A program made the translations under genes and the position numbers. 64,000 nucleotides of DNA, from positions 23,995,213-24,059,212 of the forward strand of contig CM067343.1 of the NCBI GenBank assembly GCA_034190875.2, read 5' to 3'. This document shows, in pieces, positions 1 through 64,000 of the stretch (its first letter is position 1; every line of letters starts with the position of its first letter). The DNA comes from Urechis unicinctus. Its lineage: Eukaryota > Annelida > Polychaeta > Xenopneusta > Urechidae. The notes below the pieces were generated by a model. That model searched no databases. It had not been told where the DNA came from and saw only the letters and a list, made by a program, of their open reading frames with translations.

Positions 1-1200
1 CACAATACATACAATTGGCATCAAGCCTCTCAACAAGACTCAGGCACCAGTTCTGCTGTTTTGCAAGTCTCTGTCATCAGGCTAAAATAATTCTTGGTGA
101 ATAAATCACGGTAATGCAGACCAAACTTCCGTCTTAGGAGAAAACAATACAGCAGCAGTAGAAGGTACGAAAGGAAAAGTGGGACTGGTATAATTTGGCC
201 ATTCAGGCGGGACGTTGAGTTTTTTTACAGACAATGGTGAAAAAGTTGTGTACCTAATAATGCTAGCCACCACAGCTGTCTGGCCTCTGGGTGAACCGAA
301 TTGTTTTTGCGATTGAACAGTTTATTGAGAATAAGGAATTAGATTTACAGTTTACTTTTTTTGAGCAAGCGTATTGCATCCCCGGAGACCTTTACATTCG
401 TAGTCTTCTGGTTAAGTTAATGCGGAACAAAAATTGTCAGCATCATTAAAACAGATAAATTCTTCTTTGTGTGCAAATATTTTTACTAACTGCCATTTGG
501 AGTATTTTCATGCTGTTAGGAAGTGTCATAAAACTTTGAGGGTAGGCATTCAACACAGTTTCTCCCTGACCGAAGCTATTGTTGCCTTGCTGAATTATTT
601 AATGTGGAAAACTAATGAAGCATTCAATCACCGTAGGTCTCCTCATGGAGAACTTTTTATGTCGTCTGGCTTAGTGTTGGTTTATGTATCAGTGCTACAT
701 ATTTGGCACACAATGCTAGGAATAAGCTATTCGCACAATTAAATGCTATTAAAAATGCGTTAACACAATCCAAACGCATTGCAAATAACTATTACTTCAT
801 TGTCAGTTTGATTACCAAGGTTGTCGATACAGACAGGGGCCACGAAATTTAGTTGACCTTCATTTACCATCCTGCTCTCCGTCGTCGTCAAAATTGATCC
901 TCTATATTGATATCATTCATAGTTTCGAACGAACACTGCATAAGGCAAGCTCTATTCATAACATCAATGCCTTGGCAATAAATAAAAGCAACGTCATGCA
1001 TTGCCAAATAAAGCTTATATATTAGGTGCCCCATGATTCTTCGTAAAACGTTATGCGATTTTTGATAAGTTTAGAATGACTTGAATGTTAAACTGTGCTT
1101 TATATGTAGTTACTATGTAGTCAATTTACTCCTTTATAGTGCAAATTCAGCTTGGAAATATTCGTTTATATTGATGATGGTGTTTATCCTACATGCTGCT
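1..1200 (+). repeat. Array copy A, end of pi plus alpha and beta blocks
   Basis: Positions 1-160 loosely match the end of block pi at 20.8-20.9 kb. Positions 160-740 match alpha at 11.37-11.93 kb and 37.7-38.2 kb, sharing phrases such as GTGAACCG..TTGTTTTTGC, GCGTATTGCATCCC and CATTCAATCA. Positions 780-1200 match beta at 21.3, 25.2, 38.2, 44.8, 56.1 and 60.75 kb (ACTGCATAAGGCAA, GTCATGCATTGCCAAAT). Relative to copy B, alpha here has lost about 30 bases near 270, which breaks the frame that stays open in B and E. A 102-codon open frame at 434-742 has no counterpart in the other copies and is not called as a gene. Confidence 0.75.
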
Positions 1201-2375
1201 TACAATTGAGTTTCTATTGGCCAAATCATATGCCTTTAACAATATATCATGCAGATCCATATTTTGTTAAGGAGTCAAGGAACAGCAATGTTTGGGTTAA
1301 TTTTATTTTAGAAATAATTCTCAAGTAGCAATTGTGTTCAAAATCAGATACTTAAAATATTTGGTATTACATAATAGGATACCGAGTAATCCCCGAGTGC
1401 AGGTACACTACAAATCAATTACCAGCATTACAATGAGGCAGATTATGATAACAATTATAGTAACGTTATGACTGTTTGACAGCTAAAGGTATAAGTATGA
1501 TGTTGATGCAATAAGTGAGATACATAACTATGATATGTCTAGGACAGGTTACACAACGCAGGATAAAGCTTATTTAATTGGTCATGACAAAAATGGGATT
1601 AATTTATATACCTATACATGTACAGACATACATATAACAACAACGAGTGTTGACTGACAAAGCTAGAGGAAAGCATGCACATGAGGTGGGATGGCATTGA
1701 AAACGGGAAGTGGGGGAGGGGTTTGGAATAGAGATCAAATCGATGTAATGTCGTTGAAATCTAATCCCGAAAGACAAAGAAGCACTGGTTACCTGACCTT
1801 ATCCGTGCGGGATTTAATTTGGGAAGCCTCTTTCATTCCAAGGAGGACAGATAGAGACTTATGCGATATTTACAAATTTGACTCTGCACAAAATGCGGCT
1901 GGAGCGGTTTCCCACCCCAACCTATGTTTTCGTGAAAATGGAATCCAGAATAAAATTTTCTCTCTGTCTCTGTTGTTTGGAATGGAATATATTGAAAACA
2001 ATTATTTAAACTTTCAGGGATCCAAAGTGGAAACACCACACAGGTAAAATACCTATTGCATACATATCTGATGGTACTGAATGCCGCGAGGGCAGAAACA
2101 AGAGGAAGAGGATTATATGCACAAAGTCTTATGAACTCGTTCAGCGGTGTGAGGGCAATATTCTGGTTGAGTATATAGATGAGAAAAATTAAAGATGGGT
2201 TTATTGTTCAAGCGAGACCTGGAATAGCTTCTTCGTTGTGAGAGTTAAAACCAACTTTCAGCGGCTTAGAAGGTGGCTGCACAGACTCAACACGGCTGAA
2301 GTAATGTTCAAGTCTGGATAGATTTCATCCACAGAACTTATGAGCAGTATTTGTGTAATGGACAGATTCTTTTTT
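1200..2375. other. Unique AT-rich segment without a supported gene
   Basis: I could not place this stretch in any other array copy. A plus-strand open frame of 118 codons (1691-2047) overlaps a 68-codon minus-strand frame (1833-2039). Neither has a recognisable domain and both are within chance length. The segment lies directly downstream, on the minus strand, of the two-exon candidate at 2376-3169, so it could hold that gene's 3' untranslated region. I looked for no more than an obvious polyadenylation motif and do not call one. Confidence 0.4.
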
Positions 2376-3169
2376 TCAAACCAAATCCAGCAGTTTTCTA
2401 GTTTCCAAACATCTCCTTTGTATATGAAGGCTTTCAGAAGCAAACCATTTTGAAAATGGCATGGCCAATAGCTGTTCAATTCTGGAAAAAAACAAAGTAA
2501 TTCAGATAGTGTCTAGTCAAATACATAACACTAAATATTATAATCAATGTTTAAGTACACAACACAAACCAGCAATTTCTGTGAGATTTTTTATATCACC
2601 CTCGACTTAATCATATTCGGTTGGAATTATTGACATTGTCTCTTCAAGCCGTGCACGACGTTTTGTTGATTTATATGTATACTACCGTCAGAGTGGGGCC
2701 ATGTCACTTCATAACTTAGGACATAAGTACGAGGTTTCAAAATTCTGAAGCAAATTATCTTATATAAGAACACCACCAGGAAAGGCTACATTCGACCTGC
2801 GGTTCGGTCGTATGAATCATAAGTGTCATTCTTTTATCTGTATACGATCTATTATCAGACTATGGCACCAAATGAAAAGGAAGTACGCCATACTTCGATT
2901 TAAGTATGAACGCATCAATACGCCATTGAATAATACATAATTTATAATAAGTTGATATACTTGTAAATGAGAAAACATAGACCTTACCTCTGCCATGTTG
3001 ATGTGTGTACAACATTTAAACCATGAACGTCGAAAAACTTGCAGTCATTGTCGAATAATGGAAGTGAAAACTCTTCTAGTGTACGCCCGATATCGCTCAC
3101 AACAACAGATTTGGTTTCAAATGTAGGCCATAATATATCTCCATAATTAAATCGTTCAAAGCCAATCAT
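2376..3169 (-). CDS. Candidate two-exon small gene of unknown function
   Basis: Exon 1 (3169 down to 2988) opens with ATG, with A at -3 and an in-frame TGA just upstream, so the ATG is the natural start. It encodes 60 residues beginning MIGFERFNYG and ending NVVHTSTWQ plus two bases of a split Arg codon, then meets a strong donor, AG|GTAAGG. After an intron of about 506 bases (2987-2482), a long T-rich tract followed by CCAG gives a textbook acceptor. Exon 2 (2481-2376) joins in phase, continues IEQLLAMPFSKW and stops at TGA, for a product of about 95 residues. No signal peptide, membrane segment or known domain is recognised. A second frame of exon 2 stays open to 2258, so an alternative splice or a frameshifted longer protein is possible. 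The canonical splice sites, matching phase and natural amino-acid composition support a gene or gene fragment. No other array copy contains it. It may instead be a terminal piece of a larger gene or a pseudogene. Confidence 0.4.
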
Positions 3170-3365
3170 ATTTCAAAATCGAGGTGTGCCGTACTGGGAA
3201 CGAAGCACGTACTTTGTTTGAGGTACGTACTTCCTTCTGCGGTCAGTCCGCGACCTGGTATGTGCGTCAAACGTTCATCCGTATGTCCGATTAACCAGAG
3301 TGTACCAGTAAGCACAATGTATTCTTATCGTACCTTTCTACGGAACACGCACGGAGCCTCGCGCA
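3170..3365 (-). promoter_or_regulatory. Possible 5' flank or leader of the two-exon candidate
   Basis: This segment directly precedes the candidate start codon on the minus strand. It is visibly richer in G+C and CpG than its surroundings and lies between the candidate exon and a huge microsatellite. The word ACGTACTT occurs twice within about 30 bases near 3207-3232. No TATA box or initiator could be assigned. The only basis for the label is position and composition. Confidence 0.15.
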
Positions 3366-3402
3366 AACACACACACACTCACACACGCATACACACACAC
3401 AC

Positions 3403-3486
<84 letters not shown>

Positions 3487-4142
3487 ATAGAGATATATAT
3501 ATATATATCTATATAGAGATAGATATTCTATTTATATATATATATATTCTCTCTATATATATATATAGAGAGATATATATAGAGAGAGAGAGAGGGAGAG
3601 AGATATCTCTCATATAGAGATCTATATATCTATATATATCTCATCTTTCTCTGTCTCTCTCCCATATTTCTCTCTATACATTTTTAGATATATATAGATA
3701 TATATATTTCTCTCTTATATATATAGATCTCTTTCATAATCTCTCTATATCTGTCTCTCTCTCAACATCTCTCTCTCTCTCTCTGTCTTATCTCTCTCTA
3801 TATCTCTATATATCTCTATCTCTCCTACTCTACATATATCTTCTCTCTCTCTATGAATACATATATCTATATATATTTATAAATATATATATCTATAAAT
3901 ATATGCATATATATTTATATAAATATATATATTGATTGAAATTATATACATATATATAATTATATTTATATAAACATATCTATATATACATTTATATATA
4001 TATACATGCATACATATATGCATACGTGAATATATATATAAGTATGTACATATATATATGTATATATATATATATTTTAACATATATTTATATCCATATA
4101 TATGAATGCATATATATATATATTTATATATATATATATATT

Positions 4143-4185
<43 letters not shown>

Positions 4186-4547
4186 TCCTATATACAGATC
4201 TCTATATATAATATCTCTCTCTATTTATTTAAATCTATATACATATATATCCTTATATTTATATCCCTGAATATTTTATATACATTTTTATATATATATC
4301 ATGTATACATATATGCTTACGTTAATATATATATGAGTTTGTACATATATATATGTATATATACGTATATTTATACACATATATTTATATCTATATATCT
4401 GAATACATATATAAATTATATATATATATATATCTATATATATATATTAATATGTATATATATATACATCTCCTATATATATATATGTATCTATAATATC
4501 TCTATATATCTCTCTATATTCTATATCTATCTTTATCTATCTATATA

Positions 4548-4599
<52 letters not shown>

Positions 4600-4633
4600 T
4601 CTCTTTGTGTGTGTTTGTGGGTTTTTGTGTTTG
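3366..4633. repeat. Compound microsatellite: (CA)n, (AT)n, CT/GA mixture, (AT)n, TG
   Basis: An imperfect CA run (3366-3403) leads into a pure AT run of about 80 bases (3404-3484). Then come roughly 1.1 kb of decayed AT, CT and GA words (TATATCTCTCTC, GAGATATA), a second AT run (about 4547-4596) and a TG-rich tail. It interrupts copy A where gamma would be expected. Open frames of alternating Tyr and Ile across it are repeat translations, not genes. Confidence 0.95.
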
Positions 4634-6378
4634 TGACCATATGTCAGTGTTGCAACTGAACATCTGTGTGGGTGTAAATCATAATCATCTCAGTGTGAGA
4701 ATGTCTGATGTCATGTGAAACGCACAGACACGTGTATTGCATTCATCAGACACTGTGCATTTGTCGTGTCATTCGCTCAATATAATAATGGTCGTAGAAT
4801 AATGCAGCCATATGCAATTTGTGTTTTTTGAAAGTTTATTGTTAATCGCAGAAATCACAGTGTAGTAATTTGTTTACTAGGAGAGTCACGTTGCTATGTC
4901 TGGCTCCGCATCCGCTCAAACACCCGGTGTTTTATCACATGTCTAAAGTTATCGTCTAATTCGTCGTGCCATTGTTATCACGCATTTTCGATGCCACATT
5001 TGGCCTTGTCCTTATGCAAAAAGACTGTTAGCATGTGATTCCTCAACATCTCAGTATCTTTACCAAGCCATAATTAGATCTATTTAGCTTTTCAAATGAT
5101 CGATATCATTTAATGCTTTAAACCGGTCGTATGCCTTATGTATATATCTAAATTTGCCACCGTCCATTTTTAACACCCTTAGTACCTACAGGTGGTTGTA
5201 ACAGTAACCCTCTGTCCAGGCGTTATCAAGCTGCTGGTCCAATTGGTAGCGTTAGTGAATATTGCCCTAGCGTTTGAAATACTGTTCATAACTGAGCTGT
5301 AAATGATGATTCATTGTCGAAAAGCTTCCATTCGTGTGTGTAATGTAATCGAACATATCATAGGTTTACGTGGCTTCTAATGAATGAAACTTCATAAATT
5401 GCTTCATGAGATACTACCTGAACAACATGGTGTCAGGCCAACAACTACATTATGTCGCCTTATAACAGTATTAGCTATGTACGATTCTAATATATGATAG
5501 TATGCGTTTTTTCAGATAGTGCATTTAAACAACGTGTCACTTACCCTATATGTGTTGTCGATATTTGTCTAGAAATTCACTTTGAATGGATGAATTAGGG
5601 TCATTGTGTGCTGACAGCACTTCTATTTAGGCGATATGTGCTCAAGAAATGACGCAAGCGTGTGTTCATATTTGAACATCGATTTAAGAATTTTCATCCA
5701 TCAGCACTGGGATGTCGAGTGGACACCCAGGGCATTTCCTCAAAGATATTCAATGATAATCAATTAAACTATATGTGTTCTATCCCATTAGGTACAAATT
5801 ATAGAAGAAGAACTTTATCGGGTGACAAATTCTCCCAGATTATTGCCCCTATTAGCGACTTTAACCTCGCTACACATCCACATACCTATCATAATTACTT
5901 GTTCATATCACCTATATGAGACAAGCGCGGAAAGGTCATGGTCGGGCGTATATGTTAGGCTTCGGGTTTCATTTTATAAGTTTTTGCACAAACATTTGTG
6001 CTCCGATTTCATCAAGGTTGTTAAAAGGTCACATAATTCTTCTAGATTTTAATAACGTTGCAAAAGTAATTAGTGAGATAATAGTCTATTAATTAGTAAT
6101 TAGTGAGATATAAGTCGCCGTGGATACTCAACATGATGTGACAGCAGCATAGTCATCTCTTTAATGAAATATATACTGGGGTTAATGATGCCCGACGTTA
6201 TCAGTTTAAATGATTACGCCTTTGTGTTTGGTGATCCTCGCCATAGAGCCCATGGTCCCTTCTTCTTTAGATTAGTTTGCCCACGATGCCCAAGAACGTG
6301 TGACTGTTTGCTGTGCAATGCATTTATTCCATTTATTATTGGATTGAATATTGTGGTGCCGTAAAGACGTGTCATTAG
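4634..6378 (+). repeat. Array copy A, blocks delta, epsilon and zeta
   Basis: Delta (4634-5010) carries CATATGTCAGTGTTGCAACT and TCATCAGACACTGT and matches 11.94, 21.93, 25.66, 38.64, 45.41, 56.71 and 61.38 kb. Epsilon (about 5030-5600) matches 12.78-13.38 kb almost throughout. Zeta (5598-6370) carries GGTCATTGTGTGCTGACAGC and the ACATTTGTGCT..GATTTC region, matching 13.38, 22.66, 25.84, 46.14, 57.29 and 62.0 kb. No reading frame is conserved between copies. Confidence 0.8.
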
Positions 6379-9299
<2,921 letters not shown>

Positions 9300-9300
<1 letters not shown>

Positions 9301-9800
9301 GGGAACAACTCAAGCATTCGGATGAGACGCTTCCAGTCAATTGATTTGTGCTACGAAGAAAGTCCTTAAAGGTGATTGCGCTGGATGAAGCGCAATTGAA
9401 CGGTTAGTGAATTAGTCTGCAAATATAATCATGGCCGAGAGCTTGACGTTTTATTACTCTAGACGGTGGACAGAATAAATCAATAGTTCCACAGCGGTAG
9501 CTATCATTAATCGCGAACTTATTAAGTTTGTAAATGCCTGCTATATGATAGTAACTTCCCTGCCCCTCAATCTGATATAGTGAATTGAATCTTGCCATAC
9601 AATCATCGATTTTGTTTTGTGTAAGAAGTAAGTTGCTTTGACTTTCAACCCACGCTTTGGTGGTTGGATTGCAATGTAGGCCATATATGGCATACAGGTG
9701 GCTCAATTCAATCCCTAGTTACTGGGGCTCGCAACTTGCCAAGGGCAACGGGTTGGTGCCCTGTGCCAGCTTCGCAATAATAATAACCCATTACCTCCAC
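9300..9800 (+). repeat. Lambda block, decayed tRNA-promoter-like repeat
   Basis: This matches 29.9-30.6 kb and 40.69-41.1 kb. It contains TGGTGGTTGGATTG and GGTGGCTCAATTC, which resemble degenerate RNA polymerase III B-box words, followed by ACTGGGGCTCGCAACTTGCC. The better-preserved versions at 30.2-30.6 kb suggest derivation from a tRNA-related SINE. Here both boxes are mutated, so activity is unlikely. Confidence 0.45.
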
Positions 9801-10690
9801 ATAAAACCACTACCAGCGGTTAAATTGTCCTCATGATTAAGCCGCTACTAGTGTTCTGCCAAGGATTAATGTGTTTCGCGAGTCACAGTATCGCAAGGCG
9901 CACTGCTATGTCTGGAGGACAACAGACGTACTTTTGTACTGTTTAAATTACAGTTGGTAAGTGATTTTTGTGTCAATTAGATGGCAGTATCACTGCCACG
10001 AGCTGCTTTTTGTTATTTATTAAAGCCTTAGAATAATAAAGGTCGTTTGTTCCGATGAAGGATGATTGTTAGTTAGTCTTTGAATGTCATTATTGCTCCC
10101 TATTGTGGTCATTTTATTCGCCCAGTTTGCGCTTGTACTTATGATTGTTTGCTCAGCAATTCAATTTGTGTGTATGTTTGCATGGCCATCGTTTTCAACC
10201 GCAAAAAAAACAGCTAGCCATTTGCAAATAGGTTCATATTTTCTACTGTTTATCGCAAATCTATTGCTGTGTGCATGGTTGTTGCGTTCAATGCGATCAA
10301 AAGTTGTTTTTATCACCATACATCAGACACCACATTACAATGAGCGCAGTTTTTACGGTGGGAAGTAGAGTAGGACCAGGGCGGTAACAGCCGCTACATA
10401 TTTCAGCTTACTAAACCTTACTCTGCCAAGTGGAAACTTTTACATCAACTTACAATGGTTAACCGCATTTCTATACACGTAGTATTGGGTTATGACGGGA
10501 ATCAAGGTTTGGTCGCACGTAGATCCGGGAGAGGTCACGTTAAGGTTTAAGGCCAGGTCTTTGCGGAGATTAAGGTTAGGGAACATCGTGGATTGATAAT
10601 ACATCATAATATTCATGGTATTGCTAGATTTGTCAAAGATTAGCATTTTAAACAGAAGATAGAGATCAGAGGGCGATAGATATCATTATA
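9800..10690 (+). repeat. Array copy A, mu block
   Basis: This matches 17.18-17.7, 23.3-23.96, 31.57-32.2, 41.9-42.5 and 57.9-58.62 kb. Shared words include TTCATACTTTCTACTGTTAA-type sequence, GTTGTTGCATTC and GGTGGGAA(C/T)TAGAGT. A 94-codon hydrophobic frame (10084-10368) corresponds to different, broken frames in the other copies, so it is treated as chance. Confidence 0.75.
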
Positions 10691-10724
10691 AAAATTAATA
10701 TTTATATATATATATATATTTATC

Positions 10725-10774
<50 letters not shown>

Positions 10775-10797
10775 CATAAATGAATATATATATATAC

Positions 10798-10856
<59 letters not shown>

Positions 10857-11083
10857 GATATATCGAAATATATATGTTTATATATATGTATATATATATA
10901 TGTACATATAAATAAATATATATATATATGTATTTATATATATTTATATATATGTATATATATCGATACACATTTGTATATATATATCGATACATATATA
11001 TATATATAAATATATATATATATAGCTATTTATATATATTATTATTATATATATATATATAAATATACATATATATTTATGTA
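10691..11083. repeat. (AT)n microsatellite, imperfect
   Basis: About 390 bases are almost wholly A and T, with interspersed TATC, TACA and TATG units. It sits after mu of copy A and directly before a GAT repeat. Open frames on both strands are Tyr-Ile repeat translations. Confidence 0.95.
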
Positions 11084-11233
11084 ATGGTTATTACATTGAA
11101 GATAACGACATTTATGACAATGATGATAATTATTCATACGGATGATGATGATGAAGATGATGATGATGATGATGACAATGATGATAGTGATGAATATGAT
11201 GGTGTTAGTGATGACGATGATGTTAATGATGAT

Positions 11234-11264
<31 letters not shown>

Positions 11265-11305
11265 GTGACAGTGACAGTGATAGTAATGACGATTACGTTA
11301 CCATG
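11084..11305. repeat. (GAT)n trinucleotide repeat
   Basis: GATGAT and GACGAT triplets run from about 11135 to 11290, introduced by a less regular ATGACAATGATGATAAT lead. The plus strand reads as poly-Asp or poly-Met and the minus strand as poly-Ile in different frames. The lead resembles the sequence before the GAT tracts at 34.69 and 52.08 kb, so the tract may be an inherited part of the array unit. Confidence 0.9.
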
Positions 11306-14000
11306 CACTTATAATAGCAACTCGAAGAGTTCCTCCAGAATAGAATCCTATTAAGACGCATTTGTAGAATGCACGACAGGAATAGAGAGACTGTTTTGAT
11401 ATTTCCATTCAAGCAGAACTTTGAACTTCATAATTTCACAGACATTGGTGAAGAGGTTTTATACCTAATCTTGCTAGCCACTACAGGACGAACAGTAAAA
11501 AAGATGCATCTTAAGCTGTCTGGCGTATGGGTGAACCGTTTGTTTTTGCAAATGACAAATTTGAGGGGGATAAGGAATGTAATGAACAGTCTACTTTTGT
11601 GCGTAAGCGTATTGCATCCCCGAAGGCCTTTTACATTTGTAGTGCTCTCGTTAAGTTAATGTGGAACAAAAATGATGAGCATCATTAAAAGAGATATATC
11701 TTATTTTATTAGCCAATGTTTTCGCTAACTGCCATTTGAAATATTTTCATGCTGCTAAGAAGTGTCATAAAACGTCATTCAATACAGTTCCTCTCTGAAG
11801 TAGCTATTGTTGCCTTGCTGAATTATGTATTGTGAAACACTAATGACGCATTCAAGTACTGCAGGTCTCCTCATTTTCAGCATTTCGCTTTGTCTGGTTC
11901 AGTGTTGGATTAGGTCAATTCTACATTTCGGCACGTGTTAGTGTTGCAACTATATATCTTTGTCTGTGTGAATCATAATCATGTCAGCGTGAGATGGTTT
12001 TATGTCTTGTGACACGCATTGGCTCGTGTCTGGCTTTCATCAGACACTGTTTATTCGTCGCTTCATTCACTCATTAAAATACAAAGTATGGTCGTAGAAC
12101 AATGCAGCCATCGGCAATTTGAGTGTCTTAAAAGTTAACCACAGTAATCATCTTTCTGTGGGTGATTTTCTTGGAAAGCCATGTACTATGTCTTCCTCCG
12201 CATTCGCCCAAAACTCCTCTGTGTTATCACAAGACAAACGTTATGTTCGTCGGGCCACTATTATCACGCATTTTCGGTGCTTGTTTGGCCGTGTCCTTAA
12301 ACAAGAAGAATATAAACTTGTCGCGGACATTTAAATACGATGTAATCTAAATCGGCAATTTGCTTAATTATGTATAATATTCCATCATTAGTAAAACAAA
12401 ACAATAACCAATGATCGTTGCCATTAAATACTTGGCTGAAGCGACCGAGTGATTTAACAAAAAATAAATTGTACCCTATAAAATAGCCTGCCATGAACTT
12501 TGCCATTTTGAAACCTTATGTGTGACTTGCTTTTAAAATGTTCGGGTTTATTCTTATCAGTCGTCGTCCTTGACCCCATGTGTTGTGTATTGTTACATTT
12601 GTATTTTGTGTACAGTTATGTATCGTTTCGTGTTGCGTTTTAATATAATCATCATACACGATCATTCCAACTAGTGCTGATCTAGCACGTTTTGTACGGT
12701 ATAAAATCTAATAATGTTTCATGTTACAAATAACAACATGTTGTTTTATGCAAATATTAGATGACAAACAACGCAACTCTGTTAGCATGAGATTCCTCAA
12801 CATCTTAGTATACTTACCAAGCCATAATAGTTCAATCCAGCTTATCTAATTATTGATATTATTTAATGCTTTAAGCCGGTCTTATGCCTCATGTACAGAT
12901 CCAAAACGGTCAACGCCCACTCTGAACACCCTTAGTACCTCCAGGTGGTTCTAACAGCAGCCTTTTGGCCGAGCGTCATCAAGCTGCTGGTCCAATAGGT
13001 AGTGTTAGTGTATATGGCCCTAGCGTTTGAAAAACTGTTTGTTCATAACTAAACTTGTTGATGATGATTTATTGTCGAAAAGATTTCATTCGGGTGTGTA
13101 ATGTAGTCGAACATAGCATTTGTTTATGTAGCGCCTAATGATTGAAACTTGATAAATTAGCTCATGATACACTAGATGAACAGCATAGTGTCAGGACAAC
13201 AACTAACTAAAGTCGCCTTATACCAGCATTGACTATGTAAAATTCTAACTAGTGCTATTTTAATTGACCGCTAGTGATATAATGCATTTTTTCTGCTAGT
13301 GCATTCAATTACCGTTGCCACTTACCCTATAGGTGTTGACCGATATTTGTCTGGTGATTTACTATTAATGGATAAATTATGGTCATTGTGTGCTGATAAC
13401 ACTTCCATTTAGGCGATATGTGCTAAAGCACTGACTCAAGCGTGTGTTTATATTTGAACATCGATTTAAGAATTTTCTTCCATCAACACCGTGATATTGA
13501 ATGGACACCTGTAGCATTACTTCAAAGATGATAAATGATAATCAATTAAACGATCTGTGCTATATCCCATTAGGTACAAACTAACGAAAAAGAACTGCAT
13601 CGGTTGAAAAATTCTCCCAGATTATTGCTTCAAGGAGTCGGCTTTAACCTCCTTACATATCCACGCACCTATCATAATTACTAAGTTTATATCACCTATA
13701 CGAGACAATAAGCGCAGAGAGGGCGTGGTGAGACGTGGAGCGGGCGTAGAGTACAGGCTTCAGGTTCCTTTTAATGAGTCTATGCGCAAACATTTGTGCT
13801 GTGATTTCCGCAAGGTTGTTAAAAGGTCACATGATTCATCTCGATTTTAATAACCTTGCAAAAGTGATCATTGAGATAATAGACTATGTTATTAGGAATT
13901 TAACTGACAGCTTTCGTTCATTAAGTTCATTAAGATGAAGCTTATCGTCGTTTTACTCAACCTGATGTGTCAGCAGCATAGCGATCACTTTAATGAATGC
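11306..14000 (+). repeat. Array copy B, blocks alpha, delta, epsilon and zeta
   Basis: Alpha (11369-11930) is the best-preserved copy and holds a 96-codon frame (11369-11659). Part of that frame is also open in copy E (37724-37939), sharing VWVNRLFL, SVLHP and PFTFVV. Beta and gamma are missing: alpha runs straight into delta at about 11935. Epsilon (12780-13380) and zeta (13380-14000) match copy A closely. The shared alpha peptide is about 64% identical by my count, roughly what neutral divergence of the DNA would give, so no gene is called. Confidence 0.8.
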
Positions 14001-17000
14001 TATGCAGGGGTGAATGATAGCAGGTTATCAATTGAATTAATTCCGCTTCTTCCATGAAGCTCATGAACGCGTCCTCTTTGGGTTTGTGTGTCCGGGATGC
14101 GCATGAACCAGTGATTGTTTGCTATTCCATGCAATTACGCCATTTCTTATAAGATTGAATATTGTTATGCCGTGAGGACGTGTCATTAGCCTCAAAACTA
14201 TAATGAAATACGTATGAGTATCGGTTGATTTTAGCATCACTTCCACAGATGATTCTCAAAGTTCGTAACGGAAGTATCGGTCATCAAACAACGAGTAAGG
14301 TGTGTCTATTGAAACCATAAACAAACCGCAACGACAATTAAGGTCTTTTCACGGGTAATTGTAGACACTCAACAAGTCATCTCTCGTACGTGCAGGAGAT
14401 TTACGATAACCTTTTACAGCTTTGATTTAGGGTGAACAATTTAGCACCGGAGATGTGTCAGTCATCTTGAAGCCGGAAATTAACCTGATTGTATCCTACG
14501 ATGCGTATGTTGTACTCCGCGAAGTAGATGTTGTGTTAATATATTTTATTATGTATGAGACAAGTACTTAACTCGCACATCAAGTCGTCAGTTTTAGGGA
14601 CATGACGACATGACCAAATCAAAGGGTTCTATATCAGCACAGTTGCAACTGAGTTACAGATTTGGTTACATAAAATCGCCGAACCGAACCTGATTGGCGT
14701 ACCTGCAGCTTATACCTCTATGTTAATTAATTATTCGTGATGTAATAATCAGATAGTTATAACCCAATCACTATTGAGGCCCAAGTTGAGGAATTCTCGC
14801 TACATATGGAATCCTCATTTGCACTGATTCAGTGTTACTGTCAAGAGTGAATTTATTGCGCCGTAATCATCAGCCAAAGAGGTGTCGTACTAATCAGGCT
14901 TGATGAACCTCTTGGCTTTATAATGAACAACGAAATAACTACCTCATTATACATTGAACTACCTTTTAAAACGTACACGAAAAAGTGTGAAATAAACTTG
15001 AATTTATTATGAATTCAGCGGACTCTACTGTGTGACAACGCACTCACACTAGACCACAATTCTTCTTAGTGATACTCGTGTTCGATCATTACACCAGCGC
15101 AAACGTAAACCCGAACGTCAACATAAAAAAATAAGCAACGTAAATTTGCATGGAAGCCATTACATGCGCGTGTCATCACATTAGAACATTTCCTATTGGA
15201 GGAGCTATTCGTTCATCATCTTGTTAACACTGCTTATCTGCACGCACATGTTCTATTAGCCTGGCGCCTGCTTGCGCAATGCAATCGATAGAAGACATGC
15301 TATATCCTATTGCATGCCCACTGTTTCACCAAGCTATGATTTAGTCCAAGCTGTGAAATTGATTGCCATCATGGGTTAGGACACATTGCCATCACGATTC
15401 AATTCCATTGGAAGGTCTTCAATTACTTCATAATGGAGTGATCTCGCATGTTATGGGTGTTGTAATGAACCACATCTCAGCGACCGAACTGCTCTTTTTT
15501 AAACGCCTTTTGACAAAATTCGCCTTTAGGGAAGTGCTTTATCAAAACGATCTCGAAGTAGCCCATGAGGCTTGACATCATTGTATTTTGGAAAGGTAAT
15601 ACATTGCAGTGCGCAGTGCAGTTCTGTGATTCTGCTGGCTTGGGCAACGAATGGTAACGCATTATAAGACTATTGTTCTGTGAGGGATATTTCTCATTAG
15701 AGATGTCAACGATTACCACACGAGACGAGATGTCAATATCATGGTGATAAACCAATAACTATACAGTCATGATCCGACATCATTTGATGTTTTCTTTATT
15801 ACGTAATCATAGCATGAATTGATTGTGAGACGCTAAATATATTGTTCGGTTGAGCATAGCCACCTTGAGAGAATATCAATCAATCAACGAGTCATTGTAA
15901 GGGTTCTTTAGGCAGCATCACGAAAGCCACTTCTCTCTGTGAATCTCTGATCAAGGGTCATTTCTTGGTAACAAAAGAGGAGCTTTTTGTGAAAGACTTC
16001 AAAACTAGTAAGATGACCGATTGTACGCCAGGCCTTTGATAAGTCGCATTGTCACCAATGACAATATATAATCACATACATAAACTGCAATACAGTCAAC
16101 ATAGTCATATGACAATGAATCGACAGATTTTTGAAGCGATTGATGTATCTAACTCTGAAATGAAAACCAAACAATTTGTATTCTTTTACAAGTACATGTA
16201 GTGGGCTCTAGCATTAGGGAGAACCTTCTGATTATTCCAAATATCTGCAGTATGACTATCAATTTCAACTTCTTGTGAAAGGCAATCCAAAAGTGGAAAA
16301 ACTGGTTTGTCCTCTTATGTTATGCACAACCGTAAACTACATTTGCCCTTCATTTAACATAGGCATTTACGATTCAAGCTTGTTGATTGCAGGTCATAAC
16401 GTGAATGTTAAGAGTGTGTATATGCTATGAAACACTGTAAAACTTCAGAGCACAGTGCGACGTTTGATTGGTAGTAAATTGTTAACTCCGCCTACGCTCA
16501 TTGTGCATCGCCATAGCTGGACGTCACTTGGTCATGTAAACCGGAAATAGGTTACTAAACATTGACGCACAAATAAATGGATCAGATAATGTAGGTCTAC
16601 GTGCTTCTTTCGTGGGGACTTCCTGCTATTTCTAACATCTGTCCGTGCAGGCACATGTTAAACCGATTTAATCAAGACGACATGATAAGATTAAATAGAC
16701 AGCTGTGCTTTTTGCATTGTAGAATATTTGGTAGTTAGTTACGGTATTTATGAGCTATTACGATCCAAGGCCAGTTAAGCCCCTTAGTTGCATACTCATA
16801 AGGTCACCTGGGTGGTGGGTAAGTGACTGTTCGTATGAATCAACGAAGTCAAAACTGCGCCGATTGGTGGGAAAACTCCTGCATCGATCCACACGAGCAA
16901 ATGCTCAAAGGATTTCATGGAGAAAAGCCAGATGAATTGTAAGGAACAAATGAGCTCCGGTACCCCTGTCTATTTTGACACATCCCAAACAAATAGGACA

Positions 17001-17180
17001 TCATCGTTCAAGTCTCACAAACAGTTGAAACATTGCGAAGATACCCCAGACGTGGCACAAAGCTCGAATTTGTTGCAATATTTATAGGCGCAAATGAGCG
17101 GCAGTATCACAGCACCGAAGGGCAGCAACTTGAATATTGTAAATTAAAGATGTGGACTAGTAAAGTCGCTTCATCAGATC
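14000..17180 (+). repeat. Array copy B, blocks eta, theta, iota and kappa
   Basis: Eta (about 14200-14700) matches 26.44, 39.07, 46.6, 57.65 and 62.5 kb. Theta (about 14860-15850), iota (15860-16450) and kappa (16480-17090) match copies A, D and E. At 14400 eta holds a diverged form of the motif that elsewhere reads ACGTTTTATGACGTTGATTC. No supported gene is present. Confidence 0.8.
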
Positions 17181-18780
17181 AAGGATGATCATTTGTGTTT
17201 GGCGATGCACGATGCTCTCTTTGAAGGTTATTATTGCTATCTATCATGGTCGTTTTATGCGCTCAATTTGCGCATGTACTTGTGTCTATTTGCTCAGCAA
17301 TATAATTTGTGTGTCTGTCAGTATGGCCATCTTCTTCAACTAAATGCTACTGGCCAGTTGCAATTTGGTTCATACTTTCTACTGTTAACTGCAAATCTAT
17401 GGCTGTTCGCAAGGTTGTTGCATTCCATGCAATTAAGGGTTTGTCGGATATCAATAAGCGCAGTAGTCATGGTGGGAATTAGAGTGAGTTTAGGGTAGAT
17501 GCACCTGCTAGGTATTTCTGTTTGCTAGGTCGTTCTCTGCAAGGTAGCAACTTTTATCTTAACATATAGTAATCACAGAATTGCTATAAACGCAGGCAGG
17601 TAAGGTTATAATGGGAATCTGAGTGAGGAGCAAGGCGGGTCGCACGTAAATTCGGGATAGGTATAATCAGGACTAAGTTCGCAGGTGGGTAGCTTCTTTG
17701 GAACAATCTGCAAAGGAATCTACCATACCATCCTCATCAATGATGTTGACGGATTATTTACTGAAGCTGTATATACTGCTTGATGTGAGAGAGGTATTGC
17801 GCACGTTTGCAACCCAGTCGAATTAAGCATAAAGTAACCCATTCCCTAACTGCAGCGGTCTGTGCTCGTCTAGCCTTGTGTATCAATATGGAGATTTTAT
17901 CAGGTCAATATTTGTAGCATAGTCGGCCTCTTAAATTGTCACAGCAGATAACATACCAGGTAAGCTACCCCAGATAACCGCATAGACTATATGCTTATAT
18001 GGAGGATATATTGGTCACATTTGAGTAGTCGGAATAAACCGCAATTTCTCATTTTCTGAAACGACCCAGCTGCATCTCATAATTGTCTTGACACCAATAA
18101 ATTGAACATGCCATGCAATGAATGTCTTTCATTGCGGTCGTATCCTCACTTTCCGTTTAACGCTTGGTTGATGATCCTCGTTGGCAGAGTGACCCCATGG
18201 CAGAATGGATTAGTGAGATAACATATTAGTAAAAGGGATTGGGATTGATGATCTATGTGTGTAATCGTATGTGAAAACATCTCTGCCCTGATCCATATTA
18301 AATTCTAACGTCCGCGACAGATACACATTATCCGTTTGAATGTACGCCCTGCATATCAATCTTCCAATTTGTAATTTTAACTCCTTCCACATGGCATCAG
18401 TGTGGCGATGGTCCGGTTATCGTGAATGCGCACGTATTTGTGAATATTTGTACAGTGATTTCATCATACCATTTCCACTTGCTAGGATCACAGTCGCATG
18501 GTAAAAACTAGGAAAAAGATGAAACCAATGTAGTTTAATAGCCACATCATTGTTGGATCTCATTAGCACGTTTGATTTGCCCGTCAGTGTCATCTGAGAT
18601 CGCTGGGGAATAAATGAGACAAAACTGGTTACAAATGGGTTGACATATTTGGAATAGTGGCAGCAGTAGAACAGTTCGCATATTGCCACGGTATGATTGC
18701 AATTCCTTGCAAACCGCTGTCATTAAGTACAAACACATTTGAAAGGAGTGTTATTGCAATATGCAAGTAAATATTATGGA
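17180..18780 (+). repeat. Array copy B, blocks mu and nu
   Basis: Mu is 17180-17700. Nu (17700-18420) includes GACGGATTATTTACTGAAGC and CGTTTGCAACCCAGTCGAAT and matches 42.52-43.44 kb at roughly 95% over the first 190 bases, as well as 51.15-52.8 kb. The part at 18420-18780 (GTATTTGTGAATATTTGTAC, GATCTCATTAGCACG) matches 52.98-53.3 kb and more weakly 24.77-24.96 kb. The 101-codon frame at 17193-17498 is not kept in the other mu copies. Confidence 0.8.
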
Positions 18781-20906
18781 ATGTGGTATCGCTTTGATTG
18801 ACTGTGTATTGATTGACTTTGTATAACTGTATTAATCTGTATTTGTTGTAATTGAATGCTGCTTAGAACACATTTGTTTTCCATGTCAAGGGTCGGAGAT
18901 CGGCTACCTGTTTTAAGCATATGGTTAGTGTCGTTTATGTGTGTGTATTGTAATACACCCACCCCACTCCACACTACCTTCCATCCCTACCAATGAAGTG
19001 TTAAATAAGTAGACCGCAAAATGTCTGCACAAAATAAACTGTATGCGCTGTAGACGCGAGGTCGTACAAACCATTAAAAAGACCATGTCATTGTAAAATC
19101 TTACTGTTTCTTAGACAAATAAATAGAGGATGCAAGTTACATTGTATCTATCATGGAAGAAAATAAGAGATTATAACCTTCTATCAAATGAACTATATGA
19201 AATAACAAACAAACACACAACGTAATAATAACAAAAATGCTACAAATGCAGAAAGGACGCTATTGTACATGAGATGAAGCAAATATCATAAATATATCAT
19301 TGCATGGTGTTTGCCAAAATGCCGTTTTTGGACAATTTCCAATCGGAATATGCATTCACCAAAGGGCAAACGCTCATCAAGTTTTCAATTGCATGAACTT
19401 GGAGGGTTTCATAGCATCATAAAATCAAACCTGACCAGTGATATGGCAGCTGTGCTGAATCTAAAAATAAACTACCTCATGATATGGTTGCTGTGCTGAA
19501 TCTAAAAATATACAACCTCTTGTACCCATTGGGCAGACAAGCAAATTCTAATTCATCATTGCTTACAACGAATCCACTCACTTACTTGTATATGCCTTGT
19601 TCTGTATATATACCTTTCACAAGTGTATTTAGAAGAGACGGGATACAAAAACGACACATCATTTGAAGCGTCTATTACATGTTGCTTCTAAAGCAACATG
19701 TATGTAGATAAAACAAGAAACTGTAACGACACTTCATTAGTAGAGTCACCGTCATGTTGCTTCCGCAACAAGCTAGCACATGCATGATAATTTATTTCAT
19801 TACTTACCATTAAACATTACAACGAGATGTATTGTGAAAGATTGCGCTAAAAATCATCACATCAAGCACAGGCTTTGCTCTGTTCTAGGCAACGGAACAG
19901 TGGTGGAAGGAGTACAGTGGTAATATAATTTATCCAATTACAATACACCTAGTCCGAATTTCCCGAGATCACATAATACCCGAAATTTTTTTATTAATTT
20001 CGTGCACAAATGACATTTAAGGCAGTAAAGCAATTGCTGCTTAGACTCAGGTATGCCATTAAACCGCCACAATGTGACCAAACATAAAGCACCTTCATCG
20101 ATTCCCAATGCAATACTTCATTTATTGCTTCCATTACACGATTGAGTATTGATTTCATATACTGCAATTCTAGCTCAGAGATTCGATTGATGTTTATTTT
20201 CAATGTGATTCAGTTTATCGTGCGCAAACAGGCTGGCATATATGGCTATCGGCTTCCTGTCGGGAAATGAACGTTCAACAACACTGATAGATATAAATGG
20301 CCGGATTGTAAAACCTCTTGGTATTCCATACACAGTCATTGTCAATATTGTATTCGGGGATAAATCGTCCAATAAGGCGTGTTGGTCTCATTGGACCCCA
20401 TATATCACAGTCAATGCTCCGATGTCCCCTAAATTATAATGTTTCCAAATGAACGGCTATCAGACTATAACTAAATTAATGCAACTTGGCCCTCTAATGG
20501 AAGTCAATCAAAGTCATATCATGCACCGCTAAGTAAGAGTCAAACAAGACCCACGATTCTTCATGATACAGCCATCATTAAACTGATCACTGCTAATCAA
20601 ATAATCCACCTCCCTGGCTGATTCATTGGCAATCAATTAATCAGACTTTTTTCTTCATTGGCTAATAAGTAATCTCTCCAGCTGCCTTTCTTCTGACTTA
20701 ACAAACTTGTATTTCCGTGCAATGCGCATCAGGCTGGTGATGTAAGATGCCTCCTGGATTGTACAACAATTGGTTGTAGGAAATCGAAAACAACAACGAT
20801 GTGTTTCTTCGGGGCAGACTAAAGTATAACTTCGCAAATAAAGCACGGTGACACAAAGAAAACTCCCCTTTTGAGCAGTAACAATCCGTCAAATCGCTGT
20901 TGTACA
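18780..20906 (+). repeat. Array copy B, blocks xi, omicron and pi
   Basis: Xi (18780-19985) matches 35.33-36.4, 43.45-44.46 and 54.4-55.44 kb (GGATGCAAG..ACATTGTA, GCCTTGTTCTGTATATATAC, CACAGGCTTTGCTCTGTTCT). Omicron (19990-20450) matches 36.5-37.1, 44.47-44.65, 55.45-55.9 and 60.35-60.74 kb. Pi (20450-20906) matches 37.1-37.7 kb loosely. Around 19670-19695 is a short inverted word, ACATGTTGCTTCTAAAGCAA, followed by CATGT. Frames here are short and not conserved. Confidence 0.8.
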
Positions 20907-21655
20907 TGTTACGAAAGGAATAGAGGGACTAGTATAATGTTGAAGGGAAAAAGGGTCTCTTATACAATTATAACATATCTGAAATATCATTATTCGTAGC
21001 AGATATTGGTAAAGATAATACCTTCATATAATGTTAGCCACTTTGTGTCGAACAAGTGTATACATGTATCTATAAAGATGATGCAATGTGTGAAGCCAAC
21101 GACTCAAACACTTTAGGCGTCCTCATTGTCATGGTTTAACATCTTCTGGTCAAACAAAGTTCAAACCAATGCTTTGTGTTTAGCACACAATAATATGAAC
21201 ATGTTTTGCGTAAGTTTAGGAGCTTATAAGAATGCGTTACTGCTAGAAGATAATACAAACTCGCTGCGAATAACTATTTCTTCATGGTATGTTGTCTTCT
21301 ATGCTTGTAGAAGGCACGGTATTAAGTAATATTCCGACTCCGGCTCGTCTTTAATTACCATCCTTGTCTCCGTCCAGATTTTACTTCTTTAAAATTGATC
21401 CCCTGTGTTGAAATCATTCATAATTGCCGACTACAGCATGAATACTGCATAAGGCAAATTAAATGCGCAATAAGAAAATTCTGAATAATTGATCAAAGCA
21501 ATGTCATGCGCTGCCCTCCATTCCCAATCGAAGTGTCTGTGTGTCATGATACGTGTAGAATCACTTGGGTTTTATACTATTCTATATCAGTAGTTAACTG
21601 TCAATTGTTTTCAATTATAAGCTTTGAAATATTCGTTTATGTTGGGGCTAACATC
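20907..21655 (+). repeat. Array copy C, blocks alpha (diverged) and beta
   Basis: Alpha starts with TTACGAAAGGAATAGAGGGA, matching position 166 and 11377, but most of its later part is deleted or diverged. Beta (about 21262-21655) is clear: TTAATTACCATCCTTGTCTCC, ACTGCATAAGGCAAATT. No supported gene is present. Confidence 0.75.
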
Positions 21656-21802
21656 GATCCACAGCATAACTCACCTCTGGCTCGCAGCCATTCGCAGCAT
21701 AACTCATCGGTGGCTCATTAACCACCCGCAGCATAACTCACAGGTGGCTCACAACCATCTACAGCATTACTCACGGGTGGATCACAACCACCCGCAGCAA
21801 AC
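21656..21802 (+). repeat. Gamma minisatellite, about four units of 30-33 bp
   Basis: The unit reads approximately CCGCAGCATAACTCACCGGT followed by GGCTCACAACCA. Copies differ by a few bases and vary from 30 to 34 bp. The same minisatellite sits at the same place in copies F (45.17 kb), G (56.4 kb) and H (61.08 kb) with different copy numbers. Copies A and D retain at most one decayed unit. The repeated peptide in one frame is an artefact. Confidence 0.9.
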
Positions 21803-23300
21803 AATGCTGAAGATTTTCTATAACGTTTTATGACCTTGATTCCATGTGAACAACTAAGAGCCGCAAACGTGCCTACTTAGTTATTACCCTCATATTCTTT
21901 TAGGTAGTTTATGAATGTTCCAATGGCCATATGTCATTATTACAATTGCACATCTGCGTCGGCGTGGATTATAATTATATCGGTGAGGGCTGAACATATT
22001 TGTGATTTTCAAAGGTTCGTGTCTGGCTCTCATCAGACTCTGTTCAATCGCCGCTTCGTTCACTTATTACGATACGAAATATGGTCTTAGAACAATGCAA
22101 CCGTCTGCAATTTAAGTGTCTACAAAGTCGATTGTATATCGCGGTAATCACTGTCTTGTGATTGATGTACTTGGAAAAGCACGTCATTAGTTCTGCCACC
22201 TCGTCCGCTTTAATCTCTGGTGTTTTATCAAACGACAAGCGTTATCTTCAATTAATCGTGTCGTTATGATCATATATTTCGATACCTCTTTCGGCATGGT
22301 TCAGATACATGGATATTAGAACCATGTCGTGGATATTTAGATACGATGTAATGTAAATCAGTAGTAAAGAATAGAGAATGCTCGCAGCCACTCGGCTGGA
22401 TCTACATAATGATTCCGCAAAATTTTACCTATCAAATAGCTTGCATTGTTTTTTATTAAAGTCTTGTCTGTCCTGCATTTGAATTGTTCGGGTTTATCCA
22501 TAACTTAAATTGCCTGTATTCACGTAAAACAATTAGGTCGCCTTAACCAGTATCGATTGAGCATGGTTCTAATTAGTGTGGCAGAATAACGTTGCCACTT
22601 TATCGTTGAGGTGTGGATCGATATTCGCACCTGTGCCTCGCCATCAATGGGTAAATTAGGGTCATTGTGTGCTGACAGCACTTAAACTCAGGCGCTTAGT
22701 CCTTAATAAGACTACTGCTTGAACGGGGAGGGGGTGGATGTGTGGTGCCTTTTGTGAATCTATGCACAACCACTTGTGCTGGGATTTTGTAAAGGGACAA
22801 CAACGATCACACAATCCTTCTCGACTTCAATAACCTCGCAAAAGTAATTAGTTAGATAGAAGACTACATTATTAGAAATTTGATTGACAGATTTCAATAA
22901 GAAAGAGCGAGCTTAACGGTGTTTTCTCTCAATATGATGTGATAGCAGCATAGTCATCACCTTAATTAAAGCAATGCTGGGGTTCTTGACACTTCACGCT
23001 ATCAATTTTTATTTTGCGTATAGGCTGCTTTAAAGTTTCGCTTCTACAGATAGTTATCAAACGCACTGCGGTACTGTTCCATCGCTCGTCCAAAAACATA
23101 TAGGTTGTGTTTCAAACAAACACGCATTGACAATCAAGGTCTATCCACATGTGTACAGCAAACTGTTTACTGTAGTAGGCACTCACTCACCCCTCTCTCG
23201 TACATGAAAGGGATTTCCCATAACGTTTTATGACGTTGATTCAATGTGAACATCTGAGCGCCGGAAACATGGCCGTCACGCTCCCTCCTGTTCTTTTTTA
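21803..23300 (+). repeat. Array copy C, blocks delta, zeta and eta (short form)
   Basis: Delta is 21930-22500 and zeta is 22660-23000; epsilon is absent. Eta (23020-23300) is cut short: directly after the second ACGTTTTATGACGTTGATTC motif (23223) the sequence goes through GTCACGCTCCCTCC into mu. Copy G has the same shortcut at 57.86-57.95 kb. Copies F and H instead continue with a longer eta. No supported gene is present. Confidence 0.75.
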
Positions 23301-24960
23301 CTGGTTAAATTACAGTTGTTAAGTGATTTGTGAAATGAAATACTAATATATAGCCAATATGATGGCAGTTTCGCCTTTAGGGGCTCCAGTTACTTAAACG
23401 TCTGTTAATTAAAGCCGTAGACTAGTAAATTTTTCTTCATCAGATCATGGATGATTGTTTGTCGTTAGCATTGGACGAAGCTCTCTTGGAAGGTTGTTCT
23501 TGCTTCCTGTCATGGTACTTTTATCAGTAATTTGATTTGTGCGCCTGTCTACATGACCATCGGTTATAACCAACAAAATCCAACAAGCCAGCGGAGAATT
23601 GGTTCATACTTGCAGCTGTCAGAAGCAAATTTATGGCTGTTGGCAAGGTTGTTGCCTTCAATGCCATAACGTAGTTGTTTTATTACAATACACATGGCAC
23701 CTGATAACAGCGAGCGCAGTGGTCACGGTGGGAACTAGAGTAGGATCAGGGAGTAATCAGCCGGTACACAATTCAGTACGCTAGGCCGTCCTCTGCAAAG
23801 TGGAAACGTTTATATCAACAAACATAAATCACCGAATTGCTATAAGCGTAGGGAAGGGTTACGACAGGAATCAAGGTGGGGGTCACACGTCGATACGGAA
23901 TAGGACAGAGTAAGGTTTAAGGATGGGTAACTGTTGAGGCTTAGGTAGGGGAGCATTGCATTGTGCATTGCTATCAAATGTCAGAACGTACAGACCTGTT
24001 CAGAGCCTTCAATATGGTACCAGTCGTCTTATATGCAATTTCAATTACATATTTGAAACGGTTTGTGAGATTCTGTATAAATATTTGACGAATATGAGGG
24101 CACGTCTTCTTAAAGAGCAAGCTTATCACAACACCGAGTTGCATCAACCTGAACATTTATCAATTAAAGCCGTAGACCAGTATATGTGGCTTTATATGAC
24201 CAATTCGTTTAAGTCCTGGTTGACATTTATTACATTTGTCCGTGGAGGTCATAAATATAAGCTATTTAATCAATTGCAACGCATTGTTATATTTTAAGAC
24301 ACTCTTACATTCGTCATGGTGCCACCCTTATCACTACCATGACCCCACCCTTGCGCCAACAATATCCGCCCTCACCCGGCCTCCGTTAATGATTGGTAAA
24401 CGATCTGTTGTAGACCATTATTCTATCAGTCAATTAACTGTCATTCGAGCATGGCCCTTCAAAACAGTGGGGCTCTGTTTGCGCATCAGAGCTTTTCAAG
24501 TAATAAACCATTCTTCTTAGATAATTACTCGTCCATGGGTCTATTGGAGCAAGTCAAGCAGATTTATTGTTGTAGTTGTGAAGGCCAATGTTTGCTATTT
24601 CATCAAAGACAAATCTCGACAACTTATCGATGAAATATATTTTTACGTAGGCAATAGAACAAGACCCGAGCAATAGTGTACGACAAGTACACAAATATTT
24701 CATTTACGGGACACCCTTAATATCAAACTCCCTATTTTCAGTTATCACTTTTTTTTTACCGGGCCTCATGAGCACATTTGATTTGACAACCATCGTCTTC
24801 TGAGATCACGGGGGAACATAATTATACTTAACTGGTGAAAGATTAGTTGACATATCAGAAATTGGAACCTAGTGGCAATAAAGGACCAGTTAATAATGTT
24901 GCCACGCTGTGATTGAATAGCACACCTGCTACACTCTGAGAACGGCACTGCTTTTAAATA
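23300..24960 (+). repeat. Array copy C, blocks mu and nu (rearranged)
   Basis: Mu (23300-23960) is clear. Positions 23960-24300 resemble the ATTATAAATTCAAATATTTG..GGTCGCTTTAT module found at 34.02, 42.74 and 51.39 kb. Positions 24300-24660 match 34.26-34.5 and 51.6-51.88 kb (TATCCGCC, CTGTTGTAGACCATTATTC). Positions 24770-24960 match 18.55-18.75 and 53.1-53.3 kb. A 113-codon plus frame (23956-24297) lies in the module but is broken in the related copies, so I do not call it. Confidence 0.65.
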
Positions 24961-26685
24961 GTCACTTTGTCACTAGTATGATTTGTCTTTATTAAAAAAC
25001 TATTCTCTAACTGCCTATCTTATATCCTAAGAAGTTATAATCTTCATGTAATACACTAAAAAGCTGGATATGTAAGACGCCGACTAGACTTTAAAAGAAT
25101 AAGTTAATAAACCAAAACATTGTGTGTTCAAAGCAAAGCTGTCATGTCTATTTATGGCCAAGACTCTCAGGTATGTGAAGTACCATGCGGATAAGGCACA
25201 ATAACTTCAATTTAAGTGCTAGCCAATAAATGAAAGCAATGTCATGCATTGCCAAATTAAGCTTACATATTCGATGTCCCACAATTCTTCATAAAACTTT
25301 ATGCGATTTATGAAAAGTTTAGAATGACTTGTACGCTGTGCTTTATTGGTAGTTAATGGTCAATGTGTTTTCAATTAACTCCTGCAAAGTCCAAATTCAG
25401 CTCTTAAATATTCGTATATATTGCTCGCAATCATCCGCAGCTTAAATCGTCCTTTGAAGACAATTGCATAACATTAATCCTAAAGGAAACATTCAAATGA
25501 AATTAAACAATAATGAATGAATGGAAATTGTTGACTGTGATTGAGATATAAGAACGACTGATTGGCATTTAGAATAAAATATAAGAAGGTATTCCTATCT
25601 GTGTATTAGTAAGTGTGGCAATTGGTATACGTGTTAAAAAGTACATGAATGATCTATTGTCCATATGTCAGTGTTGAAACTGGACCTCTGGGTATATGTG
25701 AATTATAATCATCTCAGTGTGAGATGGGTTTATATTATGTCACACGCATAGGCTCGTGTCATGCCGTCATTAACTTATTAAAACGCGAAATAACGTCTTA
25801 GAACAATGCAACCATTATCAATTTTAGTGTTCATTGTGTGCCAATAGCACTTCCATTTATGCGATATGTGCTTAACTGACTCAAGCATGTGTTCATATTT
25901 GAGCATCGATCAATTAATCATCCATTAGCACTAGGATATCGAAATGACACCAATGGCATTTCCGCAAAGATAATCATTAATAATCAAACATAGGGTCCGT
26001 GTTAGATCCCATTAGGTGCAAACTATAAAAAAAGAACTTCATCGGAAGATCGATTCCCCCCGTTTATTACACATAGACAACGGCTCGGAGGGGCGTGGTG
26101 AGGCGCAGAGCGGGCGTAGAAGTGAAGCTTCAGGAATCTTTTTTGAGACTATGCACCAACATTTGTGCTGTGACAGCAGCTTAGCTATCGCTTTAATGAA
26201 TGTTTTGCTGGGGTTAATGATGCCTCACGTTATCAATTTAAATGATTCCGCTTTTTTTTTTAATGATTCTTTTCCGTGGAGACCACAATCGCTTCCTCTT
26301 ATGGTTTGTTTTTCAACGGGATGCGCAAATATTGCTGACTGCGTAAATATTGCTATGCCATTTGTTGTTGGATTGAATATTGTTGTGGCGTAAGATCGTG
26401 TCATGAGCCTTCAGTTTATTATGAATATTAAGAAATACGTATGCGCATGGGCTGATTTTAGTATCACTTCCTCCAAAGATTCTCAAACTTCATAACGGAA
26501 CTATTTCATCAGTCGTCAAGCAAATCGTAAAGTACGTATGTTGAAATCAGAAAAAGCACGCATTGGCAATCGGGGTCTATTCACGTGCCAAAGCATAAGA
26601 ATAATTGTAGTAGACACTCCGCCACTAATCTCGTGCAGGTGATTTCAGATAACTTCGTTTCGCTTTGATCTGTTGTGACTGACGA

Positions 26686-26686
<1 letters not shown>
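24960..26686 (+). repeat. Array copy D, blocks pi, beta, delta, zeta and eta
   Basis: Pi (24980-25140) matches 37.59-37.74 kb (TCATGTAATACAC, AAGACGCCGAC, CCAAAACATTGTGT). Beta is 25200-25460, delta 25660-25830 and zeta 25835-26400, with eta from 26440. Alpha is absent. Between beta and delta (25460-25650) I see only AT-rich sequence. Eta is cut off by a microsatellite at 26687. A 125-codon frame at 26016-26393 crosses zeta and is not conserved. Confidence 0.75.
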
Positions 26687-27396
<710 letters not shown>

Positions 27397-28110
27397 CAGC
27401 CGCATTAGTCGACAGTCACCCCGAATGTGCTGTTCATTCTACCTCAAGACATTGTGTCTGCGTATGCTTAAGTAGTTGGATCTACTCTTGGTTCGAAAGA
27501 ACATGATTGTTGGTCGACTAAAGCCATCTACAATGCCAAAGGGTGAATATAAACAACCTAATGCATTCACAATACTTTTGATGATATTGAAAAATAACTT
27601 TTTAAGCTTGTCTAGATTATTAGTCATGGTACCTGTAGACAAAGCTCGTGTGGAAGACATAATCTTATTTATTTCGGTTCTCATATTCAATGCTTCCCAT
27701 ACACACCACCCACCCCACCACCCACCCGCCACACTACACCTTGTCAAAACCAAGATCATACAGTTGATCTTTAAGACACAACCCAATCAATTACAGTGCC
27801 TCAGCTGATGTGCGATTGCTGCATAATTCAATCTCATATCAATTTTATATCATAATTTATCGAACCTTGATTCTATTTGCTGTCCACAATCCAGCCCTTA
27901 TTTACATATGATATTCTTTTTTTATTTTTATATTGCGGAATCAGCAATTACATTCTCATTCTAAGCTAGATATCGAGCAATGGAATATAGGTTGTTTAAC
28001 GCTCAGTGACTCGAATTCATTGTAATATAATTATAGCATACCGTTTCTCGTTACCTGGATATATCTTTAAACTTTGCTCTTGATCCATAGTAATTGATCA
28101 CGTCTAGTAG
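27397..28110. other. Unique segment with overlapping open frames
   Basis: This stretch is not found elsewhere in the window. A minus-strand frame (27786-27439) includes MRTEINKIMSSTRALSTG and SPFGIVDGFSRPTIMFF and ends at a TAG that overlaps a weak GAG|GTAGAA donor. An almost antiparallel plus frame covers 27476-27808. The minus frame looks more protein-like in its lower part, but upstream of it lies a purine-rich run (a CACC-rich tract on the plus strand, 27697-27735) and no good acceptor. No family is recognised. From 27820 to 28110 I see nothing beyond AT-rich DNA. Confidence 0.25.
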
Positions 28111-29452
28111 TTTGGCCGATTTATTGTGCCATAAACATCAGCCAAAAAGATGTCCTTGGTGAACCTCTTGGCCTTATAATGAACAACTAAATGACTACCT
28201 CATTACACATTGAAGTGCGAGATAAAGGGCAAAATAAACTTGCATTCATAATACATTCGGCAGACAATACAGTGTGACTGTGCACTCAATCTAGACCACG
28301 GGTCGTCTTTGTATTACACGTGTTCGATAATAACACCAATGCAAACGGAAGCACGAATCCCAACATTCACCAATTGGGACGTGCTTTATCAAAAGGTCAC
28401 CAAGTAGCAAATCCAGCTTGACATTGTATTATAGTAATGTAATACACTGCAGTGTGCTGTGTAGTTCTGTGTTTCTGCTAAGTTCGGCATCGACTGATAG
28501 CACATTATATGACTATTGTTCAGCAAGAATCTTTCTTCAATAAGGTTGTTATGGCTACCACACGAGACGAGATTCAGCAATTATTAAACATCATTTCACG
28601 TTTTCTTTATCGTGTAATCATAGCATTAATTGATTGTGTGGCGACGAATACATTGTTCGGTGGAGCATTACCACCTTTAGAAAAAAAGGGCGGATTTATA
28701 TTCTGGATGGCTAATCACCATCAAATATAAACTGTCTACAAATCGTGGAATCTTTGTGGTTAAAGCGCTTAGAAGCTTGCATATGGGAAATTTAAGGCGA
28801 TTGGTTTTTAAGCTGCTTTTGTATATCAAGGATTGTTAAAGGGGATAAAAATAAGCCCCTCCTTAATCAGTATTCATCAACATTAGGATAGCGCTCAAGA
28901 TAGATAATTCTTAATTAATAAACGATTAATTGTATGTGTTCTGTAGGCAGCGTGAAGAAAGCCACTTAACTGTGTAAATCACTGATCAAGGGACATTATT
29001 GCATAACAAAGGAGAATCTTTTCGTGAATGACTTCAAATCTAAAAGATGACAGGTTGTCCGTAAGGCATCTGATAAGACGCATTATCACCAATGATACAG
29101 CCAACGTAGTCATCTGGCAATGTATCGACTGCTTTTAGAAGCGATTTATATATCTAACTTTGATACCAATCAAGTTGTGACTGCAAGTACAAGTCGTGGG
29201 GTCTAAGTATTGAGGAATGCTAATTTCAACTTCCCATGAAAGGCAATCATACATTTGAGCATCTGGTTTGATCTATTATGCTAAGCTGAAGTAGCTGAAC
29301 TTTTTACGAATATTGCCGTTCATTTAACATGGGTAAAAATCATTAAAACATGTTGATTCTAGTTCATTACATTAATGATCTAATAATCAAGGATGTCTAC
29401 ACAGACAGGGACCATGGCATAAAGTTGACTTTCAATTACCATCCTGCTCTCT
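28110..29452 (+). repeat. Array copy D, blocks theta and iota, then a beta fragment
   Basis: Theta (28120-28650) and iota (28700-29360) match copies A and B. At about 29395 the sequence switches abruptly to a piece of beta (GTCTACACAGACAGGGACCA, TCAATTACCATCCTGCTCTC), as seen at 824-880. This is a rearrangement junction: the normal successor of iota is kappa. The next bases are the start of a CTGT/CT microsatellite. Confidence 0.75.
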
Positions 29453-29860
<408 letters not shown>

Positions 29861-30620
29861 CGTGTGCGTGTGCGTATATGACCAATTCTACTTTCAATAA
29901 GATATTCTTGTGTTCCTGTCTTTCTGCGTACCACTTCAATTATCGATCGAAAAGCTTCCATTCGATTGATTTGTGCAACGAAGAGAGTCCTTAATATTGA
30001 TTGCGCAAGATGAATATATAAAAAAATATATATATTAATATATAAGATGGAAAATGGTGATCGGTAGATGAAGTGATTATACTATTTACAGGGGGAAAAG
30101 ATTCCACAGCGGCAGCTACTAATATTCGCTATGGAATTAAGTTTATAAATGCATGCTATGTGATAATAACTTCCCCTGCCGCTAACTCTGATACAGTGAC
30201 ATGAATCGCGCTTTGCAAATCCGATTATTAGCGTCGAGTTATAGAATTCTCATGGAATGCACTCCGGTTTGGGTTGTGTAAGTAGTGGGCTGCTTTGACT
30301 TTCGGCTCACAATTCGATGGTTCGATTCCGAGGTATGCCATCGATGTTCCGCGTTTTAGCACCTCAATAACAATTACACGTTACCTTCTCATAAAACCAC
30401 GGTCAATTGAAGTATCATGGAATGCAGGCCAATTTTGATTTTTGTAAGCAGTGGGCTGTATTTACTTTCAAACCATAGTTCGGTGGTTTGATTCCCAGGT
30501 GTGCCATAGACGGCATACCGGTGGTTCAATTCCATCCCCAGTATCTTGGGTTCGCAACTTGCCGAGGGCTTTGTGTCAGCATCGCAATAATTATTACCCA
30601 TAACCTACGCATAGATCCGT
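29861..30620 (+). repeat. Lambda block, two tRNA-promoter-like repeat copies in tandem
   Basis: GGTTCGATTCC at 30319-30329 is a perfect match to the RNA polymerase III B-box form and lies about 40 bases after GTAAGTAGTGGGCT, a possible decayed A box. A second copy follows: GTAAGCAGTGGGCT near 30444 and GGTTTGATTCC at 30485-30495. Then comes GGTTCAATTCC at 30523-30533 and TTGGGTTCGCAACTTGCCGA. This is the layout of a tRNA-derived SINE, present twice in tandem and decayed elsewhere in the array (9.3-9.8, 40.69-41.1 kb). No cloverleaf can be folded convincingly, so it is not a tRNA gene. Confidence 0.5.
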
Positions 30621-32230
30621 GGCCAGCCGTCCGAAGCGTCCTTACCACAAAGCGTGTAACAGTGACCTTTACCACTGATTATTGCTTATTGCACATTACC
30701 ACAAGTGGCAGTGCGTTGTCGGCAATAGAGCAGACGCGATTGTGACGGGTTTTACACCGAAGCTGATTAGATAACATTAATGTGAGAGAGGTATTGCACT
30801 TGTTTGTTTTAAGTGACCATTGCTACCATGTCGAATCTCTAACCACCGAAGACTGAGTTCGCCTACAGCCACACAATTGAGGGAATCAAACGAAGGGTTG
30901 AGGAAAGCTGTCAATATCGAAAATGAATCTGTGCAATGTGTCAATAATGATGAACCAGCACATTGGTAACTCATAATCTTAAATTGCAAGCTTCCCGCTA
31001 TCGTGCGTACCAAGACGATATTGCTTTTCAGCCACCACACTAGGTACAAACCCTGATAATGTGGACTTATTTAAATAACATTTAGCTAATATATTAATGC
31101 TGCTTGTCACTGTGTCATTTGTGTTCACCTTTATTGTAAGGGTTGAGATTCGGAGAGAGAAAAAATTGTAATTGATAGAATACATGGCACATGCACAATG
31201 AAAACGACTTTTTTATTTGTGAGGAATAAAACTAGGTTCGTCGTGTACTTGTCTGATATGACTTCCATATGCACTTCATGTTTCTATGGTTAATCATGGT
31301 TCTCCTCATGTTGGAAGGTTTGTCCCTGCAGACACACATGCAATTTTGTAACAATGGACACTTGAAATGATTTAAGCAAGGGCCGAGTATTTGATGAAAA
31401 ACTAGATGAAAACTAGTGACCATGTGATATATCATTGCAGCTGATGAAAACATGAATAAGATTAATTGAATATTGGATATTTGGCTCTACATGCATTTGA
31501 ATCTTATGAAATTTTTCTTTGAATATGTATAATAATTGGTATGCCACGCTAGGCCTGCTTTCATTGTGATCCCTCCCATACTTTTATGCTGTATAAATTG
31601 CAGTTGTGAAGAGATTTGTGAGATTAAAGATTAATATATGGCCTATATGATAGCAGGTATCATATTAAAGCCGTAGACAAGTTATGTCGCTTCATCAGAT
31701 CAAGGATGATTATTTCTCTTTGGCAATGGACGAAGCTCTCTTTGAAAGTCATTACCGCTTGTTATCATGGTCGTTTTATGCGCCCAGTTTGCGCATGTAC
31801 TTGTGACTATTTTCTCTGCAATTTGATTTGGGTCTTCATCACCTACATTTAACTAGCCAGCTGCATATTGTTTCATACTTTCTACATTTTAACTGCGAAC
31901 TAGTGGCAGTTCGCAGGGTTGTTGCATTCTATGCCATTAAGGGTAGTTTCTGGCATGCCTCAGACACTAGATTACAATAAGCGCAGTGGTGGGAATTTGA
32001 GTGGGTAGAGGGTGGAATCAACTGCTACGTACTTCAGTTGGAAGGTAGAAACTTTTATATTAAAATAGACTATGTACCTAATTGCTGTAAGTGTAGGCGG
32101 GTACAGGGGCAGGGTCAAGACGGGAATCTTTGTTGGGATCAAGGTTGGTCACACGTAGATCCGGGAGAAGTATGATCAGGACTAGGTGCGAAGGTGGGTA
32201 GCTTTTTAAAAACAATCTGCTGAGGGAAGT
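30620..32230 (+). repeat. Array copy D, post-lambda segment and mu
   Basis: Positions 30740-31500 match 41.2-41.83 kb (AACCCTGATAATGTGGACTT, GACACTTGAAATGATTTAA, GGATATTTGGCTCTACATGC). Mu (31570-32200) includes CATCAGATCAAGGATGATTA and ATGGTCGTTTTATGCGCCCA. No reading frame is shared between the copies. Confidence 0.75.
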
Positions 32231-33230
32231 ACTCAACCATGCCCCTATCGGACTTAGTCAAGGTACCACATATGTTTAGGCCAGCAAATTGGTATTTCAT
32301 CATTTTACGTGGCAATATGCCCACAAAGATACCTACCAACACGATAATTTTAGTTCTATTATCAGGCGATATACAAACCTTGATAATGTGTACTGTAAGC
32401 AAATTGTTGCTAATTTACCATTGCATCTCATTAACATATGTTATCACATTTAAGGTAAGGGATGAGAACTATGTTTTTTCTCGGGAGATTAATTCATTGC
32501 TACATCACTCTAATAATCCATTCTTGGGACTAGCATATGATGACGTCAGGCCATTGTCTGATGGTCAGCACCTAACTATCTCTCAACATGACATGACGCA
32601 TCTGTGAAGAACATGATTGTCTTTCTCAAGTATCTAACCGTACGGTTACTTGGAGGTAATGTTCTGTTATTTTTAAGATCTGCCCGCGAAAGCACATTTC
32701 TAACCGATTAAAACGGGCCAACATGAAAAGATTAAATAGACAGCTTTACATTTGTTCCCTTAACTTGCATTGAAATATGACCATTTGCCAGCGTTTCTGC
32801 GTACCATGAATGATGATAAATCAAGCTAATGATAGGGAAGCTCTCATTTGATTGATGTGTGCCATGCAGAGAGTCAACGTCACCACCAATGTTAATAGTA
32901 GCGTCAAAGGGTTTGTCTCAATAATCGAGGGATATAATTATTACGGGCAATTCTTACATATTATTCACGTCTGCATCATTCATAACATGGAATAAATCAT
33001 CATATTATTATGACTTTTCTGCAAGGCATCCATTCCAGGTAGAAAATATACTAATCCTTAAGTACACTGATGGTTTTTTTATGGAGTATGATTGAATGGA
33101 TAAGTCCACAAGGGATGTATATTTAAGTCAACAGCAATGTTGTAATGGGGTTATGCGTTAGAAAACACCAAATGGGGTGTTTTAAGCATATCCTGCCTTC
33201 ATCTTTTCATAAGATGATGTTGCAACTGAA
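32230..33230 (+). repeat. Array copy D, internally duplicated sub-blocks
   Basis: Positions 32340-32470 (GATATACAAACCTTGATAAT, TTTAAGGTAAGGGATGAGAA) are a diverged second version of 31036-31150. Positions 32640-32760 carry the kappa words (CGAAAGCACATTTCTAACCG, GATTAAATAGACAGC). Positions 32780-32880 carry the lambda lead-in (TTTCTGCGTACCA, TTGATTGATGTGTGCCA). A 122-codon plus frame (32239-32607) runs through two unrelated sub-blocks and is treated as chance. 32900-33230 has nothing recognisable. Confidence 0.55.
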
Positions 33231-34540
33231 GCTGCATACCAAACTTTATGTGGGATAGGTATTGCACACGGCTGTTCTTATTAACCCTTGCGACTCAGTC
33301 GAATTTAGCATGCATTAACCCATCCCTAACTGCAACGGACTGTGCTCGTCTAGCCACAAATCAACAAAAGGGCATGAGATATATATGACAATAGACCTAT
33401 TGCATGGTGAAATGTGTGAGCAAATGATGAACCAGCACATTAGTTACACATCATTTAATCATCGAGAGAACGATGTTTTATGATTCTGGAATCTTATTCG
33501 CTAAAGCTGCTTGTAACTCTGTGAAATGTTATCATCTATATTGTTGGGGTTATGGGGAGGAAGGCCAGGTTTAAAGTACTCTAATACAACCAATGGGCGA
33601 TTTATATTAAAGCCTGGGGCTTTAATGTCAGCGACCATTTTACTTCGGCTCGTCATGTATTTGCTCTCTATGACTTTCTTAGGAAATTCACGTTTCCTGG
33701 TAGAGCACTGTTCTCTCTGAGTTTGAAGAATTGTCGATGCAGGCACATATCTAAGCTTGTAGTCATGGGGACGCGAGACGTTTAATGCAAAGACCAAGCA
33801 CTTAATGAATAACATGCATCGTATCATTGCCATGGATGAACTCACATGGTTATGATTATTTGGATATTGGTTTTGGAGCTACAAATGCATTAATTCAATT
33901 TGAGCAATGCCAAATCATGAAACCACATCCATGAAATGTATCTTTGAACCAATGCATTAATTGAGTATCCCTGCCTTTAATCTGTTATCAGCCATACATA
34001 TTTCCAATTTTAATAATTATAAATTTAAATATTTAGTGAATATGATGACACTTATCCTTTCAAAGCGCAGCTTATCACAACATCGGGAACCAGCAAACTA
34101 AACATTTTAATTATAGCCATTGACCATTTACGGTCACTTTATCTGATCAAGTTAGATTATTTCTCGTTTGCACCGGGTGCATCTCTCGGTGGAGTTCATT
34201 AATACGGTTTAGGAATTGCCAGCAATTTAAGTAAATTATGACGCATTAAGAGATCCTCTAACAATTGCTATGATATCCCACTTTTTCAGCGCCACTTTTA
34301 TACCTACTGTATCCGGCCTATTGTAGGGGGTCTGTTGTAGACCATCATTCCATCACTTGATCAGCTGACTTTCGAACATGGTCCTTCAAATCAGTTAAAC
34401 TCTCTTCGCGCATCAGGAACTATTCATGTTTTAGACCAATCTGCTCAGAGAAGTACTCGCCCATCGGTCTATTGACTCGAAGTCAAGCAATCTCATATGC
34501 GCAAAGGGAATATCTGATATAATTTTTAAGGTTATTTTTC
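33230..34540 (+). repeat. Array copy D, nu blocks
   Basis: Positions 33240-33360 match the GGTATTGC..ACCCAGTCGAATTTAGC..CTGCAACGGACTGTGCTCG run at 17.79, 42.6 and 51.24 kb. Positions 33640-33900 are a diverged version of 31230-31500. Positions 34010-34200 match 42.74-42.93 and 51.39-51.57 kb. Positions 34260-34500 match 51.6-51.88 kb. The 114-codon minus frame (33845-33501) is not kept elsewhere. Confidence 0.7.
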
Positions 34541-34750
34541 ACGTCTATATGTAGACGCTTCGTGACATTTCTAAAACAATCAACATGCTAGTATTTATTG
34601 TTGTGTGCGATTGAACAATAGTTGTAAAAGCCGAGTTGTGTCTGCATCGAAGTTTGCATACGATGACACTGATAGTTAATATGACAATGACGTTGATGAC
34701 GATGCTGACGACGGTGATGATGATGATGATGATGACGACGACCATGATGT
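34541..34750 (+). repeat. Nu end with (GAT)n tract
   Basis: The lead (CATGCTAGTATTTATTGTTG, GATTGAACAATAGTTGT) is shared with 51.96-52.02 kb. Both run into TTGATGACGATG-type and pure GATGAT repeats (about 34690-34745 here). The trinucleotide tract is therefore orthologous between copies D and F. Confidence 0.85.
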
Positions 34751-36057
34751 TTATAAATATTTCGGTAATTTAATCTACGTTTTTACAAAATAAGCCATCT
34801 GAATGGCATTGTATTGACCGCCCAGTACCTTTTGCTATAGTTCCAACAAATCAAGACCGTCCTGCTGGCTTTTTTGCAAGTTTAACAACATGGGAGAAAT
34901 TATTATAGAGTTAATTAGCTAGGCTGAACAATGTAGATTGTGACATAGATATTCCGTTTTAAAGGGCTAGCTTATCTCCGTCATCGGTGCTATTTACACT
35001 CAATATCACGTAACCATAGTATAAATGATTTTTTGATATAGGTCAAAGAATCGTGAAGCTCGCTTGCTGTTTTACAATTCAATAAATAATTTTTGGAGTC
35101 GGTTGAATCTCTTCATGCAGGGCATTATTGCTCCATCTCTGAATCGATTGATGATGCGCATGATTGTGTGACAATTACCACATCTATCAAATTTTGCCGT
35201 TTGCCGGAATCGGTGGTAAATTAGTTTGCTTGTATTATCACAGTTCCAAATGGGGAGTTCCCTATTCAAATAAATTGATTATTGGTAAAAGAAAATACGG
35301 TCCCTAAACGAGACCATAAACGAAAGGAAATATTATGGATTGTGGAATCGCTTTGATTAAACGTGTTTATACTTTGTTTTGCTTTAATCATCTGTATTTA
35401 TTGTACTTGACTGCTGCTTAGAAAACATTTATTTTTCTAGTCAAGTGTCGGGGATCGGCTACCTGTTTTGAACAGTTAGTTTTTTACATTTACGCACTAC
35501 CTTCCATCCCTTCCAATGATGTATTGAGTACATAGATAGCGATATCTGCAGACCATAAGCCGTCTGCACTGAAGACTCGAAGTCGCACAAACCATTAAAT
35601 AGACCATGTCATTATTAAAGCTTGCTGTTTCTCAGGCAGATAGACAGAGGATGCAAGAGGCCATGGCACTATCATGGAAGGAAATAAGAGATTACAACTT
35701 TCTATCAAATGAACCATATGAAATAAAAAAAACCAACGAAGTAATAATAACAAAAGGACTACAAATGCAGAACTGATGATTGTGTATCATAAATATATCA
35801 TAGTGTAGTGTTTGTCAAAATGAAGTTTCTTCGTCAATTTCCAATCGGAAAATACATTCACCAAAAGGCAAAGGTTCATCACGTTTTCAATTGCATGAAC
35901 ATGATGGGGATAATTGGATCAGAAAATCAAAACTGATCGATGATATCGCAGTACTGCAAAATATAAAAATATACAACCTCTTGTACCCCTTGGGTTGACA
36001 AGAAAGTTCCCATTCATCATTATTGACACTTAACTTAATTGTATATACCTTACTCTG
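34750..36057 (+). repeat. Array copy D, blocks rho and xi
   Basis: Rho (34750-35330; TATAAATATTTCGGTAATTT, ATCGATTGATGATGCGCATG) matches 53.84-54.4 kb. Xi (35330-36057) matches copies B, E and F down to the word CTGTATATATA, where it is interrupted by an AT expansion. Confidence 0.8.
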
Positions 36058-36245
36058 TATATATATATATATATATATATAGATATATATATATATATAT
36101 ATATATAGATAGATATATAGATATATATATAGATAGAGATATCTATATATATATATATATATAGATATATATATATATATATATCTATATATAGATATAT
36201 ATCTATATATATATATATATATATTATATATATCTATATATATAT

Positions 36246-36277
<32 letters not shown>

Positions 36278-36278
36278 C
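36058..36278. repeat. (AT)n microsatellite inside block xi
   Basis: About 220 bases of AT repeat with TATCTATA and TAGATA variants. In the other copies the same point reads CTGTATATATACC, so the tract is an expansion of a seed present in the ancestral unit. The flanking word (TTGTATATxxCTTxxTCTGTATATAT) is present on both sides. Confidence 0.93.
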
Positions 36279-37700
36279 ACCTTCTTACTTGTATATGTCT
36301 TGTTCTGTATATATTCCATTCACAAGTGTATTTAGTCGATTTCATGTTGTTTCTGTAGCTCAAAATCATCCATCAAGCACAGGCTTTGCCCTGTTCTAAG
36401 CAACGAAGCAGTGTTGACGCAGAGCAGTGATTATATCATTTATCTAAGTCAGAATTACTCCAAACGCGGTGAATAAACGAGTAATAAGCATTCATTCGAA
36501 CAATAATACCATTTTAGGAGTAAACCAATCGCTGCTTAGCATCGATTTGCACGGATGTCATTGAACCTCCACAGCGGTAACAACACAAACCACCTTCATC
36601 GCTTCCAACCGCCATAATACATTTAATGCTTCCATCGCTAGATTGCGCACTGATAGGCATGGCATCCATCATCGATTGGCATTTTACTCCAAATGTCATA
36701 ACTACGTATAAATAAATATTTTGTAACTTTACCAATTGCAGACCAGAAATCACTTAGAATCTGGAAGCATGTGAATCTATAATGAACGGACTGCACTGCA
36801 TTGCGATACATGTCTCTATCCGGGAAACATCCAGCAATTACATAATAACCATTAGAAGTGTTAAAATAAGATAAAAATACACTTTTCCGGTTGTCGTTTA
36901 ATGAACACTACACAACACATAACAAAATAAATATCTGAGATATGTCGGATTGAAAGATATCTTAGTATTCCATACACAGTCATAGCAAATACCTAAGTCC
37001 AGGATTAGGCGTCTAATGAAGTGTATTGAGTCTGTGAATTCGACGTGTATTAGTCTCACATGAACCACCAAATATCATAATCATGGCTCCTATGTCCCCT
37101 AAATTGTAATGTTTCCAAATAACCGGGTGTCACACTAAAACTACATGAAGGCAATTTGAACCTCTAAAAATATACACTAGAAAATCAATAAAAGTGTTCT
37201 AATGCATTGCCAAGTTATAAAGAAACAAGTCCCACGATTCCTCAGAGGAGATAGCATTATCTGCATAAATTCAAGCATCGCGTCCTTGGGTGTTTTATAA
37301 TCAGATTACATATTGAATATTTCTATAGTTGTGGTTGAAAACCATCAATTGCGTGTGATCACATTTAATATCACATATCGAAAACATCCGCATCTAATTC
37401 TGATTGTGATTTGACTGAATATGCAAACATTAGTACCAGATGCAATAATTGCCACAGAACGCGATGACAAGTGACTACCTAAATACAGCCATCATTAAAC
37501 ACTTTACCATTGACCAAATAACCCATCCGGCTGCCTGCCTAATTGGCAATCAAGTTGACTGCACACCGACATAATTAATCGTCTTTACTAAGTAACAGCT
37601 CTCTAATTTTCTATCTTGTAACCTAGCCAGTTAAACTCTTCATGTAATACACAAAACGCTGAATATATAAGACGCCGACAAGCTTATAAAAAAATCAGCT
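36279..37700 (+). repeat. Array copy D, end of xi plus omicron and pi
   Basis: Positions 36290-36460 complete xi (CACAAGTGTATTTAG, AGCACAGGCTTTGCCCTGTT). Omicron (36500-37100) matches 19.99-20.44 and 55.45-55.9 kb. Pi (37100-37700) contains GGCTGCCTGCCTAATTGGCA, matching 20.6 kb, and the TCATGTAATACACAAAACGC words matching 25.05 kb. No gene is present. Confidence 0.75.
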
Positions 37701-39775
37701 ATTGAGAATTAAACCAAAACATTGTGTACCCAATCATACTGGCCATCATTGATCGAACAGTTAAATATATACATATAAAGTTGTCTAGCGTCTGGGTGAA
37801 CCGTTTGTTTTTGCGATTGAACATTTTGCGGGGGATAAGTAATAAAATTAACATTTCACCTTTGCGATTAAGCGTATTGCATCCCGGAAAGCCTTTTACA
37901 TTCGTAGTTTTCTCGTGGAACAAATATGGTGAGCATTAATTTTTTTTAGCCTGTGTTTTCGCTAACTGCGGTTTTGAATATTTTCATACTGTTAAGAAGT
38001 GCCATTTATCGTCCAGGGTAGGTATTTAACACAGTGTCTCTCTTCAGTAGGCTATTGTTACCTCATTGAATGATGTAAAATGCAAAAGTAATGAAGCATT
38101 CAATTAATGTGGGTCTCCTCATTGTCAACTTTTCACGTCGTCGGCATAGTGCTGGTTTACATCAATGCTACACATTAGGCACACACTGATAGGAATAATA
38201 TGCGTTAAGACATTTCAAACTCACAGCAATTAATTATTACATCATTGTCTGATCTGATAATAAAGGCAGGATCCACAGTATTAAGTTAACCTTCAATTAC
38301 CATCCTGCTCTACGTCGTCGTCCAAATTTATCCCCTTTATTGGTAGTTTCCGACTACTGCACAAAACCTGCAGCAGGCACACACCATTCGTAAAAACATT
38401 ATTAGACAACAAATAAAAGCAATGTCAATCATTGCCAAAACAAGCTTAAATATTGGATTCCCAACGATTCTTCATGCAACGTTATGCACTTTTTGATAAG
38501 TTTAGTATGACTCCGTGCTTTATCTGTAGTCAAGTGCTAATATGTTTTTAAATTAACTCCTGTATAGTGCCTAATTCAGCTCTTAAATATTCGAATATAT
38601 TGTGTTTATGTAACTAGTTTATGAATGATCCATTTTCCATATGTTAGCGTTAACACTATACATCTGGGTCTGTGTGAAATGTAATCATCTCTGTGTGAGA
38701 TGATTTTTTTGTCATGTGTCTCGCATAGGCTCGTGTCTGGCCTTAATCAGACACTGTTCTGTCTTCGCATCATTCACTCATTAGAACGCAAAATATGGAC
38801 TAATAACAATGCAGTCATCTGCAAATATGGTGTTCTACAAGTTGATTTTATACCTCAGTAATCACCGTGTAGTGATTGATAAACTCGGAGAAGCACGTTA
38901 CTATGTGTGCCTCCGCATCCGTTTAAACCTCGGATGTTTTATCACATGACAAGCGTGATCTATAATTCTTCATGCCGTTATCATCATGCAATTTAGCCAT
39001 ATCCATATTCAAGAACATTCTAAACTTGTCGTGGACATTTAAATACGATTAAATCCAAATTAGCTAATTCCCCAATACGTATGCTTATGGGCTGATTTTA
39101 GTGTCACTTCCACATATGATTCCCAAACTTCATAACTGAACTATTTCCTCAGTCATCAAACAAAGCGTTGAAATCAGAAAAGTAAGCTACGACAATCAAG
39201 GTCTTTTCAGGTGTCAAAGCAAACGGATAATTGTAGTAGGGACAGAGCAGAAGATATCCGATCACCTTTTGTGGCGTTGATTTGGGGTAAACAACTTAAC
39301 TCCGGAAACATCCCCATCATCTTGAAGCCGGAGGTAAACCTAATTGGATGCTACGACGCGTATCTTGTACTCATAATATATGTAATTTAAATATATCTTA
39401 TGATGTACATGATCAGTGATTAACTAGCATAAAATACTGTTTTATGATGTTGATATTTAGTTGTCAGTTTTAGAGAGAAGGCCAAGTCACCGAATAAAAC
39501 GGTTTTATGTCAGCAAAGATCAGCTTGGTGAAATATTTAATTACATATTGAATCGAACCTGATTGGCGTAACTGCGTAACTATGGGTACGTCATATAACT
39601 TATTTAGACTCCATTTCTGACTAACTTGAGTGCCAATGCGTCCCAAGAGTGCTGCTTGTTGCTCGCTGGACATATATACATAATTGTATTTTCCAATTGA
39701 CCCGTTTGGTACTAAAAACAACAGCACCAATTATATGGATTGTTCCGTGTAATGAAACATGTGTACAAACACACA
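37700..39775 (+). repeat. Array copy E, blocks alpha, beta, delta and eta
   Basis: Alpha (37700-38210) holds a 71-codon frame (37724-37939) in the same frame as the 96-codon frame of copy B. Beta is 38225-38615 and delta 38640-39050. The sequence then jumps to eta (39065-39600), skipping gamma, epsilon and zeta. Positions 39600-39775 look unique. Frames on both strands here mostly extend into the AC repeat. Confidence 0.75.
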
Positions 39776-40217
<442 letters not shown>

Positions 40218-41900
40218 ATTTCTAAGACCTCTTCGTACATACGCATGACGAATCGCTTCAACCAAGACGACGTTACGTGATTGCATAGATATTTAGTAGT
40301 TAGCCTAGGTATTTATGAGGTATTAAGATCCAGTGCCAGCTAAGCCCTTTGGTTGCATATTCATTAGGTCACTTGAGTGACTGGTTGGATGAATAAACAA
40401 AGTCGAAACAACGCTGATTTAATTGGTAGGATAAATGCTCCATCGATCCACTCGAGCCAATGCTCAAATGATTCCATTGGAAAGGGCACGGGTGAATTGA
40501 TCGGCGCAAATGCGTTTCTTGTACCTCTGCCTACATGGACACTGCTCAAACAAAGAGGACATCACCGTACAAATTTCCCAATTAGTTGAATCATTGCGAT
40601 GATGCCATAGTCGTCGCACCATGCCTTTATATAAAGCAATATGATCACATTTCATTGCACAGAACATGGTGAGTTGTCTGTTGTCTAGGTAAAGGTAATA
40701 GTTTACTAGTTGACCAGCCGAGTACTCAACGTTTTATAACACTAGACACTGGACAAAATTTATCAATAGTTTTACACCGGTAGCTATCAACAATCGCGAT
40801 GATATGAAGTTTGTTAATGCCTGCTATATGATAATAACTTCAATCTGATATAGTGACATGAATCGCGCCATGTAAGTGCAATCGTTAGCACGAGCAGCAG
40901 ATTTTGGTTTGTGTGAGTAGTTGGCTGCTTTTACTTTCAATCCACAGATTGATGGTTGATTCCAAGGTGTGCAATATACGGTGGCTCAATTCCATCCCCG
41001 GTAACCGGGGTTTGCAACTAAACAAGAACAACGGGTTTGTCGCTTGTATCAGCATCGAAATAATTATTACACATTATCCAGTGATGACCGGACAAAACAA
41101 AGATGATTATCCTCTAAAGATTTAACCTTTACTAGAGTTCATCTGAAGATTAATGCGTAATGCAACATACGCAATTGTGATGGTTATGCACCAAAGCTGA
41201 TTGGGATAACATTGATGTGAGAGATGTTATGCACATGTTTGTTCTAAATGACTCTTGCAACCCAGACGAATCTAGCATAGGGTAACCCATCGCTAACCGA
41301 CTGCGTTCGTCTGCAGCAACTCAGCCTAGGGAATCAATTTGTGCAATGTGTGAGTAATGAAGAAACAGCACATTGGTGACTGCTAATTTTAAGTGGCAAG
41401 CTGCCCGCTAGCGTGCATACTAAGAAAATATTATTTTTTCTGCCACCACACTAGGTAAAAACCCTGGTAATGTGGACTTATTTAAATTAAGATTGGCTAA
41501 TATGATTCTTGTCACTGTGTCATTTGTTATCACCTTTATGGTAAGGGTGTAGAATTAGAGATAGAGAAATTTGTAAGCACTAGGATCGATAGGATACGTA
41601 GCAAATGCACTGTGAGAGCGCCAATTTTACTTATGTGTGATATGAGATTTTGCAGCAATGGACACTTGAAAGGATTTAACCAAAGTCCGAGTACTTGATG
41701 AAAACAAGTGGTACATTACTGCCGCTGATGAGAACATGATTGAGATTAACTGGATATTGGATATGTGGCTCTACATGCATTAGTCACAATATGCAAAAAT
41801 CTAATGAAATTTTTCTTTGAACAATTATATTTATTGATATGCTACGCTAGGCTTGCGATCATCAAACTCCCTTCCGTACTTTGTGAGTTGAAACACTAAT
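40218..41900 (+). repeat. Array copy E, blocks kappa and lambda and post-lambda segment
   Basis: Kappa (40240-40690) matches 8.75-9.15 and 16.68-17.06 kb. Lambda (40690-41100) retains GATGGTTGATTCC, a B box with one base lost, and a perfect six-base stem CCCCGG-TAA-CCGGGG at 40997-41011. Positions 41200-41830 match 30.77-31.5 kb. Short frames are not conserved. Confidence 0.75.
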
Positions 41901-43445
41901 ATATGGCTAATATGATTGCTAGTTTGTTTTTAAAGAGCGAGCGTATCCCAGCACTAAGCAGCAGCAACTTAAATATATTAAAATAAAGTCGTAGACTAGT
42001 AAGGCCGCTTCATCAGATCAGGGATGATTACTTTTCTTTGTATATGGAAGCTCTCATTGAAGGTCATTATTACATGGTCGTTTTATGCGCCCAGTTTGCG
42101 TATGTACTAGTGACTATTTGCTAAGCAATTTGATTTGCGTGTCTGTCAGTATGACCACCTTCTTCAACTAAATGAAAATAGTCAGATACAAATTGGTTCA
42201 TATTTTCTTCTGTTAACTTGCTGTTCACAGGGTTCTTGCATGCTATGCAATTAATGATTTTTTTGGATATCAATAAGCGCCGTGGTCATGGTGGGAATTA
42301 GAGTGAGTTTAGGGTAGATTCAACTGCTATGTATTTTAGTTTGCTAAGTCGTTCTCTGCAAGTTAGAAACTTTACATTAACATATAGTAATCACAGAATT
42401 GATATAAACGCAGGCGGGTAAATTTGTAATGGGAATCTGAGTAAGGAGCAAGGTGGGTCACACGTAGATCCTGGAGAGTTATAATCAGGACTAAGTTTGC
42501 AGGTGGGTAGCTTCTTTAGAACAATCTGCACAGGAATCTACCATACCATCCTCTTCAATGATGTTGACGGATTATTTACTGAAGCTGTATATACTACTTG
42601 ATGTGGGAGAGGTATTGCGCACGTTTGCAACCCAGTCGAATGTAGCATAAAGTAATCCATTCCCTAACTGCAGCGGACTGTGCTCGTCTAGCCATGTGCA
42701 AGGTTCTAAGTTATGTAAACTGCAGCACAAATCTACAAAATGGATATGAAAATTATAAATTCAAATATTTGGCGAATATTATTGCACTTATTCTTTCAAA
42801 GTGCAGCTCCTCGCAACACCAAGCCCCAGCAATCAAAACATTTAATAAAAGACATGGACCATTTACGGTCGCTTTATCTGATCAAGTGGGACTTTTTCTC
42901 TTTTACATTGGGTGCATCTCTCCTCGGAGCACACTGGTACTTTTCAGGATTTGCTAGCTAAGTAAATTATGACGCATTGCGATATTTATGAAATCCTCTT
43001 ACAATCGTCATGATATCTTCCCTTTTCAGCGCCTCATTTTCAAACGGGTTCCTATGAACTTGGTAAGCAAGCAAGACGCACTTAATCTACCAATATGGAG
43101 TTACAGATTTTATCAAGCCAATATTCTTAGCATAGTCGGCCGCAGTAGATAACATACCAGGTAAGCTAACCCAAATAACCGCATAGACTATATGCTTTTA
43201 TGTAGAATATATTGGTCACATTTGAGTAGTCGGAATAAACCGCAACTTCTCATTCACTAAAAAACCCAGGTGCATCTCATGATTGTCTTGACACTAATAA
43301 ATTGAACATGCCATATAATGAATGCTTTTCATTGCGGTCGTATCCTCAATTTCTGTTTAACGCTTGGTTGATGATCCTCGTTGGCAGAATAACCCCATGG
43401 AAGAATGGATTAGTGAGATAACGTATCAGTTCAAGGGATTAGAAC
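41900..43445 (+). repeat. Array copy E, blocks mu and nu
   Basis: Mu (41900-42500) and the first part of nu (42500-42700) match copy B at about 95% in patches. Positions 42740-42930 match 34.02 and 51.39 kb. Positions 43080-43440 (CATAGTCGGCCGCAGTAGAT, ACGCTTGGTTGATGATCCTC) match 17.92-18.24 and 52.46-52.8 kb. Confidence 0.8.
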
Positions 43446-44650
43446 ACAGTGGTTTTCCATGTCAAGGGTCGGAGATAGGCTACCTGTTTTACGCATTTGG
43501 TTAGTGTCGTTTATGCGTGTGTATTGTAATGCACCCACCCACATTACCTTCCAAAACACCCAATGGAGTATTCAGTACGTAGATCGCAAATGTCTGCAAA
43601 AAATAGGTCGTATGCACTTTAGACACGAGGTCATACAAACCATTAAAAATACCATGTCATTATAAACTCTTGCCGTTTCTTAGACAAATAGATAGAGGAT
43701 GCAAGGGACATTGTAACTTTCTTGGAAGGAAATAAGAGATGATAACCTTCTATCAAAAACTATATGAAATACAAAAACAAACACACAACGTAATAATAAC
43801 AAAAAGGCTACAAATGCAGAAAGGACGCTATTGTACATGAGATGAAGCAAATACCAAATATATCACTGTGTTGTGATTGCTAAAATGCCATTTTTTGGAC
43901 AATTTCCAAACGGAATGTGCATGCACCAAAGGGCAAAGGCTCATCAAGTTTTCAATTTCATGAACTTGATGGAGAAGTGATATCGCAGCCGTGCTGAATC
44001 TAAAAATATACTACCTCCTGTACCCATTGGGCAGGCAAAGAAGTTCTCAGTCATCATTAATTAACTTATTTGTATATGCCTTGTTCTGTATATATATATT
44101 TCACAAGTGTATTTAGAAGAGACGGGATACTGTAACGACACATCATTTGAAGCGTCTATTACATGTTGCTTCTAAAGCAATATGTATGTAGATGAGACAG
44201 GAAACTGTAACGACACTTCATTAAGAGAGCCAACGTCATGTTGCTTCAGCAGCAAGGTAGCATATGGATAATAATTTATTTCATTACTTATCATTAAGCA
44301 TTACAACGAGATATATTGTGAAAGACTGCGCTAAACTCATCACATCAAAAGCAGGCTTTGCCCTGTTCTAAGCAACGGAACAGTGTTGGAAAAATACAGT
44401 GGTAATATAATTTATCCAATTACAATACGCCTAATCAGAATTTACCGAAATCACATGATACGAGAAAGATAAATATTAATTTCGTACGCAAATGCCATTT
44501 AAGGCAGTAAAGCAAATGCTGCTTAGACTCAGGTATGTCATTAAACCGCCACAGTGCAAGCAAACAAAAATGATAATAAAGCGTATTGGTCTCATTTGAA
44601 CGCCCATATATTACAATCATTGCTCCGATGTCCCCATAATCATAATGCTG
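43445..44650 (+). repeat. Array copy E, blocks xi and omicron (truncated)
   Basis: Xi (43445-44460) follows copy B closely, including the duplicated ACATGTTGCTTCTAAAGCAA element. Rho is absent. Omicron (44470-44650) has an internal deletion: after AAGCAAACAAAAATGAT it jumps to AATAAAGCGTATTGGTCTCA. Confidence 0.8.
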
Positions 44651-47600
44651 CTAAATGAATGGCTACCACATAAAACCAAAGAGTTTATAGCAACTCTATC
44701 GGCGGTGATCGCTTCCCTGATTGTAATACATTGCAATCTTAAGGTGGCGCTACCGTGTGACAAACAAAAGCACATGGGAATACTGGGCTGACATCACTGC
44801 GTTTGGTGTGAGAGTCTTTAATTATCATCCTGGTCTCCATATAGCATTTTTCTTCTTTAAAATTGATCCCCTATGTTGAAATAATTCATAATATCTGAGT
44901 GCAGCATGAACACTGCATAAGGAAAATTCAACTTGCAATAAAAAATACTGAATAATTGATCAATGCAATGTCATGCATTGCCAAATCATGCCTATATAAT
45001 GTATGTCCGTCCAATCCCAATCAAAGTGTCTGTGTGTTATGATACGAGTAGAATCACTTGGGTTCAATTCTATCCTACATCAATAGTCACTTGTCAATAT
45101 GTTTTCAATTATATATTGCACAATTATCTTCGAAATATTCGTATATGTTGTGGCTCACATATATTTGCAGCATAACGCACCGATGGCTCAAAACCTCTCG
45201 CATCATAACTAACTTGGGGCTCACAACCATCTTCAGCATAACTCACCGGTGGATCACAGCCAATCGCAGCAAAAAATCCAAGATATATTCTACAACGTTT
45301 TATGACGTTGATTCATTGTGAACAGCTAAGAGCAGCTAAGAGCCGCAATCATGCCTCCCCAGTTATTACCCTTAGATTATATTGCTTAGCTTAGGAATGA
45401 TCCATTGCCCATATGGCAGTGTAGCAATTGTACATCTGCGTCTGTGTGGATTATTATTATCTTTGTGTTAGCAGAGTTAATTTCATGAGACTCTCAAAAG
45501 CTCGTGCCTGGCTCTTATCAGACTCAATCGCCGCTTCGTTCACTTATTACGATACTAAATATGGTCTTAAAACAAAGCAACCGTCTGCAATTTAAGTGTC
45601 TGCAAAGTCGATTATATACCGCAGTAATCAGTGTCTAGTGATTGATGTACTTGGAAAAGCGCGTTATTAGTTCTGCTACGGAATCTGCTTTAATCCCTGG
45701 TGTTTTATCACATGACAAGCGTTATTTCGAATTCATAGTGTTGTTATTTTTATGTAGTTTCGATACCTCGTTCGGCTAGGTTCAGATACACGGATTTCAA
45801 AACCTTGTCTTGGACCTTTTTATACGATGTAATCTAAATCAGTAGTTAAAATGGACAATGGTCGTTGCAACTTGGCTCGATCGACATAATGATTTAATAG
45901 AAAAGACAATTTACCCTATCAAATAGGTTGCCGTGGTTTTTAAAACGTCGTGTCTGCATTTGAATTGTTCGGTATTATCCTTATCATAAATTGCCTGTAT
46001 TCACGTAGAACAATTAAGTCGTCTTATGCCAGTATTGGTTGTCAAGATTCTAACAAGTGTGGTAGGATATCGTTGCAACTATACAATTTAGGCGTGGATC
46101 GATATTTGTACCAGTGCTCTTCCATCAATAGGTAAATTAGGGTCATTGTGTGCTGATAGCACTTCAACTCAGGCGCTTATTCTTAAATAACTGAACGGGG
46201 ACGGGGTGGATGTGTGACGCCTTTTGTGAATCTATGCACAACCATTTGTGCTGTGATTTTTCAAAGGGTCGACAAAGATCATTTTCAATTTAATAACCTT
46301 GCAGGAGTAATTAGTTAGATAAAAAACTACTTTATTAAGAATTTGATTGACAGATTTCGTTAATAAAGCGATCATATCAATATGATTTGACAGCAGCATA
46401 GTCATCACTTTAATTAAAACAAAGCTGGGGTTAATGACGCTTCACGTTATCAATTTTAATGTCGCGCTTTTGCGTTTGATGATTCTTGCATGAACTTAAG
46501 ACTATTTTCTATTGCGCCGCTTGTTAATGGTCTGAATGTCTTAGTGCCATAATGACATGTCATTGACAACAAGTCAATTATGCATTGTGCGAACTAATTT
46601 TGCGTACAGGCTGCTTTTAAGTATTGCTTTCTCAGATGATTCTCACAATTCCTGCAGAACTATTCCATCGGTCGTCCAACAACGTATAGGTTGCGTCTCT
46701 TCAAATCAGACAAACACGCATTGACAATCAAGGTCTATTTACGTGTCAAAAGCAAACTGATTATTATAGTAGGCACTCACTCACCCATCTCTCGTACATG
46801 CAAGAGATTTCCCATAACGTTTTATGGCGTTGATTCAATATGAACAACTTAGCCCCGGAGGCATGCTTGAAGCCAAAAGTAAACGCAATTAAAACCTTCG
46901 ATGCGTTTGTTGTACGCATAATAATTTCTTTTGGAATTTGCAAAACTCATTTCGACATTACCAAATGTACGTGTTCTGTATCAGCATAGTTGCTACTCAG
47001 TGTAGGAGTTGTTGACATAAATTGAAAGAATCGAACCTGATCAGCACAACTACAACCACGTTAAATCTGTGGATATGGCACGTCGTATATCTTCTATAGT
47101 ATTATTAGCTGACTAACTCTCCATAACAATAAACTCCTCGTGTGTGCTTGTACCGAACCGCGTAGGCAATCATGTGGTAACCGAAAATTTATTCACTGAG
47201 TCAGATTCAATTTCTTCTAAATGAGGCAACTCATGTATGCCCCTTTGATTGTGTCACTTTCAATGAATAAATATGAGTGATAAGCGTGCGCAACTTTATG
47301 ACATACGCCTTAATTATACGTCATGAATGTACTTTGCAAGATCAGACTTTATGTATATTTTCCGCCACATATTATATTTCATGTGCCTATCGCTTAAGAA
47401 CTGTGTTTCTTTGATACGTGTATTACGATACAAGCAGTTCTTATTCAGCCATGGTATGCATGATATGATGTACTAAGCCTCGAAAAGAGACCAGTGATCA
47501 GCATTTAGTCTACGAATTCGACACGCAGTCGTCTCTTACAAAACACTATATATCTCCATTATTTCTCAGATTGCCATTTAAATGGAATGATTCTACCCCA

Positions 47601-47745
47601 CTCAATCAAATACACGAGGCTATTATGAACTTTGCTTGAGCTACAGTAAGCAATCAATCAACATGATGTCATGACTCGAAGGGTAAGGTCCAACAATTCC
47701 TAGCCAACGCAATTATATTAAATGCATAACATGCTAACTCACTTT
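44650..47745 (+). repeat. Array copy F, beta to long eta
   Basis: The lead (44650-44815; GGCGGTGATCGCTTCCCTGA, AAGGTGGCGCTACCGTG) is shared only with copy G (55.97-56.09 kb). Beta is 44815-45150, gamma 45165-45275, delta 45410-45850, zeta 46139-46560 and eta 46600-47100. The long extension (47100-47745) is shared only with copy H (62.99-63.61 kb), ending with CAATCAATCAACATGATGTC. The second conserved motif lies at about 46817. Confidence 0.85.
45165..45275 (+). repeat. Gamma minisatellite, about three units
   Basis: Units of about 33 bp (CAGCATAACTCACCGGTGG type), more diverged from each other than those in copies G and H. It is followed 20 bases later by the conserved ACGTTTTATGACGTTGATTC motif. 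Confidence 0.85.
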
Positions 47746-49020
47746 CACTGAGTTTCCTAGGGAAACCACGTGACAGGTGCGCTATTTATCTTCAATTTGA
47801 GTAGTGTATCTAACCAAAAGACTCAGGTGTATTAGTGACTGCCGGTTGTTTAAAAAAGAGGGAATTAAAATGTTGAAAACAATTTTGACTGCGTGTGCCA
47901 TCATAATTCTAGAAAAAAACTGGAAGGGGACCATATATGTTGCTGTTGGACTATCTTAAGCCGTTAAATTTGCAAACATGCAATGCTATGGCTTACGTTG
48001 CGGCCATCTATGTAATAATAGCATCTACCGAATTTTCCAATAAGCCAGTTACAAGAATATGTTCTGCCTGTAAATTAATCAGATAATTTAGAAGACATTT
48101 TAGCGATAGAAGTTCATAGCAGGACAGAATCACCGAGATTATTTTATACCCAACTCGGAAGAAGAAACGCCGATGTCTTTCTTATCTGCGCCGACAGCCA
48201 CACAGCAACTGACCCTGGTCGGTGATGATCACATATTGTGTACATATATTCATGAACCCGTGACTGCTTTGTATGCCATCTAAAGTAATCATACATTTAT
48301 GGTGACAAACGGCATAGATATTTATAGCATTCCGGGCGCCGTTGAACATGATGTGGCAGCAACAGGAATACACTTTTCAATTTGAGCCCATAGTATCCAT
48401 CCATGATGTTGTTTTCGAAAGTCGATCTATCAATAATTGCTCCTCAAGGAATCCTTAAGTCAGCAAAACTCACCTTGCTCATCGGAGTCTATTCATGGTT
48501 TGCAATAGCCGTCAATGTGTAGTAGGTACTTAATGGTGTATCTGTTTGACCCATGTCCAACTCTCAATTTTGTGAGCGTTTGCGATTGATGAAAAAGTTT
48601 CATGTTTGTTGTAGTCAATAGACATGTCTACCAGCGTTAGCATGTTCAGTTAACTAGAGTCCTTCACTAAATCGATCGCAAAATTCGGGGAATTGATGTA
48701 TTCGTTGTAATCATTGTTTTAGAAATAAGCTCGCCTGGATATGATTAGATTCGAACTAGCAGTACGTATTTTTCAGTCATGACAAATGTGAAAAAACGGC
48801 GATTCATTTAGGGAAGCCATTTGAAGTAACCACGAGAACGTTCCCTTCAACCACAATCTACCACGGTACAAAAATAGCGTGTGGCTGAGTACGGTCTATG
48901 ATCATTTAGTCAGCGTGTTCTCAAAACCCATGGCACACCTTAATGTCAAAAAAACAACTAACCTACCGTGCACCTTAATATACAAAAACATCTAGTTTAG
49001 CTTGAATGACCCCTATACAG
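47746..49020. other. Unique segment, start of the 47.75-51.15 kb insert
   Basis: Homology to copy H ends near 47745 and I find no match for this stretch. A 63-codon minus frame (48373-48182) lacks usable splice sites on both sides and is not called. Otherwise AT-rich sequence with no recognisable feature. Confidence 0.45.
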
Positions 49021-49226
49021 GGTTGTGGATTTCGCTTTTGGTTTTCGGATTCGTCAATGCGCATGGATGAATTGTTCATGCAACAGATTGTGTGTGCAAT
49101 GACAGATGCCCCTGCCGATATTTTCATAGATAAATACCTCTGTCTATATTTTTATATGTGTCATCAGGTCTTGCTGTCTTTAGGTGATTTAAAGTATAGT
49201 CCTAGAGCACTAGAAAGTTTCTGCTG
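49021..49226 (+). CDS. Possible internal coding exon, unknown protein
   Basis: An acceptor CCCCTATACAG|GG at 49020 and a good donor CTGCTG|GTAAGC at 49226 bound 206 bases with one open frame of 68 codons plus two bases. It contains SSMRMDELFMQQIVCAMTD and LLSLGDLKYSPRALESFCW. The frame is also open upstream of the acceptor, so the splice boundaries are not forced. The peptide has ordinary protein composition without obvious repeat bias, but no domain is recognised. It lies in sequence unique to copy F and on the opposite strand to the other exon candidates. An open frame of this length can arise by chance, so this is a weak call. Confidence 0.2.
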
Positions 49227-49604
49227 GTAAGCATGAAAAGTGTTTTTAACAAAACACAATGGTTGCTGAACAACATTAAGACTCACATCGACTTCTGCAT
49301 TTGAAAAGCAATCCTTGTCATTTAACGAATAAGTAAGGATAAAGAGCTACAAGGTACCTTTGATTTTTTGTGAACTAAACGGCGGATAAAACGGCATTTA
49401 ACAGTCTTTCAATGCTTCAAATTGAAACGCCAAGCGAAATACCAAGCTATATATTTAATGTAAGGGTCGTTTCTGATGAAGTTGCATGGTTTGACGTTAG
49501 GTCGGTTTACATAATTCGCTTCGCTGCAGAGGATTCAAATATGGATTCATAGTCCATAGTGTTCGTCATGCAAAGCTAAATTGGTTTCCTTCGTTCAGGA
49601 TGGA
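49227..49604. other. Unique segment without a recognised feature
   Basis: About 380 bases after the exon candidate with no array match, no long open frame and no repeat structure that I can see. Confidence 0.5.
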
Positions 49605-49955
49605 CACAACAAACAGGGGCCATCTACTGACGACGACTGCTGTGCTCAACACGGGGGCTTAGCAAGATGCACCCACTAAAGACAACCACTGTGCTCATCA
49701 CGGGGGCTAAGTAAGAGGCATTTAATAAAGACGACTGCTTTGCTCATCACGGGGGCTTAGCAAGAGGCACCTCCTGAAGAAGACCAATAAAATCATCACA
49801 GGGACTTAGCAAAAGGCATCTATTGAAGAAGACCTCTGTGCTCCTCACAGGGGCTTAGCAAGAGACAGCTACTGAAGACAACCTCTGTGCTCATCACAGG
49901 GGCTTAGCAAGAGGCATCTACTTAAGACAACCGATGTGCTTATCACAGCAGATGT
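49605..49955 (+). repeat. Minisatellite, about 6.5 units of 49-50 bp
   Basis: The unit reads approximately GTGCTCATCACAGGGGCTTA, then GCAAGAGGCATCTACTGAAG, then ACAACCTCT. The GGGGCTTAGC word recurs near 49655, 49704, 49753, 49803, 49851 and 49901. Early units carry CACGGGGGC and later units CACAGGGGC, so the variants are ordered along the array. The unit length is not a multiple of three and TAG recurs in it, so it is not coding. It does not occur elsewhere in the window. Confidence 0.92.
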
Positions 49956-51150
49956 TTGGCGTGACGTTACGACTTGTGAGTGAATGTGCCAGCACGGAGC
50001 GCATTGTTACTTTCCCGGCGCTCAAGCGCACGTCCTGTTCTTTTATCTTTTAATGATGGCATTACGTTGTACCAACTTTAAATACCTCGGCTTATTTTTA
50101 CTTGTAAAACATTGTGCGTGATTGTTCTGTTTTCGTCCACAGCATCTGAATCCCTCTCTACGTTAGATGCAATCCTACTGCTGTAGCCCTTGTTTTTCTC
50201 TTTATTGGTGGTCATCAATCAGTTCAACCCCACATGGGGTATCACATATTAGCAGATGATGAATATAGCTTACAACAGAATGGCTGCTGACTCTGTTGGT
50301 CATGGTGCTCTTTTGTCTATGCCTTCGTGCCAGGGCTACGCGTCAGTGTATAATCGTACTTAGGTGAGTAGCGTATAGCTCATACCAGAATTATACATCA
50401 GTCTTACTTATAAGTATACGGACGTGAGCCGTGTACGGTTCGTGCGACTCTTAAGTGATCGTGTCAGGCTATTATCAGAATGCCATCATGTTTCAAATAC
50501 TTATACAACCTGTTTTTAACACAAGGTAGATGTGACAGAACCTCTTAAAACGAGACAACGGCCTTGAAATACCCTGTCATCAGATCTTGCGAATGGGTGA
50601 GCCATGAATTCATCGACCAACCTAGCATTATGATTCACACATTAGCTTCCGCTCGCACCTATATATATTGCTTTGTCACGTAACTAGCTAAATATCGCCT
50701 CGACTTATAATTCAAATATGCTTGTACCTCACGGTTTATCTGCAATTGATATTTAGTTGGCAATGATTGAGAAATAAAATCGACGGGTGTACGCTTTTTG
50801 TACAATACCCAAGATTTATTCGCAGGATATATGTTGTTTCTTAATCCATAATCCCGCCAACCATTCAACAATTATTCTTTAAAATTTGCCCACGATCCAG
50901 GATAACAATGATACAGGATGTTATGATAAAATGACGCGTCTGCGCAGGGCTACTTCAACATAAATCATACTGGAATGAGGCTGGTGTTATCATTTTTATA
51001 ACCACTGTATCTGACAGGGTACAGTTTTTCAATTAGGTATGTTGACTACAGTGACTTCAGATAAAACATTATGATAGCATCATTTACACATTTCATACAC
51101 CGTGTATGTCAAAACGTACCCAACTATTTTGAGCCTTTCTGAAACACCGT
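49956..51150. other. Unique segment, end of the 47.75-51.15 kb insert
   Basis: Relatively G+C-rich near 49960-50480. A minus frame (50871-50659) reads protein-like (GWRDYGLRNNIYPANKSWV) and ends at TAG overlapping a weak AG|GTGCGA donor. No credible acceptor is present, so it is only noted. No array match was found until about 51150. Confidence 0.35.
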
Positions 51151-52030
51151 GATAGAACAATCTGCAAAGGAACCTACCATATGATCCTCTTTAATGATGT
51201 TGACGGATTATTCACTGAAGCTGTATACAGCTTGATGTGAGGGAGGTAATCCACACGTTTGCTACCCAGTCGAATTTAGCATAAAGTAACCCGTTCCCGA
51301 ACTGCAGCGGACTGTGCTCATCTAGCCATGTGCAAGGTTCTAAGTCATGTGAACTGCAGCACAAATCTACCAAAGGGAATTAGATAATTATAAATTAAAA
51401 TATTTGGTATATATGATGGCACTTATCCTTTCAAAGCTCAGCTTATCACAGCAACGAGCGCCAGCAGCCTAGTCATTTTAACCTAAGCCATAGGCCATTT
51501 ACGGTCGCTTTATCTGATCATGTTGGACGATTTCTCTTTTGCATTAGGTGCATCTCTCCGCGGAGCTCATTAATGCTTTTTAAGAATTGCTATCTATTTA
51601 AGAGAATTATGGTCCTCTTGCAATCGCTACGATATCCGCCCCCCCCCCCTTTTCAGCGCCACTTTTATACCTACCATATCCGGCCTATTGTAGACGGCCT
51701 GCTGTAGACCATCATTCCATCAGTTCATCAACTGACATTCTACCCATGGTCCGTCAAACCAGTGAAACTCTCTTCACGCATCAGGAACTTTTCAAGTTTT
51801 ACGACCAATCTGAGCAGAGAAGTACTCGCCCATCGGTCTATTGACTCGACCAATCTCATATGCGTGAAGGGAATATCTGATATCATTTGCTAAGGTTATT
51901 TTCATGTCTACATGCAAACGCTTCGTGACATTTCTAAAAGCTTGAGGATTGTACAGCGTGCTATCAACATGCTAGTATTTATTGTTGCATGCGATTGAAC
52001 AATAGTTGTGAAAGCCGAGTCGTGATATGT
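51150..52030 (+). repeat. Array copy F, nu block
   Basis: Positions 51155-51330 match 17.7-17.88 and 42.52-42.7 kb (GACGGATTATTCACTGAAGC, CCGAACTGCAGCGGACTGTG). Positions 51390-51570 match 34.02 and 42.74 kb. Positions 51600-51880 match 34.26-34.5 kb. A run of ten C bases lies at about 51640. Lambda and mu are absent, replaced by the unique insert. Confidence 0.8.
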
Positions 52031-52225
52031 ATCGGAATTTGAATACGATGACAATTATAGTTAATATGAAAATGTCGGTTTTGACGATGGTGACGACAGT
52101 AATGATGATGATGACGACGACGACGATGATGATGATCAGGATGATCATGATGATCATGATAATCATGAACGTGATTATGATCATGATGTTCATGATGTTC
52201 ATGATGTTCATGATGATCATTATCT
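52031..52225 (+). repeat. (GAT)n tract of copy F with TGATCA palindromes
   Basis: Orthologous to the tract at 34.69 kb by its lead sequence. It begins as GATGATGACGACGAC and then changes to ATGATCATGATG and CATGATGTT units, creating several TGATCA palindromes. Confidence 0.88.
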
Positions 52226-53460
52226 TGACATTGCTAAATGTTCAGCAAAACTAGAGTATATAATCCTATCATGACATGAGCCATGTTTCTATTTTCATAG
52301 ACAAAACTAAAGTTGGGCAATTAGTTGTCTTCCAGGTTTCGGCATGTATACATCAGCACACAAATCCTCCATTTAAAGTGGGTTCCTACGCATATCAATG
52401 CATATTGCCAAAACATGTGCTGAGCCAGCAAGACGCAACTGTACAAATTTTGCCCATATTCTCAGCAGAGTCGGCCTCTTAGATTGTCACAGTAGATAAT
52501 ATTCCCGGTAAGCTAACCCAGATAAATGCATATACAATATGCTTTTATGGAGCATCAAGTGGCCACATTAATTAGAAAAATGCAAATAGAATTCATGCAG
52601 TTCAGTAGTCGAAATAAACCCCAACTTCTCGTTCACTGAAATGACCCAGCTGTATTTTATGATTGTCTGGACACCAATGAATTAAATATGCCATGTAATG
52701 AATGCCTTTCACTGCGGTCGTGTCCTTACTTTCCGTTTAACGCTTGGTTGATGATCCTCGTTGGCAGAGTAACCCCATGGCAGAATGGATTAGTGAGATA
52801 ACATAATAGCTAAAGGGAATGAGATTGACAATATATGTGTGTAATCGTATGTGCAACATATACCTGCTCTGATCCGTTATAAATTCAAAAGTCGGCGACA
52901 GATACACCTATACGCCTTTGAATGGATGCCTTGCATATCAAACTTGCTGTTGTCAATTCTAACTGCTTCCACATGCCATCAATGTGTCGGGGTCAGCGAT
53001 TATCTCGCTTATCGCGGATACGCACGTATTTGTGAATATTTTTCAGCTAGTATCACAGTCGCACCATAAGGACTAGAAAAATGATGGAACAAATGAGGTT
53101 TACTAACCACATTATTGTTGGATCTCATTAGCACGTTAATGTGACCATCATTGTCATCTGAGATCGCTGGGGAATACAATGAGGCAAGAATGGTTACAAA
53201 TGAAATGACAAATTTAAAATGGTACCTTAGTGGCAGCATAGGAACAGTTCAGCTTATTGCCACGGTAGATTGCAATGCCTAGCAAACCGTTGTCATTAAG
53301 TACAACCACATTTTCAATGAGGTTACTCAAATATGCTGCCGCTTTATCGTGGCAACTGCTGGGCAACCGCACAATACAATCTTACCTTCCTCACCCAAAC
53401 GTTTCGACATTATTAATTGTCATAGTTTCTCCAATTCAATCCGTGCAACTTTTATGAGGA
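52226..53460 (+). repeat. Array copy F, remaining nu blocks
   Basis: Positions 52450-52810 match 17.92-18.24 and 43.1-43.44 kb (ACGCTTGGTTGATGATCCTC is identical). Positions 52820-53300 match 18.25-18.75 kb. The first 200 bases and the last 150 look unique. Short frames are not conserved. Confidence 0.75.
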
Positions 53461-53860
53461 CATGGGTGTATAATAGTGCTTTATGCGTTCATCAAACAAT
53501 TCGATGCCGGCATTGACATGGGATTTCCTCTCACTCTCACTAGCACTTTTCCCTCACTGTCTCATCATCGGTGATAACAGACGTTTGCGTACATGCCTCA
53601 GATAAATTGATCCAATGGTCATCGCAATCCGCTTTTGGTTACATTATATAAGATCTTGACCGGTGCTGTCATTGGCCTGAGCAGGGCATATACGGGAAAT
53701 AATCTTTATTGCATCATGTGTGGCGACAAGGTGCATGTGGCGCTGACCTTGAAGTTTGCATTGCTTATTACACCGATGAACATTAGATCATTTCTCATTA
53801 ACCGAAAACTTTTATTCGGGATTAATCCCTATCCAACGTTTTGCTGGTTTATAAATATTT
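53460..53860. other. Short unique segment with an open frame
   Basis: A plus frame of 78 codons (53635-53871) starts at a GTG-type or upstream codon and reads hydrophobic with Cys pairs (NNLYCIMCGDKVHVAL). It runs into block rho at its end, where copy D has no such frame. No splice sites of quality were found. Not called as a gene. Confidence 0.3.
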
Positions 53861-55900
53861 CAGTAATTTAATCTACATTAATTGCATTATTATTCACCGT
53901 CTGAATGGCATTGTATCGACCGACCAGTACCCTTTAAAATAGCTCCAACGAATCAAAACCGTCTTGTTTGCTTTTTCGCAAGTTTAACAACATGGAATAA
54001 ATTATTAGTGAGTTAAATGGCTAAGCTGAACATTGTAGATTTGTGACAGATATATTCCGTTTTAAGGGGCAAGCTTATCATTGTCATCAGCGCTATTCAC
54101 ACTCAATATCACATTACCATAGGATATATGTCTTTTTGATATAAGTCAACGAATCGTGAAGATCGTTTGCTGTTTTACAATTCAATAACTCTTCGTCTTC
54201 TCTCCTCTCCATGTCTGAATCGATTGATGATGCGCATGAATTTGTGACTAATCCAATAGCTATTAAATCTTGCCGTTTACTGGAATTGGTTGGCAGTTGT
54301 TTGGTTGTATTGTCATAATGTGGAGTTTCCGATTCAAATGCTTGATAATTGGTAAATCATAATACGGTCCGTGTCAACAGTCCGCAAACAAAGGGAAATA
54401 TCATGGTGTGTGGAATCGGATTTATTGACTGTGTTTAAAAACTTTGGTTTACGCTAATTATCTGTGTTAATTGTAATTGAATGCTGTTGTGAACACACTT
54501 GTCAAAATAGGATTTCCATGTCCAGGGTATGTGTTGTAGCGTACCCACCCTGCTCCACCTTCCATCCCACCCAAAGATGTATTGAGTACGTAGACCCCAA
54601 AATGGCTGCAGAAAATAGACCGCATGCACTGTAGAACCGAGGTCATCCAAACTATTCCAAAGACCCTGTCATTATAAAATCTTGACAGATAGATAGAGGA
54701 TGCACGAGACAATGTTACTATCTAGGAAGGAAATAAGAGCTATCTATCAAGTGCAATTATATGAAATAACAAACAAACACACGATGTAACAATAACACAA
54801 AAAGCTACAAATGCAGAAATGACGCTAGTGTACATGAGATGAAGCAAATATGATAGATATATAACTGTGTGCCATTGCCGAAATACCGTTTATGTGACAA
54901 TTTACAATCGAATTATGCATGCACAAAAGGGCAAAGGCTCATCACGTATTCGATTGCATGAATTTGGAGGGTATAATTGGATCATGCAATCAAACATGAA
55001 CAGTGATATCGCAGCTGTGCAGAATCTAAAAATATATTACCTCTTGTGCCCCTTGGGTCGACAAGAAAGTTCTAATTCATCATTATTTACAACGAATCCA
55101 CTAACTTACTTGGAAATGCCTTGTTCTGTATATATACCCTACATAAGTGTATGTAGAGGAGACAGGAAACTGTAACGAGACTTCATTAGAAAAGTCAACG
55201 TCACAACCAGGTAACACATACATAATAGTTTAATTCATTACTTACCATTAAGCATAACAACGAGATGTATTGTGAAAGATTGCGCTAAAAATCATCACAT
55301 CCAGCACAAGCTTTGCTCTGTTCTAGGCAACGAAACAGTGTTTAAAAAGTACAGTGGTGATATAATTTATCCAATTAAAATACGCCGAGAAATGTCCCGA
55401 AATCACATGATACGAGAATGATAAATATTAATTTCGTACACAAATTCTAATTTAGGCAGTAAACCAATTGCTGCTTAGACTCGTTTTTCAGGTATGTCAT
55501 TAAACTGCGCAGTGCGAGCAAACAAAAAAAGCACCCTAATCGATTCCCAATGCAATAATTCATTTAATGCTTCAATAACACGATTGAGTCTAAAATTAGT
55601 ATACTGCAATTCCAGTTCAGAGATTTTATTGCTGATTCTTTTTATGTGATACCTTTTATCGTGCACAAACATATGCTGGTTAACATGGCTATCGGCTTCT
55701 TGTCGGGAAATGAACGTTCAACAACATCGATAAATATAAATGTCAGGGATATGCCGGATTTAAAAGCCTCTTCTCACTCCATGCACAGTCATAGCCAATA
55801 TTTTATTCGGGGATAAGGCGTCTAATGAAACGTGGTTGTCTCATTCGAACCCCCATATATTACAATCATTGCCCGATGTCCCCTGAATTTTAATGGTTCC
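53860..55900 (+). repeat. Array copy F, blocks rho, xi and omicron
   Basis: Rho (53840-54400) matches copy D. Xi (54400-55440) matches B, D and E. Omicron (55450-55900) matches B and D. Positions 55126-55462 are the upright counterpart of the inverted segment in copy G/H at 60.0-60.35 kb. No gene is present. Confidence 0.8.
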
Positions 55901-57945
55901 AAATGAACGGCTATCACACTATAACCAAAGAGTTTAAAGTTACGCTAAGAGGGCTCACTTCGAGGGGCTCGGCGGTGATCGCTTCCCTAATTGCAATACA
56001 TTGCAATCTTAAGGTGGCGCTACCATGACACAAACACAAGCAAATGGGAATATTTGACTGACATCACTGCGATTAGTGAGAGAGTCTTTAATTACCATCC
56101 TGGTCTCCATCAAGCATTTTCTTCTTTAAAATTTGCCCCCATTATTTATGATATCCGACTACAGCATGAACACTGCATAAGGCAAATTCAATTCGCAATA
56201 AAAAATCCTGAATTATTGATCAACGCTATGTCATGCATTGCCAAATCATGCTTATATGATATATGTCCGTCCATTCCCAATCAATGTGTCTGTGTGTTTT
56301 GATATGTGCACAATCACTTAGGTTTACTACTGTCCTATATCAGTAGTCAATTGTCACTATGTCTCAATTAACTCCTGTATATTGCAAATATTTGCATATG
56401 TTGTGGCTCACACCCATCCACAACATAACTCACCGGTGGCTCAACCACCCACAGCATAACTCACCGGTGGCTCAACCATCCGCAGCATAATTCACCGATG
56501 ACTCACAGCCCCCCGCAGCATAACTCATTGGTGGCTCACAACCAGCTGTAGCATAACTCACGGTGGTTCATTACCACCCGCAGCAAAAAAATGCATGAGA
56601 TATCCTATAACGTTTTATGACGTTGATTCAATGTGAACACCTGAGAGCCACAAACATGCCTCCTCAGTGATTACCCTTCGATTATTTTACGTAGTTTATG
56701 ACTGATCCATTGCCCCTATGACAGTGTAGCAATTGTACATCGGCGTCGGTGTGGATTATAATTATCTCGGTGTTAGCTGAGTTCATATCATGTGACTCTC
56801 AAAGGTTCGTGTCTGGCTCTCATCAGACTCTGTTCAATCGCCGCTTCGTTCACTTATTAAGATACAAAAGATGGTCTTAAAACAATGCAATCTCTTGTAT
56901 TTGCGATACCTCTTTCGGCTAGGTTCAGATACACGGATATCAAAACCTTGTCTTGGACATTTAAATACGATGTAATCTTAATCAGTAGTTAAAATGGACA
57001 ATGGTCGATGCCACTTGGATAGATCGACATAATGATTTAATAGAAAAGACAATTTACACTATAAAATAGCTTGCCGTGGTTTTTAAAACGTCTTGTCTGA
57101 TATGCATTCGAATTGCTCGGGATTATCCTTATCATAAATTGCCGGTATTCACGTTGAACAATTAAGTCGCCTTATGCTATTATCGGTTGTGCATGATTCT
57201 AACAAGAGTGGTAGGATACCGTTGCAACTTTATCATTTAGGCATGGATCGATATTTGTACCAGTGCTTTTCCATCAATAGGCCAATTAGGGTCATTGTGT
57301 GCTGACAACATTTCAACCCAGGCGCTTAGTCCTAAATAACTGACTGCAGCTTGAACGGGGTGGGGGTGGAGGTGTGGCATCTGTTGTGAATCTATGCACA
57401 TCCATTTGTGCTGTGATTTTGTAAAGCGACAACAAAAGACACACATTTCTTCTTGACTTTCATAACCTTGCAGAAGTAATTAGTTAGATAAAATACTACT
57501 TTATTAGGAATTGGATTGACATTTTTCTTTATTAAAAAGCGAGTTTATCGTCGTTTTCTCGTAATATAATGTGACAGCAGCAAATCATCATCCTAATTAA
57601 GGCAATGCTGGGTTTAATGACGCTTCATTTTATCAATCATAATTTTGTGTATATGCTGCTTTAAAGTTTCGCTTCCACAGATAATTATCAAACGCCCTGC
57701 AGATCTATTCCATCAGTCGTCAAACCACTTATTGGTTGCGGCTCTTCAGATCAGACTAACACGCATTGATAATCAAGTTCTATTCACGTGTCTAAAGCAA
57801 ACTTTTTACTGTAGTAGGCACTCACTCACCCTTCTTTCGTACATGCAAGAGATTCCCCATAACTTTTTATGACTTTGATTCAATGTGAGAAACTGAGCGT
57901 CTGAAACATGCCCGTCACGCTCCCTCCCGTACATTGTTACTTGTC
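55900..57945 (+). repeat. Array copy G, beta to short eta
   Basis: The lead (55960-56090) is shared with copy F only. Beta, gamma and early delta (56096-56885) are about 96% identical to copy H (60748-61548). From 56900 the sequence instead follows copy F (CTAGGTTCAGATACACGGAT, GTAGTTAAAATGGACAATGG), after a deletion of about 190 bases. Zeta is 57240-57620 and eta 57645-57900, in the short form joining mu directly through GTCACGCTCCCTCC. Pi, alpha and epsilon are absent. Confidence 0.85.
56405..56590 (+). repeat. Gamma minisatellite, about five units
   Basis: Five units of 29-34 bp in the same order and with the same variants as in copy H: two ACCGGTGGCTCAACCA units, one CGATGACTCACAG, one ATTGGTGGCTCACAAC and one CACGGTGGTTCATT. 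Identical variant order shows recent common origin. Confidence 0.93.
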
Positions 57946-58725
57946 AAATTAAAGTTGTTAAGTGATTTGTGAGAAGAAACACTAATATATTACCAATATG
58001 ATGGCAGTATCACAGAACCGAGCTCTAGCAACCTTAATATCTTTTAATTAATGCTGTAGACTAGTAACGTTAGCCTTATCAGATCAAGGATGCTTGTTAG
58101 TCGTTGGCGTTGAACGAAGCTCGATTTAAATCTTTCTTGCCTCATGTCATGGTAATTTTATACCTCCAGTTCGCCCATGAACTTGTGCAATTTGATTTGT
58201 GTGTCCGTCTACATGGTCATCTTCTTCATTCAAAACAATGCAACAAGGCAGATGCAAATTGGTTCATACTTTCTACTGTCAACTGCGAGCCTATGCTGTT
58301 GGCAAGGATGTTGCCTTCAATGCCACAACGTAGTTGTTTTTATCACCATACATTCGATACCACATAACAATTAGAACAGTGTTCACGGTGGGAATTATAG
58401 TGGGTTCAGGAAGGAATCAGCCCCTACGCATTTCAGTTTGCTAGGCCGTCCTCTGAAAAGTGGAATAGTTTAATCAACAAACATAAATCACCGAATTGCT
58501 ATAAAAGAAAAGTAAGGATAATACGGGAATCATGGCGGGGTCACACGCCGGTTCCTAAGAGGTCAGTGTAAGGTTTAAGGATAGGTTATTGTCGATGTAA
58601 AGGTAGGGGACAATCGGTGATTCGATCTGAACTCTATTCCGAAAACACTCCTAGGTGCATAGGGATCAATTGTCAGAACGTAACAATCTGAAGCATCGGG
58701 TACGGTATTGATACGGTACTTTATC
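57945..58725 (+). repeat. Array copy G, mu block
   Basis: Mu matches copy C best (23.3-23.96 kb): TAAGTGATTTGTGA, TTGGCAAGG..GTTGCCTTCAATGCCA, CAACAAACATAAATCACCGA. Two overlapping frames (58104-58367 and 58177-58374) correspond to broken frames in the other copies. The block ends in AT-rich sequence running into a GA repeat. Confidence 0.8.
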
Positions 58726-58774
58726 AAGAGAGATAGAGAGAGCGAGAGAGATGAGAGAGATAGAGAGAGAGAGA

Positions 58775-58809
<35 letters not shown>

Positions 58810-59056
58810 TAGGAGCAGAGAGAGACACAGAGAGAGACAGGAGAGAGAGAGGGGGAGAGAGAAAAGAGAGAGGAGAGTGGGGGGGAGAGGAGACAGGGGT
58901 ACAGAGAGATAGAGATAGGGGAGAGAGGGAGGAAGCGAGAGAGCGAGAGATAGAGAGGAGAGACTAGAGAGAGAATATATATATATATATGGCCTTATGA
59001 ATATATATATATATATATATTATATATTATATAAATAGTTTTTACATATATATATA
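58726..59056. repeat. (GA)n then (AT)n microsatellite
   Basis: About 250 bases of purine-only GA repeat with GGG and GCGA interruptions (58726-58974), a strong strand asymmetry. Then come AT runs to about 59056, separated by GGCCTTATGA at 58991-59000. Confidence 0.95.
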
Positions 59057-59735
59057 TTTGCCACGAGCGCGACCTTTAGTGGACAAACTGCCAACCTTTC
59101 GTAGACTTGGGTCCACGAAAGGATATTATGTCCACCTAAAGTCAACGCATATTTTCGACCAAAATAATTGGAAATACTTAGGTTTGACCATTCAAATGTG
59201 AAAGCCGAGTTTTAGTAACGTAAAAAGATAATCTTTCACACGTGACTTCTTTGGATTTTTAATATACTAGCGCGAAAGAAAATTTTAACAACTAACCATT
59301 CGGTGTACTTAACCCACAAAACCTCAATATTTTCCATACAACCATACTATACTACTCCGACCAAATTGCCAAAATAATGTTTAATCATGTGGTGTTGGAA
59401 GTATTTATTTGAAAAATAAAATATTTGAGATTATTTTTAAATTTTCAGTACCGATTTACTCCCTATTTTTGTCTCCGTATATTCATCAATCTACGCTAGT
59501 TGAATTAGGAATCGCGAAATGCTACCAATGGTTTCATAATGATCACCTCTACACCCACAATATTATGTTTCTAACATCCATGAATGTCTGAAAATGATTT
59601 AAAGATTTTCTGGTATTTCAACACCTATTCGAACATATATATGGGCACGCAAAGGTTTGGTTTTCTACGTATAAATTAGTGCCTTACCCTTTCGTGGACG
59701 ACATTTCGAGGACAAAAAAGTATATACCAGTAATG
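59057..59735 (+). mobile_element. Probable non-autonomous element with nested inverted motifs
   Basis: This segment has no match in the array and is compositionally distinct. Its left end contains four related 12-base words in nested inverted order: CCTTTAGTGGAC (59073-59084), CCTTTCGTAGAC (59095-59106), then after a TTGG loop GTCCACGAAAGG (59111-59122) and GTCCACCTAAAG (59130-59141). The inner pair would form a 12-base stem with one G-T pair. At the right end CCTTTCGTGGAC recurs (59688-59699), the perfect inverse of GTCCACGAAAGG, followed by TTTCGAGGAC. Terminal palindromic arms around about 600 bases of AT-rich filler suggest a MITE-like or other non-autonomous DNA element. A 60-codon frame inside (59409-59591) is too short to judge. 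No target-site duplication could be fixed because the left flank is an AT microsatellite. Confidence 0.45.
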
Positions 59736-59879
59736 CAAAGATTTTTTTGTTCGCGTTTTAAACTATTTCATTTATCAATTACATATGCAGAATAAATAAT
59801 TTTGAATAATTAATGAGAGCAAAAAATGTGCTATAAATAAAAATTTGTTCCAAGAATGGTTGGAGTCAAGGAAAGGTTG
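59736..59879. other. AT-rich spacer before the GAT tract
   Basis: About 140 bases with no array match. May belong to the preceding element or be its flank. Confidence 0.3.
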
Positions 59880-59941
59880 TAATGATGGTGCTGCTGCTGA
59901 CGATGACGACGACGATGAAGATGACGACGAAGACGATTATA

Positions 59942-59978
<37 letters not shown>

Positions 59979-59992
59979 CGATGATGACATTA
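59880..59992. repeat. (GAT)n/(GAC)n trinucleotide repeat
   Basis: About 110 bases of GAC, GAT and GAA triplets giving an Asp/Glu-rich frame. Unlike the tracts at 34.69 and 52.08 kb, its flanks do not match nu, so it may be independent or relocated. Confidence 0.92.
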
Positions 59993-59999
59993 CAAATGT

Positions 60000-60346
60000 T
60001 GAGCACACCTCGAGTTACTGCGAAAAATGGCATTTGTGTACGAAATTAATATTTATCTATCTAGTATCATGTGATTTCGAACACTTCTGCCATGGCGTAT
60101 TTTAATTGGATACATTATATTACCACTGTACTTTTCCAAAACTGTTCCGTTGCTTAAAATAGGGCAAAGCCTGTGCTTGATGCGATGATTTTCAGCGCAG
60201 TCTTCCACAACACATCTCGTTGAAATGCTTAATGATAAGTTATTAAATAAATTATTATCCATGCGCTACCTTTCTGCGTAAGCAACATGACGGTTACTCT
60301 CATAATGAAGTGTCTCATCTACATATACTAATGGAGGGTATATATA
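60000..60346 (-). repeat. Inverted piece of xi/omicron block
   Basis: Read on the minus strand, 60345 down to about 60007 matches 55126 to 55462 in order: CTGTTCTGTATATATACC, the CTTCATTA words, CACAGGCTTTGCCCTATTTT, AAAGTACAGTGGTAATATAA and TAAATATTAATTTCGTAC. At 60347 the plus strand resumes with AAACCAACCGCTGCTTAGAC, the homologue of 55463 onward. The right breakpoint is therefore sharp. This is the only inverted array piece seen in the window. Confidence 0.85.
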
Positions 60347-60747
60347 CAGAACAGTAAACCAACCGCTGCTTAGACTCGATTTTTAGGACGTCATTGAACC
60401 GCCACAGTACGAGCAAACAAGAAGCAATCTCATCGATTCCCAATGTAATAATTTATTTAATGCTTCCATTACACTATTTAGTATTAAATTAATAAACAGC
60501 AATTCATGTTCAGAGATGCGATGATTCTTTTTTATGTGACACAGTTTATCGTGTACAAACATAGGCTGGCAAACATGGCTATTGGCTTCTTGTCGGGATA
60601 TGAACTTTCTACAACACCGATAAATATAAATGTCAGGGATATGCCTTTACGTATTCCATACACAGCCTTAGTCAATGATTAAATTGGGGACAAGGTGTCT
60701 AATGAATGGTGTTGGTCACATTTGAACCACACAATCATTGCCCCGAC
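60347..60747 (+). repeat. Omicron block before copy H
   Basis: Matches 55463-55890 and 20.03-20.42 kb (CATCGATTCCCAATG, CGGCTTCTTGTCGGGA type words). It ends abruptly at CCCCGA|CCATCCTGG, skipping the 180-base lead (GGCGGTGATCGC..) that precedes beta in copies F and G. Confidence 0.8.
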
Positions 60748-63620
60748 CATCCTGGTCTCCATCAAGCATTTTCTTCTTTAAAATTTGCCCCCATTATTGA
60801 AATTATGATATCCGACTACAGCATGAACACTGCATAAGGCAAATTCAATTCGCAATAAAAAATCCTGAATTATTGATCAACGCTATGTCATGCATTGCCA
60901 AATCATGCTTATATGATATATGTCCGTCCATTCCCAATCAATGTGTCTGTGTGTTTTGATATGTGCACAATCACTTAGGTTTACTACTGTCCTATATCAG
61001 TAGTCAATTGTCACTATGTTTTCGATTAACTCCTCTATATTGCATATTCAGCTTTGATATATTCGTTTGTGGCTCACACACATCCACAGCATAACTCACC
61101 GGTGGCTCAACCACCCGCAGCATAACTCACCGGTGGCTCAACCATCCACAGCATAACTCACCGATGACTCACAGCCCCCCGCAGCATAACTCATTGGTGG
61201 CTCACAACCAGCTGTAGCATAACTCACGGGTGGTCCATTACCACCCGCAGCAAAACAATGCATGAGATATCCTATAACGTTTTATGACGTTGATTCAATG
61301 TGAACACCTGAGAGCCGTAAACATGCCTCCTCAGTGATTACCCTTCGATTATTTTACGTAGTTTATGACTGATCCATTGCCCCTATGACAGTGTAGCAAT
61401 TGTACATCGGCGTCGGTGTGGATTATAATTATCTCGGTGTTAGCTGAGTTCATATCATGTGACTCTCAAAGGTTCGTGTCTGGCTCTCATCAGACTCTGT
61501 TCAATTGCCGCTTCGTTCACTTATTAAGATACAAAAGATGGTCTTAAAACAATGCAAACCTCTTCAATTTTGGTGTCTACAAAGTCGATTGTATACTGCG
61601 TAATCACAGTATAAGGATTTATGCACTGGGAAAAGCACGCTTTTAGTTCTGAGTCGGCATCCGCTTTAATCTCTTGTGTCTAATCACATGACAAGCGTGT
61701 TCTCTATTTTATCGTGTCGTTATTATCAAGCATTTTCGATACCCGTTCAGAAGCGCGAATATTAAAAATTGTCGTAGCCATTTCAATACGATGTAATCTA
61801 AATCGGCAAATTGCTGTCTTTGATACTACATTATATCACTAGTACAAAATAGAGAATGATCGTAGGACAATCAACTAAAGTCGCCGTATACCAGTATCGG
61901 TTATGTATGATTCTAGCTAGTGCTAACATAATTGTTCGCTAGTCGTGGAATACCGCTGCCACTTTATCCCATGAGAGTTTATCGATATTTGCACAGGTGC
62001 TTCGCCATCAATGGGTAAAAAAGGGTTATTGCGGGCTGATAGGGAGGGTGGAGGTGTTGCGTCTTTTGTGAATCTATGCAAAACCCTTTGCGCTGTGAAT
62101 ATTAAAGGGACAATAAAATCACACAATTCTTCTCAATTTAATTACCTTGCAAAAGTTATTAGTAAGATAAAAGGCTACTTTATTAAGAATTTGATTGACA
62201 GATTTCGTTAATAAAGGGCGACATTATCGCCGTTTTCTTTCAATATGATTTGACAGCAGCATAGTCAGCACTTTATTTTAGCAAAGCTGGAGTTAATGAC
62301 GCTTCACGTTATCAATTTTAATGACGCCGCTTTAGCGTTTGATGTTTCTCTTCATGGAAATACGTTTGCGTCGGTTTGTTTGCCTGCGTTGCGCATGAAC
62401 TTGGGACTATTTGCTATTGTGCCGTTTGTTACTGGTTTGAATACCGTAGTGCAGTAATGACATGTCATTAACAACAAGTCAGTTATGCATTGTGCGAAAT
62501 AATTTTAGGTATAAGCTGCTTTTAAGGATTGCTTTCTCAGATAATTCTCAAAATTCCTGCAGAACTATTCCATCGGTCGTCCAACAACGTATAGGTTGCG
62601 TCTCTTCAAATCAGACAAACACGCAATAACAATCAAAGTCTATTCACGTGTCAAAAGCTATCTGATAATTGTAGTAGCCACTCATTAACCCATCACTTGT
62701 AAATGCAAGAGATTTCCCATAATGTTTTATGGCGTTGATTCAATATGAACAACTGAGCGCCGGAGGCATGCTCGTCATCTTAAAGCCTAAACGCGATTAA
62801 ATCCTTCGATGGGTATGTTGTACTCTGCATAAAAATTACTGTGGGAGTATTTAATTTGCAAAAGATATCAGCATAGATGCTACTCAGTGTAAGTGTTGGT
62901 GATATAAAATCAAAATATCTAACCTGATCAGCACAAAAACAGCTGTGTTAAATCAGAAGATATGACATGTCATCTAACCTCTTTAGTGTTATTAGCTGAC
63001 TAACTCTCCATAAGAATAAACTACTCGTGTGTGTTTGTACAGCACCTTATAGGCAATCATGCGGTTAACGAGAATATAATCCTTGAGACAGATTACATTT
63101 GTAATAAATTAAGCAACTCATGTATGCCCCTTTGATCGCATCACTTTTATTGAATGAATATTAGTGAGAAGCGCACCACAACTTTATGACATACGCCATA
63201 ATTCTATATCATGAACATACGTAGCAAGATCAGACTTAATTAATGTTTTCACCACATCTTATGTATGTTCAAAAGCCGTATTTTTCTTTGATACGTTTTA
63301 TGCAATACAAGTAGTTCATATACAGCCATAGTATGCATGATACTATGTACTAAGCATCGAAAAGAGCCCGGTGAGACGCGTTGAGTCTGCAAATTTGATC
63401 CGCTCTTGCTCTTACAAAACACTATATGTCTCCATTATTTCCAAGATTGCCATTTAATTGGAATGATTCTACACCACTCAATCAAATACATGATGCTATT
63501 ATGAGCTACAGTAAGCAATCAATCAACATGATGTCATGACTCGAAGGGTAAGGTCCAATAATTCCTAGCCAAGGCAATTATATTAAATGCATAACATGCT
63601 AACTTCTTTTCCCTGAGTTT
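60748..63620 (+). repeat. Array copy H, beta to long eta
   Basis: Beta, gamma and early delta (60748-61548) are about 96% identical to copy G. Delta continues to 61800, intact where G is deleted. Zeta is 62000-62460 and eta 62510-62990 in the long form. The extension (62990-63615) follows copy F at 85% rising to about 97% in the last 100 bases. The second conserved motif is at about 62721 in the form AATGTTTTATGGCGTTGATT. No supported gene is present. Confidence 0.85.
61076..61258 (+). repeat. Gamma minisatellite, about five units
   Basis: Same five-unit order as copy G with a handful of substitutions. Followed at 61277 by the conserved ACGTTTTATGACGTTGATTC motif. Confidence 0.93.
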
Positions 63621-63763
63621 CGCTCTGAATATTGAAAATTTCTTGTGGAAAATATACCCGTTTTTTATTGTATATCATGTGTTCAACACATTTGTGAATA
63701 GTATTTATGGATCGCATTAAACCTTAAAGGTTTGTTAAATTGGTCAAAACTGATCTTACTTAC

Positions 63764-63949
63764 TTGCCACCTGTTTCTTGGTGTTCAGGTAATTCATAGA
63801 TAATTCCTGTTACTATTGCTAGGAATTTTTTCGTGCCATCAGAAAGGTTCATTAAAACCCACCAATTGCTGACATATGGAGACAGGTAACGAGTATGCAT
63901 TTGGCGCATTGCCTCCGTGTGCCCTGCTGAAACATGCCAATACTGCCTT
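63764..63949 (-). CDS. Candidate internal coding exon, 186 nt, unknown protein
   Basis: On the minus strand a T-rich stretch ending ATCTTAG (acceptor AG at 63951-63950) opens an exon of 186 bases that closes at GGTGGCAA|GTAAGTAAG, a near-ideal donor. The frame is open throughout, starting RQYWHVSAGHTEAMRQM and continuing YLSPYVSNWWVLMNLSDG, KKFLAIVTGIIYELPEHQ. The exon begins with one base of a split codon and ends with two, so its length is a multiple of three and it could be skipped or duplicated without shifting frame. Composition is typical of a folded protein (paired Trp, hydrophobic strand-like run AIVTGII). I do not recognise the family. The frame remains open upstream to a TAG close to the window edge, so it could also be a start-containing piece. 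It lies just beyond the end of array copy H in unique sequence. Confidence 0.45.
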
Positions 63950-64000
63950 CTAAGATGATACATAATAAAAGATCAATGGCACCCTATCACTTGTGGGGCA

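Follow-up and report, generated by a model that had tools for sequence, protein, structure and literature searches.

Segmental duplications are usually catalogued at 90% identity or more over at least 1 kb, and genes commonly spread by local tandem duplication. For macrosatellites such as D4Z4, DXZ4 and NBL2, PMC8122249 gives units of "up to a few kilobases". The stretch of Urechis unicinctus DNA analysed here (the window, 64,000 nucleotides) contains partial copies, arranged head to tail, of a considerably longer segment. A preliminary description, made from the window alone, had recognized a strongly decayed array of long head-to-tail units without a gene, and this picture is upheld, with the array placed at one locus and no gene found in it. 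Our literature searches found no paper on such a locus, which is not evidence of its absence from print.

Organization of the array

Self-alignment of the window recovered eight partial head-to-tail copies, here named A to H, the unit being divided by hand into blocks a-h.

158..10594, strand +: copy A, blocks a, b, c, d, e, subfamily x (self-BLAST diagonals, block alignments)
1174..3366, no strand assigned: dispersed transposon within copy A (unmatched in the compared part of the locus; genome probe)
11336..20563, strand +: copy B, blocks a-h (shortened), subfamily x (self-alignment)
21347..24984, strand +: copy C, blocks a, b, c, e, f, g, subfamily y (self-alignment, block alignments)
24985..37244, strand +: copy D, blocks a, b, c, d, e, f, h, subfamily x (self-alignment, block alignments)
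37581..44813, strand +: copy E, blocks a-h (shortened), subfamily x (self-alignment, block alignments)
44814..56083, strand +: copy F, blocks a, b, c, then f, g, h (self-alignment)
56084..60745, strand +: copy G, blocks a, b, c, e, h, subfamily y in a-c, holding an inverted fragment
56094..56902, strand +: recent exchange tract (95.6% to 60746-61570, against about 80% in two nearby G-H segments)
60015..60353, strand -: inverted block-h fragment inside copy G (4/4 inverted non-microsatellite matches)
60746..63621, strand +: copy H, blocks a, b, c, subfamily y (self-alignment)

The self-alignment starts lie at 158 or earlier, 11,364, about 20.6-21.3 k, 24,985, 37,581, about 44.6-44.8 k, about 55.8-56.1 k and 60,746, and the eight starts given in the preliminary description fall within about 0.5 kb of them. 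Its claim of a common block order and orientation also stands. Self-BLASTN with a cutoff of E ≤ 1e-10 returned 145 pairs, of which 141 are direct and only 4 inverted. At E ≤ 1e-6, with microsatellite-dominated pairs removed and a separation of at least 3 kb, 181 of 185 pairs are direct, and all four inverted ones involve 60015-60353; no other inverted piece of the array was found in the window. Heaviest increasing chains through the 181 direct matches, across all 28 copy pairs, hold 98.0% of the direct-match length, whereas 500 order shuffles average 62.8% and never exceed 69.6%; this test uses direct matches only, with copies cut at the previously proposed starts, and its weakest single pair, G-H, is 83% collinear. 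A reversed-sequence control yielded 58 matches at E ≤ 1e-6 without microsatellite filtering, which we take to be low-complexity sequence.

Most unit pairs in the window are 65-85% identical. As had been noted, no copy is complete by the hand-set blocks: B and E span a-h in shortened form, and the others miss blocks. The statement that nearly all sequence outside microsatellites derives from the array holds as well, in that 44,838 of the 59,829 non-microsatellite bases (74.9%) are repeated within the window itself, and 56,058 (93.7%) have another copy once the flanks and 210 kb of the same locus are added. The main exception is the dispersed transposon at 1174-3366, which, with the long microsatellite that follows it to about 4596, breaks up copy A. 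When copy A is aligned with its 86% homologue, 1174-3258 stays outside the alignment, in agreement with an insert there, and target-site duplications were not discerned in this comparison. A listing of empty sites meant to reveal insertions was swamped by microsatellites. No second copy was found within the window for 20564-21346, ahead of copy C, or for 47757-51152 in copy F apart from its own minisatellite; the stretch 48000-48599, which in the window only copy F contains, recurs elsewhere in the locus. The array runs on past the window and is inverted from about C2:24.0667 Mb.

Tandem Repeats Finder, at periods up to 500, reported only microsatellites and short minisatellites and no monomer array underlying the unit; the program is blind to arrays below about 70% identity. 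The term "higher-order", applied to the array earlier, is a misnomer because there is no short monomer.

Distribution, age and origin

Six array probes searched across the 1.19-Gb genome gave 113 matches, the window's own included, and all 113 lie on one contig, at C2:22.926-24.299 Mb (a 16, b 30, d 21, e 15, h 25, and the F-only probe 6); these counts are lower bounds, and very common words are skipped by the search. As a positive control, a probe from the insert (1300-1899) gave 743 candidates; 40 of them were scored and come from 15 contigs, C2 among them, the 39 other scored copies being 89-91% identical. The genome search therefore detects dispersed repeats. Thus a segment that is not a transposon is repeated head to tail at one locus (98% collinear, 113/113 matches), as in local tandem duplication.

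The copies fall into two subfamilies, x (A, B, D, E) and y (C, F, G, H), a split with support of 1.000 in blocks a, b and c (the trimmed block-a tree does not include copy B). K2P distances in b and c are 0.30-0.49 between subfamilies and 0.14-0.34 within them, with G-H at 0.12 in b. Copy F belongs to subfamily y in a-c and is close to B and E in f-h, and the only tract near 96% within the window is that of about 0.8 kb shared by G and H.

Younger layers are seen on a larger scale. Between the clusters at 23.985-24.076 and 23.467-23.61 Mb, which lie about 0.5 Mb from each other, there are matches 500 bp or longer and 88-97% identical, largely collinear up to 24.043 Mb. Copies of B at about 95% lie at C2:23.50-23.52 and 23.54-23.55 Mb, and a 7.4-kb segment, matching at 95.7% between clusters, has two further copies at about 95%. 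At the left edge of the clusters similarity is mostly 69-76%, with two short 84-87% pieces that match elsewhere, and the right flank contains an inverted copy of window sequence, 90% identical over 5.7 kb. At 23.13-23.25 Mb, three of six fetched stretches hold both d and e, in d-to-e order in all three, with longer matches at about 65-82%.

Tandem order, a single locus, nested ages and little or no detectable constraint characterize the array. We consider it probable that it is a passive tandem segmental-duplication cluster, decaying near-neutrally after repeated local duplication with some gene conversion. An ancestral non-coding segment of roughly 11 kb would have been duplicated head to tail, probably through misaligned recombination between neighbouring copies, and unequal recombination is the presumed motor. 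Duplication would have happened on several occasions and at several scales, affecting first single units and then multi-unit clusters that measure, very roughly, 130-160 kb. Between events each copy would decay on its own through substitutions, deletions, growing microsatellites and inserted transposons, and local exchange (gene conversion) may at times have re-homogenized neighbours. On this account the array would do nothing that its sequence reveals, and we infer from that sequence that it may well lack a function.

A more active view of the same region, which we hold to be unlikely, is that C2:22.9-24.3 Mb is a long-lived duplication hub, in which something keeps re-duplicating apparently gene-free DNA. 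The layers, from near-identical to about 65-70% alike with hardly any visible sequence constraint, could be read in this way. Candidate drivers would be a feature promoting recombination or replication fragility, or selection on the amount of DNA and not its sequence, for instance for chromatin or a lineage-specific RNA.

Coding potential

The array could instead be what is left of a tandem gene family or of a giant gene with repeated exons, the aligned part representing introns or spacers whose exons are lost or tiny. We regard this as improbable. Across 377 ORFs the frame is intact in a mean fraction of 0.125 of the alignments, in keeping with the earlier remark that reading frames are not conserved, and dN/dS has a median of 0.80 and a 1st percentile of 0.317. 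Gaps in multiples of three make up 15.8% of 925, and the best score of a pairwise codon-score scan is z = 4.24 (windows of 119 alignments). Over 29 windows the median dN/dS is 0.73, and the lowest value, 0.19, falls in block g. Shared open frames reach at most 21 codons in a-c and 28-60 codons in d-h, where there are fewer copies. Pfam scans of window ORFs, covering 150 of 264 and 149 of 151 listed ORFs in partly overlapping sets, returned only single weak matches (best E 0.0032).

An argument for a gene remnant comes from block g, which has a shared open run of 52-60 codons. A 53-codon frame within it, at 18060-18218 and 52640-52798, shows a pooled dN/dS of 0.29-0.32 and is intact in 4/7 covering alignments at each of these two positions, dN is below dS in 14 of 15 gap-free copy pairs and equal in the other, and the stop codon is kept in all nine of the ten copies in which the end of the frame is covered. 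However, the frame ranks 4th and 5th of the 377 ORFs, at about the 1st percentile and with three others ahead. Its codon-position pattern is weak (13/7/16 changes), its region evolves no more slowly than its neighbours (p 0.41-0.62), and Pfam is empty for it at E ≤ 5. Among the ten copies of the frame, one lacks 17 internal bases, one has a single-base gap at the first codon and two are partial; block g itself is absent or only partial in most copies. On the ORF ranking, the empty Pfam result and the rate test, the frame was set aside as a gene remnant. The conserved frame and purifying selection of a tandem gene or exon array were not found.

Sequence constraint and RNA signals

Tree-based tests for slow 20-column windows, 29 in all, gave no p below 0.07. 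In all seven stretches of blocks a-e and h with 10-25 copies there is no slow window (p 0.20-0.84), the variance/mean ratio is 0.90-1.12, and the longest unchanged run exceeds the 95th percentile in one stretch (12 versus 11). Seven further overlapping tests, five of them with older or distant copies, gave p 0.08-1.0, and 15 more stretches of 4-12 copies gave p 0.23-0.97. Slow windows of 50-150 columns were not found by tree-based tests around blocks f, g and h. Within blocks d and h, column autocorrelation rises to 0.15-0.20 in places.

In a less refined column-shuffle test, where each column comprises few copies, blocks d-h depart from the shuffles: the longest invariant run (95th percentile) is 18 (17) in d, 20 (14) in f, 34 (22) in g and 22 (14) in h, and the slowest 24-column window (5th percentile) has 3 (4) changes in e, 1 (3) in f, 0 (1) in g and 2 (3) in h. 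These departures did not recur for 20-column windows in the tree-based tests with more copies. At 60 columns, 2 of 14 stretches are low, those from 63495 (p 0.004) and 34504 (p 0.011) onward, each with five copies and the lower p becoming about 0.06 after correction for 14 tests; both count against near-neutral decay, as do the column-shuffle departures. Copies from 22.9-23.3 Mb that match only parts of the d, e and h probes had suggested conserved elements, but this was not borne out: in the older copies fetched, no window is significantly slow and no frame stays open in the majority.

A second functional reading, a non-coding RNA, microRNA or piRNA locus in which copy number would count more than sequence, appears quite improbable on the sequence-level evidence. 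Long, single-locus, multi-copy and partly inverted clusters could feed small-RNA pathways, and the inverted copy in the right flank fits such a picture, as do the 27 of 652 alignment windows with RNAalifold z below -3. The top structure windows are, however, mostly short helices. Rfam has no match in the window at gathering scores, and its 57 matches at E ≤ 5 all overlap tandem repeats by coordinates; a tRNA scan of the window found none. A single-strand scan lists 97 hairpins at -22 kcal/mol or lower, and alignment folding gave no convincing hairpin. A longer structure in block h rests on three copies, one of which is a misaligned TA repeat. In a multi-copy block-c hairpin, whose pair changes were judged by eye, copy H loses two central pairs and copy B keeps one by G-U, with no two-sided change. 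Blocks a-c contain no invariant run of mature length (longest 7; shuffle 95th percentile 8-10). With neither a compensated hairpin nor a known family found, the non-coding RNA and small-RNA roles raised in the preliminary description gain nothing convincing from these tests.

Assembly and dispersed elements

That unpurged haplotypes or misjoined reads made the copies is very improbable. The long matches shared by clusters about 0.5 Mb apart would fit such an artefact, as would the 100-base N gap at 23457792, but most copies in the window differ by 15-35%, far above the expected allelic difference, the 7.4-kb segment exists in further copies, and the clusters' left edge is too diverged for alleles. 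An artefact could account for the top duplication layer at most, not for the array. Dispersed transposons in the same order by chance can be dismissed: the insert in copy A is such an element, but none of the 113 array matches lies outside the locus, their order is collinear, no transposon protein was found among the window ORFs scanned with Pfam, and the dispersed blocks in other orders that the preliminary description had named as the case against its own account did not appear in the genome-wide search with six probes.

Comparison with known systems

Read as a passive duplication cluster, the locus is a layered record of tandem duplication, conversion and decay, with as many as 25 copies of one block on which substitution, deletion and exchange could be measured in near-neutral-looking DNA. 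If the locus proves repeatedly active in related species, the reason why some gene-poor regions re-duplicate time after time can be tested directly; failing that, it is a duplication cluster of the ordinary kind, though unusually long-lived.

The higher-order repeats of alpha-satellite DNA, as PMC8122249 describes them, resemble the array in having two repeat levels, of which the larger is younger and more alike, but the lower level here is an 11-kb segment of unique sequence, and a unit built of short diverged monomers was not found at periods up to 500. The macrosatellites treated in the same source (PMC8122249) have head-to-tail units of more than 1 kb at one or few loci, an arrangement that the array shares. 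It differs from them in its unit of about 11 kb, its few copies per cluster, its irregularly shortened copies and its lack of homogenization; K2P of 0.12-0.49 between copies in blocks b and c is not the signature of concerted evolution. The suggestion that the array resembles no nameable repeat family was too strong, for it fits local tandem segmental duplication with decay. Like clusters of that kind, it combines direct and some inverted intrachromosomal copies, nested ages and exchange between neighbours. Compared with typical segmental duplications, its units are mostly only 65-85% identical and no gene was found in the array sequence scanned, whereas the level of 90% over 1 kb is reached between clusters, where 7.4 kb match at 95.7%.

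Anatomy of the array

Self-BLAST of the window bears out the preliminary description of eight partial, ordered, same-orientation copies (A–H, lying head to tail) of a unit over 10 kb long. At E≤1e-10, 141 of the 145 non-self pairs are direct. At E≤1e-6, with pairs at least 3 kb apart and microsatellite-dominated pairs taken out, there are 185 pairs, 181 direct and four inverted, the latter all involving the fragment 60015-60353; a reversed-sequence control run without microsatellite filtering gave 58 rows. Matches connect all 28 copy pairs, and one increasing chain per pair takes in 98.0% of the aligned length, compared with 62.8% on average and 69.6% at most in 500 shuffles (direct matches only, copies split at the start positions in the preliminary description). 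The copies share the order of eight hand-set blocks, a to h, whose longest versions sum to about 13 kb; as had also been proposed, no copy is complete, none having all blocks at full length. The label "higher-order", on the other hand, has to be dropped, as Tandem Repeats Finder (periods up to 500) found no monomer in the window.

Microsatellites (period up to 12) make up 4,171 bases of the window. A second copy inside the window exists for 74.9% of the remaining bases, rising to 93.7% once the flanks and 210 kb of the locus are added. The inserts, minisatellites and unmatched stretches are as follows.

1174-3366: dispersed transposon of 2.2 kb in copy A, followed by a long microsatellite; the largest stretch without an array second copy
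21646-21799, 45167-45271, 56403-56585 and 61069-61256: minisatellite of 31-33 bp in block a of copies C, F, G and H
49621-49948: 49-bp minisatellite, 6.7 copies, in a part of copy F not repeated elsewhere in the window
59058-59403: stretch with no match in the rest of the window or in the compared part of the locus

The last of these contains a strong palindromic hairpin (59061-59150, -43 kcal/mol) and may be a small inverted-repeat transposon. Near the block-a minisatellite lies a motif, about 60 bp long, that recurs in block c, for example at 23204-23271. About 0.5 Mb from the window, the array contains a further insert (C2:23.525-23.535 Mb), which from its gene combination we take to be Maverick/Polinton-like: it has an ORF for a Pox_A32-like ATPase above the Pfam cut-off, and polymerase-B-like, endonuclease and integrase-like matches below it. 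The Pfam scan of this left part of the locus covered 15 of the 109 listed ORFs of at least 90 residues, with one above cut-off; two other matches there were weak and below it. Parts of the locus sequence are given as N.

A single genomic locus

Six probes, five from blocks a, b, d, e and h and one from the copy-F-only part, were searched against the 1.19-Gb genome of 926 contigs, in which the window occupies C2:23995213-24059212. All 113 matches, on both strands and with the window's own copies counted, fall within C2:22.926-24.299 Mb: 16 for block a, 30 for b, 21 for d, 15 for e, 25 for h and six for the copy-F-only part. These counts are lower bounds, and very common words were skipped in the search. 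A block-d sub-probe, kept out of the total, agrees with 16 matches. The control probe from the copy-A transposon instead returned 743 candidates, of which the 40 scored lie on 15 contigs; the 39 other than the query are 89-91% identical. Confinement of the array probes to one locus, set against this dispersed control, therefore excludes, as far as the genome search can tell, that the blocks are dispersed elements found in other orders.

Duplication history

In each of blocks a, b and c the copies fall into two subfamilies with support 1.000: x (A, B, D, E, although the trimmed block-a tree does not include B) and y (C, F, G, H). K2P distances in blocks b and c range from 0.30 to 0.49 between subfamilies and from 0.14 to 0.34 within a subfamily, with G-H at 0.12 in b. 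Because copy F, of subfamily y in a-c, is near B and E in blocks f to h, the copies are mosaics. Over a tract of about 0.8 kb, G and H are 95.6% identical, most plausibly through a recent exchange, whereas two other G-H segments are at about 80%.

On a larger scale, the array-bearing cluster at 23.985-24.076 Mb is joined to that at 23.467-23.61 Mb by matches of up to 97% (minimum 500 bp and 88%), for the most part collinear as far as 24.043 Mb but rearranged past that point. One 7.4-kb segment has two further copies, at 95.7% and 94.9%, and from about 24.0667 Mb onward the right flank contains an inverted copy, 90% over 5.7 kb. Inverted array sequence stands at the right side of both clusters (C2:24.0667-24.0775 Mb and C2:23.604-23.615 Mb), two of these inverted stretches being 95% alike over 3.4 kb. 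At their left edge, mutual similarity is mostly 69-76%, values that alleles would not show. Farther away, at 23.13-23.25 Mb, three of six stretches contain both blocks d and e, all three in d-to-e order, with longer matches to the window of about 65-82%. Duplication was therefore repeated at several times and sizes, probably driven by unequal recombination or a similar misalignment.

Constraint and coding potential

The array has decayed, and constraint on it is slight or undetectable. Blocks a-c, which have five to eight copies per column, contain no invariant run longer than seven columns, whereas the 95th percentiles of the shuffles are 8-10. When changes were counted on trees, none of seven stretches (one each in blocks a to e and two in h; 10-25 copies) had slow 20-column windows (p 0.20-0.84; variance/mean 0.90-1.12). 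Nor were any seen in seven additional, overlapping tests, of which five included older or distant copies (p 0.08-1.0), or in 15 more stretches of 4-12 copies (p 0.23-0.97). In the cruder column-shuffle test, values for blocks d to h, where each column has few copies, go beyond the shuffles: longest invariant runs are 18 versus 17 in d, 20 versus 14 in f, 34 versus 22 in g and 22 versus 14 in h, and the slowest 24-column window also departs in e, f, g and h. This shuffle ignores the differing copy number and age among columns of d-h, and the tree-based tests at 20 columns do not repeat its departures.

Slow 60-column windows occur in two of 14 stretches, 63495-63554 (p 0.004) and 34504-34563 (p 0.011), with five copies each and the lower p about 0.06 once corrected; they reflect either chance or a weakly constrained piece. 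In the tree test, the longest unchanged run of one block-h stretch is 12, just above its 95th percentile (11). Column autocorrelation of 0.15-0.20 in parts of blocks d and h could come from mosaic ages. The transition/transversion ratio over all array alignments in the window is low, 0.80 by count, at an apparently near-neutral locus.

Multiples of three make up 15.8% of 925 gaps; over 377 ORFs of at least 40 codons, median dN/dS is 0.80 and the frame is intact in a mean fraction of 0.125 of alignments. Pfam gave only single weak matches to window ORFs (best E 0.0032) among 150 of 264 listed ORFs and 149 of 151 from parts unaligned within the window, sets that partly overlap, and Rfam gave none in the window at gathering scores. 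One frame of 53 codons in block g has low dN/dS.

18060-18218: block-g frame
43278-43418: block-g frame
52640-52798: block-g frame

Its dN/dS of 0.29-0.32 ranks 4 and 5 of the 377 (about the 1st percentile), 14 of 15 pairs have dN lower than dS, and the stop codon is kept in all nine copies reaching that point. The region is no slower than its surroundings in a tree test of eight copies (p 0.41-0.62), and the frame is a weak lead, possibly due to chance. We infer that the array is without function.

Comparison with known repeat classes

The array has tandem order at one locus, nested ages and an exchange tract. No monomer was found, so the array does not qualify as a higher-order satellite. 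Like a macrosatellite, it consists of long units in tandem at a single locus, yet it lacks the homogenisation expected of that class, and its unit exceeds the "few kilobases" given in PMC8122249. Judged against these known kinds, the locus is a local tandem segmental-duplication cluster.
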